From contig NZ_JPJI01000032.1 of assembly GCF_000732625.1 (NCBI RefSeq), positions 1,369,180-1,433,179 of the forward strand: DNA of 64,000 bases. Direction: 5' to 3'. The position numbers were made by a program, and so were the translations under genes. Below the pieces are notes generated by a model. That model saw only the letters and a list, made by a program, of their open reading frames with translations, had not been told where the DNA came from and ran no database searches. Below, piece after piece: positions 1 through 64,000 of the stretch; within the stretch, counting starts at the first letter, position 1, and the number at the start of each line of letters is the position of its first letter. The DNA comes from Nonlabens ulvanivorans (GTDB taxonomy: Bacteria > Bacteroidota > Bacteroidia > Flavobacteriales > Flavobacteriaceae).

Positions 1-1776
1 AATGGAACTCTTTCGGAAGAAGGAATCCAACCTATCGAGAGTAATATTTCTTTAATTAAGGAATTATGTGATCGTGGAATAATGAATAGTATTGTGTCCA
101 AGAATGATTTTGAGCAGGCAAAAGAAAAGTTAATTGAGTTGGGTGTTTGGGATTATTTTGTTTTTCCAGTAATTGGATGGAAACCTAAAGGGCCAGCAAT
201 AGTTGATATTATAAATAGGAGTCAATTAAGGGCGCCAAATGTTCTTTTTATTGATGACAATCATGGAAATTTAGAAGAAGCAAAATACTATAGCAAAACT
301 TTGCATGTAATGGAGCCTTCTGGTATAAGTTCTATTCTTAGCCATAATGCTTTTAAAGGAAAAGACGATAGGATTCATTCGAGACTAAGTCAATATAAAG
401 TACTAGAGAAAAAATTTGAATCTAGTTTATCTTATGATGATAATTTGAATTTTTTAGCGGATTCAAAGATTGTTATTGAAAAAATATCTGGTAATGATTT
501 ATTTAGTTATGTTGATAGGATTCATGAGTTGTTAGAAAGAACAAATCAACTGAATTTCACAAAGATTCGTTCATCTAAAGAAGAAATTTTAAATTTAATT
601 GAAGACGATAATTTTCACACTATGTTGATAAAGGTTTCAGATAAATTTGGAGATTATGGAGTTGCTGGAATAGTGTCCTTGAATCTTCAGAAGAACGAAC
701 TGAGGCACTTTACTTTTTCATGTAGAATTCTTAATCTTGGTGTAGATCAATTTCTTTACGCATCTCTAGGATTTCCTAAAATCAATATTGTACCAGAGGT
801 TGCAGTTACTTTAGATAACTCTCATCCTGATTGGATTTCTGAGGTAGAAAAACATTCAAAGCCAAATATCGAAAATAAAAAAGATAGTGAATTGATTTTC
901 TTTAAAGGTGGATGTGATTTGGGACAGATGACTTTTTATTTAAAGAATAAAGGGTTTCGTTTTGTAGAGGAGACAAATTATGTCTCTGCAAACAATTTTC
1001 CGATACATCAAGAGCATTCACAAGTTTTGCTCGATTCAAAATTACTCTCAGAAGAAAATAAATTGTATTTCCAATCTAGTGATTTTATACCGTTTGTTGA
1101 TAGTCAGTTTTATGACTCAGATTTTTTTAGTCGGAAATACAGTGCCGTCGTTTATAGTGTTCTGATGGATTATACAAATGACTTATATATTCATAAGAAA
1201 ACTGGTTCTAAGTTACCATTTGGAGGATATTATAGACGCTGGACTGATGAAGAGAATGATAATGAGATAATACAAACTTATCAAAAGATGAATATTCCTA
1301 TAACGAAAAAGCAGTTATTGGATTTTAGAAGAGAATTTGAATTTTACGGTCCAATTTCACCTTTAGAGTTTAAAAGTAACCTATTGAAAATTCGAGAATT
1401 TGTCGATGACCATACCAAGCTAATATTTGTCAATGGAGCTGAAGTTGAGCCACCTAATAATATAGAGAAAAATGCGCTAAGTCGGCATAAAATTATGAAT
1501 GCCGCCTTGGATGAATTTATTGAGAACACGAAAAATACTTATCTGTTAGATGTTAGGAATATTGTGACTAGTTCGGATCAATTATCAAATAATATTAGGC
1601 ATTATAAAAGAGAGGCTTACCAAAACTTATCTGGTGATTTATTGCAGCTACTAAATTCAATTCTAGATATAAATGTGAATGAAAATATTGATTATTTATC
1701 GGTTCTTAAAAGCAAAGTTATTTCTAATAAAGTTTTGAGAATTATATATAGAAAAATTAAAAAAGTAGGGGTTTAA
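1..1776 (+). CDS. FkbH-like HAD-IIIC protein, 5' end outside window
   Basis: The reading frame is open from base 1, so the true start and the catalytic DxDxT box lie to the left. The first visible residues (NGTLSEEG) match what follows that box in FkbH-like HAD-IIIC enzymes. SKND (visible residues 33-36) and FIDD (83-86) fit the later HAD motifs. The middle part (about 150-320) looks GNAT-like, and the C-terminal 200 residues, with FVNGAEVEPPN and HYKREAY, look like a degenerate SGNH-type domain. In known systems FkbH proteins prepare or transfer a three-carbon acyl unit. Here the gene precedes a polymerase and a glycosyltransferase, so I infer a role in decorating a surface glycan. The family call is fairly safe; the substrate is unknown. 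Confidence 0.7.
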   Translation, partial: NGTLSEEGIQPIESNISLIKELCDRGIMNSIVSKNDFEQAKEKLIELGVWDYFVFPVIGWKPKGPAIVDIINRSQLRAPNVLFIDDNHGNLEEAKYYSKTLHVMEPSGISSILSHNAFKGKDDRIHSRLSQYKVLEKKFESSLSYDDNLNFLADSKIVIEKISGNDLFSYVDRIHELLERTNQLNFTKIRSSKEEILNLIEDDNFHTMLIKVSDKFGDYGVAGIVSLNLQKNELRHFTFSCRILNLGVDQFLYASLGFPKINIVPEVAVTLDNSHPDWISEVEKHSKPNIENKKDSELIFFKGGCDLGQMTFYLKNKGFRFVEETNYVSANNFPIHQEHSQVLLDSKLLSEENKLYFQSSDFIPFVDSQFYDSDFFSRKYSAVVYSVLMDYTNDLYIHKKTGSKLPFGGYYRRWTDEENDNEIIQTYQKMNIPITKKQLLDFRREFEFYGPISPLEFKSNLLKIREFVDDHTKLIFVNGAEVEPPNNIEKNALSRHKIMNAALDEFIENTKNTYLLDVRNIVTSSDQLSNNIRHYKREAYQNLSGDLLQLLNSILDINVNENIDYLSVLKSKVISNKVLRIIYRKIKKVGV

Positions 1777-1780
1777 CAAT

Positions 1781-1888
1781 TTGTATATTATCCGGAAATT
1801 GAAGTTTCTATTAATACACGATTTAATTCTCATTGTTGCTTTTTTTGCGGTAATATTTGATTACCTTTCTAGATTGAAAAAATGTTAA
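1781..1888 (+). CDS. Possible 35-aa single-pass membrane protein (TTG start)
   Basis: A short open frame begins with TTG four bases after the previous stop, and its stop codon overlaps the first codons of the next gene. The product would start with about eight residues containing RKLK, followed by a hydrophobic helix (LIHDLILIVAFFAVIF) and a basic tail (RLKKC). That is a complete signal-anchor layout filling exactly the gap between two co-directional genes. I do not recognise it. It could be a translation-coupling leader for the polymerase gene or simply chance, because AT-rich DNA often encodes hydrophobic runs. Confidence 0.35.
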   Translation: MYIIRKLKFLLIHDLILIVAFFAVIFDYLSRLKKC

Positions 1889-3099
1889 TACAAAATACAA
1901 ATTTTATAATCTTTTGCACCTTAAGTCTATGTCTGATCTGGATGTGGTCATTGATTTTTAAGAACAAGGGTTCGAAATTATTATTATTTTATAATCTTTT
2001 TTTTACTCTTTCTTTTTATACACCAGCTTTATATTATTTTTTAGGTTTTTCTGTTTACAGTCATGCATTTACAGCTCAAGCATTAGATATATTTTGTACA
2101 ATAGGTATTATATTTTCATTGGTTACGATAATTTGGATGAAAACACGGTTAAACTCAAACAGATATTGGTTTTTTAATTTTTTTACACATCTTAAAAGTA
2201 AGGCTCTTTTCAAGAGTTTTAATATTAGAATCTATTTTGTTCTTGGCACTTGTTTAATGTTATTTTATTTAATCTTTTTTTTTAATAAATTAACTGTAGT
2301 AAACATCTTTAGCGCTGAGGAAGGAGAGTTGGTAGAAAGACTAGATACCTCCGGAAGTATTCCTTTTTATATAACTTTTAGTTCTCTTTTTATAATACTA
2401 TTTCCAACTATATTTTTTTTCTTTTACACTAAAGAAAAAAATAGATTTTACAAGCTTATATTTTTTATTCTAACGGTTTTTGCAATTGGTAGCGGAGGTA
2501 ATAGAGGTATATTGACCTATTTCTTTATTTTCTTTATATTCTTTTTTTCAAAGAAAATTTTTAATTTTTGGAAAATAGGATTAGGATCATTCGTACTGAT
2601 TACTTATTATCTTTTCTCTAAAGGTGTTGATTTCTCAGACACTGATAATTTAGGATTAGCAATAGAATCTCCATTCAGAAGGTTTTTTGTAACACAACCA
2701 GTTGGATTTATCGCCCGTATACAAATGCATCTTGACAATAGTTTTGATGTAAATTCTACTTATAGTATAAAACAACAAGTATTTTCAAAAATATACCAAG
2801 CACCGCTTGGTACAGGTAGTCATCCTTCCCATTTTGTATCATCGATTCTTGTTGAATATGGTTACTTGCCAATGTTTCTGTCTTTTTTGATTTTTAATAT
2901 TTTTTTATTAGAATTAATAAAAACATGCGATAATATTTTGAATGACCGAATTTATGGATTCGTTACTTGGAATATATTTATTTTTATGTTCTTAACTTTT
3001 AATTCAGACCTTTCGGTTGCAAACATATTGAGATTCTCTTTTATATTTTTAAATTTAATTATTTTATATTTCTTTACACGTAATGAACAAAGAATTTAA
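1882..3099 (+). CDS. Wzy-like oligosaccharide repeat-unit polymerase
   Basis: A 405-aa very hydrophobic protein with about ten predicted membrane helices and a larger soluble loop around residues 255-320 (contains GTGSHPSHFVSS). Length and layout fit O-antigen/capsule polymerases of the Wzy type, which join lipid-linked repeat units on the periplasmic face of the inner membrane. Sequence is poorly conserved in this family, so the call rests on topology and neighbours: an FkbH-like gene before it and a GT2 gene overlapping its last 17 bases. It could instead be another multi-pass polysaccharide membrane protein. Coding DNA is T-rich, as expected for such a protein. Confidence 0.6.
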   Translation: MLIQNTNFIIFCTLSLCLIWMWSLIFKNKGSKLLLFYNLFFTLSFYTPALYYFLGFSVYSHAFTAQALDIFCTIGIIFSLVTIIWMKTRLNSNRYWFFNFFTHLKSKALFKSFNIRIYFVLGTCLMLFYLIFFFNKLTVVNIFSAEEGELVERLDTSGSIPFYITFSSLFIILFPTIFFFFYTKEKNRFYKLIFFILTVFAIGSGGNRGILTYFFIFFIFFFSKKIFNFWKIGLGSFVLITYYLFSKGVDFSDTDNLGLAIESPFRRFFVTQPVGFIARIQMHLDNSFDVNSTYSIKQQVFSKIYQAPLGTGSHPSHFVSSILVEYGYLPMFLSFLIFNIFLLELIKTCDNILNDRIYGFVTWNIFIFMFLTFNSDLSVANILRFSFIFLNLIILYFFTRNEQRI

Positions 3100-3844
3100 A
3101 GTTTCAATCATAACTCCAGTTTATAATGCTTCTCGATTTCTTGAAGAAACGGCTGGTTGTGTTCTAGCGCAAACACTACAAGAATGGGAATGGATTCTTG
3201 TAGATGATCAATCTAAAGACAATTCTAGAGAGATTATGGAGAGGCTAGCAAAAAAAGATGATCGCATAAAAATCTTTTTCTTTGATAAAAATCAAGGCTC
3301 AGGACCAGCTCGTAATAAGGCAATTCAAGAAGCTCAAGGGAAATACATCGCTTTTTTAGATAGTGACGATTTTTGGTCACCAGATAAGTTGAAGAAGCAC
3401 GTCGATTTTATGGTAGAACATAATGCAGTTTTCTCTCATACCTCATACGGTTTTACAAACGAGCAAGGAGAAGTAATAAGAGAAACTTATCATGTTAGCG
3501 ATGTGCCTGTTACTTATTCTATGTTACTTAAAAAGACTGAAATTAGCTGTTTGACAGCTATGTATGATCAAGAAAGGATAGGTAAATACTTTATGCCAGA
3601 TCTAAGACGTAAACAGGACTATGCTTTATGGTTAAGTATTTTAAAAGATGGTCATCATTCTATACCACTAGATGAAGAACTTGCTATGTACCGTCAGGTA
3701 TCCGGATCTGCTACAAATAATAAGTTCAAACTTATTATTAAACACCTCAAGTTTCTCATGGAAGTAGAAAAATTATCTTTTTTCAAATCCTTGTACTATT
3801 CATTTCATTGGGGAATTAATGGTTTAAAAAAATATTATTTCTAA
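3083..3844 (+). CDS. GT2 family glycosyltransferase
   Basis: 253 aa with a classic GT-A fold N-terminus: SIITPVYNA (8-16), VDDQSKDNS (40-48) and the metal-binding LDSDDFW (92-98). It resembles bacterial WcaA/EpsE-type enzymes that add one sugar to a lipid-linked repeat unit on the cytosolic side. It starts 17 bases inside the upstream polymerase gene, so the two are probably translationally coupled. The region RKQDYALWLSI (about 173-183) is the acceptor-side motif common in this subgroup. Donor and acceptor sugars cannot be told from sequence. Confidence 0.88.
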   Translation: MNKEFKVSIITPVYNASRFLEETAGCVLAQTLQEWEWILVDDQSKDNSREIMERLAKKDDRIKIFFFDKNQGSGPARNKAIQEAQGKYIAFLDSDDFWSPDKLKKHVDFMVEHNAVFSHTSYGFTNEQGEVIRETYHVSDVPVTYSMLLKKTEISCLTAMYDQERIGKYFMPDLRRKQDYALWLSILKDGHHSIPLDEELAMYRQVSGSATNNKFKLIIKHLKFLMEVEKLSFFKSLYYSFHWGINGLKKYYF

Positions 3845-3859
3845 AGGTCGATATACTCC

Positions 3860-4831
3860 ATGCATATGTATAATTATTTAATAGTCTCATTATTATTAAT
3901 AATATCTTCTTTACTATATATTCCTATAGCAAAAAGATTTAACATTGTTGATAAGCCTAATCATAGAAGCAGTCATACTAAGGTTACCATTAGAGGTGGA
4001 GGAATTATTTTTTTTATAGGAGCATTGTTTTTCTTCTTAACCACAGGGCTTCAATATCCCTTTTTTTTTGCTGGATTAACCATTCTAGCAGTTGTCAGTT
4101 TTATAGATGATTTAATTTCATTGTCAGCATTACTTAGGTTCTCTGCTCAAGTTATAGCTTGTTTGTTATTAATGTATCAATCAATTGATGATTATAATTT
4201 ACTATTTCTATTGTTTTTGTTAATTGCAGCAATTGCCTTTGTCAATGCATATAACTTTATGGATGGTATTAATGGGATTACCGGTATTTATTCTATAGGA
4301 GTCTTGTGTAGTTTAATTTATGTAGATTTTTATATCATTGATTATATAGAAAAAGATCTATTGTTGTATACGCTTATTTCCATAATTATTTTTGGTTATT
4401 TCAATTTCAGAAAGAAAGCAATTTTTTTTGCCGGTGATATAGGAAGTGTAACACTTGCCTTTATTTTAGTTTTTGCGGCTTATCAACTATTAATTGCTAC
4501 CGACTCTCCGTATGTTCTCTTGCTATTTATTGTCTATGGTACAGATAGTCTAATGACTATTTTAAAACGTTTCTATTTAAAAGAAAAGTTGTCAGAACCA
4601 CATAGGCATCATATCTATCAACAATTAACAGATGTAAAAAAAATTGGACATATAAAGATTTCAGTTATATATTTAGTTTTACAATTAATCGTTTCCAGTG
4701 TTGTTATCACTACTTTTTCTTATGACCTCTCTGTACAATGGGTAATAACGATAATCACTTTAATCATATTTGCAGGGATTTATTTGACATTAAATAAAAT
4801 GTTAATGCGGTCAATTCAAAAAGAGGGATAA
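3860..4831 (+). CDS. WecA/MraY-family polyprenyl-phosphate sugar-1-phosphate transferase
   Basis: 323 aa, about ten membrane helices. Family motifs in order: NHRSSHT..RGGG (34-48), IDDLISL (82-88), NAYNFMDGING (129-139), FFAGDIGS (about 192-199) and PHRHHIYQQL (about 247-256). These enzymes transfer HexNAc-1-phosphate (or a related sugar) to undecaprenyl phosphate and so start repeat-unit synthesis. The start codon could equally be the ATG two codons downstream (3866). Lying between a GT2 gene and a ligase-like gene, it is the likely initiator of the glycan built by this locus. The sugar is not predictable. Confidence 0.85.
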   Translation: MHMYNYLIVSLLLIISSLLYIPIAKRFNIVDKPNHRSSHTKVTIRGGGIIFFIGALFFFLTTGLQYPFFFAGLTILAVVSFIDDLISLSALLRFSAQVIACLLLMYQSIDDYNLLFLLFLLIAAIAFVNAYNFMDGINGITGIYSIGVLCSLIYVDFYIIDYIEKDLLLYTLISIIIFGYFNFRKKAIFFAGDIGSVTLAFILVFAAYQLLIATDSPYVLLLFIVYGTDSLMTILKRFYLKEKLSEPHRHHIYQQLTDVKKIGHIKISVIYLVLQLIVSSVVITTFSYDLSVQWVITIITLIIFAGIYLTLNKMLMRSIQKEG

Positions 4832-4835
4832 AAAA

Positions 4836-5957
4836 ATGTTTAAGCAAACAGATGCAGGTCTCTTTTTTTATCAAAATCGACAACATCTGCTTGACATCTT
4901 AGTTGTTTCAAACTTTATGTTTGCAACGTATTTACATATTCCCAATTATATATTACTTCCTACTTTACTGCTTTCTATAGGGTGGTTATTCGATTTTAAG
5001 AAGAGTATTAAATCGTTATTAGGATTAGGAGTACTAACATTAATTTCGTGCATATCATTTTACAGTTTCCGCTTCGATTTTAGTCAACTCAATCGGATTG
5101 ATGATTTTGTGCCCGTTAGCGCCTTATTCTTCTTAAGTATAAGCTTAGCGATCTCGCCTTTTATAAAAAGATCTACGATCAAGTTGTTTTGTTATTTTTT
5201 CTTTTTCGAAATAATATTAGCGGTTATATTATTTTTTTCTGGGAACAAGGATTTACAAACCTTGTGGTTTAATTTAAAAAATCCAATTAGCTATAATTTT
5301 ATTCTACCACTTGAAGGAATTAACGTGTTGAGTGATAGCTCGATTGTTTTCGGATTAAATTCTTTCCTTTTACTAATATTATCTTTTCAATTTTTCAAAG
5401 AAAACAATTTTTTTAAAATTTTTCTTTTAGTTGGAACGATAGGAGTAGTATTGTCTGGTAGTAAATACATGATTTTCCTTCTCTTACCCTTTTATTTATA
5501 TCAATATCTAATTTGGAAAAAATACAGTATTACTATGGTAACATCTATAATAGTATCTACTTTGTTATTATTTGGTTGTAGTTTAATTCTTTTTACTTCT
5601 ATTTCCTACATAAATGACCTTACATCTCAACGTTTAAAAATCTTTTACAATTTTTATATTTTTATTAATGATCATTTATGGTTAGGAAATAACTCAAAAG
5701 ATTTTCGTTGGATTTCAGCCTCTGGAAAACAATATCATGCACACAATAGTATTATTCAATTATTGGCGACTCATGGATTAATCTATTCAGCTGTACTAGG
5801 GGTAATTTTATTAAGAAAAATAAATAAGTTTAATTTTTCAAGTATATTCTTTTTTCTATTACTTTGCCTTTTCAATCATGTTATATTTTGGGGATTCTAT
5901 CATGTAGATCTCATTTTTGCATTTATTATTTTTTTAGATATTTCAAATAATAAATAA
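4836..5957 (+). CDS. O-antigen ligase/polymerase-like membrane protein
   Basis: 373 aa, about ten membrane helices. Near the C-terminus is a periplasmic stretch with HAHNSIIQLLATHGL (about 305-319), which fits the H-x-HN-x-hydrophobic-G signature of the Wzy_C/WaaL ligase family; the conserved histidine is thought to be catalytic there. It starts four bases after the upstream transferase and is the last gene before a strong terminator at 6031-6070. It could ligate finished glycan to lipid A or another carrier, or act as a second polymerase. With the protein at 1882 the locus has two candidates for polymerase and ligase, and no Wzx flippase is visible in the window. Confidence 0.65.
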   Translation: MFKQTDAGLFFYQNRQHLLDILVVSNFMFATYLHIPNYILLPTLLLSIGWLFDFKKSIKSLLGLGVLTLISCISFYSFRFDFSQLNRIDDFVPVSALFFLSISLAISPFIKRSTIKLFCYFFFFEIILAVILFFSGNKDLQTLWFNLKNPISYNFILPLEGINVLSDSSIVFGLNSFLLLILSFQFFKENNFFKIFLLVGTIGVVLSGSKYMIFLLLPFYLYQYLIWKKYSITMVTSIIVSTLLLFGCSLILFTSISYINDLTSQRLKIFYNFYIFINDHLWLGNNSKDFRWISASGKQYHAHNSIIQLLATHGLIYSAVLGVILLRKINKFNFSSIFFFLLLCLFNHVIFWGFYHVDLIFAFIIFLDISNNK

Positions 5958-5983
5958 TGTATGAACTAGTATGATAATATTTT

Positions 5984-5999
5984 CGCTTTCGCGAAAGCG
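5984..5999. repeat. Iterated palindrome, copy 1 (perfect, 16 bp)
   Basis: CGCTTTCGCGAAAGCG, a perfect self-complementary 16-mer in the gap after the ligase-like gene, 31 bases upstream of a separate terminator. See the finding on this repeat family. Confidence 0.95.
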
Positions 6000-6030
6000 T
6001 TTTCCCTAAACAGTTCATTACAAAATTTTA

Positions 6031-6070
6031 AAAGTCGATACCCATTATTTTATGTGCTATCGGCTTTTTT
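6031..6070 (+). terminator. Rho-independent terminator after polysaccharide genes
   Basis: Arms AAGTCGATA (6032-6040) and TATCGGCTT (6058-6066) pair with one G-U, loop 17 nt, followed by a run of T. It would end the transcript of the 1-5957 gene group. Confidence 0.7.
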
Positions 6071-6207
6071 ATTGGTTACGAGTATTAAAAGGTGGTAACG
6101 AAGCCTATTCATTCCATGAAGGATTCTATAAGCATGCAAGACGTTTATTATCAGCAGAAGGAATTTTCAGTTATCAAATAAAACTTAATAACTTAACCTA
6201 CGCTTAA
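6052..6207 (+). other. Unassigned 51-codon open frame in the gap
   Basis: An ATG-started frame running to TAA at 6205-6207 encodes a plausible-looking peptide (includes YSFHEGFYKHARRLL and GIFSYQIKLNN). Its start lies inside the terminator loop, which argues against expression. It may be the remnant of a longer gene or chance. I do not recognise it. The rest of the 312-base gap contains only palindrome copy 1, the terminator and the promoter element of the next gene. Confidence 0.25.
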
Positions 6208-6240
6208 TGTAAATCCACTACGAATTTGTAGCAATAACAA

Positions 6241-6248
6241 TATTTTTG
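6241..6248 (+). promoter_or_regulatory. -7 box of Bacteroidota type for the T9SS gene
   Basis: TATTTTTG matches TAnnTTTG, 22 bases before the ATG at 6270. No clear TTG box at the usual spacing upstream. Confidence 0.45.
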
Positions 6249-6269
6249 TGATTCTATAAAATCATACAA

Positions 6270-9200
6270 ATGAAAAAAATATTACTATTAGTGGCTTTTT
6301 GTGCTGCATTTGTTTCCTATGGACAAACAACTGTATCTTATGATTTTTCTAGTTCTGGGGCACAGTCAGGACTCAATGTTAGCTCGCCTGGAGTGGCATT
6401 AGATGCGAATATCGGTTTTGGTAGTTTTAAAAACTCGGGTTCTTCAAATCCTGGAATTTTTAGTAGTCAATTGAGATTGTATCAAAATGCGACCAAAGGA
6501 GGCTCTATTGTAATTTATCCTAGTAATGGTGTTATTATAACTGATATTACTATAAACGCTTCTGGAAGAACTGGTAATGCGGGCTATAGCGTAGATGGCG
6601 GAGCGGTTGTTAATCTTTCTTCTAGCACAGCATATGTGATAAGCGGTATTTCGGCTACCTCTCAAGTTGAATTTTTTCAACGAGATAGTTCTAGTTCAAA
6701 TAGAATTTATGTTGACACTTTCGATGTGACATACATGTCTGCTGGTCCAGTAACTACAACTCTTCAATTTGATCCCAATGCGTTAACCGTAAATGAAGAT
6801 GCTGGTACGGTTGATCTTACGGTTTCTATTTCTAATGAATCCGCTACAACTGCTACTACTGCAGATGTCGTACTAACCTCTGGTACGGCAAGTAATATCG
6901 GGAACTATATGACTCAGGCTCTTACTTTTCCAGCTGGTTCTTCAACCAGTCAGACGGTAACCGTTACTGTGACTGATGATATGCTTGCAGAAATGGATGA
7001 GAATTTTGTATTTGAATTACAAAACATACAAGGTGGCGATATGGCTGCTGCTGGATTAAATAATGAGTTTACCTTAACCGTTTTAGAAGATGATGTAGCA
7101 CCTATATCACTGCCTTATACAGAGTCATTTGATGATTGTGCAAATAATGCATGGGTATCTTTTGATGAGGCTGGTGATGATGAATGGCTTTGTGGTTCAG
7201 GTTCATATACTATGAATGGTTTTGGAGGTACTGATGATATCGATTGGTTAATTACTGAAGCGCCTGTTTCATTTCCTGCGATGGCAAGTATTAATCAAAT
7301 TGAAGTGACCACATCAGAACGTTATGGAAATGCTATAAATGAAAGTGGAGAGTTTTTATTAAGGTATTCTACAGATTATGATGGTTCAGGAGATCCTACT
7401 ACAGCGACATGGACAGATTTGACTTTTGATCCTAATAATACTTCTTCTAGTAATACTTATTCGGCTTCCTCTAGTACTGTGGTTGACGCTTCTGCTATTC
7501 AAGGTCAGGCTTATATCGCATTTTTATATGATAACACAGGATTAGATGCTGAAGAATGGGTACTAGAAGAAATTGAAATTACTACATTACCTGCTAATAC
7601 AAACCTAGCTCCATCAGTAACTAATATTTCAAACAGTCCATTAGTACCAGCTTCTACTGAAACAGTAACTATCAATGCAGATGTTACAGATGCAGATGGT
7701 CTTGCTAGTGTGGTATTAGAATATGGGTTTGCAACAGGTGTTTATAATCAGCCTTCAGAAATGATGAGTTTAACAAGTGGTGACACTTATACTGCGGTAA
7801 TAGATGCTCAAGCAGATGGAACCACAGTATACTATCAAATAGTTGCCACAGATGCTAATGCGGCACCAGAAACCACAACGAGTTCCGAACAATCTTACAC
7901 GGTAACAGATCCGCAACCTCAAGGATTGCAAGTGGATATGGTAGATACCAACTATCTTATTGATTTTGATAATACGGTACCTAATGTTAATAATGGAGCA
8001 TTTAATGGTTCTGGTTTTGCAACGGTACCTACTGCAGGACAATTAGATGCTGATGCTTTTGCAATAACAGGTTTACAAGATGGAACCACCTCTTTTGGAG
8101 ATGAGCAATCCGGCAATGATTTCGGTAAAGGAACTTCTGATGGAGGTGTGAATAGTGGTGGAATTTATGCTTTTGAAGTAGCACCAGGTGATTTTGCACT
8201 AGGTGTGCAGCCTACTGGAAGTGATTTTACTCCAGGAACTATCCATTTTCAATTTACAAACAATACCGGAGTAACCATCACAGATTTATCTATAGCTTAT
8301 GATTTTTATGTATTAGATAATGAAAATAGAGCAAATGATTTCAGATTCTCCCATGGATCAGATATCAACTCACTTAATGAAATAACTGATGTTGCTCTTA
8401 CATCTATGTTAGGTCAAGATGTGATTGAAGAATGGAAACGTAATTTGATAGCTCTGGATTTGACAGGTTTAAATATAGCTAGCGGTGCGACTTATGTTTT
8501 AGCATGGTCCTCTGCAGATAGTGGAAGTAATTCTTCTGATGAAATCGCTTTAGATAATATACAGATTTTGGCTAATCCTAGCTCAGAAACTATCGAAGCA
8601 GAAGGTATTTATGAATCGATGACTTTGTTGAGTTCAGTATCTTTAATAGATGAAACTGAATTGAATAGTCATTTAAAATTAGTTTCAGGAAATCTAATAA
8701 CTAATGATCAGCTGACTTTTAATTCCATAGATGGTAAAAGTGCTGTAGTTGAAGAGGTGATTTCTGGTTCTATAACAGGTGATGTTACAGTAGAACAGTT
8801 TTACCCAGCACAACGTGCCTTCAGGTTTGTAAGTTCACCGGTAGATATGACGGGAACTATTTTTGATAATTGGCAGCAAGGTGGATTAAATCCTGGTGAT
8901 GCAGGATATCAAGCAGGAATAGGAACACAAATTACGGGTGGAACATCTGGTGGATTTGATATTTCGGGTTCTAATAATCCATCTGCTTTTACTTTTAGTA
9001 ATGATGGAACACAAGCCTGGCAAACTCCAACTGCTACTGATGATATGAATGCTTCTTTAAGCGTAGGAACACCTTACCGATTATTCATCAGAGGAGATCG
9101 TTCCATAGATTTAACGATTAGTGATACGCCTAATGATACCAAGTTAATCACTACAGGTGAACTAAAACTAAACGATGCCATTCAAACTTTTGATGCTAGT

Positions 9201-10238
9201 TTATCTACAGGTGATTTTGTATTTGCTGGTAACCCTTATCAGGCCAAAGTAGATGTAGGAGCGATGATATTTGACATGGCAACTAGAACTCAAGAAGACA
9301 TGAATCCTAACTTTATGTACGTATGGAATCCACAAGCTGGTACAAGAGGTGCTTATAGAGCTTATGATTTTCGAGATTCCACTAGTACACCGACAGATGG
9401 AGAAGTAGCTGGTGAGTTACAACCTGGTCAATCGATGTTTTTACAAATATTAAATGATGCAGATACAGATGTGCCAAGTGTAACTTTTAAAGAAAGCTAT
9501 AAAGTATCTGGTTCTAACTTAACATCTACGTTTAGTGTACCACAAGGATTTTTAACTTTAGATGTTTACAATTCAAACGCTACAGCATTGGATGGTCTTA
9601 AAATCAATTTTGATTTGAATGGGCTAGACATTGTAGATTCGTTTGATCTATTGAAGATTGAAAATTTAGATGAAAATATTTCGATTATCAACAATTCTAA
9701 TAGACTTGCCATAGAGAGTCGTTCTAATCCTACTGACGGAACCATAATTCCTTTAGAAATCAAGCGATTTAACGATGGGAACTATGATTTCAAAACTAGG
9801 TTATCTGGTGTAAATAATTTGAACACCTATTTATATGATGCTCATACTAATCAGTATCATCTCATAGCTGCAGACGTAATGACCACTATATCATTAAATT
9901 TTGACAGCACAGTTCCTTCCACAGTGGCATTAGATAGATTTTCTATTTACTTCTCAAATGTTACTTTAAGTGAGTTAGATGTCGTTAGAACTGATTCTAT
10001 TACAATGTATCCAAATCCGGTAATAGATGGGTCATTACAAATTAATGGTTTGAGTAACGATACTGAATCATCGGTTCAGATTCACAATTTATCGGGACAA
10101 TTGTTACTTCGTCGAGATTTTGAAGCGCACAACGGTCAAGTCATCCTGACTAATTTGGATAATTTAAATATGGGTGTATATTTGTTAACTATACAGCAGG
10201 GCAATAATCGCTTTGTTGAAAGGATTGTTATCAAATAA
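6270..10238 (+). CDS. Large T9SS-exported multidomain surface/secreted protein
   Basis: 1322 aa. A signal peptide (about 1-19, ends VSYGQ) is followed by a beta-rich region, a Calx-beta-like domain (about 162-273), a choice-of-anchor/cleaved-adhesin-like lectin module opening with LPYTESFDD (about 281), a fibronectin-like module (about 447-545), a second lectin-like region (about 555-770), a region typical of T9SS proteins (FRFVSSPVD, about 850), and a C-terminal type A sorting domain from MYPNPV (about 1247) to the end. T9SS cargo crosses the outer membrane and is released or anchored. No catalytic domain is visible, so an adhesin or glycan-binding role is more likely than an enzyme. It lies between polysaccharide genes but has its own promoter element and terminator. 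Confidence 0.85.
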   Translation: MKKILLLVAFCAAFVSYGQTTVSYDFSSSGAQSGLNVSSPGVALDANIGFGSFKNSGSSNPGIFSSQLRLYQNATKGGSIVIYPSNGVIITDITINASGRTGNAGYSVDGGAVVNLSSSTAYVISGISATSQVEFFQRDSSSSNRIYVDTFDVTYMSAGPVTTTLQFDPNALTVNEDAGTVDLTVSISNESATTATTADVVLTSGTASNIGNYMTQALTFPAGSSTSQTVTVTVTDDMLAEMDENFVFELQNIQGGDMAAAGLNNEFTLTVLEDDVAPISLPYTESFDDCANNAWVSFDEAGDDEWLCGSGSYTMNGFGGTDDIDWLITEAPVSFPAMASINQIEVTTSERYGNAINESGEFLLRYSTDYDGSGDPTTATWTDLTFDPNNTSSSNTYSASSSTVVDASAIQGQAYIAFLYDNTGLDAEEWVLEEIEITTLPANTNLAPSVTNISNSPLVPASTETVTINADVTDADGLASVVLEYGFATGVYNQPSEMMSLTSGDTYTAVIDAQADGTTVYYQIVATDANAAPETTTSSEQSYTVTDPQPQGLQVDMVDTNYLIDFDNTVPNVNNGAFNGSGFATVPTAGQLDADAFAITGLQDGTTSFGDEQSGNDFGKGTSDGGVNSGGIYAFEVAPGDFALGVQPTGSDFTPGTIHFQFTNNTGVTITDLSIAYDFYVLDNENRANDFRFSHGSDINSLNEITDVALTSMLGQDVIEEWKRNLIALDLTGLNIASGATYVLAWSSADSGSNSSDEIALDNIQILANPSSETIEAEGIYESMTLLSSVSLIDETELNSHLKLVSGNLITNDQLTFNSIDGKSAVVEEVISGSITGDVTVEQFYPAQRAFRFVSSPVDMTGTIFDNWQQGGLNPGDAGYQAGIGTQITGGTSGGFDISGSNNPSAFTFSNDGTQAWQTPTATDDMNASLSVGTPYRLFIRGDRSIDLTISDTPNDTKLITTGELKLNDAIQTFDASLSTGDFVFAGNPYQAKVDVGAMIFDMATRTQEDMNPNFMYVWNPQAGTRGAYRAYDFRDSTSTPTDGEVAGELQPGQSMFLQILNDADTDVPSVTFKESYKVSGSNLTSTFSVPQGFLTLDVYNSNATALDGLKINFDLNGLDIVDSFDLLKIENLDENISIINNSNRLAIESRSNPTDGTIIPLEIKRFNDGNYDFKTRLSGVNNLNTYLYDAHTNQYHLIAADVMTTISLNFDSTVPSTVALDRFSIYFSNVTLSELDVVRTDSITMYPNPVIDGSLQINGLSNDTESSVQIHNLSGQLLLRRDFEAHNGQVILTNLDNLNMGVYLLTIQQGNNRFVERIVIK

Positions 10239-10308
10239 AGCGCAACTTAATAATCAGGTATCTATATGATAGATTAGATTGTAGTTTTATATTCATATAG
10301 AAGAATTT

Positions 10309-10338
10309 AAAAGGGTAATGGTTACATTACCCTTTTTT
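10309..10338 (+). terminator. Strong Rho-independent terminator
   Basis: AAAAGGGTAATG / CATTACCCTTTT with a 4-nt loop (GTTA) and a T run. It ends the T9SS gene and covers an ATG at 10318 that could be mistaken for the start of the next gene. Confidence 0.9.
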
Positions 10339-10359
10339 AAACCAATTAATATTAATACA

Positions 10360-12315
10360 ATGACTTGGGATTATTTTAAAAAAAGATTGTCGCATGTTCT
10401 ACTCAACGGAGATAACGATTTAAAGTTTAGAAATATATCGTATCTGCCACGCTGGGCTGTGGTAGCAATAGATTCATTCATTGTCATTCTATCATTTTTG
10501 ATAAGCTATTTATTAGTTGAAAATTTATCGGTTTCATTTTATCCGTCTTTGACCATATTGCAGCAAGGCTTTGTAGTTTGTTTGGTTCAGTTTTCATTCT
10601 TTTTCGTTTTTAGCACTTATGCAGGCTTAATAAGGCATAGTACCACTGTTGATATATTGAAAATAGCTTTAGCTGCTATTTCAGCTGCGTTAGCTTTAAT
10701 GATGATTAGTTATGGTTATCATTTACTTTTTGATAAAAAACTTTTCTTAGTTCCTTTTCTCGCGATTTTTGCCACGATAACTTTTGGCTTGATGTTATTG
10801 TTTAGAGTTGTAGTAAAATCTGTGTATCAACTTTTTACTAATCTTAATACTAAAGAGAAAAAAAGAGTGTTACTATTAGGGGTTAATGATGATACTATTT
10901 CAGTAGGAGAAGCTATGACTATATCTAGAAATCAAGATTTCGATTTAGCGGGCTTTGTATCTTTTACTAAATCTCATTCAAAGATTAAGATTTTAGGAAA
11001 GCCTATTTTTAAGTATAGCAGTGATTTATATGAAAATTTACAACCTTATGATATTGACGGTATTGTTATCGTAGGAAATACGATTTCTAATAAACAAAAA
11101 AACAATATTGTTGATGAATGTCTTAATTATAGTATTCAAATTTATAATGCTCCAGTTATTAAAGAATGGAATGATTCTGAGAGTGTTCAAGGTAATATAA
11201 AAGAAATCCAAATTGAGGATTTATTAGAACGTAATCCAATTGTACTAGATGATTCGTTAATTAATGAATATCTTAATAACAGAATTATATTAGTCACTGG
11301 TGGTGCCGGTTCTATAGGTAGTGAAATTGTGAGACAAGTATCTCAGTTCAATCCTAAAAAACTTATAGTTCTAGATCAAGCCGAATCTCCTTTACATGAG
11401 CTTGAACTAGAATTGAGGTCAATGTTTACGGACGTTGCTTTCGAATTTGTATTAGCAGATGTAGGTAATTTAAAGAGATTGACTAATCTATTTAATAAAG
11501 AGGACATCTCGGTTGTTTTTCATGCTGCAGCTTATAAACATGTGCCTCTTATTGAAAACAATCCTTCAGAAGCTGTATTTGTCAATATTATTGGAACAAT
11601 GCATCTTGCCAACCTTAGTTCTCAATTTGGTGTGGACCGATTTGTAATGGTTTCAACAGATAAAGCAGTAAACCCTACTAATGTCATGGGTGCTTCAAAG
11701 CGTGCTGCTGAAATCTACGTTCAAGCATTACAAGCTAAAGAATCAAAAACATGTTTTATTACAACTCGATTTGGAAACGTTCTAGGTTCTAATGGTTCTG
11801 TAATACCTCACTTTAAAAAGCAGATTGCAGCTGGTGGTCCGGTAACTGTCACTCATCAAGATATTATAAGATATTTTATGACGATACCAGAGGCATGTCA
11901 GTTAGTGTTACAGGCTGGAACTATGGGGCAAGGTGGAGAAGTTTTTGTTTTTGATATGGGGAAACCTGTTCGAATCATGGATCTTGCTGAGAAAATGATT
12001 AAACTCTCAGGATTTGTACCTTATGAACAAATTGATATTAAAGTCATAGGTTTAAGACCTGGTGAAAAGTTGTTTGAAGAATTATTAAATGATAAAGCGA
12101 AAACACTGCAGACGCATCATAAGAAAATTATGAGGGCAAAAGATCAAGTTCTTTGTATGGAAGAGGTTAATAATTTTATTATTGATATAGCTGCTGCTGC
12201 AGAACAACAGAATAACACTTTAGTAGTAAAAAGATTAAAGGAATTAATACCAGAGTTTCTAAGTCAGAATAGTATTTATGAAGAGCTCGATAAAGATGTC
12301 AAAATAAGAACCTAA
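10360..12315 (+). CDS. Membrane-bound nucleotide-sugar 4,6-dehydratase (CapD/WbpM type)
   Basis: 651 aa from the ATG at 10360. A longer frame from 10318 would begin inside the terminator hairpin, so I reject that start. Four N-terminal membrane helices (from PRWAVVAIDSF) precede a Rossmann-like cofactor domain (KKRVLLLGVND) and a C-terminal extended SDR domain with VTGGAGSIGSE, FHAAAYKHVPL, STDKAVNPTNVMGASK and GLRPGEKLFEELL. Relatives convert UDP-GlcNAc to UDP-4-keto-6-deoxy sugars used to build N-acetylated deoxy sugars in capsules and O-antigens. It leads a three-gene group with the export lipoprotein and the Wzc-like kinase. Confidence 0.9.
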   Translation: MTWDYFKKRLSHVLLNGDNDLKFRNISYLPRWAVVAIDSFIVILSFLISYLLVENLSVSFYPSLTILQQGFVVCLVQFSFFFVFSTYAGLIRHSTTVDILKIALAAISAALALMMISYGYHLLFDKKLFLVPFLAIFATITFGLMLLFRVVVKSVYQLFTNLNTKEKKRVLLLGVNDDTISVGEAMTISRNQDFDLAGFVSFTKSHSKIKILGKPIFKYSSDLYENLQPYDIDGIVIVGNTISNKQKNNIVDECLNYSIQIYNAPVIKEWNDSESVQGNIKEIQIEDLLERNPIVLDDSLINEYLNNRIILVTGGAGSIGSEIVRQVSQFNPKKLIVLDQAESPLHELELELRSMFTDVAFEFVLADVGNLKRLTNLFNKEDISVVFHAAAYKHVPLIENNPSEAVFVNIIGTMHLANLSSQFGVDRFVMVSTDKAVNPTNVMGASKRAAEIYVQALQAKESKTCFITTRFGNVLGSNGSVIPHFKKQIAAGGPVTVTHQDIIRYFMTIPEACQLVLQAGTMGQGGEVFVFDMGKPVRIMDLAEKMIKLSGFVPYEQIDIKVIGLRPGEKLFEELLNDKAKTLQTHHKKIMRAKDQVLCMEEVNNFIIDIAAAAEQQNNTLVVKRLKELIPEFLSQNSIYEELDKDVKIRT

Positions 12316-12320
12316 AATCT

Positions 12321-12328
12321 TATATTTG
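12321..12328 (+). promoter_or_regulatory. -7 box immediately before the export lipoprotein gene
   Basis: TATATTTG matches TAnnTTTG exactly. Only 4 bases separate it from the ATG at 12333, so transcription would start at or beside the start codon. No matching TTG box was found. Confidence 0.4.
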
Positions 12329-12332
12329 CAAA

Positions 12333-13124
12333 ATGGGAAAAATCACACTATTAAAATTCAGTTTTATTGTTTTAGCGACAGTAATATTTACATCTTCTTG
12401 TGTTTCTAAAAAAGACATTATATACGTTCAAGATATTGATACGGCATTATCTGAATCCCAATCTTCAAAATATGATGCTGTTATTACAAATGACGATATT
12501 TTAAAAATAATTGTCACGAGCGAAAATATGGAAAGTGTTCAACCATTTAATAAAGTGGTAAGTCCTGTTGTGAATCAAGAACTTTCTATTAGATCACAAG
12601 AAACGTTGCAAAGTTATTTGGTGGATGACGAAGGATTTATTAATTATCCGTTATTAGGAAAAGTTAAAGCAAGTGGATATACTCGAATTGAACTTCAAGA
12701 TCATTTAAAAAATGAAATGCTCAAATATGTTAAGGATGCGGTTGTTGATGTTCGTATAATTAATTATAAGATTACACTTTTAGGAGAAGTGAATAGACCA
12801 GGTACTTATAGCGTTGATGATAATAGAATAACATTATTGCAAGCCATCGGTCTCGCTGGTGATTTGACCGTTTATGGAAGAAGAGATAATATTGTTGTAA
12901 TTAGAGACATGAATGGAATTCAAACTTCTACTAGAGTAAATTTAACGAGTGCCGATTTTATTTACTCACCATTTTATTATCTAAATCAGAATGATACCAT
13001 AATTGTTGAGCCAAATGGAGCTCAGATTCAGGCCTCTGGTTTTAACAGAAATATTTCCGTTTATGTATCAATAGCCTCATTATTATTGACAACAGTGGTG
13101 GTATTTTCAAATTTGAATAAATAA
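12333..13124 (+). CDS. Wza-like polysaccharide export outer-membrane lipoprotein
   Basis: 263 aa with a lipoprotein signal (lipobox TSSC, Cys about 23). A Poly_export domain (YDAVITNDDILKI onward, through LLGKVKASGY) is followed by an SLBB-type segment (ITLLGEVNRPGTYSV, LLQAIGLAGDL), then a C-terminal membrane segment (VSIASLLLTTVVVF). Wza-type proteins form the octameric outer-membrane channel that exports capsule or EPS and touch the periplasmic part of Wzc, whose gene follows after 3 bases. The C-terminal helix fits the alpha-helical barrel of Wza. Confidence is high for the family. Confidence 0.9.
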   Translation: MGKITLLKFSFIVLATVIFTSSCVSKKDIIYVQDIDTALSESQSSKYDAVITNDDILKIIVTSENMESVQPFNKVVSPVVNQELSIRSQETLQSYLVDDEGFINYPLLGKVKASGYTRIELQDHLKNEMLKYVKDAVVDVRIINYKITLLGEVNRPGTYSVDDNRITLLQAIGLAGDLTVYGRRDNIVVIRDMNGIQTSTRVNLTSADFIYSPFYYLNQNDTIIVEPNGAQIQASGFNRNISVYVSIASLLLTTVVVFSNLNK

Positions 13125-13127
13125 TTA

Positions 13128-15503
13128 ATGAATAATCAAGATAATAAGACAAGCGAACAATCTTTAAGGGATCAGCTGAAGCCGTTTATAAAAGCTTGGC
13201 CATGGATTATACTATCCGTTTTGTTTTGTGTTGTGGCCTCTCAATTATATTTGAGATATGCCACCAAAAAGTATCAAGCGACAGCATCGATAATTATTAA
13301 AGACACTCAAATGGGTGGTGGTTTGTCTGAGACTGGAGTATTGGGTGACATGGGGTTATTCGGTAGTAATTTTAATAGTGTCGAGAATGAAATCGAAATA
13401 TTGAAGTCGAAGAGGTTATTATCAAATGTTATAGATCAATTTAACTTGACAACAACCTATTCTAGAAAAGGTAATGTAAAGGAAAGTGATGTATATAACA
13501 ATCGCTTTTTGGATGTCAATATCCTAAAAAAGGATTCTTTAATTCAATTTACAAAACCGATTACATTTTATGTGAAGGAAGTTAGTGATTCGTTATTTGG
13601 TTTAAGGTTAAATTCTGATTCAAAGTGGTTGACTAAAGAATATGGAGAAATCATCAATATAGAAGATTTATCGCTGATATTTTCACCTCTTTCATTTCAT
13701 GTAAGTCAAGATGATGCTCAGGAACTTTCTGATTTAAAAATTGTTATAAACCCTAAAGAATTAGTAGTACAAAGTTATCACTCAAGATTAAATGTAAACA
13801 CTTCGGGTAAAAGAGGTAGTGTCGTCAATTTATCTATTACAGATGTTGTAGGTGAACGTGCTGAAGATGTATTGAATCAGCTCATTGAAGAATATAACAA
13901 GGATGCTATAAATGATAAGAATATCGTAGCACTTAATACTGCCGAGTTTATAGAGGAGCGTCTTAATGATATCACTAAGGATTTAGATAGTGTAGAGACT
14001 GGAATTGAATCTTTCAAGACCAATAAAGGACTTACTGATATTGGCGTAGAAACTTCACTGGATTTACAAAAAGTGAATGAAATTGAATCTGAATTATTAA
14101 AAGTTGAGACACAATTATCCATAGGGAGATCATTAAAAGAATTTATGATAACGGATATTGAGAAGAGCGTTACGACTTCTGGTTTAGGATTAAATGAGCC
14201 TCAATTAATTGCGCTTATTAATAATTACAACGAAGTGTTGACCACTTATCAAAGAATTGGACAAACATCTACTCAAGAGAGTCCAGTGATGCTAAGATTA
14301 TCAAACGAGTTAAGTTCTTTAAAGCGAGGTATTTTTAGTTCTTTAGATAGCTATATCAATGGTTTGAAAGTGGAACAAAATAACCTATTAAGAAAGTCTA
14401 ATCAAATCAATGCTAACATATCTCAAGTTCCTAATAATGAGAAAACGAGTCGTAGTGTAGAACGAAATCGTGAAGTGGTTGAGGCTATTTATTTACTACT
14501 TAGAGAAAAACAAGAAACTACGGCTATATCGCTGGCGGTTACTGCCCCTAAAGCAAAAATTGTCGATTCGGGTTATGCACCAGATACACCTGTTTCTCCT
14601 AAGCCAAAGATTATTTTACTCGCTGCTTTAGTTCTAGGTGTTTTAATTCCGTTAGGACTGGTTTATTTAAAACAAATTTTTTACAACAAGATTGAATCTA
14701 GAAAAGATTTAGAAAGAAACTTACCTCAGGTATCTATTTTAGGTGAGGTACCAAAGTTAGAAAGTGATGCAAAGGATCGTATTATTCCTAACGATCGTAG
14801 TGTTCTCGCTGAATCGTTTAGAATCATTAGAACAAACCTACAATATAAATTAGGAGCCTTAAATCACGATGATACCAAAGTTGTTTTGGTAACCTCTACA
14901 GTAAAAGGTGAAGGTAAAACCACAACAGCATTTAATTTAGCCAGTACTTTTGCTTATAGTGGCAAAAAAGTACTACTTATTGGTGGTGATATCCGTAATC
15001 CACAACTTCATAGATTCTTTGACGCTAGTTTAAAACGTAAAAAAGGAGTTACAGAGTACTTGGTAAATTCAGATTTAAAGTTAGAAGATCTTGTGGTTCC
15101 TGTAGATGATAATAGTAATCTACATATGCTATTATCTGGTTCTATTCCTCCTAATCCTGCAGAGTTGTGGATGCAGAGTAGGACTAAAGATATGATCGAG
15201 GAAGCAAAAGGAATGTTTGATTTAGTAATTATTGATTCTGCACCAACCATTGTTGTTACAGATACGTTCTTAATCAATAAATTTGCTGATGTAACCGTGT
15301 ATGTTACTAGAGCAAATCATACAGATCGTGGTCTTTTAGAATTTATCTCAGATACCATAAAAGATGGTAAATTAACTAATGTAGCGGCAGTCATCAATAG
15401 TGTTAAGTTGACTAACTTTGGATACGGTAATAAATATGGGTATTCTTACTCGGCAGATAAGAAAACTTTTATGGAGAAATTAAAGGCTAAGCTAAACTTT
15501 TAA
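13128..15503 (+). CDS. Wzc-like polysaccharide co-polymerase and tyrosine autokinase
   Basis: 791 aa. A Wzz-type chain-length domain lies between two membrane helices (about 22-41 and 497-517), with coiled-coil stretches in between. The cytoplasmic BY-kinase domain follows: Walker A KGEGKTTT (about 589-596), Walker A' LLIGGDIRNPQ (about 615-625) and Walker B LVIIDSAP. The C-terminus carries a tyrosine cluster (YGNKYGYSYS), the autophosphorylation tail that controls polymer length. The classical A' motif has D-A-D; here GGD replaces it, as I recall for Bacteroidota members. It converges with the phosphatase gene, and the two 3' ends share an inverted repeat. The protein ends KLNF. Confidence 0.92.
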   Translation: MNNQDNKTSEQSLRDQLKPFIKAWPWIILSVLFCVVASQLYLRYATKKYQATASIIIKDTQMGGGLSETGVLGDMGLFGSNFNSVENEIEILKSKRLLSNVIDQFNLTTTYSRKGNVKESDVYNNRFLDVNILKKDSLIQFTKPITFYVKEVSDSLFGLRLNSDSKWLTKEYGEIINIEDLSLIFSPLSFHVSQDDAQELSDLKIVINPKELVVQSYHSRLNVNTSGKRGSVVNLSITDVVGERAEDVLNQLIEEYNKDAINDKNIVALNTAEFIEERLNDITKDLDSVETGIESFKTNKGLTDIGVETSLDLQKVNEIESELLKVETQLSIGRSLKEFMITDIEKSVTTSGLGLNEPQLIALINNYNEVLTTYQRIGQTSTQESPVMLRLSNELSSLKRGIFSSLDSYINGLKVEQNNLLRKSNQINANISQVPNNEKTSRSVERNREVVEAIYLLLREKQETTAISLAVTAPKAKIVDSGYAPDTPVSPKPKIILLAALVLGVLIPLGLVYLKQIFYNKIESRKDLERNLPQVSILGEVPKLESDAKDRIIPNDRSVLAESFRIIRTNLQYKLGALNHDDTKVVLVTSTVKGEGKTTTAFNLASTFAYSGKKVLLIGGDIRNPQLHRFFDASLKRKKGVTEYLVNSDLKLEDLVVPVDDNSNLHMLLSGSIPPNPAELWMQSRTKDMIEEAKGMFDLVIIDSAPTIVVTDTFLINKFADVTVYVTRANHTDRGLLEFISDTIKDGKLTNVAAVINSVKLTNFGYGNKYGYSYSADKKTFMEKLKAKLNF

Positions 15504-15521
15504 GTATTAAAAGTTTAGCTT
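15489..15521. terminator. Bidirectional terminator built from both genes' last codons
   Basis: Perfect 15-bp arms AAGCTAAACTTTTAA (15489-15503) and TTAAAAGTTTAGCTT (15507-15521), loop GTA. Each arm encodes K-L-N-F-stop of its own gene, wzc on + and cpsB on -. Confidence 0.85.
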
Positions 15522-16238
15522 ACTATTTTCTATAACAGGTTGAATACTCTTAATTATATTAGACTTAATTTGTATTTCCTTTATTTTGCTTAAATGTTCT
15601 GGTTTATGAGCATCTGTTCCTACCAGATCGTATAAGTTATGTTCTAATAACAACATTGCCTTTTTCTGAGCGTCTTTACCATAATGCCCTTGTATAGAAA
15701 GTAGATTTAGTTGAAATAGAAAACCTCTATTTTTTAAATCCTTAAATTCTTCAATTCCCTTTATATATCGATATCTTTCTGGGTGGGCTAGGATAGGAGT
15801 GATGTCCTTTTGTAACATATCAAAAACGACCTCATTTACGTACTCTGGTTTTTGAAAATAAGAAAACTCAGTAAGTAAAATTCGATCTTTAAGAAAAAGT
15901 ATCTTCTCTGATTCTATTAACTCTTCAAATCCACTATCCATCATATACTCTGATGATGCCTTTACAATAAATGAATGATTCTCGGACGCATGAAGTTGGT
16001 CAATAGTATCCTTATAGTTTAAAGTGATCGTTTCAGTATCATTACCATAATAATCTTCCATCGTATGAGGCGTTGCTATACAACCTTTATATCCGATTTC
16101 TTTAAACAAACGAATCATCTCGATAGTTGTACTCAAATCTGGTGAACCATCATCAATTCCTGGTAATATATGATTGTGTATATCTACTAGTCCTTCTAGA
16201 TGATCTACAAGGAAACTTTTCTTTGAGAAAAACAGCAT
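15507..16238 (-). CDS. CpsB/YwqE-type PHP-fold protein-tyrosine phosphatase
   Basis: 243 aa with PHP metal-binding motifs in order: DIHNHILPGIDDG (18-30), ATPH (56-59), LAHPERY (135-141) and GTDAHKP (about 213-219). Such Mn-dependent phosphatases dephosphorylate Wzc-type BY-kinases, and this one lies tail-to-tail with the Wzc-like gene. It follows the TPR gene by 9 bases on the same strand, so it is likely read with it. The protein ends KLNF, like the kinase, because both stop regions are arms of one hairpin. Confidence 0.9.
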   Translation of the reverse strand: MLFFSKKSFLVDHLEGLVDIHNHILPGIDDGSPDLSTTIEMIRLFKEIGYKGCIATPHTMEDYYGNDTETITLNYKDTIDQLHASENHSFIVKASSEYMMDSGFEELIESEKILFLKDRILLTEFSYFQKPEYVNEVVFDMLQKDITPILAHPERYRYIKGIEEFKDLKNRGFLFQLNLLSIQGHYGKDAQKKAMLLLEHNLYDLVGTDAHKPEHLSKIKEIQIKSNIIKSIQPVIENSKLNF

Positions 16239-16247
16239 GATTTTAGT

Positions 16248-17627
16248 TTATGTGATGATAAGTTTAACTTCATCCATTCCTACAATTTCTGGATATAGTT
16301 CTTCAATAATAATAAAGAACTCTGGATCGTTTTTAAAGGCATTTTGCAAATGAAATCTCCCTTTTGTGATGTCTTGTAATTTAAAGTAAGCACCAGCGAG
16401 TCTATATTCAAGCTCAGCATCATCTGGGTAAAACTCTAGACCATGTTCTAGATTAGAAATAAGTCCATCTAATTCTCCTAGTTGTAAAAGAATATCAGAA
16501 CGTTGTAACCAAGTTTCTAATTCATAATTACCTAAATCGACCGCTTTACGATAGCCGTATTCTGCTTCTTCAAAAAAGTTTAATTTCTTATTTAATTTTG
16601 CATATCTAATCCAGTAAAGAGCATTTTCACTGTCTATTTCTGTAGCTTTTTCAATATAGCTCAATGCTTTTTGATAATTCAATTGCTTAGAATAGAAATC
16701 GACTAGCGCAATCCATCCTTTATCTAACAAAGGATCTTCCTTTACTGTCTTTTTATAAAACTTAACGGCTAGATCATAGGCTCCTAATTTTTGATAGCAT
16801 TTTCCTAATCTTAAATAGGCAAATGAGGTAGGATCGTCTAACTCAAGCGTAATTTGATAATTTTCTATCGCTTGATTATATTTTCCTAGCTTCTCAAGAA
16901 CTTTACCTTTTTCTAAATAAGCACCAACAAATAATTCATCTGAAATAATTGCAAAATCAAAAGCGGCTAATGCTTTCTCATACATTTTAAGATCAAAATA
17001 CTGTTTACCTACTTGATGCCAGGCTACCTCGCTATATGGATTGCTATTTAAAAAATTATTTAAAAATTCAATAGCCTCTGTATTTTCTTTTAAGAAATCA
17101 AAACAGTAGATGATATTATATAATGCAGAATAATCTGTCTCATCTAATTCAAGACATTTGATGAAATTTACTTTGGCAAGTTTATAATCTTCTATAAAAA
17201 GATTTTCCATGCCTATCAGATTATAAACATCTGCTTGATCTTCTGTTAGCTCCAGAGCTTGTTGCAGTAGGTCAATTGCCTTTTCGTGATCATCAGTTTT
17301 TGAAAAAATATTTGCTTTTTGAATATAAATCTCTGAATTATGAGGCTGAATTTCATACAAATTATTCAATAGGTCATGTGCTCGTTCAAATTCATTGTCA
17401 AACACAAGAATTTCTGCTTGTAACAATTTAATTTCAACAGAACTGGGATGTTGTGATAGACCTAGTTGTACGGCTTTACGGGCCATAATCATTTTACCAG
17501 CTTCTAGATAATGTTCTACAATCTGTTGAAATTCTTCACTATCAAAAAACCCAACCTCGTTGGATTTAAGCATTAATTCAAACTTTTTAACGCTCATGAA
17601 GCCATCACTATTAAGTTCAAAATGCAT
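16248..17627 (-). CDS. TPR-repeat protein
   Basis: 459 aa built almost entirely of tetratricopeptide repeats (about eleven 34-residue units from residue 38 on, with typical A-x-x-Y/F and P positions such as GKYNQAIENYQ and GAYDLAVKFYKK). No signal peptide, so probably cytoplasmic and a protein-protein scaffold. It sits directly upstream of the CpsB-like phosphatase with a 9-base gap. Flavobacteria commonly carry a TPR protein of this size next to aminotransferase/OstA genes. The partner is unknown. Confidence 0.8.
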   Translation of the reverse strand: MHFELNSDGFMSVKKFELMLKSNEVGFFDSEEFQQIVEHYLEAGKMIMARKAVQLGLSQHPSSVEIKLLQAEILVFDNEFERAHDLLNNLYEIQPHNSEIYIQKANIFSKTDDHEKAIDLLQQALELTEDQADVYNLIGMENLFIEDYKLAKVNFIKCLELDETDYSALYNIIYCFDFLKENTEAIEFLNNFLNSNPYSEVAWHQVGKQYFDLKMYEKALAAFDFAIISDELFVGAYLEKGKVLEKLGKYNQAIENYQITLELDDPTSFAYLRLGKCYQKLGAYDLAVKFYKKTVKEDPLLDKGWIALVDFYSKQLNYQKALSYIEKATEIDSENALYWIRYAKLNKKLNFFEEAEYGYRKAVDLGNYELETWLQRSDILLQLGELDGLISNLEHGLEFYPDDAELEYRLAGAYFKLQDITKGRFHLQNAFKNDPEFFIIIEELYPEIVGMDEVKLIIT

Positions 17628-17737
17628 ATTTGGTTTTTAAGAATTGTACTCTTACTAAGTTCAAAATATTTGCCATTCTTTCCATTAGAGTTCAAAATCT
17701 GTTATAAACATTTTATAAACAGCCTTTACTAGAGGTT

Positions 17738-18919
17738 TTAATCATAAAATTCGTTGATGACTTCATTTAATATAGCACATGATTTTGTTATCTCATCTTG
17801 AGTTATGGTAAGTGGTGGCGTGATTCTTACAGCTTTTTTTTCAAATAGAAGTAGAAAGAAAATTACACCACGATTACGGCACTCATCTACAATCGCGGCT
17901 GTATATTGATCGTCTGACAGTATGGCTGCTAGCATTAATCCTGTGCCTCTTATTTCTTTAATGTTTTTGTTTTTTAAGCTTTCGCGAAAGCGTAATTCTT
18001 TAATCCTTACATCCTTAATGAGATCTCCTTTTTCAAGTTCAGTCATAGTGGCAAGTGCGGCAGAAGCTATAACTGGGTTACCGCCAAATGTGGTAATATG
18101 TCCCAGCATAGGAGCTTCTTTAAACATATTAAGGTGTTCTACACTAGCAGTTAATGCTCCTATGGGCAGTCCACCGGCCAGGCCTTTACCTGTAATCACC
18201 ATGTCTGGTATGATGTCATGTTGTGTAAAATAGAACATGGATCCTGTACGGCCCATTCCTGGTTGTATTTCATCTATAATCAGTAATGCGCCAGTCTGTT
18301 CACATTTTGTCTTTAGCGCCTTTAACCATGATGCATGTGGGATGATAAAACCTGCGCCACCTTGAATCGATTCTATGATTACTGCGGCAGTTAGGGAAGT
18401 AATTAAGTTTAATTGAGACATACAATTAAACTTGATATGTTTTACTTGTGGTAATAAAGGTCTGAAAGGTGCTTTACGTTCTTCATAGTCCATTAAACTT
18501 AAGGATCCCATAGTATTGCCGTGATAAGCTTTTTGCATAGAGATCAATTCACTTCTACCGGTTACTCTACGTGCCAGTTTTATAGCAGCTTCCATAGCTT
18601 CTGTACCACTGTTGACTAGATAGGTCATTTGAAGAGGCTCAGGCATGTGTTGTGCTATTTTTTTACATAGCTCGACTGCTGGTTCTTGAGCATATTCTCC
18701 ATAGACCATCACGTGCATGTATAAGTCTACTTGTTTTTTAATAGCGGTAGTGACTGCTGGATGACAATGTCCTAGTGGTAGTGCACTGACTCCTGCCACA
18801 CAATCTAAGTATTCATTGCCGTGGACATCATAAATGTAATTTCCACGCGCATGTGATACCTCAAGAGCTGGAGCAAATGGGGTAGTAGGAGCTTGAAATT
18901 GAAAAAAGTCTTGCTTCAA
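17738..18919 (-). CDS. PLP-dependent class III aminotransferase
   Basis: 393 aa, fold-type I. Motifs: VNSGTEAMEAAIKLAR (PLP phosphate cup), LIIDEIQPGMGRTG, the Schiff-base lysine in ITGKGLAGG, and TTFGGNPV. The family includes acetylornithine, ornithine and 4-aminobutyrate aminotransferases; the substrate cannot be fixed here. The start is TTG at 18919: an in-frame stop lies five codons upstream and no ATG falls in between. The start is two bases after the OstA stop, so the two genes are coupled. Palindrome copy 2 is inside the gene and encodes RFRES. Confidence 0.85.
   Translation of the reverse strand: MKQDFFQFQAPTTPFAPALEVSHARGNYIYDVHGNEYLDCVAGVSALPLGHCHPAVTTAIKKQVDLYMHVMVYGEYAQEPAVELCKKIAQHMPEPLQMTYLVNSGTEAMEAAIKLARRVTGRSELISMQKAYHGNTMGSLSLMDYEERKAPFRPLLPQVKHIKFNCMSQLNLITSLTAAVIIESIQGGAGFIIPHASWLKALKTKCEQTGALLIIDEIQPGMGRTGSMFYFTQHDIIPDMVITGKGLAGGLPIGALTASVEHLNMFKEAPMLGHITTFGGNPVIASAALATMTELEKGDLIKDVRIKELRFRESLKNKNIKEIRGTGLMLAAILSDDQYTAAIVDECRNRGVIFFLLLFEKKAVRITPPLTITQDEITKSCAILNEVINEFYD
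17978..17992. repeat. Iterated palindrome, copy 2, inside the aminotransferase gene
   Basis: GCTTTCGCGAAAGC (perfect 14 bp) plus G. Read on the minus strand it encodes RFRES in frame with no disruption. Confidence 0.93.
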
Positions 18920-18921
18920 GG

Positions 18922-20652
18922 CTATTTCTTTTTACCTATTAATTGTTGATCTTCTTTTTTATCAATTAACTTCTTATCCTTTAAACGTGAGTTTTCGTTA
19001 ATTTGAGAAGAGTTGTTCTCATCAAAGAAATCTTCTTCCTGTAAAGGCAGTGGTAGCCCTTGGATTTTAATAAGTACAGGTTTAGGTTTCCCCATAAATA
19101 GATCATCTACAGAGTTGAGTTGTTCTTCACCTCGCCAGTTAAAGCCTCTTAGTCTTCTTGCATTCTCAGGTAATTCATCTGGCGGAATGGTTTCATCCTT
19201 AGGATTACCTATAGGTTTTATAATGGCAATATCACCATTATTAAAGGTGATTTCTAACTTACTACTGGTTCCCTTGTTGATCCCAACTAGCTCATCAGAT
19301 TCATTAGAAACATAAAGTAAGTTTTCAACGTTTTTATCAATTTTCACTTTATTTAGCTCATTATCTTTAAATAACCCTATGAGCTCTTTTCCTTTTATCT
19401 GATTATAACCATCATGAATGGTATCCTTATCTACTATAAAGGCATTGTAAAACACTCTTAAAGAATCTAGTTTTTCTGTTTCTACATTGCTTTGTAGATG
19501 AATAGAATCTCCTGTTATTTGACTTTTACCACTCCATAGGACAGGTTTCTTAATCATTTTAGTAAGTCCAGTTGATTGCCTAGTGTGAATAGAATCACAT
19601 CGACCGCTTAAATCACTTTTAAAAAGTCTTACATCTCTAAAACCTCGTACAATGCGATTATCTTCTGGACCTGTTACCATTAGAGTATCTGCATGTATGT
19701 ATACAGAATCTGCCTCTTGCAACGATATAGCTACCGCTCTTTTAGTTATAAAAACAGAATCTTTGTCTCTAAAGACTTCGGCATAATGGCCTTTAATAAT
19801 AGAATTATTTATGGTGTCTGTTACGACTATATTATTTGTCGCGCTAGCAAAATTAGTAACACGATTAAAGTAGAGACTATCACCGGTAACGGTTCTATTA
19901 TTATAATCAATGCGAGATTTTTTTACAAAATGTCCGTAGTCATTACGTGTATCATAAAAACCACGTTCACAATAGACTGTACTCGCTTTACCTTTTATGG
20001 TCGATGGACCATATAAATAAGCATGTCCCGTTTCAGTATAAAAATTAACTTGACTTGAGTTAATGGTATAGTCAGGATTAACTATAACCACATCATCAAT
20101 GAATTGATATTTTTTTTCTTGCATAAAAAATCTGCCCACACGACTAGTAAGTGTACTAGCTGTATCCTTAACTGTTCCACCACTTCTATAATAAGCTTGT
20201 TGTTTATTGCGATCAAAGTATAAGGTGTCTGTAGATAAAGTAGTCTCTGGACTGCGCATATTCACTTTACCAGCAGCAAATGCTAATTGAGTATTTCCAT
20301 TATATTCTGCATATTTTGAATTCATGAGAACGCTGTCACCTTGATTCATACGTACAGAGCCTAGTGCTCTTAAGAAATTGTCTTTTTTATAAAAAACAGC
20401 TTGGTCACACCACATTTTAATGCCTTGATGAACTACATATACTTGTTGAGCATCAGATTTTGCATAAATAATAGCATCTGGATAATTTTCTTCATCAATG
20501 AATTGATATTCAGAAATTACATTAATGATGGAATCATTCTCAGTAGAGGAGATATCATTATTTTCAATTTGTTGCACCTGTCCATAGCAAAGGAAGGTTA
20601 TGAAAAATAATAGAGTACTAATTGTGATTTTCAAGAGAATTGATTTTAACAT
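18922..20652 (-). CDS. OstA/LptA-like LPS-transport protein
   Basis: 576 aa with a signal peptide (ends about residue 24, FLCYGQ). Beta-strand repeats of the OstA/LptA type run through the protein (YAKSDAQQVYVVHQG, NKYAEYNGNTQLAFAAGKV, IKGKASTVYCERGFYDT), giving an extended beta-jellyroll that in LptA carries lipopolysaccharide across the periplasm. It is much longer than E. coli LptA (185 aa), as is usual in Bacteroidota. The C-terminus is charged and low complexity (KKEDQQLIGKKK). It precedes the aminotransferase on the same strand. Confidence 0.82.
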   Translation of the reverse strand: MLKSILLKITISTLLFFITFLCYGQVQQIENNDISSTENDSIINVISEYQFIDEENYPDAIIYAKSDAQQVYVVHQGIKMWCDQAVFYKKDNFLRALGSVRMNQGDSVLMNSKYAEYNGNTQLAFAAGKVNMRSPETTLSTDTLYFDRNKQQAYYRSGGTVKDTASTLTSRVGRFFMQEKKYQFIDDVVIVNPDYTINSSQVNFYTETGHAYLYGPSTIKGKASTVYCERGFYDTRNDYGHFVKKSRIDYNNRTVTGDSLYFNRVTNFASATNNIVVTDTINNSIIKGHYAEVFRDKDSVFITKRAVAISLQEADSVYIHADTLMVTGPEDNRIVRGFRDVRLFKSDLSGRCDSIHTRQSTGLTKMIKKPVLWSGKSQITGDSIHLQSNVETEKLDSLRVFYNAFIVDKDTIHDGYNQIKGKELIGLFKDNELNKVKIDKNVENLLYVSNESDELVGINKGTSSKLEITFNNGDIAIIKPIGNPKDETIPPDELPENARRLRGFNWRGEEQLNSVDDLFMGKPKPVLIKIQGLPLPLQEEDFFDENNSSQINENSRLKDKKLIDKKEDQQLIGKKK

Positions 20653-20724
20653 ACAAAGTTACTAAAACGATGCCATGATTGTTTAAGTAACGTACAATCT
20701 TGTTTTTTTATTTTTAAAATTAGG

Positions 20725-20757
20725 GCAAAAAAAAAGCGCTCCATAAGGAGCGCTTTA
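20725..20757 (-). terminator. Terminator of the cysteine-rich lipoprotein gene
   Basis: Perfect 10-bp arms AAAGCGCTCC (20734-20743) and GGAGCGCTTT (20748-20757), 4-nt loop. On the minus strand it is followed by a run of T. Confidence 0.9.
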
Positions 20758-20773
20758 ATATAAAAAGTATGTT

Positions 20774-21496
20774 CTAGTTATCTTGAACTTCTCCACATTC
20801 GTCTTGACAGAAAGTGTTAGATTTTGCAGTATCACTTAAGCCTAATTGCTCACCATCAACCCATACACCTACACATTGATCAACACAACCGTTATCCTTT
20901 AAGGTATACATTACTACATAAGCAGCAAGACAAGTACAGTCAGGTAAACAGTTATCTCTAAATCTATAAGTAACACCTGTACGTCTTCCAGAAAAACAGT
21001 TTCTTACATTGAAAGCACATACATCTGGAATACCATTAACTAATGGAGTAAGGTTACAGTCACCTACTATATTCATAGATACAGAAGAGATGTACCATCC
21101 TGGTGCAGCAGTATATTTAAAGTCAAATTTAGTATTACCGTTACCGTTACCATCGTTATCGTTGAATTTTGTAACCTTAAGGTTACCTACAGCACCAGTA
21201 CCTGGTAAATTGATATCTTGAACTAAACAAGCACCAAAATCTGGATCTTCAATAAGAAACTTCTCTTCACCAGTAGTGGTGATAGATTCGATAGGTAATG
21301 GGTAAACAGATTCCTCTGGATTTAACTCACGAGGTAAAACGTCACGACTGATTGCGATTGTCTGCATAAAATCAACAAAATCAGCTTCAGTCATCTTATC
21401 GATGTTTTGAGCTTCATATTGATCTACGTTTGCTTCTTCTGAGGAACAAGCTGCAGCAATAATTCCTAAAACAAAAATTGTAAATATTTTTTTCAT
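20774..21496 (-). CDS. Cysteine-rich secreted lipoprotein of unknown function
   Basis: 240 aa from the ATG at 21496 (MKKIFTIF). An upstream ATG at 21520 is less likely, because the -7 box lies over it and the lipoprotein signal starts at MKK. Lipobox AAC (Cys about 17). The mature part has eleven further cysteines, mostly in the last 100 residues, several in pairs (NCLPDCTC, GCVDQC, FCQDEC), suggesting a disulfide-rich periplasmic or surface domain. A glycine/asparagine-rich patch (NDNDGNGNGNT) could bind calcium. I know no family for it. It has its own promoter element and terminator, so it is a single-gene unit. Confidence 0.75.
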   Translation of the reverse strand: MKKIFTIFVLGIIAAACSSEEANVDQYEAQNIDKMTEADFVDFMQTIAISRDVLPRELNPEESVYPLPIESITTTGEEKFLIEDPDFGACLVQDINLPGTGAVGNLKVTKFNDNDGNGNGNTKFDFKYTAAPGWYISSVSMNIVGDCNLTPLVNGIPDVCAFNVRNCFSGRRTGVTYRFRDNCLPDCTCLAAYVVMYTLKDNGCVDQCVGVWVDGEQLGLSDTAKSNTFCQDECGEVQDN

Positions 21497-21517
21497 GGTC
21501 CTATTAAATTGGGTAGA

Positions 21518-21525
21518 CAAAACTA
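21518..21525 (-). promoter_or_regulatory. -7 box for the cysteine-rich lipoprotein
   Basis: Minus-strand TAGTTTTG matches TAnnTTTG, 21 bases before the ATG at 21496. No clear TTG box. Confidence 0.4.
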
Positions 21526-21682
21526 CTTCTATTTAACACGACTTTGTAAAATTCTGTTAAGTTTTCGCTATCTAGGCTTTAATAATCGTTAACAAACACT
21601 TCTAAGATTATAGGTTTGTAAATCAGTCTTTTAATAAATCTATTCAACTGATTAAATAACCACTCGTCGAGTAGAGTCTTTG

Positions 21683-22447
21683 TTATAAAGGGAAATAATA
21701 CCAATCTATTTCTTTTTCATAATTTCCTTCGGTATTAAACGCTGATTTCATGACTTGTAAATCGCCTTCAGAATCTGTTCCTAGTTCGATAACCGCGTAT
21801 CTAACAACATTCCAACCTTTAGATAGGGTAACATCATAATTTCTAATCGATTTTTTAATGACATTTCCCGATTCATCTACTTCTGTAGGTGAACCATTAG
21901 AACCTTTAATACTCGTATCGCTGTCACTATATAGCCACATATAAAAATGACCTTCAATAGGTTCGTGTTTCTCTGGATTTATATTATATGTTATAAATTC
22001 TCTTGAAGATCCAGGGAATATTCGTCCTGTTCTAATGCCGTCTTGATAGGTTTCAAATCCGTAATATTTACCAGCCAGTGCAATCTGGGCATTCGGATTT
22101 GATATCGTAAGGTTTTCTAGTGGACTAAAAACATCTTCTATACCTATTGCGCTCAATTCATATGCCGCATCGCCTAAGGAATTGTAATCATCAAATGCTT
22201 TTTGAGAGGTTTCATTGAACTCATTTGGTAATTCAATTTCCAATGTTCCATTTTCATCCACACTTCCTTTAAATAATGGATCTACAAAAAATCCCATGAT
22301 GTTCAATTGTGCAACATCTCCATCATAATCAATAACATCGCCTGTTACTATATAATTAGATTCCTTTAAATTTTCTACTTTTTCTTTACAGGAATTAAAT
22401 ACGAGTAGTACGGTAATTAATAGGGCTGTGTAACAATATCTAATCAT
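21683..22447 (-). CDS. Hypothetical lipoprotein
   Basis: 254 aa with a lipoprotein signal (VFNSC, Cys about 20). The mature part is beta-rich and has no motif I recognise; a domain starting YIVTGDVIDYDGDVAQ may be a small Ig-like or beta-sandwich fold. It is read alone: the next minus-strand gene upstream is DUF6095, 75 bases away. Palindrome copy 3 ends 16 bases before its start codon, in the likely 5' leader or promoter. Probably exposed on the periplasmic side of the outer membrane. Confidence 0.75.
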   Translation of the reverse strand: MIRYCYTALLITVLLVFNSCKEKVENLKESNYIVTGDVIDYDGDVAQLNIMGFFVDPLFKGSVDENGTLEIELPNEFNETSQKAFDDYNSLGDAAYELSAIGIEDVFSPLENLTISNPNAQIALAGKYYGFETYQDGIRTGRIFPGSSREFITYNINPEKHEPIEGHFYMWLYSDSDTSIKGSNGSPTEVDESGNVIKKSIRNYDVTLSKGWNVVRYAVIELGTDSEGDLQVMKSAFNTEGNYEKEIDWYYFPL

Positions 22448-22462
22448 AGAACTTTAGTTTTT

Positions 22463-22480
22463 ACGCTTTCGCGAAAGCGT
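22463..22480. repeat. Iterated palindrome, copy 3 (perfect, 18 bp)
   Basis: ACGCTTTCGCGAAAGCGT between DUF6095 and the hypothetical lipoprotein gene, just upstream of the lipoprotein start. Confidence 0.95.
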
Positions 22481-22522
22481 GATTCAAAATATTTCTATTT
22501 AACGTAGAATAGAAGGTTTATA

Positions 22523-22762
22523 TTACCTTTTTTTATCTGATTTAAACATGGAATCTAATATAGTATTGATTCCTTGAAAAATAAATACAACCGCAAGTAT
22601 GCAGAAAGCAATACCTGGCATTAAGAATATGATGGGATGATCACTTCCAGCGCCCAAATAAATTAAGATAGGTCCAGCAATTAAAAATGGAATGGCAGTC
22701 ATGAGTCTTGTGATGCCTTTTCCTAATACTTCTTTATCTGTTGATGGCTGTTGCTGTTCCAT
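22523..22762 (-). CDS. DUF6095-like small membrane protein
   Basis: 79 aa with two membrane helices (TAIPFLIAGPILIYLGAG and FLMPGIAFCILAVVFIFQGI) and a charged C-terminus (FKSDKKR). Pattern and length match the flavobacterial DUF6095 family, whose function is unknown. Its start codon overlaps the stop codon of murQ by one base, so it is the last gene of the ftsK operon. A weak inverted repeat (TTCTATT/AATAGAA at 22493-22514) lies just past its stop. Confidence 0.75.
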   Translation of the reverse strand: MEQQQPSTDKEVLGKGITRLMTAIPFLIAGPILIYLGAGSDHPIIFLMPGIAFCILAVVFIFQGINTILDSMFKSDKKR

Positions 22763-23574
22763 TAACAGTTGTCTATATGGTTGATAGCAGATCGTACACT
22801 ACCGTATTCTTTTAATGCGTTTTGAGCGTTTTCATAATTAATACCGGTCTGTTCCATAATCATTCTAGTACCACGGTCTACTAATTTATCATTACTCAAT
22901 TGCATGTCAACCATTTTATTACCTTTTATATGTCCTAATTTAATCATCACTGTAGTACTGATCATATTGAGAACCATTTTCTGAGCAGTACCAGCTTTCA
23001 TGCGACTACTGCCAGTCACAAATTCTGGACCTACAATAGGAGTGATAGGGTAGTTTGATTCTAACGCAATGGGACTATTTGCATTACAAGTAATAGAACC
23101 TGTAGAGATATTTAAACGATTGCAACTTTTTAAACCTCCTAAAACATATGGAGTGGTTCCACTGGCTGCAATACCTATCACGGTATCATTTTCATTAATA
23201 GAATAGGCTTGTAAATCTTTAATTGCTTGTTTGGTATCATCTTCGGCATTTTCTACAGCATGTCTTATAGCTGTGTCACCACCAGCGATAAGGCCTATGA
23301 TTTTATCTGGAGATACACCAAAAGTTGGTGGACATTCACTAGCGTCTAAAATTCCTAATCGACCACTAGTTCCTGCTCCTATATAAAAAAGTCGACCACC
23401 AGACTTCATCTTTTGAACGATACTATCTACAAATGATTCAATTTGTGGAATGACCTGTTGTACAGCAATAGCTACTTTCTGATCTTCGCGATTGATGTTA
23501 TTAAGAAGTTCTATGGTGGACATATTTTCTAGTCCATCATATAAAGAGTCTTGCTCTGTGGTTTTAGTAAACAT
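22762..23574 (-). CDS. murQ: N-acetylmuramic acid 6-phosphate etherase
   Basis: 270 aa, a single SIS sugar-phosphate domain with GAGTSGRLGILDASECPPTFG split over the loop (GAGTSGR and ASECPPTFG are the family signature), GGDTAIRHAVENAEDD and SSRMKAGTAQK. MurQ cleaves the lactyl ether of MurNAc-6-phosphate to give GlcNAc-6-phosphate and lactate during peptidoglycan recycling in the cytosol. Slightly shorter than E. coli MurQ. It starts three bases after the ribB stop and overlaps DUF6095 by one base. High confidence. Confidence 0.95.
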   Translation of the reverse strand: MFTKTTEQDSLYDGLENMSTIELLNNINREDQKVAIAVQQVIPQIESFVDSIVQKMKSGGRLFYIGAGTSGRLGILDASECPPTFGVSPDKIIGLIAGGDTAIRHAVENAEDDTKQAIKDLQAYSINENDTVIGIAASGTTPYVLGGLKSCNRLNISTGSITCNANSPIALESNYPITPIVGPEFVTGSSRMKAGTAQKMVLNMISTTVMIKLGHIKGNKMVDMQLSNDKLVDRGTRMIMEQTGINYENAQNALKEYGSVRSAINHIDNC

Positions 23575-23577
23575 GAA

Positions 23578-24732
23578 TTAATAAGTTATGGTTTCTGTGA
23601 TCTCTAGACCATAACCTATCATACCTATACGCTTACTTTGCTCACTGTTAGTTAACAGCTTTAATTTTGAGATTTTTAAGTCGTGCAGTATTTGAGCACC
23701 TATACCGTAATCTCTATTATCTAGGTTTTTGCGTGGCGCTTTTACCTCGCCATTTTGTTGTAATTCTTTTAATTGTTCTAATCTACTCAACATATTTTCT
23801 GGTTGAAACTGCTGATTTATGAAAACAATTGCTCCTTTTCCTTCCTTATTAAGACGTTCAAACATAGCGTCTATTTTTCTGTCAGCCTCAGATGTAAGCG
23901 TACTGAAAAGGTCATTATTAACCTGAGTAGAGTTCATACGTGTTAGTACTTCCTCATCTTCATTCCAATCACCTAAGGTTAATGCTAGGTGTATTTGTTG
24001 ATTTGTGGTTTGTTGATAAGCTCTTAATCTATATTCACCAAAACGAGTGCGTAAATTAAAGTCTTCTTTTTTCTCGATGAGGCTATCGTTTTTCATACGA
24101 TAAGCCACTAAATCTTCTATAGAAACTAATTTTACATCAAACTTTTTTGCAACTTCAATCAATTGAGGTAAGCGAGCCATCGTTCCATCTTCATTCATGA
24201 TTTCTACAATCACACCTGCAGGTTCATGTCCGGCTAATCTTGCAAAATCAATAGCAGCTTCAGTATGCCCAGTTCTTCTTAAAACGCCACCATCTCGTGC
24301 TCTTAAAGGGAAAATGTGACCTGGTTTACTTAAATCATGACCTCTAGTATCTTCATGAATCATCGCTTGGATGGTCTTTGATCTATCGCTGGCACTAATA
24401 CCAGTGGTTACTCCATGACCTCTTAGATCTACAGAAACCGTAAAAGCAGTTTCCATAGGGTCAGAATTATTAGTAACCATCATATCCAGTTCTAATTCTT
24501 TACAGCGCGACTCTGTAATAGGCATGCATATCAATCCACGACCATGAGTGGCCATAAAGTTGATCATTTCTGGTGTTACAGATTGTGCGGAAGCCAGAAA
24601 GTCACCTTCGTTTTCCCTATTTTCATCATCTACAACAATGATAACCTTACCTTTTTTGATGTCCTCAATAGCATCTTCAATAGAGTCTAGTTTAAAGGAA
24701 GTATTTTTTTGAATTGCAGTACTAGCGGTCAT
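23578..24732 (-). CDS. ribB: 3,4-dihydroxy-2-butanone 4-phosphate synthase with degenerate GTP cyclohydrolase II domain
   Basis: 384 aa in the RibBA layout. The N-terminal RibB half (1-210) is intact: VVDDENRENEGD, FMATHGRGLICMP, TGISASDRSKTI, HIFPLRARDGGVLRRTGHTEA. It makes the four-carbon unit of riboflavin from ribulose 5-phosphate. The C-terminal half keeps the fold (RLRAYQ, RDYGIGAQIL, LLTNS) but lacks the RibA active site: the R-V-H-S-E-C box reads TRMNST, the C-D-C zinc ligands read TSEA, and the H-R-Q-E-G-R loop is lost. GTP cyclohydrolase II activity is therefore unlikely. It lies 30 bases after the LptF/G gene and 3 before murQ. Confidence 0.92.
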   Translation of the reverse strand: MTASTAIQKNTSFKLDSIEDAIEDIKKGKVIIVVDDENRENEGDFLASAQSVTPEMINFMATHGRGLICMPITESRCKELELDMMVTNNSDPMETAFTVSVDLRGHGVTTGISASDRSKTIQAMIHEDTRGHDLSKPGHIFPLRARDGGVLRRTGHTEAAIDFARLAGHEPAGVIVEIMNEDGTMARLPQLIEVAKKFDVKLVSIEDLVAYRMKNDSLIEKKEDFNLRTRFGEYRLRAYQQTTNQQIHLALTLGDWNEDEEVLTRMNSTQVNNDLFSTLTSEADRKIDAMFERLNKEGKGAIVFINQQFQPENMLSRLEQLKELQQNGEVKAPRKNLDNRDYGIGAQILHDLKISKLKLLTNSEQSKRIGMIGYGLEITETITY

Positions 24733-24762
24733 AGGGCTTCATCTTTTGCACAAAGATAAGAA

Positions 24763-26208
24763 TTAGACGGCTCTAGTAGGATTCTTTGGCTTTTTTTTAA
24801 ACTTAGAAAATAAGGATTCAACAGCACCTCCTAAATCAAAAAATCCTTGATCTGTAGTAGCTCGATAGGTAAGTAATATGCCTAATGGAAAAATGATTAA
24901 TGTTCCCATCCAGGCACCTATCCAAGTAGGGAATGCACCTTCAACGGCAGCTTTCTCTGCAAAAATATTGATGAAGTGATAGGTTAAGAAAAATAAGGTA
25001 GCAATTACTAATGGTAATCCCATTCCACCTTTTCTAATAATAGCTCCTAGTGGTGCTCCAATAAAAAATAGTATAATACATGCAGCTCCTAGAACAAATT
25101 TCTTCTGTATTTCAATCTCGTGCTTTGCGATACGTTTAGATTCTTCACTAAGTTGAAATAGCCTGTTTTTTAAAGATGATCGTTGTTGCTTTAATTTATT
25201 AATGGTATTCTCAATAGTACGTCGCTGATCATATATTTTTAATTCACTAATAAAATTATCTGTGATTTCACCAGCCTTTATGGTATCAGTAATTCTTGAC
25301 TTCATCAGTTCTGGTGCCCATTTTCTGTGCTGTGCTTCATGATAGAAGGATAAATTATCATTAAACTTTGTAGTAAATGAATCTATACTGGTTTGTAGCT
25401 CATGAATTTTAAGCATGCGATGATTATCGGTAACATCTGCTTTATTAAGGTCCACATTATTTAATCCTGATACGTCAACATTAAGCGTATAAGTATCAAA
25501 GTAACTGCGTACAAAAGGAGAACTTCTTCTTTTTTGTGCATTTTCAGGAAAAAGGTCGTCATAGTAATTACCATCCGTCAGAACTAGCTGAATGATATTA
25601 GACTTTAAGGAGCTTTTTAATTCACCTTTTCTACTTTTTATGACCGTATAATTCCCATTGCGCTTCGGGTTTTTTTTATGGATGAGAACGTTGTCTAAAA
25701 ATTGACCGCGATCACCTGTTTTTTGATCTACTTTAATATTGATGTCACCTAATTGGTTGAAATTACCAACTCCTATGGCCATTGCAGGTTTACTATTTAC
25801 AATATTTCGCCGTAGATTTCCTTGCTTGAAATGTCCCCAAGGAATCACCGTATTTGCAAAGAAAAATGAAGTGACACCTAATGTTCCGACAACAATGATT
25901 AACGATCGCATGGCACGTTGTAAGGATATACCATTAGATTTCATGGCTGCAAATTCATAATTTTCGGCCATATTACCGAAAACCATTATAGATGCTAGAA
26001 TGATACTTAAAGGTAGCGCTAGAGGTACAATAACAGGAATAGTGTACATCATAAATTTAGCTATGGTAATCATATCTAAATCCTTTCCTGCAAGATCCTT
26101 AATGTAAAGCCATATGGCCTGTAGGATAAGAATAAACATAATGACAATAAAGACGCTTAAAAACGTCTTTATAAATGAAGTCAATATGTATCTATCCAGT
26201 ATTTTCAA
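24763..26208 (-). CDS. LptF/LptG family LPS export permease
   Basis: 481 aa with the family layout: LDRYILTSFIKTF at the N-terminus, three helices, a periplasmic beta-jellyroll (about 110-360, with an inserted coiled-coil around 270-350), then three C-terminal helices (FVLGAACIILFFIGAPLGAI, GLPLVIATLFFLTYHFI). LptFG with LptB extracts LPS from the inner membrane. The start is TTG at 26208, one base after the lolA stop; no ATG fits better. F and G cannot be told apart by eye. Together with OstA at 18.9 kb it links the window to LPS transport. Confidence 0.88.
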   Translation of the reverse strand: MKILDRYILTSFIKTFLSVFIVIMFILILQAIWLYIKDLAGKDLDMITIAKFMMYTIPVIVPLALPLSIILASIMVFGNMAENYEFAAMKSNGISLQRAMRSLIIVVGTLGVTSFFFANTVIPWGHFKQGNLRRNIVNSKPAMAIGVGNFNQLGDINIKVDQKTGDRGQFLDNVLIHKKNPKRNGNYTVIKSRKGELKSSLKSNIIQLVLTDGNYYDDLFPENAQKRRSSPFVRSYFDTYTLNVDVSGLNNVDLNKADVTDNHRMLKIHELQTSIDSFTTKFNDNLSFYHEAQHRKWAPELMKSRITDTIKAGEITDNFISELKIYDQRRTIENTINKLKQQRSSLKNRLFQLSEESKRIAKHEIEIQKKFVLGAACIILFFIGAPLGAIIRKGGMGLPLVIATLFFLTYHFINIFAEKAAVEGAFPTWIGAWMGTLIIFPLGILLTYRATTDQGFFDLGGAVESLFSKFKKKPKNPTRAV

Positions 26209-26209
26209 C

Positions 26210-26848
26210 TTAGTCTAGGTTCTCAATATCCCAACCATCATAATCTTTAGGATCAAAGTAGAAACATTTCTTTGATAAAGGCTGATTAGTCTTAAGTGAT
26301 AATAGGGTAAAAGTAGCTTTAGTACCGCTTACTTCTGTTACAATGGCGTTATAGATATGTTTTGTATTGATATCTATTCCTAGCAATACTTGTTTGTACT
26401 CAGAGTCTGATTTAATAGGTGTTAACTTAATGTATTGAATCTTACGACCTCTAACATTTTGTTCTATATCCCATTCTGCACGATATCCTTTTTCATAGAA
26501 CGTTAATATGTTAGTAGGTGAGATCAGTCCGTCCTCATTATCTGTTTGCGTAGAAATGGTTACCTGTTCATCTTCACGATTAATGACATATAGTTTATCA
26601 CCGTTAAAAACATAGGTGCTTCCTAAGAACTCCACATTATAGTTGTCACCACTTAAAGTGGCTTCACCTTGAACATCCATATTCAATTGTGACCTTGAAT
26701 TTTGAAGATTACCTTTATAAGTAAATACTACATTTTCATAGCTCTTAAACTTAGTCGCTACTTCTTTAAGCAGTTGTTCTGCTTTTGATGATTGTGCGTT
26801 ACTTATAAAAGCAACAGATAATAGTAATAAAATGAAAATCTTTTTCAT
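26210..26848 (-). CDS. LolA-like outer-membrane lipoprotein carrier
   Basis: 212 aa with a signal peptide (ends about residue 18, FISNAQ). The mature part follows the LolA pattern: SKAEQLLKEVATKFKSYENV, GEATLSGDNYNVEF, NGDKLYVINREDEQV and a C-terminal GTKATFTLLSLKTNQPL strand region. LolA proteins carry lipoproteins across the periplasm. It starts four bases after ftsK and is followed by the LptF/G gene, so two envelope-transport functions are expressed with the divisome translocase. Confidence 0.85.
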   Translation of the reverse strand: MKKIFILLLLSVAFISNAQSSKAEQLLKEVATKFKSYENVVFTYKGNLQNSRSQLNMDVQGEATLSGDNYNVEFLGSTYVFNGDKLYVINREDEQVTISTQTDNEDGLISPTNILTFYEKGYRAEWDIEQNVRGRKIQYIKLTPIKSDSEYKQVLLGIDINTKHIYNAIVTEVSGTKATFTLLSLKTNQPLSKKCFYFDPKDYDGWDIENLD

Positions 26849-26852
26849 GGTC

Positions 26853-29282
26853 TTAACCTTTGTTTTTTTCTTCGTTTAAAAATACTTCTAGAGATGCAAG
26901 GTCCGGTATTAAAACCTGTCTCGCCTTGCTACCTTCAAAACCACCTACTATTCCGGCTGCTTCTAGTTGATCAATAATACGACCAGCTCTATTGTAACCT
27001 AATTTTAATTTACGTTGCAATAGTGAGGCACTACCTTGTTGTGCAATAACGAGCACTTCTGCAGCTTCTCTGAATTTACTATCTCTTTCGTCTATGCTTA
27101 TATCAAGACTTGTGCCACCTTCTTCACCTACGTATTCTGGTAGTAGGTAAGCATCTGGATAAGCTTTTTGAGAACCTATAAAGTCGGTGATTTTTTCAAC
27201 TTCTGGAGTATCGACAAAGGCACATTGTATTCTTATAATTTCATTACCAGAAGTATAAAGCATATCTCCACGACCTATTAATTGATCTGCACCACCGCTA
27301 TCCAAGATCGTTCTAGAATCCACTTTTTGTTGTACTCGAAAAGATACACGAGCAGGGAAATTTGCTTTAATCATACCTGTAATTACATTTACAGATGGTC
27401 GTTGTGTCGCGATAATTAAATGAATTCCAATTGCACGTGCCAGCTGTGCTAGTCTGGCTATAGGAGTTTCTACTTCTTTACCAGCAGTCATTATAAGATC
27501 TGCAAACTCGTCAACTACCAATACGATATATGGAAGAAATTTATGACCATTTGCAGGATTCAATTTCCTCGCTTTAAATTTAGCATTGTACTCTTTAATA
27601 TTACGACACATCGCTTCTTTAAGGATGTCATAACGTTGATCCATCTCAATACACAAACTATTAAGTGTATTAATTACTAACGAATTATCGGTAATAATTG
27701 CCTCGCCGCTATCTGGTAACTTTGCGAGATAATGACGTTCAATTTTATTGAATAAAGTTAATTCTACTTTTTTAGGATCTACTAATACAAATTTCACCTC
27801 TGCAGGATGCTTTGAGTAAAGTAGGGAAGTCAATACGGCATTAAGACCTACAGATTTACCTTGACCAGTCGCACCAGCCATAAGTAAGTGAGGCATCTTT
27901 GCAAGATCCACCACAAACGTTTCATTACTAATTGTTTTTCCAAAAGCGATAGGTAACTCCATTTCGGCTTTTTGAAACTTAGGTGATGCAATCACAGATC
28001 GCATGGATACGATAGAAGGGTTTTGGTTAGGTACTTCAATACCTATGGTTCCTTTCCCAGGTATAGGTGCAATGATACGTATACCTAATGCTGCTAGAGA
28101 TAAGGCAATATCATCTTCCAGGTTTTTAATTTTTGAGATACGTACTCCAGCTTCAGGGACGATTTCATATAAAGTTACCGTTGGACCTATAGTCGCAGTA
28201 ATTTTAGCAATACCTATTTTATAATTGTTTAGGGTTTCAACAATTTTTAATTTGTTTGCTTGTAATTCCTCTTCATTAATAGTAATGGTTTTACCTTGAG
28301 AATAATCTTTAAGTAACTCTAGAGGAGGAAATTTAAAATTGCTCAACTCAAGAGTTGGGTCGAACTCGCCAAAGTCTTCTACAATCTTTTCTGCCTTACT
28401 ATTAATATCCTCATCTTCGTCGATTACGGCGTTGATTTCTACATCAACATCACCATCGTCTTGTTTAGGAATTGTTTTAAGAACAGGCTCTGGAATTACT
28501 TCTGGTTCTGGAATAATCTCAGGTTCTGAAATGGTAACTTCCATTTTATCGGATTCTGGTGGAGTAGGAGTAGCAACCTCTTCAACGACTGTCTGTCCTT
28601 CAATAGTTGATTTTTCCCAGTCTTGCTCTTCATCAGACGGAATTAAATCTGGCTCAAAACTGTCTTTAACCTCAGTAGCTTTTTTAGCAAAATAAGCACT
28701 TACTTTTTCAGGTGTGATATTTAATCGCAACACCATGTAAATAATAGCTAGTATGATCATTACCACTATAGTACCTAGCAGTCCAATATAATCTTGTAAA
28801 AAGTCATTTAATTCCATTCCTACCTTACCACCTAGTAATGGATTAGAAGCATGAAAAAAGCCCATAGTCATGGACAGCCATAACATTAATAATAATCCCC
28901 AAAACCATAGATTGAGGATACGCTTTCGCGAAAGCGTAAACACATCTTTCTTTGCAGCAAATAGAAATATACCAGTAATGATGATCAATACCGGAATCGA
29001 TAGCGCAGCGATTCCAAAACCATCATAAATAAAAAAGTTACTTAATCCAGCTCCTATTTTACTAAGCCAGTTTTGTGCTACAATCTCGCGGTCAGATATA
29101 TTGCCTAATATACTTTGATCTTCACGCCATGTAAAGAAGAAAGAGATAAATGAAAATAGAAGGATGACACCAAGACCCATCAACAACAAACCTATTATGA
29201 CCTCTTGTACTCTGCTTAATGTAAAGCTAGGTATCAGTGGTTTTTTAGGTGATTTTGGTTTGGTGGTTTTCTTTTTGGCCAT
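26853..29282 (-). CDS. ftsK: DNA translocase FtsK
   Basis: 809 aa. Four N-terminal membrane helices (about 20-190) are followed by a Pro/Glu-rich linker (about 225-310) and the motor: alpha region, RecA-like beta domain with Walker A GATGQGKS and Walker B IVLVVDEFADL, then a C-terminal winged-helix gamma domain (SLLQRKLKLGYNRAGRIIDQLE). It pumps chromosome ends to the dif region and helps XerCD and septum closure. It leads a six-gene operon and has a good promoter at 29300-29328. Palindrome copy 4 lies in the segment before the fourth helix and encodes LSRKR. Confidence 0.96.
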   Translation of the reverse strand: MAKKKTTKPKSPKKPLIPSFTLSRVQEVIIGLLLMGLGVILLFSFISFFFTWREDQSILGNISDREIVAQNWLSKIGAGLSNFFIYDGFGIAALSIPVLIIITGIFLFAAKKDVFTLSRKRILNLWFWGLLLMLWLSMTMGFFHASNPLLGGKVGMELNDFLQDYIGLLGTIVVMIILAIIYMVLRLNITPEKVSAYFAKKATEVKDSFEPDLIPSDEEQDWEKSTIEGQTVVEEVATPTPPESDKMEVTISEPEIIPEPEVIPEPVLKTIPKQDDGDVDVEINAVIDEDEDINSKAEKIVEDFGEFDPTLELSNFKFPPLELLKDYSQGKTITINEEELQANKLKIVETLNNYKIGIAKITATIGPTVTLYEIVPEAGVRISKIKNLEDDIALSLAALGIRIIAPIPGKGTIGIEVPNQNPSIVSMRSVIASPKFQKAEMELPIAFGKTISNETFVVDLAKMPHLLMAGATGQGKSVGLNAVLTSLLYSKHPAEVKFVLVDPKKVELTLFNKIERHYLAKLPDSGEAIITDNSLVINTLNSLCIEMDQRYDILKEAMCRNIKEYNAKFKARKLNPANGHKFLPYIVLVVDEFADLIMTAGKEVETPIARLAQLARAIGIHLIIATQRPSVNVITGMIKANFPARVSFRVQQKVDSRTILDSGGADQLIGRGDMLYTSGNEIIRIQCAFVDTPEVEKITDFIGSQKAYPDAYLLPEYVGEEGGTSLDISIDERDSKFREAAEVLVIAQQGSASLLQRKLKLGYNRAGRIIDQLEAAGIVGGFEGSKARQVLIPDLASLEVFLNEEKNKG
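28919..28938. repeat. Iterated palindrome, copy 4, inside ftsK (perfect, 20 bp)
   Basis: TACGCTTTCGCGAAAGCGTA. In the ftsK frame it reads TLSRKR, in the loop between predicted membrane helices 3 and 4. Confidence 0.95.
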
Positions 29283-29299
29283 ATAATAAGGTGAACGTA

Positions 29300-29328
29300 C
29301 AAAAATAACAATATTGTACTCTTATCAA
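29300..29328 (-). promoter_or_regulatory. Promoter of the ftsK operon
   Basis: Minus strand: TTG (29328-29326), 18-base spacer, TATTTTTG (29307-29300). This fits the TTG-N(17-23)-TAnnTTTG promoter known from Flavobacterium. The predicted leader is about a dozen bases. Confidence 0.65.
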
Positions 29329-29416
29329 TAGATAGTTATCAGTTAATAATCAACGAAGATATTAATAGATTGAAAAACAGTAATAAAATTAATTTATACC
29401 ACTAATTTTCATTTAG

Positions 29417-29797
29417 TTAAGAAAATAAAACTGCTTTGATGTACGGTACATAAATGATCAGCCCTATGATTACTGCTGTTATAGCAGTTATAAAAACGGC
29501 ACCAGCTGCAATATCTTTTATATGTCCTATTTTAATATGAAAATCTGGATGAATAAAATCTGCAATAGCTTCTGCTGCAGTGTTCATGCCTTCTAGACTC
29601 ATAATGAGACCTATTGATATAATTTGAATCATCCACTCTGTATTAGTGATATCAAAATAGAACCCAGCAATGGTCATCACTACTGCAATAAAAGCTTGTA
29701 CTTGTATACTAGCTTCTGTTTTTAATAAGGTTACGGCGCCTTTAAAAGCATAGCCGCAACCTTTTAATCTTTTATATAAAAATGTACCTAGTGCCAA
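29417..29797 (-). CDS. dgkA: Diacylglycerol kinase, DgkA family
   Basis: 126 aa with three membrane helices and the family core SLEGMNTAAEAIADFI (about 65-80), followed by HIKDIAAGAVF. DgkA-type enzymes phosphorylate diacylglycerol or undecaprenol in the inner membrane. The start is TTG at 29797, directly after the tpx stop codon. It ends a three-gene group (FMN reductase, tpx, dgkA). In Gram-positives the family is an undecaprenol kinase, so a role in recycling the polysaccharide lipid carrier is possible but not shown. Confidence 0.88.
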   Translation of the reverse strand: MALGTFLYKRLKGCGYAFKGAVTLLKTEASIQVQAFIAVVMTIAGFYFDITNTEWMIQIISIGLIMSLEGMNTAAEAIADFIHPDFHIKIGHIKDIAAGAVFITAITAVIIGLIIYVPYIKAVLFS

Positions 29798-30298
29798 TTA
29801 TAATAATGTCTTTAGGGCTGCAAGATAGTTAGGTTCATCTGCAATTTCAGGAACTTGCTCGTTATAAATAACTTTTCCTTCTTCATTAAGAACTACCACA
29901 GCTCTAGAATGGAAACCTGCTAGCGGTCCAGACGTCATAGTTAGTCCATAATCTTTACCAAAAGACCCATCGATGACATCGCTTAAATTCACAACATTTT
30001 CTAATCCTTCATCACTTGCAAATCGTTTTTGAGCAAATGGTGTATCTCTAGAAATACAAAGTACAGCGGTATTATCCAGCTCAGTAGCTCTTTTATTAAA
30101 GTTCTTTACAGATGTTGCACATACATCAGTATCAACACTAGGGAAGATGTTAAGAATGACTCTTTTGCCCTTATAATCGTTAAGAGAAGCTTCAGATAAA
30201 TCTGCTTTTTTCAATTTGAAGTCTGGTGCCTGACTTCCTACATCTGGTAGTGTGCCACTGGTAGAGATTTCATTGCCTCCTATAGTTATCGTTGCCAT
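29798..30298 (-). CDS. tpx: Thiol peroxidase (Tpx), resolving cysteine absent
   Basis: 166 aa, thioredoxin fold, with the Tpx signature FPSVDTDVCATSV (peroxidatic Cys60) and LCISRDTPFAQKRF. In E. coli Tpx the resolving Cys95 follows in R-F-C-G; here the sequence is RFASDEG, so that cysteine is Ala, and only Cys60 and Cys81 remain. The enzyme may work as a 1-Cys peroxidase or use another thiol. It reduces peroxides at the expense of thioredoxin or a similar donor. Neighbours (FMN reductase, oxyR 2 kb away) fit oxidative stress. Confidence 0.93.
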   Translation of the reverse strand: MATITIGGNEISTSGTLPDVGSQAPDFKLKKADLSEASLNDYKGKRVILNIFPSVDTDVCATSVKNFNKRATELDNTAVLCISRDTPFAQKRFASDEGLENVVNLSDVIDGSFGKDYGLTMTSGPLAGFHSRAVVVLNEEGKVIYNEQVPEIADEPNYLAALKTLL

Positions 30299-30302
30299 AA
30301 TA

Positions 30303-30842
30303 TTAAAATTTAAGTTGTGATTTTATGTTTTCTATTTTATCGAATAGTATCGATTTTAATTCTGGATCTGTTATACCATCCTTATCATTAAAATTTGATG
30401 AGAAATTAGGGAGACTGTAGGTGTCTATAACTTCACCATCATTAAAAGGTAATCTCGCTTTTGCAATTTCTAAAACACTTGCACCACCACGACCACCAGG
30501 TGAACTAGCCATTAAAAATATAGGTTTGTTATGAAAACCTTTAGTACCATCTACACGAGATAACCAGTCGAATAGGTTTTTAAAAACAGTTGCATAAGCA
30601 CCGTTATGTTCGGCTAGAGAGATGATTAACAAATCAGATTCTTTAAGAATAGTTGAGATTTTGAAAATATCATTGGGAATCCCATTCTCTAATTCTAGAT
30701 CCATACCATATAAAGGCATATCATAATCATTAAGATCTAGAACTGTGGTGTCTGGTTGATTAAATAATGATGCGGTATAGGTAACTAATCTTTTGTTGAT
30801 TGATGTTTTACTGTTACTACCGGCAAATGCTGTGATCTTCAT
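30303..30842 (-). CDS. NADPH-dependent FMN reductase family protein
   Basis: 179 aa with a flavodoxin-like fold: MKITAFAGSNSKTSINKRL at the N-terminus binds FMN phosphate, SLAEHNGAYATVFKNLFDW (about 97-115) and SSPGGRGGAS (about 133-142) complete the flavin site. Such proteins reduce FMN, quinones or azo compounds with NAD(P)H. It lies 4 bases upstream of tpx, so it may feed electrons to, or be co-induced with, the peroxide response. The substrate is unknown. Confidence 0.85.
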   Translation of the reverse strand: MKITAFAGSNSKTSINKRLVTYTASLFNQPDTTVLDLNDYDMPLYGMDLELENGIPNDIFKISTILKESDLLIISLAEHNGAYATVFKNLFDWLSRVDGTKGFHNKPIFLMASSPGGRGGASVLEIAKARLPFNDGEVIDTYSLPNFSSNFNDKDGITDPELKSILFDKIENIKSQLKF

Positions 30843-30944
30843 ATAAATGTAATGATTGTATAAAAGTAGATGTACCTACAGCAATAATGAGTTGACAAAA
30901 TGTTAATTTATCTATTGGTGTAAGTAACTAATTATAGCCTGTTA

Positions 30945-31604
30945 TTAACTTAATGGTGGCCAGATATTATTCTCGGCCGGATTTTTAGGGTTAAAGACAA
31001 TCCATAGGTGTTCTCCCGGTGGTCTGCGTAAGTTGGTTTCATCCCATACGTTTACAAAATCGGTATGTTTACCATCTGGAGTGTCAAATTCATAATCGAT
31101 ACGCACAGGATTTCTGTTATTGATATGTTGATTCATATCGATAAAAACATCTAAGATGATACCACGTGTAGGCACACCAGATTTGAGAGCATTTAATTTA
31201 TGATTGGAATTTTTTAAACTCCATCGCAAGATAAAAAAGCCTATTAAAGGAATAATCAACATGGGCCAAAAACACAATCCTGGAAAAAGAAAAATACAAA
31301 AAATAGCACCGACTAAAAAAGATGGGTTTTTCCAATATTTGATTTTTTTCTCATAGCCTGGTGCAAGATATCGAGGTGCCACTGGTGGTTCTGGTAATCT
31401 AGGTGTGCCAGGTATGTGAGGTAACTCACCACCACAACTGTTACAATTTGTGGTTAAATCTCGTCGGTTAGAAGAACTGCCCCAGCCACACTGTAAAACC
31501 CAAGGTTCTAAAACTGCAATAGGTCCACCACATTTCTTACATTGTAAATGGTCGTTATCACACTCAGTAAGGCACCATTCACAGGCTGTTATTCCATGTT
31601 TCAT
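30945..31604 (-). CDS. Zinc-ribbon membrane protein of unknown function (DUF3592-like)
   Basis: 219 aa. The N-terminus has several CxxC knuckles (CEWCLTECDNDHLQCKKC, then CGWG and NCNSC), probably one or two zinc ribbons. After a proline-rich stretch come two membrane helices (FLVGAIFCIFLFPGLCF and MLIIPLIGFFIL), then a beta-rich domain resembling DUF3592 (GVPTRGIILDVFIDMN, VRIDYEFDTPDGK). Its start overlaps the stop of the cytochrome c gene by one base, so both are probably co-translated. Function unknown. Confidence 0.7.
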   Translation of the reverse strand: MKHGITACEWCLTECDNDHLQCKKCGGPIAVLEPWVLQCGWGSSSNRRDLTTNCNSCGGELPHIPGTPRLPEPPVAPRYLAPGYEKKIKYWKNPSFLVGAIFCIFLFPGLCFWPMLIIPLIGFFILRWSLKNSNHKLNALKSGVPTRGIILDVFIDMNQHINNRNPVRIDYEFDTPDGKHTDFVNVWDETNLRRPPGEHLWIVFNPKNPAENNIWPPLS

Positions 31605-32053
31605 TATAGATAGTAATCTGCATATGCAAGTATAGCATCTATTTCATCATGAGACAATTGCGGAAAAGCATTCATATTAGTTTGGTTATACTCATTATAG
31701 ATTTTAATCGCGTCTGCGTCACCACTAGCTATTTTTGCCTGCGGATCTTCTATCCAAGAATAAATCCAGTCTCGGTCGTATTTACTGGACACGCCAGCTA
31801 GTGCAGGTCCTACCGCACGTTTGTTAGGTTTGTGACATGAAGCACAATTTGCTTTAAATAAATTTTGACCTAGCAGTTGTTGCTCATTGAACTGAGGTTT
31901 AAGTGGTAAATCAGGACCAGTTTGTATCGCCAGTTTGCTGTGATTGGATGGCGCATTATGATCTATATAAAGTACAACTCCTGCACATATTCCTACAGCA
32001 AGGATCATAAAAGTAAAAGTGTAAGCGATAATTTTAGTTAAAGGTTCCAGCAT
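31604..32053 (-). CDS. Membrane-anchored c-type cytochrome
   Basis: 149 aa from the ATG at 32053 (MLEPLTK), giving one N-terminal membrane helix (IIAYTFTFMILAVGICAGVV). An in-frame ATG at 32137 would add 28 charged residues and would start inside the degenerate palindrome copy, so I prefer 32053. The heme site is CASCHKP with the axial Met in NMNAFPQLS. Class I cytochrome c on the periplasmic side, probably an electron carrier. It is divergent from oxyR and overlaps the zinc-ribbon gene. Confidence 0.85.
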   Translation of the reverse strand: MLEPLTKIIAYTFTFMILAVGICAGVVLYIDHNAPSNHSKLAIQTGPDLPLKPQFNEQQLLGQNLFKANCASCHKPNKRAVGPALAGVSSKYDRDWIYSWIEDPQAKIASGDADAIKIYNEYNQTNMNAFPQLSHDEIDAILAYADYYL

Positions 32054-32126
32054 TTTTTTATTTTTATAATCGATAATGTTTCTGCGATTTATCAGCTTTA
32101 AATCTCTTAATATGTGAGGTTTATCA

Positions 32127-32142
32127 CGCTTTCGCAAAAGCG
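32127..32142. repeat. Iterated palindrome, copy 5 (one mismatch)
   Basis: CGCTTTCGCAAAAGCG differs from the consensus by one base (G to A), breaking the symmetry. It lies in the cytochrome c/oxyR intergenic region. Confidence 0.8.
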
Positions 32143-32233
32143 AAATTAAAAAGCTTATTAAAAATACGTCCCAAACGTTAAATAGACCAGAAAAAAGGAA
32201 GTTTTTACAATAGATAAATCACATACTATCATC

Positions 32234-32241
32234 TATTTTTG
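32234..32241 (+). promoter_or_regulatory. -7 box of oxyR
   Basis: TATTTTTG, 15 bases before the ATG at 32257. It also overlaps an in-frame TTG (32239), which therefore cannot be the start codon. Confidence 0.5.
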
Positions 32242-32256
32242 TTTAAAATACCTATA

Positions 32257-33195
32257 ATGACTATCACCCAACTGAAGTACGTTCTTGCTGTAGCACAATA
32301 TCAAAATTTTACTAAGGCAGCAGAGAAGGTTTTTGTAACGCAACCTACCTTAAGTATGCAAATTCAAAAACTGGAAGACGAGCTAGATATCCAGATATTT
32401 GACCGTTCTAAAAAGCCTATTGAACTTACTGAAACAGGAAAGAAAATCGTGAATCAGGCGCGTAATATCGTCAATGAAAGTGATCGTATACAAGATATAG
32501 TAGATCAAGAGAAAGGTTACATAGGAGGAGAGTTTAAAATAGGTGTGATACCGACGGTAATGCCTACATTGTTACCTATGTTTTTACGCAATTTTGTCAA
32601 TAAATATCCTAAGGTTAAACTGCGTATTGAAGAGCTGACTACAGATAGTATTATTGATGCTTTACAAGATGGTAGTATCGATGCTGCTATCGCAGCAACA
32701 CCTCTTAATAATGAAATGATTAAAGAGCGCATCTTATACTACGAGCCTTTTGTAGTATATGATCCTAGATATGCAGGTCAACAGAAATCTAAAATTAAGG
32801 TAGAGGACCTAAACGCAGACGAGCTACTATTATTAGAAGATGGACATTGTTTTAAGGACAGTGTATTGAACCTATGTCGTAACACTAGAGATACTGAGGA
32901 TGAACATTTCATGCTAGAAAGTGGAAGTTTTGAAACGCTTATTAAACTAGCAGATGAAGGTCTAGGTATGACTTTATTACCCTATTTAAACACGATGGAT
33001 TTAAGTGATCGTAAAAAGGAAAATTTACGATTTTTTGAAGATCCATCACCAGCACGTGAGGTAAGTTTAATTTACCATCAAAGTGAATTAAAATTACAGA
33101 TTATAGATGCGTTGCAAAATGTTATTGCAGGTGTTATTAAAGGCGCTATCGCTTTTTCTAACGTGCAGATTGTAAGTCCTATTTCAAAAAAGTAA
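32257..33195 (+). CDS. oxyR: OxyR-like hydrogen-peroxide-sensing LysR regulator
   Basis: 312 aa. N-terminal winged helix (MTITQLKYVLAVAQYQNFTKAAEK, VTQPTLSMQIQKLE given here in parts), then a LysR substrate-binding domain. The redox pair is present: GHC (Cys198) and NLC (Cys207), with the same nine-residue spacing as Cys199/Cys208 of E. coli OxyR, plus GLGMTLLPYL. H2O2 should form the disulfide that activates transcription. A TTG 18 bases upstream is rejected because it lies in the promoter. The nearby tpx and FMN reductase genes are plausible targets. Confidence 0.93.
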   Translation: MTITQLKYVLAVAQYQNFTKAAEKVFVTQPTLSMQIQKLEDELDIQIFDRSKKPIELTETGKKIVNQARNIVNESDRIQDIVDQEKGYIGGEFKIGVIPTVMPTLLPMFLRNFVNKYPKVKLRIEELTTDSIIDALQDGSIDAAIAATPLNNEMIKERILYYEPFVVYDPRYAGQQKSKIKVEDLNADELLLLEDGHCFKDSVLNLCRNTRDTEDEHFMLESGSFETLIKLADEGLGMTLLPYLNTMDLSDRKKENLRFFEDPSPAREVSLIYHQSELKLQIIDALQNVIAGVIKGAIAFSNVQIVSPISKK

Positions 33196-33236
33196 TTTAG
33201 TTGCTCCTAGATTAATTTAAAATCATATAATACTTC

Positions 33237-33276
33237 AATAGCTCCGATGATCTATTTACAGATGCATGGAGCTATT
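33237..33276. terminator. Bidirectional terminator between oxyR and the cupin lipoprotein
   Basis: Arms AATAGCTCC (33237-33245) and GGAGCTATT (33268-33276) with a 22-nt loop. The two flanking genes converge here. T tracts are short. Confidence 0.5.
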
Positions 33277-33301
33277 TCTATTTGATAAGCAGCAGACTTA
33301 C

Positions 33302-34123
33302 TTATTCTTCATCCTCATCTTGATTATGAGTTTTAAGCCATTCTTCACCTTTTTTATCTCTGAAAAAATCCATCCATACATAATACATCAATTCATCTTG
33401 TTCTACAGATACAGAATGACTAGAACCTAACGGAATGTGTAGTACAGAATACTCAGGGAAATCAACCTGGCCATCATCTGCATAAACGGTACAGTTGTTA
33501 TCTGATAGGCCTAAAAATAGCTGTTCTAACATAGGATGTTCGTGCGCACCTACTCGATCTGGTCCAGTCGTTTGTACGGTACCCATTGCAATTCTAGGAA
33601 TATATTGATTAGGCAATATAGTACGACTTACCGTGTTAGGACTCTTGATAGGTTCGGTATAGGATTTACAATCGGTAAATTTTGCATAGTATACCTGTTG
33701 CGTGTTTTCTACAGGAAACTCTTTTAGATCCATAAGATCTTGATCTGTTAGCTTACTAGATATTTTAAGATAATGTAATGTGTCACTTACAGTCGTATTT
33801 ACAGTAATAGATGACACCGCATTAGGCAGTAAAATGGTTTCTGGTACGATGTCATAATCTTTATTTGCAGCATTTACAGTTCCGTTTCCTTTTACAAATA
33901 AATAGATGTATTTAAATCCATCCTGTGATTGATCTTCTAGATGGTGTTCTCCTGTAAGAGCAATGTGCTTTACATGAATACCTTTTATTTCATTCTCTAA
34001 AATGGTTTCTGTGTACGTGTTTTGATCTGGACTGACGTCTAAATATTCTATCGGAATCTCTGAGCCACAAGAGGTGAATATTAAAGATCCTAGTAATAAA
34101 AGTGAGAATAAATTTCTTTTCAT
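33302..34123 (-). CDS. Cupin-domain lipoprotein
   Basis: 273 aa with a lipoprotein signal (IFTSC, Cys about 19). Two cupin-like beta barrels follow: an N-terminal one (about 50-130, GHHLEDQ-like stretch EHHLEDQSQDGFKYIYLF) and a C-terminal one with metal-ligand candidates AHEHPMLEQLFLGL (about 193-206) and LGSSHSV (about 232-238). The H-x-H...E pattern favours a metal-binding bicupin. Substrate unknown; cupins of this shape are often oxidases, isomerases or sugar-binding sensors. Acidic C-terminal tail (DEDEE). Read alone. Confidence 0.72.
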   Translation of the reverse strand: MKRNLFSLLLLGSLIFTSCGSEIPIEYLDVSPDQNTYTETILENEIKGIHVKHIALTGEHHLEDQSQDGFKYIYLFVKGNGTVNAANKDYDIVPETILLPNAVSSITVNTTVSDTLHYLKISSKLTDQDLMDLKEFPVENTQQVYYAKFTDCKSYTEPIKSPNTVSRTILPNQYIPRIAMGTVQTTGPDRVGAHEHPMLEQLFLGLSDNNCTVYADDGQVDFPEYSVLHIPLGSSHSVSVEQDELMYYVWMDFFRDKKGEEWLKTHNQDEDEE

Positions 34124-34226
34124 CGTACAACCATTTTTAAATTTTAAAAAAGGTACAACTTATCACAGTTCCTAAAGTATTAGAAAAGAGTTGTATAGTT
34201 CAATTAGTTGTATGACAGTTGGTTAT

Positions 34227-34242
34227 CGCTTTCGCGAAAGCG
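34227..34242. repeat. Iterated palindrome, copy 6 (perfect, 16 bp)
   Basis: CGCTTTCGCGAAAGCG in the 230-base gap upstream of the cupin lipoprotein. That gap holds only this copy and the terminator at 34293-34323. Confidence 0.95.
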
Positions 34243-34292
34243 TAATAAAAACAACTTTACCTATTCACAAAGTATGGCGGATTACATAAAAT

Positions 34293-34323
34293 AAAACCCT
34301 ACCAGTGATAGCCAGTAGGGTTT
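34293..34323 (-). terminator. Terminator of the S1/CvfB-like gene
   Basis: Arms AAACCCTAC and GTAGGGTTT around a 12-nt loop; followed on the minus strand by an A/T-rich tract. Confidence 0.7.
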
Positions 34324-34353
34324 GATATAGGTATTGATATGGTAGAGGTAGTT

Positions 34354-34779
34354 TTATTTCTTATCTACCAGCGCTACTTTTTCATCAGAAATAGTAATCA
34401 GTTTCTGCTTGTAGAGATGACCTAGGGCTTTTTTATAAGCCTTTTTACTCATGTTAAGGTGATAGCGTATATGGTCTGGCGGACTTTTATCTGTTAAGAG
34501 TAAGTATCCATAAGGACTTTCATTAAGCAAGGACATCACCTTGTCTACATCACTATCAATCACGTTAAGGAAGCCTTGCGGTCTTAGAGAAACATCTATC
34601 TTGCCATCTTCTCTTATATTTTTGATATAGCCTGTATGCTTAGAATTATCTTCTAACTCTACATAAACCTCGTTTCTATATAGTAATCCTTCATGGACAC
34701 CATTAATCATTACCGTGTAACCTAGAGGCGTTTCATTTACTATGATGAGGTCTACTTGATCTCCTACATTAAAATCCAT
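34354..34779 (-). CDS. Half-length CvfB-like S1 RNA-binding protein
   Basis: 141 aa. One S1-type OB fold (VGDQVDLIIVNETPLGYTVMI, HEGLLYRNE, GYIKNIREDGKIDVSL, about 5-70) is followed by a winged helix (MSKKAYKKALGHLYKQKLI, about 109-127). This is the arrangement of the C-terminal half of CvfB, which normally has three S1 folds and about 280 aa. The upstream DNA (34780-34900) is closed in frame by a stop and too short for the missing half. Probably RNA-binding and regulatory. A naturally short subfamily is the alternative to truncation. Confidence 0.78.
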   Translation of the reverse strand: MDFNVGDQVDLIIVNETPLGYTVMINGVHEGLLYRNEVYVELEDNSKHTGYIKNIREDGKIDVSLRPQGFLNVIDSDVDKVMSLLNESPYGYLLLTDKSPPDHIRYHLNMSKKAYKKALGHLYKQKLITISDEKVALVDKK

Positions 34780-34900
34780 TGCTATGCGTTTTTTGAGGCT
34801 GTGAAATTATCTAAAATTGATGACTTTTCGGTCGTTTTAAGTAATTGTTATAAAGGATAGGGAAGTGGCAGTATAGAGCAATTCTCATTAAGAAGTGAAT

Positions 34901-35623
34901 CTATGATTCTAGAATGGTGCTTCTTTGTGTCTTTTTCTTGTATTGAAACTTTGGAGCGATTTCTTTGCTTGCTGTTTTTGAATAGTTCTTGCTATCTGGA
35001 TTCAACATATAATCCAGTTGATATTCGATCATTTTTTCAAATGGAACTAGAAACTTACCTGTATCGCAATTTTCTAAACCACCAGTTTTAAGTAAGTTCA
35101 ATACGGTATAAACAGATTCTATGGTACTTAAACATAGAGATTCTGGTTGTTGCTTGATGATAAACTTTGATTTAATAGTATTGTCAAAGCTTACTCTTTT
35201 AAGCTGTTGCAAGTTTGTACTTAGTTTAAGCATTTTACGAGCACATGGCCAGGTACCATCTAGTATAAATAGATAGGGACGCTGTCCCATAAAATCATTC
35301 ATTTCTGTATCATTACTGGTAGATAAGTTGAAACTTTGTTTACCAGGATAGAGTAGGAAAGAAGCGTTATTTTGATCTGCCAGAATTTCATTAACGCGTT
35401 GATGCTTATTAAAATCTACACCTACGATAATCTCTGCATTATCTAGTTGTAGGTTGGTCATGTGACCGGTACCATTTTTTTGTTTCTTATACTCTTTAGG
35501 ATGCATTAAAATTACAAACCTAGTGTTTGTTTGCAACGGTTTGATATGTTTACAAACGCAAGTGCTTACAGGCCTCATGCAAGTGTAACACTGATTTCTA
35601 TGCTGTTTTAATTCTTCTTGCAA
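34901..35623 (-). CDS. DTW-domain tRNA-uridine aminocarboxypropyltransferase-like protein
   Basis: 240 aa. The N-terminus has the zinc-binding cluster CYTC..STCVC (12-25), followed by LMHPKEYKKQKNGTG (about 50-64) and the family motif DGTWPCARKM (about 119-128, the D-x-T-W box). The DTW/TapT (YfiP) family puts an acp group on tRNA uridine-47 or related sites using SAM. Start is TTG at 35623: no ATG exists upstream before an in-frame stop, and starting at the internal Met would lose the first cysteines. The product ends in a basic, Lys-rich tail. Confidence 0.83.
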   Translation of the reverse strand: MQEELKQHRNQCYTCMRPVSTCVCKHIKPLQTNTRFVILMHPKEYKKQKNGTGHMTNLQLDNAEIIVGVDFNKHQRVNEILADQNNASFLLYPGKQSFNLSTSNDTEMNDFMGQRPYLFILDGTWPCARKMLKLSTNLQQLKRVSFDNTIKSKFIIKQQPESLCLSTIESVYTVLNLLKTGGLENCDTGKFLVPFEKMIEYQLDYMLNPDSKNYSKTASKEIAPKFQYKKKTQRSTILES

Positions 35624-35768
35624 GGTTTTTTTATCGTTTGCTATCAGGCTGTAAATTTAAGAGTTTGAATCAATGACTATAGAATTATAGCAAGAATAAA
35701 TGAAGCTATTGATCCAACGAGTATTAATTTATAATTTTTTGCAATTTAATAGTTATCGTTTAGGTATT

Positions 35769-37901
35769 TTAAGTGTAAATACTTTCTATAATAGCTTTTA
35801 AAGTTTCTTTATCTATAGGTTTATTGATAATATCCAGTATTCCAACATTAAGGCATCGCTCTTTTACTTCACTGATTTGTAATGCTGTTAATGCTATTAT
35901 TGGAATGTTTTTGTTTTGTGCAGTTATCGCTTTTGAGGCTTCAAACCCATTCATAATAGGCATGTTGAGATCCATCAGTATTAAGTCAAAATAGTTACTG
36001 TTAAATTCTTTTAGAGCTTCCTGTCCGTTTATTGCAATGGTACAGTCATGTCCTAGCAAACTTATTAGTTTTTGAGTTACTAGTTGATTGATTTTATTAT
36101 CCTCTACAACTAATATTTGTAGACTTTTATGTTCTTTACTAGTATCTCGTGCAGTTTCTCCATTTGGAACTTCACATTCTAGAATAAACGAAAATTCAGA
36201 TCCTATACCTACATCACTTTTAACAGATAATTTGCTGCCCATCATCTCTATTAGAGACTTCACAATGGGTAGTCCTAAACCTATTCCATATGAAGTATTT
36301 TCTTCTAGATTACCTTGATTAAAATTATCAAAAATAATAGATAAATCCTCTGTTGAAATGCCTGATCCTGTATCGGAAACTGTAAATTCAATAGTATGGT
36401 TTGTAGCCTCTTTATGTACCAATTTTGTAGAAAAAGTAACAACACCATTTCTAGTATACTTTATAGCGTTATCAATGAGCTTAGTGATTACTTCTGATAG
36501 ACTGTTACCATCTATAATATAGTGTTCTAATATGTCATCTGAAATATCAAGCTTTAATTGAGTTTCTTGTTGATCGGCTAGATATTTTAATGAATTTACT
36601 ATGTTTTTTAATAAATCGTGTAAATTGGTTTTAGCTACTTTTAAATTGATTTTATTAGATTCTACCTCCTTAATTTTAAGAATATTATTTATAACAGATT
36701 TTAAATGGTCCCCAGAATATTTTAGAGAATTTAAAAGCCCTTTTTTTGTATTTATAATTGATGGGTTTTCAATAAGCATTCCGGTAATACCCATAATTCC
36801 ATACAACGGTGTTCTTAAATCGTGGCTTATATTTATTAATAGGTCTGATGTTAATTTATTAGCATGTTCAGCTTCATTCTTAGCTCGTACAAGTGCTTTA
36901 TTCTTTTTTTCAAGTTTTAGATAAGACAATTGCTTCTTATAGTTGTAAAAAATAAGAAATGAAGTACTTAGAAATAGTAACGTAACAATTCCAGCTAGGA
37001 TAATAAAATTTGACTTTAATTGAGAAGCTTCAGCTTTTTCTTTAAACTCATTAACCTTAAAACCTGCAGTCACTTTTTCTACCTGAAGACTTTTTTCTGT
37101 ATTAAAGTCTAGATCTTTATAATAATGCATTTTCTTAAGACTAGCTAAGGCTAAGTCATAAGCTCCTAACGCTTCATGTATTTCGCTTTTGAAATCATAT
37201 ATATCTATGAGTTCTTTATTAAGCGCATGGTCTTCTGCTATTTTAAGCGCTTTATTAATATATATAAGTGCAAGGCTATGATCTTCTTTCTGGTTGTGAT
37301 AAATAGCAAAGTTTAAATTTTGCAATAACGGATGCACAGGATTTTCTTTTTCAATTCTAGGTAGTAGCTCATTAGCTTTAAGAATAAAAGGATATGCTTT
37401 GTCTGGATTTTTAAAATTTAAATACATACCAGCTATGTTATAGTAGGTGTAAAATGAGTGTTCATTTTTTCCTGCTTCTAGGGTATATGATATAGATCTT
37501 TCAAAATAACCTGCAGCTTTATCGGCTGTACTCTTATTTGTTGAGTATATATTACCTAACCCATTAAGTGAGGCTACGTTTACAAAATAGTCATCTGTTT
37601 TCTTATCTAATGCTATGTTGTAATATTCTCTAGCATTATCACTATCATTAATGGCCTGATAGTTATTGGCAAGACTCACATAAGCCCGTGCTTGCAGTAT
37701 TTTATCCGTAGTTTTATTTGCATGTTGCACTGCTGAAGTTGCAAACTTCAATCCGTCTTTATAGTTACCACTTATATTTTTATTCTTAGATAAGGAAATT
37801 AAAACGTTCACACTATCTGCAACCTTACTTGTACTGTTTTGAGAAAAAGTAGAAGCACTATAGCAAAATATTAGTAAGATAAGGAGTAGCTTATTCGTCA
37901 A
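35769..37901 (-). CDS. TPR-containing hybrid histidine kinase
   Basis: 710 aa. A signal peptide or first helix (1-20) is followed by a periplasmic TPR array (about 25-290), one membrane helix (FIILAGIVTLLFLSTSFLIF, about 298-317), a coiled-coil linker, a HisKA domain with phosphoacceptor NISHDLRTP (about 355), an HATPase domain (DNAIKYT, DTGSGIS, GIGLGLPIV), and a C-terminal receiver with VVEDNK, phospho-Asp in LMDLNMP and ALTA. There is no output domain, so the phosphate probably passes on to a separate protein. The start is TTG at 37901. No partner regulator gene is adjacent. The ligand is unknown. Confidence 0.88.
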   Translation of the reverse strand: MTNKLLLILLIFCYSASTFSQNSTSKVADSVNVLISLSKNKNISGNYKDGLKFATSAVQHANKTTDKILQARAYVSLANNYQAINDSDNAREYYNIALDKKTDDYFVNVASLNGLGNIYSTNKSTADKAAGYFERSISYTLEAGKNEHSFYTYYNIAGMYLNFKNPDKAYPFILKANELLPRIEKENPVHPLLQNLNFAIYHNQKEDHSLALIYINKALKIAEDHALNKELIDIYDFKSEIHEALGAYDLALASLKKMHYYKDLDFNTEKSLQVEKVTAGFKVNEFKEKAEASQLKSNFIILAGIVTLLFLSTSFLIFYNYKKQLSYLKLEKKNKALVRAKNEAEHANKLTSDLLINISHDLRTPLYGIMGITGMLIENPSIINTKKGLLNSLKYSGDHLKSVINNILKIKEVESNKINLKVAKTNLHDLLKNIVNSLKYLADQQETQLKLDISDDILEHYIIDGNSLSEVITKLIDNAIKYTRNGVVTFSTKLVHKEATNHTIEFTVSDTGSGISTEDLSIIFDNFNQGNLEENTSYGIGLGLPIVKSLIEMMGSKLSVKSDVGIGSEFSFILECEVPNGETARDTSKEHKSLQILVVEDNKINQLVTQKLISLLGHDCTIAINGQEALKEFNSNYFDLILMDLNMPIMNGFEASKAITAQNKNIPIIALTALQISEVKERCLNVGILDIINKPIDKETLKAIIESIYT

Positions 37902-38036
37902 AATAAATACTTTAATGAAGTTATAAGATATACAAGAATATTTTAATAACTAGAGATTTTTATTTTTTTACGATAAAGTGCATGTATTAAAAAATAATTC
38001 CAAATTCTTTTACCTCATTTGCCCATAATTAATCTT

Positions 38037-38636
38037 TTATATCCATATCCAACCTACCTTTTTTTTCCACGCTCTTATTTCTTTCTTTCGTTTTTCAAAA
38101 TCAGTTGGTGTCGATTGTTTTTCCTCTTTAGCGCGTTGTCTTATCATTTGTGTTTGCTCTTCTAAAGTAGGAAGATCTAATGCTTTTCTTCTTTCATTTA
38201 CTTTGTTGAGGTCGTCATATGCCTGTGGTGATAATTCTCCGTTTGCATCCCAATCAAACTGAGTTCCATACAACTGCTGTCTTTCTTCAAATACGGCAAT
38301 GCGATCTGTCAAGTAAACTAAGTTTAATTTTACGGTATCGTTATGATCTGTATGTTGTAATAGCTGTACACACTTTTTCATAAAGTCTGGTTTGCTAATC
38401 GCATGTTGTATGATAAGCCAGGCCGCTTCACTAGCTTCTTGACCTACTTTTACAATAGTAGGATAACCGATGAGGTTGATGATTTCATCTAATTGGTCAG
38501 CATTTTTGATATGTAACTGCTCCATATCTGTATTATAACCGTTACCGAGTTGGCCTTTTTGAATAAGCTCATCACGCAAGGCTAGATCTGCGTCTTTAAG
38601 TTGAATAATTTTATGAGCTATTTCTGGATAGTTCAT
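38037..38636 (-). CDS. DUF6624-like protein
   Basis: 199 aa with no signal peptide. The pattern VGQEASEAAWLIIQHAISKPDF (in the part around 85-105) and YGTQFDWDANGEL (about 143-155) matches what I remember of DUF6624, a family of unknown function. The C-terminus is basic and charged (KKEIRAWKKK). It lies 26 bases downstream of the 130-aa hypothetical gene on the same strand. Function unknown. Confidence 0.65.
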   Translation of the reverse strand: MNYPEIAHKIIQLKDADLALRDELIQKGQLGNGYNTDMEQLHIKNADQLDEIINLIGYPTIVKVGQEASEAAWLIIQHAISKPDFMKKCVQLLQHTDHNDTVKLNLVYLTDRIAVFEERQQLYGTQFDWDANGELSPQAYDDLNKVNERRKALDLPTLEEQTQMIRQRAKEEKQSTPTDFEKRKKEIRAWKKKVGWIWI

Positions 38637-38662
38637 GTTTAAGCTTTGCTTTTGTGAGTTGT

Positions 38663-39055
38663 TTAGTTCTCTTTAAAATCTATTTGGTTACAGTATTTCA
38701 TCAACTTTTCTCGGTATTTCCATGGTTTTGTTTTGGCTGGTAAACGACTTAACCAGTGACTATTGGGTCCTTTACTTCCTAGTCTTTTACTGGAAAGCTC
38801 CATAGTCGTAGGAAGTAGTTTTCTAGCCATTATCGTTTTAAATTCTTCAAATTGAGCTTCACTAGTAAACGAAAATCTAAATCCATCTAATTCAATAGTC
38901 AAGTAAGGATAGCCTAAACTGCCGTGACGAACTGGTGCTGGAGGATCAAATTTTTCAGATATATACCAAGGCTTATCATCTGCCTCGATATGAACCCAAT
39001 ATGCCATGGGACTCGTTTTCCAATCTTCTGTATATCCGAAAGTTTTATTTTTCAT
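38663..39055 (-). CDS. Hypothetical protein
   Basis: 130 aa, no signal peptide or membrane segment. Rich in Trp and Lys; it contains YWVHIEADDKPWY, GYPYLTIELDGFRFSF and HWLSRLPAKTKPWKYREKL. The balanced composition and conserved-looking segments suggest a real gene. I do not recognise the family. It precedes the DUF6624-like gene by 26 bases, so both may be read together. Confidence 0.6.
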   Translation of the reverse strand: MKNKTFGYTEDWKTSPMAYWVHIEADDKPWYISEKFDPPAPVRHGSLGYPYLTIELDGFRFSFTSEAQFEEFKTIMARKLLPTTMELSSKRLGSKGPNSHWLSRLPAKTKPWKYREKLMKYCNQIDFKEN

Positions 39056-39163
39056 TTTTTTAAAATAATAGACTAAGTTATGTAGCCGGATAAGTAAGGT
39101 GTATCCATCAATAATGTGCTGCCTAACTTATGAAGATAAGAAAAGAGTTTCTTTCATTAGATT

Positions 39164-39772
39164 TTACGCTCTAAAACCTTTACTCGTTAATTTTTGTTTT
39201 GCTTGGTTTTTCACCTTTTTGGTGAGTCCATTTTCTGCGAACTTTAATAGTATTTCTCGTGTGAGATCTTTATGACTTAAGATATAAACTTGGAGTTGAG
39301 CGCTGCCGTTTTCTAGTATATCATTGATGTAATCGGTAGAGATACCGTTTTCTACTATTCTCAAACGGTATGATTCTGAAAGGTTATCGATCACACCTCT
39401 TCTTTCTATCATTCTAGGGTCCTCAAAAACGGGTAGTGTTCGCAATAAGTCTTCTAGTTTTTCAACAAGTACTAACCTTGATTTTGTAGCAAAATTTAAA
39501 ACAGGATGTTCCCAATTAGGTTCTGTATCGAACTCGTTAGTGATTGGGTTAAAATTCTCTACAAAATTTAAAACTTGTAATTGATATTCACCATTCAGAT
39601 CTAGTTCTGGTCGCCATTGTAGGTCTATTAATTTTAATCGCCCATTATTACGCAACATTAATAAACTTGAACCTTCAAAATACGATTCTTGACCTGGTAT
39701 GGGATCCACTTCATAAAATTGGTTGTTAGTCACTTGCCAACCAGCTTCAATTCTTAAGGGTTGCAAATTCAT
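39164..39772 (-). CDS. Hypothetical protein
   Basis: 202 aa, cytoplasmic by appearance. The N-terminal two thirds look beta-rich (LRIEAGWQVTNNQFYEVDP, RLKLIDLQWRPELDLNGEYQL) and the C-terminal third helical with a basic end (KKVKNQAKQKLTSKGF). I do not recognise it. It is the first of three small minus-strand genes of unknown role (39772 to 38037), 108 bases before the next one, which might form one unit. Confidence 0.6.
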   Translation of the reverse strand: MNLQPLRIEAGWQVTNNQFYEVDPIPGQESYFEGSSLLMLRNNGRLKLIDLQWRPELDLNGEYQLQVLNFVENFNPITNEFDTEPNWEHPVLNFATKSRLVLVEKLEDLLRTLPVFEDPRMIERRGVIDNLSESYRLRIVENGISTDYINDILENGSAQLQVYILSHKDLTREILLKFAENGLTKKVKNQAKQKLTSKGFRA

Positions 39773-39898
39773 ATTTAAATTCTAGATTTTAAGTGCATCT
39801 TATGATTGCAAATGGTTATGTGTTTGAAATGTTTCGTAAAATAAACATTAACCTACTGAATTTTACCTTTTTTCTATAATTGTATTGCCAATGAAATG

Positions 39899-39931
39899 GA
39901 AAAAAAACTACAGAATCAATAAACAGATTCT
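39899..39931 (-). terminator. Weak terminator of the 220-aa exported protein gene
   Basis: Six-base arms AGAATC (39912-39917) and GATTCT (39926-39931), followed on the minus strand by GTAG and eight T. Confidence 0.45.
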
Positions 39932-39979
39932 ATCAAAATAGGAGAGAAGAAGCCATCTGTTAAAGCAGTATATCAGTTT

Positions 39980-40642
39980 CTAAAACTGAAACATCTCTAA
40001 TGCATCAAAGTCTTTGATCTGTGATAACTGGATGAGGTGATCGATTTCAATATCACTCCAGGTTTCTTCAAAGTTTTCATCGCCGTCTTCAGAATCTTCA
40101 TTGATATTTACTTTGACGAGCTTCTTTTTAGTTAAGAAGTTGATACTGGTTTCTCTTAAAGTCACCGGTCCACGATTACTGCTAGAGTCATAACCTATTA
40201 ATTCAAAGTTGGCGTTTTGAAAACGGAACGTATAATCCCAATAACCATAACGACCATGACCGTAATGGACATGCAATTTGTGGTCTTTAATGTTGATCCA
40301 TAAATCTGGCGGAAAGTAAACGCCGCCATCTTCATTTTCTGAAGAGAAGCAATCTAGGTTTTGATCTGCGAGCTGATAACCGTTCTTGTTTTTAAACAGC
40401 ACGATGATACCACGTCTATTACGATCTACTTTTTTATCATATTGATTGACCACAATTTGAGTAGTATCTACCTTTTTAATAATCAATACACAATCCTCTA
40501 GACCATCTTTATTGAGATCTCCATAAATGGTTTCAAATTCCTTATAGTTTTCTGGTATAAAATCAGAAGGCACACGTTGTTGCGCCTGACCAACCAACAC
40601 CATCAACAAACACAAAACAGATAGTTTAAAAAGGATGTTCAT
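39980..40642 (-). CDS. Exported protein with one FG-GAP/dockerin-like calcium loop
   Basis: 220 aa with a signal peptide (ends about residue 20, LVGQAQ). The segment GDLNKDGLEDCVLI (about 41-54) is a D-x-N-x-D-G-x-x-D calcium-binding loop as in VCBS/FG-GAP repeats. The rest is beta-rich with RYGYWDYTFRFQN and an acidic patch (EDSEDGDENFEE). Similar flavobacterial proteins are annotated only as hypothetical. Periplasmic or surface location inferred from the signal peptide. Confidence 0.68.
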   Translation of the reverse strand: MNILFKLSVLCLLMVLVGQAQQRVPSDFIPENYKEFETIYGDLNKDGLEDCVLIIKKVDTTQIVVNQYDKKVDRNRRGIIVLFKNKNGYQLADQNLDCFSSENEDGGVYFPPDLWINIKDHKLHVHYGHGRYGYWDYTFRFQNANFELIGYDSSSNRGPVTLRETSINFLTKKKLVKVNINEDSEDGDENFEETWSDIEIDHLIQLSQIKDFDALEMFQF

Positions 40643-40714
40643 GGGATGTTGGTTTTAGGTTATTTAGTTTGAGTGGTGTGAGGTGTTGGTTTTTACTTTA
40701 GTTCTTTGTTGTTC

Positions 40715-41212
40715 TTAGTTTTTTAATTCTTCCTCTGTTTCTTCTAATCTAATTTTACTTTTGACTATATATGTTTCTTGAAGGATAGGTTTTATTTTTC
40801 CATAACTGTAAAATATTAAAACTATTATTACTATAAAAAAGCTTGCGTTATCAAAACCACTGAATTCAGCAAATTTTGATAATTCTTTGAAATTATAATT
40901 AGCAAAAGTTTCTTTCGCAAGAACTTGAACACTAGTGCCAATAGCTCCATAAGTTAAGACGAATAATAAATAATCAATAGGTTTGTCTAAACCTTCTTTA
41001 TCGCTAATCATATTCTCATCCTCATCATAATTTTTATTATAATGGATTATTGACGTGATTGTTAATAAAATCCAAATTCCAAAAGTTAGAATTTTGCTTT
41101 CTAAAAAGGTCATAAGAAATTTGGCTACTAAATTCCAATTAGTGAAAGAATATATTGAAATTATCAATAAAAATATTGCAACACCCACAACTTTGTAGTC
41201 TACCTTTTTCAT
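40715..41212 (-). CDS. Four-helix membrane protein, partner of the glycine-zipper gene
   Basis: 165 aa with about four membrane helices (VVGVAIFLLIISIYSF, LTFGIWILLTITSII, YLLFVLTYGAIGTSV, FFIVIIVLIFYSYG) and a charged C-terminus. It overlaps the glycine-zipper gene by four bases (ATGA), so the two are translated together. I do not recognise a family. Coding DNA is more AT-rich than the neighbouring genes. A membrane protein paired with a possible pore former could be an immunity protein, but this is only inference. Confidence 0.6.
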   Translation of the reverse strand: MKKVDYKVVGVAIFLLIISIYSFTNWNLVAKFLMTFLESKILTFGIWILLTITSIIHYNKNYDEDENMISDKEGLDKPIDYLLFVLTYGAIGTSVQVLAKETFANYNFKELSKFAEFSGFDNASFFIVIIVLIFYSYGKIKPILQETYIVKSKIRLEETEEELKN

Positions 41213-41520
41213 ATTCTACTATTATTGAAGTTACGAATCATTTTATTTTCATCCTCATCTCTAACTCCTCCAATTAAACCTCCAGCTATTCCTCCAATTA
41301 CGACACCAATTCCACCACCTAGCAAACCTAAAAGTCCTCCTATCACTGCTCCTCCTGCTGTATCATTACTGCTTGATTCAGCTTCAACATCTTTGATTGA
41401 ATAATGTTGATTTTCTACATAAAAGTTATATCCAATTTTTCTGGCAAGTTCTTTTTTTGACTTAGCAGTAATGTCTATAATAACTTTTTTTCCTTGTCTA
41501 TTTCTGACAAATAATCTCAT
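41209..41520 (-). CDS. Small glycine-zipper protein
   Basis: 103 aa. The N-terminal 50 residues form a soluble, basic alpha/beta segment (MRLFVRNRQGKKVIIDI, KSKKELARKIG). Residues about 55-86 are a glycine-zipper double helix (GGAVIGGLLGLLGGGIGVV, then IGGIAGGLIGG), which in other proteins inserts into membranes. The last 17 residues are polar. It is the first gene of a two-gene unit whose frames overlap by four bases. Possibilities are a membrane-remodelling, pore-forming or toxin-like protein, or a simple scaffold. No homologue recognised. Confidence 0.6.
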   Translation of the reverse strand: MRLFVRNRQGKKVIIDITAKSKKELARKIGYNFYVENQHYSIKDVEAESSSNDTAGGAVIGGLLGLLGGGIGVVIGGIAGGLIGGVRDEDENKMIRNFNNSRI

Positions 41521-41746
41521 TATTTTTTGTTTGTTTTAAATTAAGTACACCAGCCGTTTATGTGATTCGTAGCGTGTGGATTAGTAATTACTTTTCAGTT
41601 AAGCACTAGCCGAATTTTTAAATTTTTCTATTTATTATTCTTTTCCCAAATAGCCAAATTTAAAAATTTTACGATCCCGAAAAAGTGCCCGAACCTTTGT
41701 GTTAGTAACTGCTCGTGCTATTTTTTATATACGTTGTTGCCAGTAG
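41521..41746. other. Non-coding, inverted-repeat-rich segment next to the HEPN gene
   Basis: 226 bases without a gene. It holds perfect 13-bp inverted arms AATTTTTAAATTT (41613-41625) and AAATTTAAAAATT (41656-41668) and a short palindrome AGTAATTACT (41583-41592), and it ends at the left flanking repeat of the HEPN gene. The structure resembles the non-coding ends of mobile gene cassettes, but I cannot prove it. Confidence 0.45.
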
Positions 41747-41747
41747 T
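41734..41747. repeat. Left arm of inverted repeat flanking the HEPN gene
   Basis: TTGTTGCCAGTAGT; the reverse complement of 43000-43013 is TTGTTGCCAATAAT, 12 of 14 identical. It touches the stop codon of the HEPN-like gene. Confidence 0.55.
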
Positions 41748-42988
41748 TATTTTTTCAATTCAGATTTTGCTTTCAAAAGAGCCTCGTTTCCAGCTAACGT
41801 TCCGTTTATTTTTTCTGGAAATCGTATTGCTTTTACAGGATACAAGTTATTCGCACCTTGATAATCCCATAACTCAATGATACCTTCTGACTCTAATTGA
41901 TTAATCAAATCGTAACTAGATTGATAGTCATATCCTATTGAACCTAAATAATTGGTTACAAAATGTTTAAGGCCAACAAAATTATCTCTTGTTTTTTGAG
42001 CCCACTTAACGCTTTCAGTTAGCTTTCTTAGTAGTTCATCTTTAGTTATAACGTCATATGTCTCTAAGCCATATGTGATATTTTCTTTAAGGGTGTCTTT
42101 TTCCTCAAGATTAAATTGAATTGTTTCTATCGAATCGTTTGCAGTAGAAATAATATCTGTCAGTTCTTTACAAAGGTCTGATGCTCTATGTAAATCGTTT
42201 TTAGAAAAAAGATTATTGTGAGCAACTTTGTGTCTGATTTTCTCTAGTTCTTCCCATTTTTGCTGAAAATTATTAGATTTAAATGTGTCTTTAAAGAACT
42301 TAGTATAATTACTTTCTAATTCTGTTTTTAAAGTTTTGATTGCCTCCTCTGTTTCATCTAAATCTAGGACTTTAGAAACAATATCTTCTCTGCTGATAAA
42401 TCCTGATGATTGTGAATGAACTACTTTTCCTAATTCTCCAAAGTCTATCAAGTAAGCTCTATTATCAATGTGTTTTGAAAAAAGTGATTCGTTATTTTTT
42501 CTAGCATTAACTTTCTTCTTCATTTCGCTGTCAGCAGTAACGTTCCACCAACTTGGACCTAGCTTCGTTACAAAAAATTTCATTACGTATTTTCGTAATA
42601 AATTTTCTACTTTATTGATTTGTGGATATATTTTAAATGATATTTCGGAAGATACTTCATCCAAAAGTACATAGGTTTGGTCTAAACCAACAGATTCCAA
42701 ATGTTGTAGGATTAGAATTCTTAAATGTTCGACAACTTCAAAGTCTCCTTCTAATTTGAGAATGAATGTGTTCTTAATATTAAAATCTTGTTCTTCTTCT
42801 TGACTTATTTGACTTATCCCTAAATTTATTTTCAGTACATCATCGTGAATTTTGTTAACTCGTATTTTTGGATTACTCCATATACCACCATTTGACATCA
42901 ATGAAAAAGCTAAATTCTTATCTGACTTAATAGTTGTTTGTCCCTTGGAATCAAGAGTCAAAATTTCAAATGTGTAGTTAGTTTTCAT
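41747..42988 (-). CDS. HEPN-like protein, possible RNase
   Basis: 413 aa, cytoplasmic, no membrane segment. The central part has KWEELEKIRHKVAHNNLFS (about 242-260), where R-H-K-V-A-H is the R-x4-H motif of HEPN domains, many of which are metal-independent RNases in toxin-antitoxin and phage-defence systems. The N-terminal 140 residues are of unknown fold; the C-terminal 90 (YQSSYDLINQLESEGII) look like a winged helix. It stands alone between imperfect inverted repeats, and base composition is AT-rich. The HEPN call rests on one motif; the function as RNase is inference. Confidence 0.6.
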   Translation of the reverse strand: MKTNYTFEILTLDSKGQTTIKSDKNLAFSLMSNGGIWSNPKIRVNKIHDDVLKINLGISQISQEEEQDFNIKNTFILKLEGDFEVVEHLRILILQHLESVGLDQTYVLLDEVSSEISFKIYPQINKVENLLRKYVMKFFVTKLGPSWWNVTADSEMKKKVNARKNNESLFSKHIDNRAYLIDFGELGKVVHSQSSGFISREDIVSKVLDLDETEEAIKTLKTELESNYTKFFKDTFKSNNFQQKWEELEKIRHKVAHNNLFSKNDLHRASDLCKELTDIISTANDSIETIQFNLEEKDTLKENITYGLETYDVITKDELLRKLTESVKWAQKTRDNFVGLKHFVTNYLGSIGYDYQSSYDLINQLESEGIIELWDYQGANNLYPVKAIRFPEKINGTLAGNEALLKAKSELKK

Positions 42989-42999
42989 TTGGTGGTCTT

Positions 43000-43013
43000 A
43001 TTATTGGCAACAA
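43000..43013. repeat. Right arm of inverted repeat flanking the HEPN gene
   Basis: ATTATTGGCAACAA, inverted partner of 41734-41747, 12 bases upstream of the HEPN start codon. Confidence 0.55.
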
Positions 43014-43127
43014 TTATATATCCAAACCTACGCAAATTCTTACTCATCCATCATGTCCCAAAAGAATAAAAATAAACACTTTATAAACATTAACTAAGGA
43101 TAATTCCTTCAAAATGATGGGTAACAA

Positions 43128-43162
43128 AAAAATCCCATTAAAGATCTACTTCAATGGGATTT
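43128..43162 (-). terminator. Terminator of the 65-aa gene
   Basis: Arms AAATCCCATT (43130-43139) and AATGGGATTT (43153-43162), 13-nt loop, T run on the minus strand. Confidence 0.85.
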
Positions 43163-43183
43163 CTTTCTTAAAATGTCAAATTT

Positions 43184-43381
43184 CTATTTGGGTAGTAACG
43201 GTACGCAGGTTGCTAGCTCTGGATGCTGCAACAACATAGGTTTCATCCATATCATCAATTCTTCGATTTCAAATGGTAATAAACGTTCTACAGCCTTATG
43301 TAATTCTTTGCAAAAGAGTGTAGGATTAAAACTAACCTTTTCTAGTACCGTTTTAGTGTACTCAAACATAGCTCTAGCCAT
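43184..43381 (-). CDS. Small conserved-looking protein
   Basis: 65 aa with helical, mixed composition (MFEYTKTVLEKVSFNPTLF, ELHKAVERLLPFEIEEL). I recall similar short flavobacterial proteins with a VSF...F-C-K-EL pattern, but no function is known. It has a clear terminator of its own. The ATG start at 43381 is the only reasonable one. Probably a real gene. Confidence 0.65.
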   Translation of the reverse strand: MARAMFEYTKTVLEKVSFNPTLFCKELHKAVERLLPFEIEELMIWMKPMLLQHPELATCVPLLPK

Positions 43382-43570
43382 AACAATTCAGGATTTAGTT
43401 AAAGTAAAGTATATTCAGATTCTCTGCGTTTTAAATTCAGCTCTAATTTAGAACATAATCCCAAATCCATGGTTAACATTTGTTAAAACAGAGTGTTAAG
43501 CAAAAGTTATTATTTGTCCGTTTCCCATTAATCAACTGAAAAACAAAACGTTAATCTGTTGATAAGATGA

Positions 43571-44587
43571 TTAACTAACGATCCATACCGATAGCACAGA
43601 TAATACTGCAAAGGCAAAAGTCGATAGCGCGACCTTTTTTAATTCTGGATCGAGTAGGGCTGGTTCTTTGTTTAATTCTACCACTTTTAAATGTAAAAAT
43701 AGCGGTAGAAAAGCGAGTAGTGGTAAGAACATGAACAACGATGGTTGTGTCATGTTATCATCCATTACTTCTGTATAATATAAGGTGATAAAGAATAAGG
43801 ATGCGGTTACTAGTGCTATGGTAATTAAGGTATGATGAAACAGCTTGGCTTTCATGGAACCCATTTTTACCACGATGGTGTTTTTACCAGCTTTTTTATC
43901 GCTCTCGATATCGCGCATGTTATTGAGATTCAATACGGCAACACTTAGCAATCCTATGGTGATGGATGGCAAGATCATATTCCAGTCCACAGCTTTTGTA
44001 ATCAGGTAAAAAATACCCATCACACTTACCGGACCAAAGAAGATAAAAACAAACACATCGCCCAGACCGCGATAGCCATAAGCATTATCACCTACGGTAT
44101 ACTTGATCGCTGCCCAAATAGCGGCAATTCCCAATACCAAAAAGAAGAGCGAAATCAATAATTGCTCTATACCTAGACTCACATAAATCAATGCTATTGC
44201 ACTTATTAAGGTCAACACAGCAGTGATAATCATCGCACGTTTCATCTCGTGTGCGAGAATGATACCGCTTTGCAGCGCACGCATAGGTCCTACACGATCA
44301 TCATTATCAGTTCCTTTAACGCCATCGCCATAATCGTTTGCAAAATTAGACAGCACTTGAAAACCTAATGTGGTGATGAGTGCTAGAATAGGGATGAGGA
44401 AATTAAAATCACTTACAAAATCCTCAATTGCAAAACTAAAAACGCCTAGCACATTTGATGTTTTTAAATATTCAAGATGACTAACTCTTAAATAGGCATA
44501 AGCACTTCCCACTAGAATTCCGCTGATACTTAATGGCAAGGTTCTTAATCGTGCGGCACTGATCCAGGCTTTAAATTTGGTAGACAT
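43571..44587 (-). CDS. menA: 1,4-dihydroxy-2-naphthoate polyprenyltransferase
   Basis: 338 aa, UbiA family, eight to nine membrane helices. The first Asp-rich motif is NFANDYGDGVKGTDND (about 86-101), the second NNMRDIESDKKAGKNT (about 222-237). It prenylates DHNA to demethylmenaquinone in the inner membrane. It overlaps holA by one base. Other menaquinone genes (menF, menD, hotdog thioesterase) are 9-13 kb away on the other strand. Confidence 0.93.
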   Translation of the reverse strand: MSTKFKAWISAARLRTLPLSISGILVGSAYAYLRVSHLEYLKTSNVLGVFSFAIEDFVSDFNFLIPILALITTLGFQVLSNFANDYGDGVKGTDNDDRVGPMRALQSGIILAHEMKRAMIITAVLTLISAIALIYVSLGIEQLLISLFFLVLGIAAIWAAIKYTVGDNAYGYRGLGDVFVFIFFGPVSVMGIFYLITKAVDWNMILPSITIGLLSVAVLNLNNMRDIESDKKAGKNTIVVKMGSMKAKLFHHTLITIALVTASLFFITLYYTEVMDDNMTQPSLFMFLPLLAFLPLFLHLKVVELNKEPALLDPELKKVALSTFAFAVLSVLSVWIVS

Positions 44588-45594
44588 TATGGGTACATGA
44601 TATTAACGATCAACTCTTGTAGTAAATCGTGTTGTTGTGGTTTATTAGTTCCTACACCTTTAGACTTCATGTCTATATCGCGTATGATCTTGATCGCATG
44701 ACTGCAATGCTTCATAGAATAATGTTTGGCCGCAGTAAAATATTCTTGTACAAAAAATGGACTTACACCTATCTGTCTTGCGACCGTTTGTGGATTGCGG
44801 TCGGTCATCGCGTGCAGTTTTAATAACTGTACAAAGAAACTGTGCAGTTGTCCTATGGTCACGACCAGTGGATTATCCTTAGGATTCTCAGCAAAATAGT
44901 TGATAATGCGATTCACCTTTACTGTATCTCGAGATCCCAGCGCCTTGCGCAGTTCAAAGTTGTTATAATCTTTTGAGATTCCTATATTTTCTTCAATCAG
45001 CTGTGGTGTGATCATTGTTCCCGCAGGGACGATAATCATCAATTTGTCCAGTTCGTTTTTGATTTTGGCAATCTCAGTTCCCAGAAACTCAATCAGCATC
45101 TGTCCAGCTTTGGGCTCAATGTTATAGCCATTACTCTTTAAATGGCTGTTGATCCATGGCAGGACTTTATTCTCATACAGCGGTTTACTTTCAAAGAAAA
45201 CGGCATTTTTTGCCATTTCTTTAAACACCTTTTTGCGCTTGTCTGGTGTTTTGTATTTATAGTTAAAGACTAGAATCGTGGTAGGTTGAGGCTGTTTTGC
45301 ATAAGATTCAAACTTATCCCAGTGACGTGCTAGATCTTGTGCCTCTTTAACGATGATCACCTGATAGTCTGCCATCATCGGGAAACGCTTTGCATTTTCA
45401 ACCAGCTCGCCCATGTCTATATCACGACCATACAGCACCATCTGGTTAAAGCCTTTCTCGCCTTCGTCCAGTACATTTGCAGCAATGTAATCGCTTATCT
45501 CATCAATAAAATAAGGTTCATTACCATATAAAAAGTAAATAGGAGCAAGTTTCCTATTCTTTATATCTTCTATAATTTTTTTGGTATCACTCAT
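44587..45594 (-). CDS. holA: DNA polymerase III delta subunit
   Basis: 335 aa. Typical HolA features: PIYFLYGNEPYFIDEI (18-33), the DNA-clamp-loader AAA-like fold with FPMMADYQVIIVKEA, FNYKYKTPDKRKK, and the collar domain towards the end. Delta opens the beta clamp in the clamp loader. The gene is divergent from the HsdR_N gene with only 33 bases between the start codons. Confidence 0.92.
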   Translation of the reverse strand: MSDTKKIIEDIKNRKLAPIYFLYGNEPYFIDEISDYIAANVLDEGEKGFNQMVLYGRDIDMGELVENAKRFPMMADYQVIIVKEAQDLARHWDKFESYAKQPQPTTILVFNYKYKTPDKRKKVFKEMAKNAVFFESKPLYENKVLPWINSHLKSNGYNIEPKAGQMLIEFLGTEIAKIKNELDKLMIIVPAGTMITPQLIEENIGISKDYNNFELRKALGSRDTVKVNRIINYFAENPKDNPLVVTIGQLHSFFVQLLKLHAMTDRNPQTVARQIGVSPFFVQEYFTAAKHYSMKHCSHAIKIIRDIDMKSKGVGTNKPQQHDLLQELIVNIMYP

Positions 45595-45627
45595 AAAGAG
45601 CCGTGGTGGTTTTTGTAATATTGCGGT

Positions 45628-46071
45628 ATGACGCCATTACGACTACCGGCAGGAAATTTCAGGGTTAAAAGTACTGAAAAAGGTCGGTTGATTTTTGACC
45701 AGATACGTAAAAAATTTGTCCATCTCACACCAGAGGAATGGGTGAGGCAGCATGTGGTGTTTTGGCTGCTTTCGCGAAAGCGTATACCACACAGTCTTAT
45801 TAACGTAGAAAAACAGCTCAATGTCGCAGGGACAAAGAAGCGATATGACATCCTCGTTTTTAATAAAGATGGTTCTATATATGCGGTGATTGAGTGTAAA
45901 GCGCCGCAAATAAAAATAGATCAATCCGTGTTTGACCAGATCGCGCGATACAATCTCGCACTAGAATCTGAGTATTTAATGGTCACTAATGGAATGGAAC
46001 ATTACTTTTGCACCATGGATTATGAGGCGCAACGTTATCAATTTATCCCAGATTTACCAGATTATACATGA
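45628..46071 (+). CDS. Stand-alone HsdR N-terminal-like (HSDR_N_2) nuclease-fold protein
   Basis: 147 aa. PD-(D/E)xK-like core: EWVRQHVVFWLL, then RYDILVFNKDGSIYAVIECKAPQIK, in which D and E-x-K are the expected catalytic residues. This is the N-terminal domain of type I restriction HsdR without helicase or specificity subunit; flavobacteria carry it as a separate gene. Actual nuclease activity is untested. Overlaps the next GT2 gene by four bases. Palindrome copy 7 is inside the gene and encodes LSRKR between the helix EWVRQHV and the active site. Confidence 0.78.
   Translation: MTPLRLPAGNFRVKSTEKGRLIFDQIRKKFVHLTPEEWVRQHVVFWLLSRKRIPHSLINVEKQLNVAGTKKRYDILVFNKDGSIYAVIECKAPQIKIDQSVFDQIARYNLALESEYLMVTNGMEHYFCTMDYEAQRYQFIPDLPDYT
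45768..45782. repeat. Iterated palindrome, copy 7, inside the HsdR_N-like gene
   Basis: GCTTTCGCGAAAGC (perfect 14 bp) plus G, read in frame as LSRKR. Confidence 0.93.
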
Positions 46072-47075
46072 AAATAGGAATCGTTATCTTAAACTGGAAT
46101 GGTCTAGCGCTATTGCAACGCTATTTACCCAGCGTCGTTTTACATAGTCAAGAGCATACCGTTTATGTGGCAGATAATGCCTCAACAGACGCATCGCTAT
46201 CATGGGTAAAAGAGCAGTATCCGTCTGTAAAGATTATAGAGATGGATGAAAATCGCGGTTATGCTGGTGGCTATAATGTCGCCCTACGATCTGTCGATGA
46301 AGAAATCATATGTTTATTAAATAATGATATAGAGGTTACTGAGAACTGGCTAGCACCTATCACCACACTTTTTAGGTCTGATGTCACCATAGCAGCAGCA
46401 CAACCATTGCTGCTCGATGATAAACGACGTACCCATTTTGAATATGCAGGTGCGGCAGGTGGCTATCTGGATAGACTCGCATATCCTTATTGTAGAGGTC
46501 GCATTTTTGACCAGGTAGAAGAGAACCATCAACAGTATAACGATAGTACAAATCTGGATTGGGCTAGTGGTGCCGCATTATTTGTCAAGAAGAAAGCGTT
46601 TCTAGAAGTAGGCGCACTGGATGAGGCTTATTTTGCCCATCAAGAAGAGATCGACCTGTGCTGGCGATTGCGTCATGCTGGTTATAAAATAGCAATCGCC
46701 ACAGATGCTACCGTATACCATCTAGGTGGTGGAACGCTAGCGGCACTCAATCCACGTAAGACTTTTTACAATTTTAGAAACAGTCTTTATAATATTGTAA
46801 AGAACGATCATAGTGCTAACTGGTTAGGAATCTTATTCTTGCGCATGGTACTGGATGGACTTGCTGGTTTGCAATTTCTCTTTAAAGCAAAACCAGCGCA
46901 CTTTATGGCAATATTAAAAGCGCACGCATCGTTTTATGGTGGATTAAGAACCATGCTTCAAAAAAGACAAGAAGTAAAACGATATGCTAAGAAAACATCA
47001 ACTAAGCCTGAGGTATTCTCTATAGTTTATCAGTTTTTTGTTAAAAACCGTTCAAATTATCAATCTGTAAAATAA
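46068..47075 (+). CDS. GT2 family glycosyltransferase (rhamnosyltransferase-like)
   Basis: 335 aa. IVILNWNGLALLQRYLPSV (5-23), VADNASTDAS (36-45), LLNNDIEV (metal motif, about 85-92), and the acceptor region WASGAALFVKK with EEIDLCWRLRHAGY (about 197-210). C-terminal third amphipathic. It probably adds a sugar to a surface glycan, in a locus separate from the one at the left edge. Coupled by a 4-base overlap to the HsdR_N-like gene. Confidence 0.88.
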   Translation: MKIGIVILNWNGLALLQRYLPSVVLHSQEHTVYVADNASTDASLSWVKEQYPSVKIIEMDENRGYAGGYNVALRSVDEEIICLLNNDIEVTENWLAPITTLFRSDVTIAAAQPLLLDDKRRTHFEYAGAAGGYLDRLAYPYCRGRIFDQVEENHQQYNDSTNLDWASGAALFVKKKAFLEVGALDEAYFAHQEEIDLCWRLRHAGYKIAIATDATVYHLGGGTLAALNPRKTFYNFRNSLYNIVKNDHSANWLGILFLRMVLDGLAGLQFLFKAKPAHFMAILKAHASFYGGLRTMLQKRQEVKRYAKKTSTKPEVFSIVYQFFVKNRSNYQSVK

Positions 47076-47123
47076 TAATTGATAAATGTCTGTTAAGTAT
47101 TAACATAAGAATTGTCATTTTCT

Positions 47124-47131
47124 TATTTTTG
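47124..47131 (+). promoter_or_regulatory. -7 box of the OmpA lipoprotein gene
   Basis: TATTTTTG, 21 bases before the ATG at 47153. No clear TTG at the usual spacing. Confidence 0.45.
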
Positions 47132-47152
47132 AATTCAAATTAAACAATAACA

Positions 47153-48022
47153 ATGAAAAAAATAATCATAGCGATTTTGTGTGCAGGAACACTATTTTCT
47201 TGTGCATCAAAAAAAGACCTGGAAGCAGCACTTGCTAAACAGCAATCTACTCAAGAACTTTTAGATACCGCAACCGTTAAACTTAACGCCTGCCTATCTG
47301 ATGAGAAAGCTGCACAAGCAAGACTAAGTGCTTTACAGAGCGAAATCCAAAACCTGAGAGAAAGTAATGCGTCCTTACTAAATAATGTAGGTGATCTAGC
47401 GACTCTTTCTAAAAAAGATGCAGAGATTTTAGAAACTTCGTTAGAACGTATCAAAGAGAAAGATTTACAAATCCGTTCTTTAAATGATGCGCTTACTAAA
47501 AAGGATAGTGTAACGATTGCTTTAGTAACAAGTATTAAGAGCTCACTAGGTAACGTTAATGATGAAGATATTAATGTAAACGTTGAGAAAGGTGTGGTAT
47601 TTATCTCTATTAGTGATAAACTATTATTCTCTAGCGGTAGTGATCAGATCAACAGTAACGCTTATAATGTGTTAGGTAAAGTAGGTACGATACTTAAAGA
47701 TAAGTCCAACATGGAAGTAATGATTGAAGGTCACACAGACAGTCAACCTATTGCATCAGGAAAGTTTAAAGATAACTGGGATTTAAGTACTGCGCGTGCG
47801 GCATCGATTACCCGTTATTTACAAGAGAAAGAACAAATCGATCCTGCTAGAATGACGGCAGCTGGACGTTCTTACTATGTGCCTATTGCTAGTAACGACA
47901 CTGCAGAAGGTAGAGCAAAGAACCGTAGAACTAGAATCATCATCCTTCCTAAACTAGATCAATTCTTTGATATGATCGAGTCTGGTATGGAACAAGCAAA
48001 AATAGATGCTAAAAAGCAGTAA
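47153..48022 (+). CDS. OmpA-family peptidoglycan-associated lipoprotein
   Basis: 289 aa with a lipoprotein signal (FSC, Cys about 17). A coiled coil (about 20-125) precedes an OmpA C-terminal domain (about 150-265) with EGHTDSQPI (about 187-195), DLSTARAASITRYL and AEGRAKNRRTRI, which binds diaminopimelate in peptidoglycan. Layout resembles flavobacterial MotB/OmpA-like envelope-linking lipoproteins. It is a single-gene unit with its own promoter element and a strong terminator. Confidence 0.92.
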   Translation: MKKIIIAILCAGTLFSCASKKDLEAALAKQQSTQELLDTATVKLNACLSDEKAAQARLSALQSEIQNLRESNASLLNNVGDLATLSKKDAEILETSLERIKEKDLQIRSLNDALTKKDSVTIALVTSIKSSLGNVNDEDINVNVEKGVVFISISDKLLFSSGSDQINSNAYNVLGKVGTILKDKSNMEVMIEGHTDSQPIASGKFKDNWDLSTARAASITRYLQEKEQIDPARMTAAGRSYYVPIASNDTAEGRAKNRRTRIIILPKLDQFFDMIESGMEQAKIDAKKQ

Positions 48023-48046
48023 GTAGTTTTAAATACTTAGAATTAG

Positions 48047-48080
48047 AAAAAACGCTTCAAGAAATTGAAGCGTTTTTTTT
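48047..48080 (+). terminator. Terminator of the OmpA gene
   Basis: Perfect 12-bp arms AAAACGCTTCAA (48049-48060) and TTGAAGCGTTTT (48065-48076), tetraloop GAAA, T run. Confidence 0.95.
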
Positions 48081-48098
48081 ATGTACCATTTAAAACCT

Positions 48099-48125
48099 GT
48101 CATGCTGAATTCATTTCAGCATCTG
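48099..48125. repeat. REP-like inverted repeat
   Basis: Short imperfect palindromic unit with perfect 7-bp arms TGCTGAA (48103-48109) and TTCAGCA (48115-48121). It resembles the GTCATGCTGAA...TTCAGCATCT repeat often seen between Bacteroidota genes. Seen once here. Confidence 0.55.
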
Positions 48126-48184
48126 CAAATGATGGAAAAGTAGGTGTGTAACACCTGAATCGTCTAACTACTAAACATTAAAAA

Positions 48185-48805
48185 TTACACTACCTGAAAA
48201 ATAGCAGCCCCATAAATAGCAAAGCGTACAAAACGCAATAGACCGATGATAAGCCACCATTTAAAATCATACTTCAACATACCTGCCACAAGACTAGAAA
48301 TAGAAAAAGGCAGTGGAAGTAAAGCGCCTACAGCGATAAGAATACCACCCCATTTTCTGGCCATTACTAATTGTTTTGCCATTCTTACTTCAAGGTAATA
48401 ATGTATGCTAGGTATTTTAAGAGCACGACGTCCTAAGAAATAAGCGGTCATTCCGCCTAAATAGGAGAATAGTGCGATTAAAGATAAGTTTAAAATAGGT
48501 GTAGCAGTTTTTCCTGCCCAGGCAATAAATAACTCTGGCGGAATCAATCCTAGAATCGTTTCTGATAGATAGAAAAAAGCTAAAACCCCATAATCTGGTA
48601 ATTTCTCTACGGCTAGTTCTAGCATAGAAGGAATATCCATCACCCAGAAGTGAATGGCAGCAAGAATACCTACTACAACAAGTACTGGCGGCATTGATTT
48701 TTTAATGCTCTCTACTACAAAAGAATAGAACCCAGTAAGCTTATAATAGCGGTGCGCTCTATTGAATTTAAATTTGCTTTTATGTCTTTTAGCTGTATCT
48801 GACAC
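48185..48805 (-). CDS. VTT/DedA-like membrane protein
   Basis: 206 aa with five to six membrane helices; the family core is ETILGLIPPELFIAWAGK (about 82-99) and GRRALKIPSIHYYLEVRM plus ALLPLPFSISSLVAGML. The start codon is GTG at 48805. Related SNARE-assoc/VTT proteins are thought to be lipid scramblases or undecaprenyl-phosphate recyclers. It is a single gene, divergent from the helicase gene. Confidence 0.78.
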   Translation of the reverse strand: MSDTAKRHKSKFKFNRAHRYYKLTGFYSFVVESIKKSMPPVLVVVGILAAIHFWVMDIPSMLELAVEKLPDYGVLAFFYLSETILGLIPPELFIAWAGKTATPILNLSLIALFSYLGGMTAYFLGRRALKIPSIHYYLEVRMAKQLVMARKWGGILIAVGALLPLPFSISSLVAGMLKYDFKWWLIIGLLRFVRFAIYGAAIFQVV

Positions 48806-48926
48806 TGTGAATTGAATAAGTCTACAAAAATAATGATTTTAGGCGGTGTTCATTGTTAATATAATGGGAAGAAAAAATTATTAGTTAAACCTAGGAAAAT
48901 GGGCTGTATAAAGTATTTAAAAGCGC

Positions 48927-48934
48927 TATTTTTG
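48927..48934 (+). promoter_or_regulatory. -7 box of the helicase gene
   Basis: TATTTTTG, 29 bases before the ATG at 48964. No matching TTG box found. Confidence 0.45.
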
Positions 48935-48963
48935 CAAATCTCAAAATCTAAAGAAAGCCATTG

Positions 48964-50478
48964 ATGACCACTAATCCTGATACTAAAGTAAAGTCGTTGT
49001 ATGATTACCAGAAACGTGATCTTGCAGAGATTTTTGACCGTATCGATAATAAATCAGACGATTATAACCTTCTATATCAACTACCTACAGGTGGTGGTAA
49101 AACGGTTATATTCTCAGAAATTGTAAGAAAGTATCTTAAAGAGAAGCAGAAAAAAGTAGTTATTCTCACGCACCGTATCGAGTTATGTAAGCAAACCTCT
49201 AAAATGCTTAATGGCTTTAATGTGAAGAATAAAGTGATCAACTCTAAGGTAAAAGAGCTCGATGATCAAAATGAGTATGAATGTTTTGTGGCGATGGTGG
49301 AGACATTGAACAATAGATTACAAGATGATAAACTTGAGTTAGAGGATATCGGTCTTGTGATTATTGATGAAGCTCACTACAATAGTTTCAGAAAATTATT
49401 CAAGTACTTTGAGCACTGTTTTATTTTAGGAGTTACAGCAACACCTTTAAGTTCTAACTTTAAGTTACCTATGAAGGATAACTATAGAGAACTTATCGTA
49501 GGAGATAGTATATCATCTCTTGTAAATCAAGGATTCTTAGCACAAGCTGTTACACACACCTATGATGTAGGACTTAGTGGACTTACCATAGGTATGAACG
49601 GTGATTATACTGTTAAGTCTAGTGAGAAGCTTTACATCGACTCATCAATGCAAGATAAGCTGCTGCAATCCTATAACGATGTGTGTAAAGGGAAGAAGAC
49701 CTTAATCTTTAACAACGGTATCCGTACTTCAATAGAGGTAGAAGAGACTTTTAAAAGAGCAGGAATAGAAGTAAGACACTTAGATAATACCAATACTAAA
49801 GAAGAGCGTAAAGAGATTCTTAAGTGGTTTAAAAATAAACCAGATGCTGTTCTTACGTCGGTAAGTATCTTAACAACAGGTTTTGATGAGCCTAGTGTAG
49901 AGTGTATTATACTTAACAGAGCGACAAAATCACTGACGTTGTATTATCAAATGATCGGTCGTGGTTCTCGTATCCTTAAAGATAAAAAAGAATTCCATAT
50001 TGTCGATCTAGGAAATAATGTGGCTCGTTTTGGTTTATGGAATGAGCCTGTGGACTGGCAACAAGTATTCAGATCTCCAGATTTCTATGTAGAGAACATC
50101 GTATCTGATGAAGAGATTGAACGCAATTTTGTTTACAGAATGCCTGTCGATGTAAAAGCAGAGTTTCCTAACACCACTGATTTTACTTTTGATGTAAAAG
50201 GTGCTTATAAACGTATCACTAAAGAAAATCGTAAGTCCAAAGAGGTATTGGATGAATCTATCGCACAACACGTACAATGGTGTGTGGAGAATAGTGAAGA
50301 CGTTTTTGATGCACGTATTCTTGCAAAACTACTTAAGGAAGATATTAAAGATAGAATCCGTCGTTACTCTTATTGCATCATCAATAATACAAACAACTAT
50401 AAGGATTGGTTAGAAGAGGACTACTACCGTAGATTACGCCTTGCAATTCAACAAGAGTTTGCTGGTGTAGATGCTTAA
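48964..50478 (+). CDS. DEAD/DEAH-box superfamily 2 helicase
   Basis: 504 aa from the ATG at 48964 (an in-frame TTG directly before it is less likely). Motif I LPTGGGKT (about 40-47), motif II IIDEAH (about 136-141), motif III GVTATPL, and helicase C motif QMIGRGSRI (about 336-344). The C-terminal 130 residues are unassigned. It resembles the RAD25/UvrB-like helicases that flavobacteria carry singly; it could act on DNA or RNA. Followed directly by palindrome copy 8 and a strong terminator. Confidence 0.85.
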   Translation: MTTNPDTKVKSLYDYQKRDLAEIFDRIDNKSDDYNLLYQLPTGGGKTVIFSEIVRKYLKEKQKKVVILTHRIELCKQTSKMLNGFNVKNKVINSKVKELDDQNEYECFVAMVETLNNRLQDDKLELEDIGLVIIDEAHYNSFRKLFKYFEHCFILGVTATPLSSNFKLPMKDNYRELIVGDSISSLVNQGFLAQAVTHTYDVGLSGLTIGMNGDYTVKSSEKLYIDSSMQDKLLQSYNDVCKGKKTLIFNNGIRTSIEVEETFKRAGIEVRHLDNTNTKEERKEILKWFKNKPDAVLTSVSILTTGFDEPSVECIILNRATKSLTLYYQMIGRGSRILKDKKEFHIVDLGNNVARFGLWNEPVDWQQVFRSPDFYVENIVSDEEIERNFVYRMPVDVKAEFPNTTDFTFDVKGAYKRITKENRKSKEVLDESIAQHVQWCVENSEDVFDARILAKLLKEDIKDRIRRYSYCIINNTNNYKDWLEEDYYRRLRLAIQQEFAGVDA

Positions 50479-50484
50479 TTAGTT

Positions 50485-50500
50485 CGCTTTCGCGAAAGCG
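50485..50500. repeat. Iterated palindrome, copy 8 (perfect, 16 bp)
   Basis: CGCTTTCGCGAAAGCG six bases after the helicase stop, before the terminator. Confidence 0.95.
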
Positions 50501-50521
50501 ATATATCAAAAATAACTGCAT

Positions 50522-50561
50522 AAAAAAAGCAGCTTTCTAATTTAGAAAGCTGCTTTTTTTT
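50522..50561. terminator. Bidirectional terminator between helicase and M28 peptidase
   Basis: Arms AAAGCAGCTTTCT (50526-50538) and AGAAAGCTGCTTT (50544-50556) with A tract before and T tract after. The genes converge here. Confidence 0.9.
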
Positions 50562-50576
50562 ATTAAGGTAAGAACT

Positions 50577-51620
50577 CTATTTTAAAGTAGGTCTGCTTTG
50601 GCTGTTTGCAAGTTCCCAAGCAGTTACAAATACGAGTTGAGCTCTTTTTTGATAAAGCTCGTACTCAATTTTATCAGGTGTATCGCCTGCACGGTGATAA
50701 TCCTCATGTGTACCATTGAAATAGAAAATCACTGGTACATCATTCTTTGCAAAATTATAGTGGTCAGAGCGATAGTAAAAACGGTTAGGATCATCTTTAC
50801 CATTATAAGTGTAATCTAGATCTAACTTCATGTATTTTTCATTGGCCATTTCAGAAAGATCATGTAAGTCCTGACTTAACATATCACTACCTATTAAGTA
50901 GATGTAGTCTGTTTTTGCTTCTCTTTTAGGGTCGATACGACCGATCATGTCTATGTTAAGATTTGCAATCGTGTTTTCCATAGCATATACAGGATTCTCA
51001 GAATAGTACTTACTACCATAAAGTCCGATCTCTTCACCAGTAACGTGTAAGAATAGGATAGAGCGTTTAGGTCCGTATCCATCTTCTGCGGCTTTCTTAA
51101 AAGCTTCGGCAATCTCGATAAGTGCAATCGTACCACTACCATCATCATCTGCACCATTAAATACGACACCGTTCTTAGTACCGATATGGTCTAGGTGAGC
51201 AGATATTACCAGTACTTCTTCAGGCTTTTCAGTTCCTTTAATGAATCCTAGAACATTTTCTGAGGTAAGGTCTGGTTTGTTGAAGTAACTACCAGGAACC
51301 GTTTGAAAATAGCTTCCGTCCAGATTTCCACCAGCGACGCCCATTTTCTCATATAAGGACTGAAGATACTCTACCGCTTTTTTCTGTCCTGGAGATCCTG
51401 TGTAGCGACCTTCCATTTCATCACTAGCATAGTAATATAGTTGGTCTCTAAGTTCGTCTAAAGTAATTGTATTAGCATACTTCATAGCGTCTACATCTGC
51501 ATATGCGTTTGTAGATACCATTTCTTTTTTATCCTTTTCTTCGTTGGATTTTTTCTTGCTAGAACAAGAAGCGATAAGGGCAACAGCGCTTATGGCTAGT
51601 ATGGTGTGTTTAAAATTCAA
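50577..51620 (-). CDS. M28-family zinc aminopeptidase, lipoprotein
   Basis: 347 aa with a lipoprotein signal (LIASC, Cys about 19). Co-catalytic zinc ligands: SAHLDHIG (His, about 140-147), NGADDDGSG (Asp, about 154-162), TGEEIGLYGS (Glu), NIDMIGR (Asp) and RSDHYNF (His). Removes N-terminal residues from peptides in the periplasm or on the outer membrane. The start is TTG at 51620. The carboxypeptidase-regulatory-like gene lies 27 bases upstream on the same strand. Confidence 0.9.
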   Translation of the reverse strand: MNFKHTILAISAVALIASCSSKKKSNEEKDKKEMVSTNAYADVDAMKYANTITLDELRDQLYYYASDEMEGRYTGSPGQKKAVEYLQSLYEKMGVAGGNLDGSYFQTVPGSYFNKPDLTSENVLGFIKGTEKPEEVLVISAHLDHIGTKNGVVFNGADDDGSGTIALIEIAEAFKKAAEDGYGPKRSILFLHVTGEEIGLYGSKYYSENPVYAMENTIANLNIDMIGRIDPKREAKTDYIYLIGSDMLSQDLHDLSEMANEKYMKLDLDYTYNGKDDPNRFYYRSDHYNFAKNDVPVIFYFNGTHEDYHRAGDTPDKIEYELYQKRAQLVFVTAWELANSQSRPTLK

Positions 51621-51647
51621 GATAATATAGTTTAGTGTTGGTTTAAT

Positions 51648-52442
51648 TTAATTGCGTTTAAGAACCTTGTATTCTTCATAACACTCGCTTATAGCGTCTA
51701 GTATTTGAAGATCATTTGCGGTATCAATAAAGGATTTAGAGTACTGGCAATTGCGTAAGATAGCATCAATACTTACTTTATCCATTTGAAGTAAGTTCAT
51801 TAAGGTCTCTCGGTCATACTTACTTTGTAGTAAGTTACGTATCTCATCTTGTTCTTTAATCTGCCTTAATTTGCGCATGGAAGTACCTTTCTTACCAAAT
51901 ACATTATAGAGGAAATCTGCTGGATTAAATATAGAGCCCAGTACCTTAGTTACAGCGCCTGGTTCATCATTACCAGCTTCATAAGCTTTAGGTAAACCGC
52001 TAATGCTGTAGCGTCTATTATTATAGATAGGAGCTTTGCGCGCATCGATCTCTAAAAATCCTGTAAGCGCCACCACTTTAATATCGATTTCTTCTAATGC
52101 GATTCCTTTTTCGGTCATAGAAATAGTGACATCTCCAAATTTGAGCCAGTCTTCTGTTACTTTAACTGTGATGGTCTCAAAGCCTATATATGAGAAGAAT
52201 AGCGTATCGTTAACACGAGCTGGAATTTTAAAAGCTCCAGATTCTGTAGAGATCGTACCTTTTACTTGATTAAGGTTAACGATATTCACATTGCTGATGA
52301 TGCTATCATTTTTGGCATTGAGTATTTTACCAAAAACAGACGTGCTTTTAGATGTTTCAGTGCTAGTCGTATTCTCCTGTGCAAGACCTATGCTTGTAAT
52401 CAAGAGAATTAATAGTAGGGTAAGTTGTTGTAATGCTTTCAT
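51648..52442 (-). CDS. CarboxypepD_reg-like exported protein
   Basis: 264 aa with a signal peptide (ends about residue 21, IGLAQ). Beta-sandwich domain about 36-115: FGKILNAKNDSIISNVNIVN (in part), GTISTESGAFKIPARVNDTLFFSYIGFE, the peg-like domain also found at the N-terminus of SusC/TonB receptors. The C-terminal half is helical (RKLRQIKEQDEIRNLLQSKY). It has no barrel, so it may modulate a transporter or anchor. Probably periplasmic. Confidence 0.78.
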   Translation of the reverse strand: MKALQQLTLLLILLITSIGLAQENTTSTETSKSTSVFGKILNAKNDSIISNVNIVNLNQVKGTISTESGAFKIPARVNDTLFFSYIGFETITVKVTEDWLKFGDVTISMTEKGIALEEIDIKVVALTGFLEIDARKAPIYNNRRYSISGLPKAYEAGNDEPGAVTKVLGSIFNPADFLYNVFGKKGTSMRKLRQIKEQDEIRNLLQSKYDRETLMNLLQMDKVSIDAILRNCQYSKSFIDTANDLQILDAISECYEEYKVLKRN

Positions 52443-52505
52443 TCTGTGAGCTAAAATAATGTAACGAGTTGGGTTTTAATGAGGTTTATTAATTAATTAA
52501 CTACC

Positions 52506-53075
52506 TTAAGTTAAATAAGCAATTAGCTTTTTCAACGCAATACCACGATGACTTATTTCACCTTTCTCGACTAAACTCATTTGAGCAAAGGTTTTTTCAT
52601 AACCATTAGGCATAAAAATAGGGTCGTACCCAAAACCTTTATCGCCATGATAGGACTTAGTTATTACACCATCACAAACACCTTCAAAAAGCGTCTGACA
52701 TCGATCCATATCTAGTGCAAATACAGTTACAAATCGGGCACTACGATCTCGTTTGTCTTCTAGGTTTTTGAGTAAAAGTTCCATGTTGTCTTCACTACTT
52801 TTATGCTCTCCAGCATATCTAGCACTATAAACGCCAGGTTCATTATTAAGGGCAAAGACTTCTAATCCTGTATCATCAGCAAAAACAGGTAGGTCATAAC
52901 GCTGTCTGATAAATTGAACTTTTTGTGCTGCGTTACCAGAAATAGTTGTTGAGGTCTCTGGAATATCTTCGTGCATTCCTATATCATCAAGACTTAATAG
53001 TTTGATGTTTTCTGGCATCATGATTTGAACTTCTTTGAGCTTATTCTTATTATGAGTAGCAAATATGATTTCCAT
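52506..53075 (-). CDS. rdgB: Non-canonical purine NTP pyrophosphatase (RdgB/HAM1)
   Basis: 189 aa with all family motifs: FATHNKNKLKEV (4-15), VFADDTGLEV (about 64-73), GVYSARYAG (about 81-89), GFGYDPIFMP and SHRGIALKKL. Hydrolyses ITP, dITP and XTP to protect DNA from hypoxanthine. Starts three bases after the alpha/beta hydrolase stop, so the two are co-read. Confidence 0.96.
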   Translation of the reverse strand: MEIIFATHNKNKLKEVQIMMPENIKLLSLDDIGMHEDIPETSTTISGNAAQKVQFIRQRYDLPVFADDTGLEVFALNNEPGVYSARYAGEHKSSEDNMELLLKNLEDKRDRSARFVTVFALDMDRCQTLFEGVCDGVITKSYHGDKGFGYDPIFMPNGYEKTFAQMSLVEKGEISHRGIALKKLIAYLT

Positions 53076-53077
53076 TT

Positions 53078-53722
53078 TTAAAGTGTGTTTGAGATGTCGA
53101 CTAGTAATTGAGTGTCAACTTCATGTTTTATATCTGGTCTGTGTAATTCACATTCCGTGCCGAAAAGCATCTGGATTTTTTTATTTTCTCGTTGTATTAA
53201 ATCAGCAGTGACATATTCATCTTTGGTTCCAGATATATGAATGTTTCTAGTGGATAACGATTTGAATTTTACACTATCTAATTCGTTGAATTCGTTAGGT
53301 ATAGAGCCACTGTGCATTACTAAAGCTTTAACTGGTGAATTGTAGTGTAATAAGAACCTTGTGGCAATTGAAACACCTTGTGAGTAACCCATGATTACCA
53401 TTCTTTTATCGCGGTGTAAGCCTTCTTCTTTTAAAACAGCATCTACATAATTAAGGTTGTTTTGCATTTCTTGATCTGTGTCAACTCTAGTAAGCCAGCT
53501 AGAACCTACATGCTTAAAGTTTTTACCTAGATAGTATTTTGAAGGCGCTTGTAAAACAATCACTGCATTTTTCAACGGGTCTAAACCAGTAAAATATCTT
53601 TTAAAAAACCTGGCGAGGTATCCTAAGCCGTGAAAACAAATCCATATATTCTCTGTAGTTTCAGTTACAGGATTTAATACCTCGTATGAATTAGTATGTT
53701 GATAAGAGATTGTTTTTACCAT
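53078..53722 (-). CDS. Alpha/beta-hydrolase (carboxylesterase-like)
   Basis: 214 aa from the ATG at 53722 (MVKTISYQ). An in-frame upstream start at 53788 would overlap the divergent thioesterase gene and is rejected. Nucleophile elbow GYSQG (Ser about 110), oxyanion region WICFHGLGY (about 28-36), catalytic Asp in SGTKDEYV and His in DIKHEV. It fits phospholipase/carboxylesterase-type esterases; the substrate is unknown. Divergent from the menaquinone block across only 34 bases. Confidence 0.83.
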   Translation of the reverse strand: MVKTISYQHTNSYEVLNPVTETTENIWICFHGLGYLARFFKRYFTGLDPLKNAVIVLQAPSKYYLGKNFKHVGSSWLTRVDTDQEMQNNLNYVDAVLKEEGLHRDKRMVIMGYSQGVSIATRFLLHYNSPVKALVMHSGSIPNEFNELDSVKFKSLSTRNIHISGTKDEYVTADLIQRENKKIQMLFGTECELHRPDIKHEVDTQLLVDISNTL

Positions 53723-53740
53723 AGTTTGATGACTGTTCCT

Positions 53741-53748
53741 TATTTTTG
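53741..53748 (+). promoter_or_regulatory. -7 box of the hotdog thioesterase gene
   Basis: TATTTTTG, 8 bases before the ATG at 53757, inside the 34-base divergent gap. Confidence 0.5.
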
Positions 53749-53756
53749 GTAAAGAT

Positions 53757-54176
53757 ATGGACAAAGAACAGATACTTGCTAGTTGCAATCAGATATGTAA
53801 AAATACACTTATGGAAACTCTTAAGATTGAGTTTGTTGATGTAGGTGAGGATTTTCTAACAGCTCGCATGCCAGTGACATCGAGAGTTCATCAACCAGAT
53901 GGAGTGTTACACGGTGGTGCTAGCGTCGCTCTAGCAGAATCTGTAGGTAGTGCGGCGAGTTATATTTTTTTGAATACAAAAGAATTTGCAATACGAGGAT
54001 TAGAGATAAGTGCAAATCACACCAAATCAAAAAAGGATGGTGATGTATTTGCGACAGCTCGATTCTTGCATAAAGGTCGAACGACACAGCTTTGGGAAAT
54101 CAGAATAGTGGATGAAGAAGATAGATTGATATCAATCTGTAAGCTTACCACAATCGCTCTAAAAAAAGACTCTTAA
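53757..54176 (+). CDS. PaaI/MenI-like hotdog acyl-CoA thioesterase
   Basis: 139 aa, hotdog fold: VHQPDGVLHGGASVALAESVGS (split over 42-63; the HGG and E-S are the active-site residues) and FLHKGRTTQLWEIRI. It heads the run menF-menD, so the likely substrate is DHNA-CoA (MenI activity in menaquinone synthesis), a role known for this family. Other acyl-CoA substrates are possible. The ATG is at 53757, close behind a -7 box. Confidence 0.82.
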   Translation: MDKEQILASCNQICKNTLMETLKIEFVDVGEDFLTARMPVTSRVHQPDGVLHGGASVALAESVGSAASYIFLNTKEFAIRGLEISANHTKSKKDGDVFATARFLHKGRTTQLWEIRIVDEEDRLISICKLTTIALKKDS

Positions 54177-54195
54177 ACCTTTTAAATTATACCGC

Positions 54196-55272
54196 TTGCG
54201 CCAAAAGTTATTCCAATATTTAAACTTCCTTCTTGAGCAAGACCTTCCGTTTTTGGCACTTAAAATGGCAGGTTCAACTGAGGTAAAAGTAGTTGCTCAA
54301 AATGATCAAACCTGGCATAAAACAACACCTGACAAAGTGGCTTATGCTGTTTTTTCAAAATTTCAAAGCAATGAAAATCAGGTTTATATTCATGCTGATA
54401 AGGTCTTAAACTTTAGGTATGATGTTTCTGCATCACCACCAGAAATTAAACTGTCGATAATTCCAGAAGATGGTAAAAAAGCCTACTTAGAGCTTTTTGA
54501 AAAGGCCATAACGCGATTAGAAAAAAAGCAATTAAGTAAAGTAGTACTTTCCAGAAAACAAGAGTTTGCTATTGAGGATTCTGATCTTACTATTTTTGAG
54601 AGATTGTTAGATACCTATCCAACCGCAAATGGATATTTTTTCTATCATCCACAGGTAGGTAAATGGATGGGTGCAACTCCAGAATTATTGATGAATGCTG
54701 AAAGTGATGGTTTGTATTCAGCACAATCGAGAACTGATGCCATACCGCTTCAAGTTTCTACCATGTCACTAGCAGGTACAGCAGTTGATGATGGTAGTTT
54801 AAATCATGTATGGGGCGATAAGGAAAAAGAAGAACAACAATTAGTAACAGACTTTATCATCTCTCAATTTAAGGAATCTGGTGCAATAGATATTAAACAA
54901 TCACCAGTAGAAACGGTTCAAGCTGGACATCTAATACACTTACGAACTTTTATACAAGCTCGATCTAGTACAAATCAGATAGAACATCTGTTAGGTGCTT
55001 TGCATCCTACACCAGCAGTTTGCGGATTACCTAGAGATGAATCTATGGAGTTTATTGTTAATAACGAAAACTATGATAGAAGTTATTATACAGGCTATTT
55101 AGGGATTGTAAACGGTGCTTCACACCATTACTTTGTTAATTTAAGATGTATGCAACTGGTGGATAAAAAGGCTATTATTTATGTAGGTGGTGGCGTTACA
55201 GCAAAAAGTGATGCTTTGCTAGAATACCAAGAGACTAGGGCAAAGTTGCAAACAATGCATCGATTATTATAA
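54196..55272 (+). CDS. menF: Isochorismate synthase
   Basis: 358 aa in the chorismate-binding family: QLSKVVLSRKQEFAIE (about 113-128), GKWMGATPELL, LAGTAVDDG, the catalytic base region HLRTFIQARSS, LHPTPAVCGLPRDES (about 273-287) and YTGYLGIVNG. Converts chorismate to isochorismate, the entry into menaquinone synthesis. Start is TTG at 54196, 19 bases after the thioesterase stop; the next Met is too far in, past the conserved N-terminal helix. Next gene on the strand is menD. Confidence 0.9.
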   Translation: MRQKLFQYLNFLLEQDLPFLALKMAGSTEVKVVAQNDQTWHKTTPDKVAYAVFSKFQSNENQVYIHADKVLNFRYDVSASPPEIKLSIIPEDGKKAYLELFEKAITRLEKKQLSKVVLSRKQEFAIEDSDLTIFERLLDTYPTANGYFFYHPQVGKWMGATPELLMNAESDGLYSAQSRTDAIPLQVSTMSLAGTAVDDGSLNHVWGDKEKEEQQLVTDFIISQFKESGAIDIKQSPVETVQAGHLIHLRTFIQARSSTNQIEHLLGALHPTPAVCGLPRDESMEFIVNNENYDRSYYTGYLGIVNGASHHYFVNLRCMQLVDKKAIIYVGGGVTAKSDALLEYQETRAKLQTMHRLL

Positions 55273-55467
55273 AATACTTCTAAATGCTGTTTTAAGTAAA
55301 GCACCACGCATTCTTTGTGGGGCAGTAGTTCTAGATGTTTGTGTTTTAGATTGAGAAATTGTTCTTGTAAATGAGTTCTTAACCTTTGTAGCTGTTGAGC
55401 TTACAAATAGTACCGATTCATATATTCCTATAAAGGTGTAGAAGATTACAAATTTGAATATTCTCAT
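55267..55467 (-). CDS. Possible small exported or membrane protein
   Basis: 66 aa on the minus strand, overlapping the end of menF by six bases. One N-terminal membrane helix (FKFVIFYTFIGIYESVLFV) is followed by a basic, Ser/Thr-rich tail (KVKNSFTRTISQSKTQTSRT). This layout looks like a real small membrane protein, but no family or terminator supports it. The rest of the 353-base gap to menD holds no other gene, only the menD promoter. Confidence 0.4.
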   Translation of the reverse strand: MRIFKFVIFYTFIGIYESVLFVSSTATKVKNSFTRTISQSKTQTSRTTAPQRMRGALLKTAFRSIL

Positions 55468-55624
55468 AGGTTGGTCAGTTTAAGAGAACTAAAGATGATG
55501 ATTTTATTTTGAATAGCAAAGCGCAATTTTTTGAAAATGACATTTCTATTGTCAAAAGGTCTGTATAAACAGTTGAAGTGACTTATGATATTTGAAATAA
55601 TTGTAATTCATTTAGCACTTCATA

Positions 55625-55656
55625 TTTGAAGATTGTTGATGCCTGCTTTACCTTTG
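55625..55656 (+). promoter_or_regulatory. Promoter of menD, nearly leaderless
   Basis: TTTG (55625-55628), 20-base spacer, TACCTTTG (55649-55656), a full match to the Flavobacterium consensus. The ATG follows at 55662, so the transcript would start at about the start codon. Confidence 0.6.
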
Positions 55657-55661
55657 CTATA

Positions 55662-57332
55662 ATGCTATCAGACATACTTCACGCGCAACAGGTACTACTT
55701 CTTTTTAAAAAAAGAGCAGTGCAACATATCGTTATTTCTCCAGGATCTAGAAATGCACCTCTAACCATAAGTTTTACAAACGATTCTTATTTTAAGTGTT
55801 ATAGTATCGTTGATGAACGGTGTGCATCACACTTTGCAATGGGTATCGCACAGCAATTAAAGCAACCTGTAGCAGTAGTTTGTACTAGTGGTAGTGCATT
55901 GTTAAATTACTATCCTGCTGTTACTGAGGCTTTTTATAGTGAGATTCCATTAATAGTCCTTAGTGCAGATCGTCCACCACATAAAATAGATATAGGTGAT
56001 GGACAAACGATCAGACAGCAACATGTTTATGCTAACCATATTCTTTATGATACACATCTAGAGATGATTAATAGTCTAGATGATCAAGAAGCGATGGCGA
56101 CTAATGAAAGGCTAATCAATAAAGCAATTAATGTCGCCATAACAAATCATGGACCTGTACATATCAATATACCATTTGAAGAACCGCTCTACAATACGGT
56201 AAATGTTCCTAAAGTCGATCCTAAGGTGGTTGATCCTATTATTGAAACTAATGCGAGTATACCATCCTTATTTATAGATAGATGGGAGAAAGCTAATCGT
56301 AAGTTGGTCATTTTATCTACTTTAAATCCTGATGTATTTACTCAAGATCAGTTGAACTTAATAACCAGTGATCCAACAGTGTTGGTAATAAGTGAAGTGA
56401 GTTCTAACATCAGACATGAGAAAATTATATGGGGAATAGATACCCTAATCGCGCCTATTGAAAATGATGAAGATGCTATTGCGCATTTGCAACCTGATAT
56501 GGTCGTTACCATAGGTGGAATGATCGTTTCTAAAAAAATCAAACAATACCTGCGCAGGTTTGAGACACAATATCATTACCACATCGGTAATCGTCGTGCA
56601 TATGATACTTTTTTCAAGTTAGCTGGACACATTAAAACAGCTCCAACACATTGGGTTGATCAATTATCTATAAATGAAACTTCAGATAGTTATAGGGATT
56701 ACTGGCTGCAGTTTTTTAATAATTATCTAATCAAAAGAACGGATTACCTAGCTGCAATACCATGGAGCGATTTTAGAGCCTTCAATTTGATATTTGATAG
56801 TTTGCCTGATGATATCGTTTTGCAATTGGGAAACAGCAGTACAATCAGATATGCGCAGCTTTTCCCTATGAACCCGACGCACACCGTATTTTCTAATCGA
56901 GGAACTAGCGGTATAGATGGTTCTACGAGCACAGCCATAGGAGCTGCTGTTGCTCAAGATAAACCTACTGTATGTATCACAGGTGATTTAAGCTTTTTGT
57001 ACGATAGCAATGCTTTGTGGAATAATTACATTCCAGCAAATTTTAAAATAATTGTTATCAATAATAGTGGTGGCGGAATTTTCCGAATTCTACCTGGTGA
57101 AAAAGATAATCACACCTTTGATACTTATTTTGAAACGACTCACCAGTTAGACGCTAGTCATTTATGTAAAATGTATGATATTAATTATCATAGGGTTGAT
57201 GGAGAAGACGCTTTCGCGAAAGCGTATGAAAAATTCCTGAATGATAATTCAAAACCTCAATTACTAGAAATATTTACACCTAGACTTGAAAATGATACCG
57301 TTCTTCTAGACTACTTTAAATTTCTCAAATAG
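55662..57332 (+). CDS. menD: SEPHCHC synthase MenD
   Basis: 556 aa, a thiamine-diphosphate enzyme: HIVISPGSRNAPL (about 22-34), SIVDERCASHFAMG, VVCTSGSALLNYYPAV, GDGQTIRQ, and the ThDP site GDLSFLYDSNALWNN (about 445-459). Combines isochorismate with 2-oxoglutarate. The ATG at 55662 gives the length expected before ISPGSRNAPL; an in-frame TTG at 55626 lies in the -33 box. Palindrome copy 9 is inside the gene and encodes AFAKA near the C-terminus. Confidence 0.95.
   Translation: MLSDILHAQQVLLLFKKRAVQHIVISPGSRNAPLTISFTNDSYFKCYSIVDERCASHFAMGIAQQLKQPVAVVCTSGSALLNYYPAVTEAFYSEIPLIVLSADRPPHKIDIGDGQTIRQQHVYANHILYDTHLEMINSLDDQEAMATNERLINKAINVAITNHGPVHINIPFEEPLYNTVNVPKVDPKVVDPIIETNASIPSLFIDRWEKANRKLVILSTLNPDVFTQDQLNLITSDPTVLVISEVSSNIRHEKIIWGIDTLIAPIENDEDAIAHLQPDMVVTIGGMIVSKKIKQYLRRFETQYHYHIGNRRAYDTFFKLAGHIKTAPTHWVDQLSINETSDSYRDYWLQFFNNYLIKRTDYLAAIPWSDFRAFNLIFDSLPDDIVLQLGNSSTIRYAQLFPMNPTHTVFSNRGTSGIDGSTSTAIGAAVAQDKPTVCITGDLSFLYDSNALWNNYIPANFKIIVINNSGGGIFRILPGEKDNHTFDTYFETTHQLDASHLCKMYDINYHRVDGEDAFAKAYEKFLNDNSKPQLLEIFTPRLENDTVLLDYFKFLK
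57208..57225. repeat. Iterated palindrome, copy 9, inside menD (perfect, 18 bp)
   Basis: ACGCTTTCGCGAAAGCGT, read in frame as DAFAKAY near the C-terminus of MenD. Confidence 0.95.
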
Positions 57333-57393
57333 AATTTCATCATATCTTATTAATTCTTACATTTAAAGTCTTAACTAATAAACGTAAAATACA

Positions 57394-57729
57394 ATGAGTA
57401 AATTTGATGAAAGAGTAGAGAAGTATACCAAAGCTTACAAAGAAAAAGTAGGTGGTAAACTAGATGAAGAGTTATTGAGAAAAGTAACTAAAGGATTAGG
57501 GCCATCAATCTATAACAAAGATGCTGAAACTGTAAGTGCTGAAAAAAGCGAGATGGAACGTGTGGTGACTAACTACTTGAAGAAAAAATTAGGTCTTTCA
57601 GGTGATAATTTAATGGAGTCTGTAGAGGCTGTTATTGAAAAGTACGGTAAGAGTGAGCGTGCAAAGTATCGCGCTTGTATCTATTACATGCTTTGTGTAC
57701 ACCACGGAAAAGAATCTGTATACAACTAG
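57394..57729 (+). CDS. DUF2853 family protein
   Basis: 111 aa, all helical: MSKFDERVEKYTKAYKEK, RKVTKGLGPSIYNKDAETVS, YLKKKLGL, VIEKYGKSERAKYRACIYYML. Fits the DUF2853 family of unknown function in length and pattern. Follows menD by 61 bases on the same strand and has a strong terminator, so it may end the menaquinone transcript. Confidence 0.85.
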   Translation: MSKFDERVEKYTKAYKEKVGGKLDEELLRKVTKGLGPSIYNKDAETVSAEKSEMERVVTNYLKKKLGLSGDNLMESVEAVIEKYGKSERAKYRACIYYMLCVHHGKESVYN

Positions 57730-57748
57730 AAATTAACTAGTAAACATA

Positions 57749-57784
57749 TAAAATCCCGATGCGTGAGCATCGGGATTTTTTAAT
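57749..57784. terminator. Terminator after DUF2853, probably bidirectional
   Basis: Perfect 12-bp arms AAATCCCGATGC (57751-57762) and GCATCGGGATTT (57767-57778), tetraloop GTGA, T run. The minus-strand 85-aa gene ends at the other side. Confidence 0.95.
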
Positions 57785-58041
57785 TAATTTTCTTTGTATT
57801 CATCATTGAGAATTAAATTTACAACATACCGAACAGCTTCGACTTCAGTTCTAAAATAAGCCAACGTTTCTTTTTTTCCTCGCTCTGTATAATACCACTG
57901 AAAAAGTTCTCCATTCTTTTCCATTCCATAACTTTCATTTATGAAATTGTCAGTAATACTATAGCCAAGAAATGAGTAATTATTGGTATTTATCCATTCC
58001 TCTAAATCTTGTAATGTGAGTATTTCTCTTTTTAAGGTCAT
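57784..58041 (-). CDS. Hypothetical 85-aa protein
   Basis: 85 aa, cytoplasmic, mixed: TLQDLEEWINTNNYSFLGYS, NGELFQWYYTERGKKETL, RYVVNLIL. It looks like a small, folded alpha/beta protein. Its ATG overlaps the stop region of the cytochrome c gene by four bases, so it is the third gene of the sugar dehydrogenase unit. I do not recognise it; its presence downstream of an exported electron-transfer pair is unexplained. Confidence 0.62.
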   Translation of the reverse strand: MTLKREILTLQDLEEWINTNNYSFLGYSITDNFINESYGMEKNGELFQWYYTERGKKETLAYFRTEVEAVRYVVNLILNDEYKEN

Positions 58042-58475
58042 TTCTCTACCGCTTCAACTTCTTCTAGTGTCACCATATCACCACTGTTCCAAGTTTGAAT
58101 AGTATAATTCATCACGTCAACGACTTCATCATTTTCTAGACCTAGTGATAGCATGATATTATCATAGGATTGTCCATTGACTTCAATAGGTCCTTTAAGG
58201 CCGTATTTTACAGCATGGATACTTTCCGTTCGTTTATCTGTCAGCCAGTTTGATGGATTAAGAGGAGGAAAAGCACCTGGAACACCTTTTCCACTAGTCA
58301 TATGACAGGTCACACAATTCTCTCTATAAATTTCTCTACCTCTTGCGACACTTGCTTCTAGAGGTGTTTTTTTAATCTCCTTTTTTTCTACAGGAGCGGC
58401 TGCCCTAGTTTCGTTTTTAGAATTGCCACAACTGGTTAACACCATAAGAGCAACTAGAGTAATTAAATATTTCAT
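58038..58475 (-). CDS. Lipoprotein c-type cytochrome
   Basis: 145 aa with a lipoprotein signal (LTSC, Cys about 16). One heme c site CVTCH (about 55-59), preceded by GREIYRENC; the axial Met is probably in YDNIMLSLG. It starts 1 base after the sugar dehydrogenase stop on the same strand, so it is likely the electron acceptor of that enzyme. Located on the periplasmic face of the outer or inner membrane. Confidence 0.88.
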   Translation of the reverse strand: MKYLITLVALMVLTSCGNSKNETRAAAPVEKKEIKKTPLEASVARGREIYRENCVTCHMTSGKGVPGAFPPLNPSNWLTDKRTESIHAVKYGLKGPIEVNGQSYDNIMLSLGLENDEVVDVMNYTIQTWNSGDMVTLEEVEAVEK

Positions 58476-58476
58476 T

Positions 58477-59676
58477 TTATTTTTTTTCTATTTTAAATAT
58501 TCCTTTTCCTTCGACAGCAATATAAATAAGTCCATCAGGACCTATTTTTACATTGCGCAAGCGACCTATTTTATCGGCAACCTTTTCTCTTTTTGTCACT
58601 CGATTACCGTCCATATAAAGCATTTCAAGATATTGAAATTTTAATGATCCTACTAAGAAGTTACCATTCCATTTTTTATAAGCTGGATTATTAATAATAG
58701 CAAAACCACTAGGTGCAATGCTGGGTACCCAATAGTAAATAGGTTGTTCCATGCCTTCTTTTTCTGTAATGTCAGTAAATGTCGTGCCGCTATAATTAAT
58801 ACCATAGCTTATGACTGGCCAGCCATAGTTCTTTCCAGATTCTATAATGTTAATCTCATCACCACCTTGTGGTCCATGCTCATGTGCTATAATCTTCCCA
58901 GTTACTGGATGAGTCGTCATTCCCTGCGGATTTCTATTTCCATAACTGTAAATAGCAGTTTTAATTCCTATGGTATCAATACCTTTTGTAATCTCTACAA
59001 ATGGATTATCGTCAGGAATGCTGCCATCATCATTAATACGGTAAATTTTACCACAGTCTCTATAAATATCTTGCGGATTCACATCACGGTTACCTCGATC
59101 ACCTATGGAGAAATATAAATGACCTTCTCGATCCCATGTAAATCTGCTACCGAAGTGTTGCCCTTTTTTAGAGTTGGGCATCGCTTTATAAAGGACTTCT
59201 AGGTCTTCTAACTTATTGTTTTTAAGTACAGCTCTAGCGATAGTGGTATTTCCTCCATCGCCACCACCCATTTTTGAAGCATAAGAGATGTAAATGAAGT
59301 TGTTTTTTTCAAATTGTGGATGAACAGTCACGTCTAGTAATCCACCTTGACCACGCAAGTAAACCTCTGGTACACCTTTAATCTCTATGCTTTTTGAACC
59401 ATTGAACTTGTAAAGTCGTCCTTCTTTCTCTGTATAAAGCAAGTCACCATTAGGTAACCAGGTCATTCCCCACGGAATATCGAGGTTTTCAATGATAGGA
59501 GTGATGGTGTAATCTTTCTGGTCATCTATTAATGGAACGTTATCGACTTGTGGTGCATTGTTTTCTGTGGTCGTTGAATTATTTGTGGTGGTAGCTTCGA
59601 CGAGTTGCTGATTATTAGTTTCTTTGCAAGAGACTATGGTTGACAGCAGTATGAGTATCGAAATATATTTTTTCAT
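58477..59676 (-). CDS. PQQ-dependent soluble aldose dehydrogenase (YliI/Asd type), lipoprotein
   Basis: 399 aa from the ATG at 59676 (MKKYISIL), giving a clean lipoprotein signal (IVSC, Cys about 17); the in-frame start at 59733 adds an unlikely N-terminus. GSDH family beta-propeller: DIPWGMTWLPNGDLLYTEK (partly, about 68-86), GQGGLLDVTVHPQF, GQHFGSRF, SYGNRNPQGM and HEHGPQGGDE, YGWPVISYG. Oxidises aldoses in the periplasm with PQQ, electrons going to a cytochrome c such as the adjacent one. PQQ synthesis genes are not in the window. Confidence 0.9.
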   Translation of the reverse strand: MKKYISILILLSTIVSCKETNNQQLVEATTTNNSTTTENNAPQVDNVPLIDDQKDYTITPIIENLDIPWGMTWLPNGDLLYTEKEGRLYKFNGSKSIEIKGVPEVYLRGQGGLLDVTVHPQFEKNNFIYISYASKMGGGDGGNTTIARAVLKNNKLEDLEVLYKAMPNSKKGQHFGSRFTWDREGHLYFSIGDRGNRDVNPQDIYRDCGKIYRINDDGSIPDDNPFVEITKGIDTIGIKTAIYSYGNRNPQGMTTHPVTGKIIAHEHGPQGGDEINIIESGKNYGWPVISYGINYSGTTFTDITEKEGMEQPIYYWVPSIAPSGFAIINNPAYKKWNGNFLVGSLKFQYLEMLYMDGNRVTKREKVADKIGRLRNVKIGPDGLIYIAVEGKGIFKIEKK

Positions 59677-59923
59677 TACGAGTAAGTTTTTTTTAAAAAT
59701 ACTACCGCTTTGTTCTATAAAAGTTAAAAGCATAAAAATTCTTTGATTTTGCTGTTTAAAGATCTTAGGAGATTGTTTTTTAGTATGGTTTTCCTTTTTG
59801 GGTTAATTGTTGAAAATCAGTTTAAACGATTAAAGTCAATACGTTTTAACGATGATTTGTGTGTTTTGGAGGGGTTTTTTGTAAATAGAAAATAGAATAT
59901 ATTAGATTAGTTGAGGTTCATAG

Positions 59924-59931
59924 TATCTTTG
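59924..59931 (+). promoter_or_regulatory. -7 box for the Calx-beta exoprotein
   Basis: TATCTTTG, 28 bases before the ATG at 59960. No good TTG box. The rest of the 283-base gap before it shows nothing else. Confidence 0.45.
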
Positions 59932-59959
59932 CGACGTTATATTTTTAAAAATAACTCTT

Positions 59960-61120
59960 ATGCTAACTAGATTTTTATTTATAGCTTTTCTTGTATTCAA
60001 TCATATAGTTGTTAATTCTCAGGTAGGTGTTGGTACAGATACTCCTGCAAACTCATCTATGTTACATATTAGTGGAACAACTGATGGTATTAACTTTAAA
60101 GGTTTTATGCCTCCTAGAATCCCAAGTGAAGTAGAACGTAATACAATAAACCCTGAAATTGCAGACGCAGGACTGCTTATTTTTTTACAAAGTACAGGTT
60201 GTTTGCAAATATGGACAGGAAGCAATTGGAGAGATATTTATTGTTCTAATAGTATCGTTGATTTTACCAATGCGTCTCAAACTCTATTTGAAGGAGTAGG
60301 TGGTATTGATTTTCAGTTTGATATAGAAGATCCTTCCTCTACGCAGTCACTTACGTTTTTAATTTCAGCTTCAAGTTATACGGATCTTGATGAGTCTACT
60401 GGAGTAACTATTACTATTCCACCGGGTGTTACGTCTTTTACAGCGACAGATGTTTTTACGATAACAGATGACGCAGTAGAAGAAACTTCCGAAGATGTCA
60501 TTTTTACTATTTCTAATCTAACTGGTGGTCAAGGAACACCGAGTATAGGAACAACTAATCCACATACGGTTACTATTGTTGATAATGATACTCAATTATT
60601 AGATCTTTGGATTAATGAGTTTCATTATGATAATAATGGTGTTGATACGAACCAATTTGTAGAATTAGCTGGTATTGCCAATACCAATTTAGGCACTTAT
60701 GAAGTTGCTCTCTACAATGGTTCTGGTAATGCTTATCGTTATTGGAGTAATTCTAATACCTCACTAGCAGATACTAATGGCAATGGTTATGGATTTATTA
60801 CAATAACTATTCCTGAAAATAATAATTTTGAGAATGGTATAGGAGCTATCGCATTGAGCTTGAATGGTTCTGTTGTTCAGTTTATTAGTTATGGCGGTGT
60901 AGTCACAGCTAGTAATAGTAATACTTTTGGAATAAACATCGCTGCGGGAATGACTTCTACAAATATTGGTATACAGCAAACAGGTGATGCTACTTTAGAT
61001 CCTGCGGGAGCATCGCTTCAATTAACAGGTGCAGGAAGAACCTTTGGTGATTTTACTTGGATCAGAACTCAGATGAGTACTCGAGGGGCAGAAAATACTG
61101 GTCAAACTATTTCTAATTAA
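59960..61120 (+). CDS. Exported protein with Calx-beta-like and lamin-tail-like domains
   Basis: 386 aa with a signal peptide (ends about residue 20, VNSQ). N-terminal segment VGVGTDTPANSSMLHISG (about 22-39) resembles the start of phage-tail-fibre-like or Bacteroidota surface proteins, followed by a Calx-beta-like module (about 95-210) and an LTD (lamin-tail) domain opening with LWINEFHYDNNGVD (about 217-230). The C-terminus lacks a T9SS sorting domain, so its route to the surface is unclear. No catalytic motif. Followed by a bidirectional terminator. Confidence 0.75.
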   Translation: MLTRFLFIAFLVFNHIVVNSQVGVGTDTPANSSMLHISGTTDGINFKGFMPPRIPSEVERNTINPEIADAGLLIFLQSTGCLQIWTGSNWRDIYCSNSIVDFTNASQTLFEGVGGIDFQFDIEDPSSTQSLTFLISASSYTDLDESTGVTITIPPGVTSFTATDVFTITDDAVEETSEDVIFTISNLTGGQGTPSIGTTNPHTVTIVDNDTQLLDLWINEFHYDNNGVDTNQFVELAGIANTNLGTYEVALYNGSGNAYRYWSNSNTSLADTNGNGYGFITITIPENNNFENGIGAIALSLNGSVVQFISYGGVVTASNSNTFGINIAAGMTSTNIGIQQTGDATLDPAGASLQLTGAGRTFGDFTWIRTQMSTRGAENTGQTISN

Positions 61121-61143
61121 AAGATTTACTTTTTTTCAATCAT

Positions 61144-61180
61144 AAAAAATCTCTTTTCATAGGAGAAAAGAGATTTTACA
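61144..61180. terminator. Bidirectional terminator
   Basis: Arms AAATCTCTTTTC (61147-61158) and GAAAAGAGATTT (61165-61176), loop ATAGGA. It ends the exoprotein gene on + and the small minus-strand ORFs on -, where the T run is better. Confidence 0.85.
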
Positions 61181-61263
61181 GTTTATGGTTAGTTATAATT
61201 TATGTGATAGGCGAGTGAAGGCTAATTCAAACTAAATCCTAAATGATAAATTAATATAGAGTA

Positions 61264-61386
61264 CTATGCTTGATAAGGTGAAATTCCCCAATCGTCAGTA
61301 GCATTTCCTGTTCTAGGTGTGATTCTGTTACGTGATAACATCGGGAAATCAGAATCAGAGTCGATAAATCTATTAGTAATACGCAT
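61264..61386 (-). CDS. Possible 40-aa protein, second of a tandem pair
   Basis: An ATG-TAG frame on the minus strand encodes a polar peptide with FIDSDSDFPMLSRNRITPR and ends GISPYQA. Codon use looks protein-like and the frame is closed cleanly 87 bases before a terminator. It lies 48 bases downstream of a 37-aa frame on the same strand. Too short for a family call. I do not recognise it. Confidence 0.45.
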   Translation of the reverse strand: MRITNRFIDSDSDFPMLSRNRITPRTGNATDDWGISPYQA

Positions 61387-61434
61387 GATAGTAAGTTTAT
61401 GTGGTTATAATATTAGAGTAGTTAATAGCATGTA

Positions 61435-61548
61435 TTATGCTAATCTGTAACGTCTTTTTGCATTCCAGTTATCGCTGTAAGTTCTGTCTGGACGGAATCT
61501 TTTATTCGTTAATTCAGTGATGGTTTTAAAGGTGTCGCTCGCTTTCAT
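61435..61548 (-). CDS. Possible 37-aa basic protein, first of a tandem pair
   Basis: An ATG-TAA frame encodes a strongly basic peptide: MKASDTFKTITELTNKRF then RPDRTYSDNWNAKRRYRLA. The ordered mix of charged and aromatic residues is unlike random AT-rich frames. It may bind nucleic acid or a ribosome, by composition only. No promoter consensus was found in the 215 bases upstream (61549-61763), which hold no other gene I can see. Confidence 0.45.
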   Translation of the reverse strand: MKASDTFKTITELTNKRFRPDRTYSDNWNAKRRYRLA

Positions 61549-61763
61549 AATAGTTGTTTTTTGTTGTTATGCTTATATGACGACACTTTTTTTAAAATGT
61601 TACACTACTTTGTAAAACATAGTAGTAAAAAATTTATAAAACATTGTTATTTAGGTGATTGTATTGCTAATTTTTTTAGCATTATTTAAGAAAGGAGAAG
61701 ATTATAATCGTCTAATTCACTTTTAAGAGGTGAATTTTACATTTGTTATAATACTATTAGAGT

Positions 61764-61955
61764 ATGATATTGATAATACTTTTATTCTGGATGAGTTGTA
61801 TTTGGTTTTATCGTAAGACAAAACCATATAGGAGAAGAAAAGAATTGATTGCTTTTTGGGTAATGGTCTTTATCCCTGGAATAGGGACTATGTATCACTG
61901 GAGAAGTCGATCCTCTTTTAAGGAACGTATAAATTTGCGAAAAACAAAGAGTTAG
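61764..61955 (+). CDS. Possible 63-aa membrane protein
   Basis: 63 aa with two hydrophobic segments (MILIILLFWMSCIWFY and LIAFWVMVFIPGIGTMYHW) separated by a basic stretch (KTKPYRRRK) and ended by a basic tail. A typical two-helix small membrane protein; a PLDc_N-like arrangement is possible. It converges with the DUF2452 gene with a 4-base overlap. No promoter or family recognised. Confidence 0.5.
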   Translation: MILIILLFWMSCIWFYRKTKPYRRRKELIAFWVMVFIPGIGTMYHWRSRSSFKERINLRKTKS

Positions 61956-62353
61956 ATTTGCTCCCAAAGCTTTTCACTCGATAAGCGATAGGTTCCTACA
62001 AAATCCCAATTACATTCTTGTGGTGCAATGACAGATAGGAAATGCCTGCCGTCTTTACCTAAATATAGGTGGTAGATTTCACCTACAATAGGTTCAAAAG
62101 AGAATTTTGCTCCATATACCAACTGATTATCCTCAAATTTTTTAACCATGGCATCATACTCTGCTTTAAGTTGTTCAAATTTGGATTTGATTTCATGGTT
62201 GACCTTATTAATATTGGTTTGCTTCCATGATGTGATATCAGGTGTTGTTATTTTAGGAGCTGCAACGCCACTGGAATAGGGAAGAAGTGCGGCATTATAA
62301 GTGCCAGTTTCTTCATCATACACAACATAATCTGGTTTTTTTTCCTCGCTCAT
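61952..62353 (-). CDS. DUF2452 family protein
   Basis: 133 aa. Family pattern: PYSSGVAAPKITTPDITSWK (about 26-45, split), helix NKVNHEIKSKFEQLKAEYDAM (part), then KFSFEPIVGEIYHLYL and DFVGTYRLSSEKLWEQI (part). Unknown function; common as a single gene in Bacteroidota. Cytoplasmic. Confidence 0.8.
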   Translation of the reverse strand: MSEEKKPDYVVYDEETGTYNAALLPYSSGVAAPKITTPDITSWKQTNINKVNHEIKSKFEQLKAEYDAMVKKFEDNQLVYGAKFSFEPIVGEIYHLYLGKDGRHFLSVIAPQECNWDFVGTYRLSSEKLWEQI

Positions 62354-62574
62354 GTTACAAATTTACGATACGTCCACTTGTTTTGTGTAAGATTAACATG
62401 AATTTCTTAAACAAGAAATCGAGACAGATGCGCCTATCCCGATTTTAATAACTCATCAATCCCCTACAATTGCTGAATCATTTTACTAAAGTATTGATTA
62501 TTAGGTATAAAATACGTGGTAAAATCATATTATGTCATTCTCATTCTATGAAACCTTAGTTTGACTTGATGAAA

Positions 62575-62594
62575 TACGCTTTCGCGAAAGCGTA
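62575..62594. repeat. Iterated palindrome, copy 10 (perfect, 20 bp)
   Basis: TACGCTTTCGCGAAAGCGTA, 10 bases past the 3' end of the T9SS/FG-GAP gene. The surrounding gap (62354-62604) holds nothing else I can identify. Confidence 0.95.
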
Positions 62595-62604
62595 ACACAT
62601 TAAC

Positions 62605-64000
62605 TTACTTTTTCACAAATTTTAATGATTGCCATAAATTGTTATTCTTAATGGCTACAAAGTAAATTCCCGTTTCAAAATTACTGCTATCAATTCCATC
62701 ATTAGTATTATAATTACCTTCCATTATTATTCTACCGTTGATGTCGTAAATAATAAATTGATTATCATCTAGAGTCTCACCTTGAATATAAAATTGACTA
62801 ACCGTAGGGTTAGGATATAGTTTTAAGGTTTCTTTTTGTGAGATAAATGAATCATTAGATAGTATTGCGCAACCACAATCATCTTGAGAATAGTAAAAGA
62901 ATTTTCGTTGACATGGATTATAGCTTATTGCTATAGGACAACCATTAGAAAAATAGTCCACGATTCTAGTAACTACCCAATCACATCTTAAGTCATTTAT
63001 GCCTGATGAGGTATCATTGAGCCCGAATTGATTACCAATTCCGGTTGTGTTGACATTTGGGAAAGTGCCTGTTGTAAATGCTCCATTATTTTCGTGGTAA
63101 TACATTCTACCTCCAGAACTATTAGGTAATAGCGGATCACTTAGTAATAAATCTATATCGCCATCACAATCTACGTCGTAGAGTTCTGGAGTAGGATAGC
63201 TGCCACTGTTTTCAGGAATGAATGGGTTAGTTATTCCATTCCCAAATGAGGTATAGTTTTGTGGACTAACTAAATTAAAAAACGGATAAGAAGTTGAACC
63301 ATTATTCTCAAAGTAAACAGTTCCAGGGAAATTCACACTCTGCGAGGATAGCAAAATATCTGGCAATCCATCATTATTAATATCTCCTACGGCAAGTAAT
63401 GCTGGACCATATCGATAATCTATATTATCAAATAATAATTGTACCCCAAAACTAAAATTACCGGAACAGTCATTATAGTATACTACAGTAGATGTATTAA
63501 CACCATATACTACGATGTCTAAACATCCATTATTATTCCAGTCGTATAATCTGTAGGAAAGAGCATTTTGAATATTCATATTCACTGGCGGCATATTAAA
63601 AACAGGAGTGGTATTTGTACCAGCTGTATTTTCTAACCAATACAAAACTGGAAAACCAGAACTGCTGTCCATTTTTGTATATAGAATATCTATGTCACCA
63701 TCATTGTCTATATCACCATATTCCTTATCGAGAGTGCTAAAGCGATCAGTATCTAATTCTTGTTCAATCGCTAATGGAAATAAATTACCAGCTGCGGTTT
63801 GATATGGCAAGAAATCAAGAGGTTCACATTGATCAAGAGGCGAGTCTATGGAAAGTTCAACAAGATTACTAGGAATTATAATACCTGTTCCTGCATCACA
63901 ATTAACGAGGTAAGCACTGTTTGATACAATAGAATTTGTTCCTGCATTAATGGAAGGAAAACTAGCGTTTAAATCGATCGTGAAACTATTCCCAGGATTA
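62605..64000 (-). CDS. FG-GAP/VCBS-repeat T9SS-exported protein, 5' end outside window
   Basis: The frame is open to the right edge, so the start is not in the window; an internal TTG at 63810 is not the start, since another 63 upstream residues (NPGNSFTIDLNASFP and on) read through. FG-GAP calcium loops: DIDNDGDIDIL, DWNNNGCLDIVV, DINNDGLPDILL, DVDCDGDIDLLL, which build a beta-propeller. The C-terminal type A T9SS sorting domain runs from LYPNPTVSQF to the end (WQSLKFVKK). A surface or secreted protein, probably binding or structural. The right part is unread. Confidence 0.88.
   Translation of the reverse strand, partial: NPGNSFTIDLNASFPSINAGTNSIVSNSAYLVNCDAGTGIIIPSNLVELSIDSPLDQCEPLDFLPYQTAAGNLFPLAIEQELDTDRFSTLDKEYGDIDNDGDIDILYTKMDSSSGFPVLYWLENTAGTNTTPVFNMPPVNMNIQNALSYRLYDWNNNGCLDIVVYGVNTSTVVYYNDCSGNFSFGVQLLFDNIDYRYGPALLAVGDINNDGLPDILLSSQSVNFPGTVYFENNGSTSYPFFNLVSPQNYTSFGNGITNPFIPENSGSYPTPELYDVDCDGDIDLLLSDPLLPNSSGGRMYYHENNGAFTTGTFPNVNTTGIGNQFGLNDTSSGINDLRCDWVVTRIVDYFSNGCPIAISYNPCQRKFFYYSQDDCGCAILSNDSFISQKETLKLYPNPTVSQFYIQGETLDDNQFIIYDINGRIIMEGNYNTNDGIDSSNFETGIYFVAIKNNNLWQSLKFVKK

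Follow-up and report, generated by a model that had tools for sequence, protein, structure and literature searches.

A palindrome repeated at exclusion-like distances in Nonlabens genomes, apparently kept as a protein-binding mark

Results

At the centre of a dyad-symmetric site ~50 bp long lies the nearly invariant 14-mer GCTTTCGCGAAAGC, and this palindrome is apparently kept by selection or molecular drive, as a protein-binding mark. On balance, we favour the view of a previously undescribed marking system of the Bacteroidota that spans the genomes of Nonlabens, Dokdonia and one related genus, with ~290-860 identical dyad sites per genome, a footprint of ~50 bp, mutual-exclusion spacing and a putative dimeric reader that does not belong to the pilus/secretin type of uptake. 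Such a system would be a new chromosome-spacing element or else the first DNA self-recognition signal that is palindromic and independent of pili, and mobile elements would bring it into genera nearly without it. Perhaps cells recognise DNA as their own by this mark.

The window analysed here, the whole stretch of 64,000 nt, holds nine perfect copies of the 14-mer and one with a single mismatch; with two mismatches tolerated, shuffled sequence yields 0.10 per window. The source genome (3.21 Mb) contains 566 perfect copies and 0 of the reversed, non-complemented control. An initial annotation had listed the same nine copies plus one as strongly enriched. The recount in the window upholds this, and the genome count lies far from the chance level that the annotation had named as evidence against itself. 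Taken as a whole it held in part, the observation itself being confirmed and the option of a mobile element finding no support. Its sites are correct, with starts 0-3 bases off those given below, several of them being the starts of a 16-mer or 20-mer. The 20-mer of its title has two occurrences in the window (28919, 62575) and 37 on C32, a contig comprising 1.65 Mb of the chromosome. Regular spacing, flanks and lineage restriction are new relative to that annotation.

As annotated, four copies are coding. The copy in the class-III aminotransferase gene (17978..17991; like all sites here, given without strand) is perfect in G006, L085, L088, L089 and L090 and has one mismatch in L086; a Dokdonia site placed at this position by rough mapping was unsupported by further comparisons. 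The copy in ftsK (28922..28935, read as LSRKR) is perfect in six of six other Nonlabens-clade loci (L085-L090) and adjoins a 6-residue insertion specific to that clade. The copy in the gene of a 147-aa HSDR_N_2 protein (45768..45781) is perfect in L086 and L089, with three mismatches in L088 and eight in G006, and that in a TPP-enzyme gene (57210..57223), called menD-like on the basis of the annotation and of domains, is perfect in G006. The non-coding copies sit between ORFs that are 150 aa or longer (5985..5998, 34228..34241, 62578..62591, and 50486..50499 directly past the stop of a ResIII/helicase ORF), save the one-mismatch site GCTTTCGCAAAAGC (32128..32141), which shares bases with the beginning of a cytochrome-c ORF and is perfect in L085. 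A further intergenic copy (22465..22478) is kept in L085; L086, L088 and L089 have a site ~1.1 kb off instead.

Perfect copies on C32 number 306 vs 55 with one mismatch, and scrambled palindromes give means of 0 and 0.2, respectively. The over-representation and the excess of perfect over one-mismatch copies looked for in a USS or DUS are thus both found on this contig. CGCTTTCGCGAAAGCG occurs there 240 times. The rest of the genome has 260 copies in ~1.56 Mb (0.167 vs 0.185 per kb on C32).

On C32, a neighbouring copy is kept out of the first 1-3 kb around each site. With a CV of 0.47 the copies, 306 in number, are over-dispersed, the closest pair is at least 1.1 kb apart, and no gap below 1 kb was observed, against 57.7 on average over 2000 simulations. 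Only 35 of 305 gaps are below 3 kb and 95% are below 10.7 kb. The pair correlation is 0 below 1 kb and ~1 beyond 3 kb, and the observed spacing is intermediate between simulations with a hard exclusion at 2 kb and at 2.5 kb. Every full 100 kb contains 15-22 sites, without a trend near the skew minimum. A single one-mismatch copy among the 55 lies within 1 kb of a perfect copy, where random positions would do so in ~37% of cases. Of the 306 copies, 193 are inside crude ORFs, and density is ~7-fold higher between ORFs; convergent gene gaps are not enriched (0.61 vs 0.93-0.98 copies per kb).

Each site has a symmetric footprint of ~50 bp, alike within genes and between genes. The flanks are symmetric and AT-rich out to ~18 bp, T-rich before the palindrome and A-rich after it, with no left-right covariation. 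Since the footprint is symmetric without such covariation, double-stranded DNA is probably what is read, and we infer as reader a putative dimeric protein acting on it. Searches of the sampled genomes for ParB, ComEC, PF00263 and PF00437 identified no cognate protein or receptor.

Coding copies seem, from alignments of homologues, to arise mostly by substitution. Of 312 site genes, 15 had usable homologues, and a terminal site with five unmatched residues was excluded. Fourteen internal coding sites could be compared with homologues lacking the motif, and 11 of them showed no insertion of at least 3 residues; the remaining three are the single ftsK site seen in three genomes, and random positions of the same genes have such insertions in 3% of cases. 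The substitution origin expected of a USS or DUS is therefore found, in a small sample. At orthologous coding places with 65% nucleotide identity, five of nine sites are perfect (0.03 expected), a result that holds in either direction. Between Dokdonia and the source genome, coding sites stand at the same codons in 0 of 3 cases each way. Stretches from G001, G227 and G211 have few clear orthologues on C32, so that their comparison told little. A recognition site maintained across the genome, as the initial annotation had envisaged, is strongly supported.

All 23 Nonlabens genomes carry the motif, at 288-857 copies each. In a family sample of 397 genomes from 237 genera, hundreds of copies occur in three genera, Nonlabens, Dokdonia and one related genus, and the remaining genera have 0-19. 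Leeuwenhoekiella has no perfect copy in five loci, and in L099, a relative, the motif is lost and the sites look decayed. The annotation had also allowed that the same bases might stand in orthologues of species without the repeat; a perfect copy was found in 0 of 73 ftsK-region loci of other genera, a few of which have degenerate copies. Two Nonlabens phages, which resemble each other, have 0 copies in 35.7 and 35.0 kb, with ~6.5 expected in each. Viral contigs with two or three copies exist (for example L185, L199, L216 and L239), so that absence of the motif from phages is based on two records that are related. A scan of viral contigs gave at least 120 stretches, and of 80 examined most had other flanks and some were AT-rich with typical flanks. 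Mobile elements in motif-poor hosts retain the motif. In small samples of motif-free genera no other palindrome reached comparable density; two candidates were noted. The exact 14-mer was not found in the open-licence literature, where TTTCGCGAAA brought up, by title and start of abstract, seemingly unrelated work only; this negative does not extend to CTTTCGCGAAAG. Nonlabens together with a palindrome returned nothing apparently relevant, as judged by the listing of that literature.

Discussion

Only a few known bacterial systems keep one sequence at hundreds of positions through selection or drive. Since the spacing follows a clear rule on C32, the site is symmetric, and among close genera some carry it and some lack it, with apparent decay seen as well, the questions opened here can be tested in marine genera that have named strains: what drives such repeats, and by what means Bacteroidota select the DNA they take up or space marks along the chromosome.

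The reading that we place first, with less than even confidence and by analogy, is that the site works like a DNA uptake signal for natural transformation, as in Haemophilus. Uptake would favour fragments with one copy or more, so that copies, built by point mutation, would accumulate wherever several kb are without one. A second copy close by would give no gain, phages and newly arrived islands would remain copy-poor, and copies would decay once the trait is lost. Counted for this reading are the copy number, lineage restriction, excess of perfect copies, over-dispersion, intergenic density, flanks, substitution origin, persistence at five of nine orthologous places, absence from the two phages and apparent decay in L099. 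The part of PMC7965970 that was available reports that another flavobacterium, Riemerella columbina, favours its own DNA in transformation.

For the Haemophilus USS, the available portion of PMC1626085 describes perfect copies that outnumber singly mismatched ones, somewhat regular spacing, origin by substitution, AT-rich flanks and a preference for non-coding DNA, yet with 65% of copies coding. The Nonlabens site is like the Pasteurellaceae USS of that account in its lineage restriction, excess of perfect copies, AT-rich flanking segments, many coding copies and substitution origin; the scarcer USS of one species, H. ducreyi, is counted as a likeness too. The Neisseria DUS, by the same account, likewise has many copies, coding and intergenic, with somewhat regular spacing, but is a non-palindromic 10-mer core without a flanking motif. 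Whereas the USS is a non-palindromic 9-mer at ~1 per kb with some close pairs, the Nonlabens site is a palindrome of 14-16 bp at 1 per 4-6 kb, its short-range exclusion on C32 is stronger than described, and a secretin is missing in most carriers searched.

The stronger exclusion on C32 counts against the uptake reading, as does the non-palindromic nature of USS and DUS, also noted in the part of PMC1939737 consulted. The secretin PF00263 was found in one of seven motif-rich genomes searched, which was also the only one with a PF00437 match above the cut-off; the known pilus-type machine is therefore missing in most of them, and these searches gave no pilus gene set discriminating carriers. 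Since the pilus-type machine with secretin that goes with USS and DUS was not found as a rule, the site is not classed among them, only as working alike. ComEC occurs in all 20 genomes searched, those that carry the motif and those that do not, and so does not discriminate carriers either. Also counted against an uptake signal are the differing codons of Dokdonia, retention of the motif by mobile elements in motif-poor hosts, the two or three copies in some viral contigs, and the failure to find a receptor. A search of the open-licence literature on natural transformation of Dokdonia gave nothing on this subject, as judged by title and start of abstract.

A somewhat less probable, though serious, reading is a chromosome-organising site, at which a putative intracellular dimeric protein (nucleoid-associated, condensin-loading or topoisomerase-loading) would nucleate, each site serving a few kb per side so that sites would be selected about every 5 kb all round the chromosome. 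The dyad footprint without covariation, the even counts per 100 kb without a skew-minimum trend, the empty first kilobase and the exclusion-like spacing all suit it, and Karlin once took even spacing of uptake sequences to indicate a role in replication, repair or compaction (as told in the part of PMC1939737 consulted). Its patchy occurrence, with few or no copies in other genera, no perfect copy in Leeuwenhoekiella and apparent decay in L099, is not what an essential chromosome function would show. Nor does any ParB paralogue follow the motif in its distribution, and separate sites resembling parS are located close to the skew minimum. Each of 20 genomes has one ParB_N protein of 294-320 aa, and G006, G122 and G241 have an extra one of 616 aa irrespective of the motif, so an extra ParB as reader of the ParB/Noc type was rejected. 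Noc-binding sites and parS are palindromes of the TTTC..GAAA type bound by dimers, a type that the Nonlabens palindrome shares, with TTTC presumably one base nearer the centre than in their consensus; it differs in having hundreds of sites, and a ParB of ordinary size is found alongside it, as are parS-like sites. Nucleoid-occlusion sites (Noc, SlmA) are depleted around the terminus; for the Nonlabens palindrome, copy density is available for C32, along which it is flat, and for the rest of the genome as a whole.

It is unlikely that the palindrome is a Chi-like self-marker, read by a translocating nuclease or recombination enzyme that would attack site-free stretches or leave them unrepaired and would degrade phages without the site. 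The two copy-free phages and the upper limit of the gaps would agree with this, but Chi is a polar octamer, short and read on a single strand, whereas the footprint here is symmetric and ~50 bp long.

Slighter still is the chance of a methylation-linked palindrome like cyanobacterial HIP1 (GCGATCGC), to which the initial annotation had likened it, created and kept by mismatch-repair or methylase bias on the inner CGCG or TCGCGA as in Elhai's model (PMC4390886, in the part available). Both are highly iterated palindromes across the genome with coding copies. HIP1, however, has 8 bp and orphan methylases (same part of PMC4390886), and the Nonlabens signal extends over 14-16 bp with symmetric flanks and a ~50-bp footprint instead of a methylase site of 4-8 bp. 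On C32, 306 of 443 TCGCGA belong to the motif and CGCG is below Markov expectation; biased repair also leaves the exclusion distance unexplained.

A mobile micro-element, as the annotation had proposed, a repetitive extragenic palindrome or a bidirectional terminator is highly improbable: the palindromic form, the higher density between ORFs and the insertion beside the ftsK site would fit, but copies seem to arise mostly by substitution, exclude each other below 1 kb on C32, are not denser between convergent genes, and show no covariation between arms. A hairpin was rejected on the substitution origin, the absent covariation and the flank direction, and an intrinsic terminator or REP, with a stem followed by a T-run outside genes, is rejected by flanks of the opposite direction and by the many copies inside ORFs. 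A MITE-like element, inserting with common ends, was likewise rejected, ftsK being the sole internal site with an adjacent insertion of at least 3 residues. Insertion origin had appeared proven from ftsK until other genes were checked, where substitution seems to predominate.

Distribution of the palindrome

The window holds nine perfect copies and one single-mismatch copy of the 14-letter palindrome GCTTTCGCGAAAGC, reported as an enriched repeat by the initial annotation; dinucleotide shuffles yield 0.10, and the genome-wide count proposed as a check bore this out, with 566 perfect copies in the 3.21 Mb genome and none of the reversed control. All 23 Nonlabens genomes searched contain 288 to 857 copies (control, 0), the lowest count coming from a genome that is 78% complete. 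Among 397 genomes (237 genera) sampled evenly across the Flavobacteriaceae, 80 carry at least one copy and only six, from three genera, carry hundreds (four Nonlabens, G211 with 408 and G227 with 857); the remaining genomes hold 0 to 19. Outside the family, 0 to 2 copies per genome were found in samples of the order (148 genomes, partly family members) and the class (119 genomes). In a tree of 88 FtsK proteins, built by a quick method, G227 groups with Dokdonia (support 100) and G211 falls near Dokdonia and Leeuwenhoekiella (support 87, branching order unsettled). A 22-kb Dokdonia locus around ftsK contains six perfect copies. No description of GCTTTCGCGAAAGC was found in titles and abstract openings of the open-licence literature, subscription papers and preprints being outside the scope of the search. 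In Muricauda/Flagellimonas and Maribacter loci (L106-L164), CCCAATTGGG occurs 20 times in 354 kb, and CGTAATATTACG 11 times in 11 Maribacter loci; each set could be a single site shared by orthology, or else another iterated palindrome.

Anatomy and placement of the site

Site statistics were obtained on C32, a contig of the window genome (1,653,179 bases, about half of the genome, including a GC-skew minimum). Perfect copies number 306 there, those with one mismatch 55 and those with two 24, compared with means of 0, 0.2 and 4.0 for about 40 scrambled palindromes. The preceding base is C in 89% of copies and the following base G in 88%; farther out, to about 18 bp, the 5′ flank is T-rich and avoids C while the 3′ flank is A-rich and avoids G. 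This pattern is present separately in 190 coding and 113 intergenic sites (three ORF-edge sites excluded), and is weaker in Dokdonia and G211. Left and right flanks do not covary over positions 1-15 (z -1.5 to 1.3 for all sites; the lowest value for coding sites was -2.4 and the highest for intergenic sites 2.0). With its symmetric flanks the site as a whole forms a dyad some 50 bp long, and since the flanks do not covary, a symmetric protein probably recognises it in double-stranded form rather than as a hairpin. An intrinsic terminator was rejected because the flanks run in the opposite direction.

Crude ORF calling places 193 of the 306 copies within ORFs. As ORFs make up 92% of the sequence, the density of copies between them is about 7-fold that inside. 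This intergenic density is alike for tandem and divergent gene pairs and lower for convergent ones.

Spacing

Gaps between C32 copies average 5379 (CV 0.47, minimum 1107, maximum 18,027), and none is under 1 kb, against a Poisson expectation of 51.7. Of 2000 simulations that preserved the coding/intergenic split, none had a CV below 0.85 or fewer than 36 gaps under 1 kb. Pair correlation rises from 0 below 1 kb to 0.18 at 1-2 kb and 0.44 at 2-3 kb, and is about 1 at greater distances; each full 100 kb holds 15 to 22 sites. Only one of the 55 one-mismatch copies lies within 1 kb of a perfect copy, versus about 37% of random positions, so that one-mismatch copies, too, are probably functional. 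Including them gives a CV of 0.45 and a smallest gap of 730, a spacing intermediate between simulations with hard exclusion at 2.0 kb and at 2.5 kb. Stretches of other genomes are less regular: G001 (400 kb) has a CV of 0.94 and five gaps under 1 kb, the smallest of 223, where 16.2 would be expected, G227 (200 kb) 0.73 and one (8.6 expected), and G211 (200 kb) 0.76 and none (5.1 expected).

Conservation and apparent decay

Five of nine coding sites with an orthologue in G006 are perfect there (0.03 expected), the genes being 65% identical; of the other four, three have 8, 8 and 9 mismatches and one falls in a gap, and the reverse comparison likewise gave five of nine. Perfect coding sites relative to the window genome, in rows that share sites and so are not independent, numbered 3/3 in genome G008, 2/3, 1/1, 2/3, 3/3 and 2/2 in Nonlabens-clade loci L086, L087, L088, L089 and L090, and 0/3 in the Dokdonia locus L098. 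The ftsK site is retained in all six other Nonlabens-clade loci, and in three of these the window site at 22465 is substituted by one about 1.1 kb away. By approximate mapping, some Dokdonia sites lie near syntenic positions of sites in other Nonlabens, which hints at a common origin.

The initial annotation had also raised a mobile micro-element and suggested comparing orthologues for insertions. Usable homologues in motif-free loci existed for only 15 of 312 site-bearing genes, and some alignments were poor; 11 of 14 internal sites lacked an insertion of at least three residues, and the three that had one were all the same ftsK site (3% at random positions of these genes; a terminal site with five unmatched residues was not counted). 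In the Nonlabens clade, FtsK (window 26853-29282) has a six-residue insertion adjoining the motif in its N-terminal membrane region, missing from the other genera compared.

L099, a 13-kb MAG locus beside Dokdonia, has no perfect copy, three two-mismatch and two three-mismatch copies (60 controls average 0 and 0.23). One of these copies coincides with the position of the Dokdonia ftsK site, and this looks like decay. Five Leeuwenhoekiella loci (108 kb) hold no perfect, one one-mismatch and two two-mismatch copies (control, 0 one- and 0.2 two-mismatch), and other loci (1292 kb) 0, 1 and 3 (control, 0.03, 0.08 and 2.7).

Mobile elements and islands

No copy was found in two Nonlabens phages, which resemble each other; among the matches listed, some viral contigs have two or three. 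Within motif-poor genera many copies are clustered (G097 has 16 within 78 kb, G307 has 18 of its 19 on two stretches, and G072 has 12 of its 17 within 38 kb), and elsewhere scattered (for example, nine on six contigs in G165). Most clustered stretches retrieved are mutually related, and 37 distinct sites on them share the flank pattern, except that -2 is most often C (46%). L362, one of these stretches, aligns piecewise at 70-87% identity with a Nonlabens element in G001, and the two have in common a site pair 222-223 bp apart; sites on the clustered elements persist at 74-90% identity. Such elements are probably exchanged between hosts that bear the motif and hosts poor in it.

The related family (L327-L342 and L362; G108, G236, G181, G222, G099, G122, G357, G033, G367 and G097) occurs in several Flavobacteriaceae genera, with the motif every few kb in otherwise motif-poor hosts and a recurrent site pair 933 bp apart. 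Its G108 member carries RteC together with metal-resistance genes (metal-efflux and multicopper-oxidase genes; Pfam, 20 proteins). A G001 island (C4:270-330 kb; L300-L303) is motif-poor, with five copies and one 30-kb gap, as expected if recent arrivals come without sites; it encodes an SbcC-like ATPase, an AAA/Mrr protein, a subtilase and a Rhs-repeat protein, with a relaxase nearby.

Possible functions

Features of Haemophilus uptake signals described in PMC1626085 and PMC1939737 are matched here, and an uptake or self-recognition signal is therefore our highest-rated, if tentative, reading; palindromy, strength of exclusion and gene content depart from that model. Against it, a secretin was found in only one of seven motif-rich genomes searched, and ComEC was non-discriminating. 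The flavobacterium R. columbina is described in PMC7965970 as transformable with a preference for its own DNA, and a table there gives only A/T-rich words as its commonest 7- to 10-mers. Rated close behind an uptake signal, and likewise tentative, is binding of the site by a chromosome-organising protein; against this, the trait is patchy among genera, with apparent decay, and presence of the motif is not followed by any ParB paralogue.

Secretin together with a T2SSE-type ATPase exceeded cut-offs in only two of 20 genomes (G001:C4:334-337 kb and G143:C9:6-9 kb). On C32, parS-like palindromes lie at 561802 and 563693, near the GC-skew minimum, and a ParB_N gene at 1630837, about 1 Mb from them.
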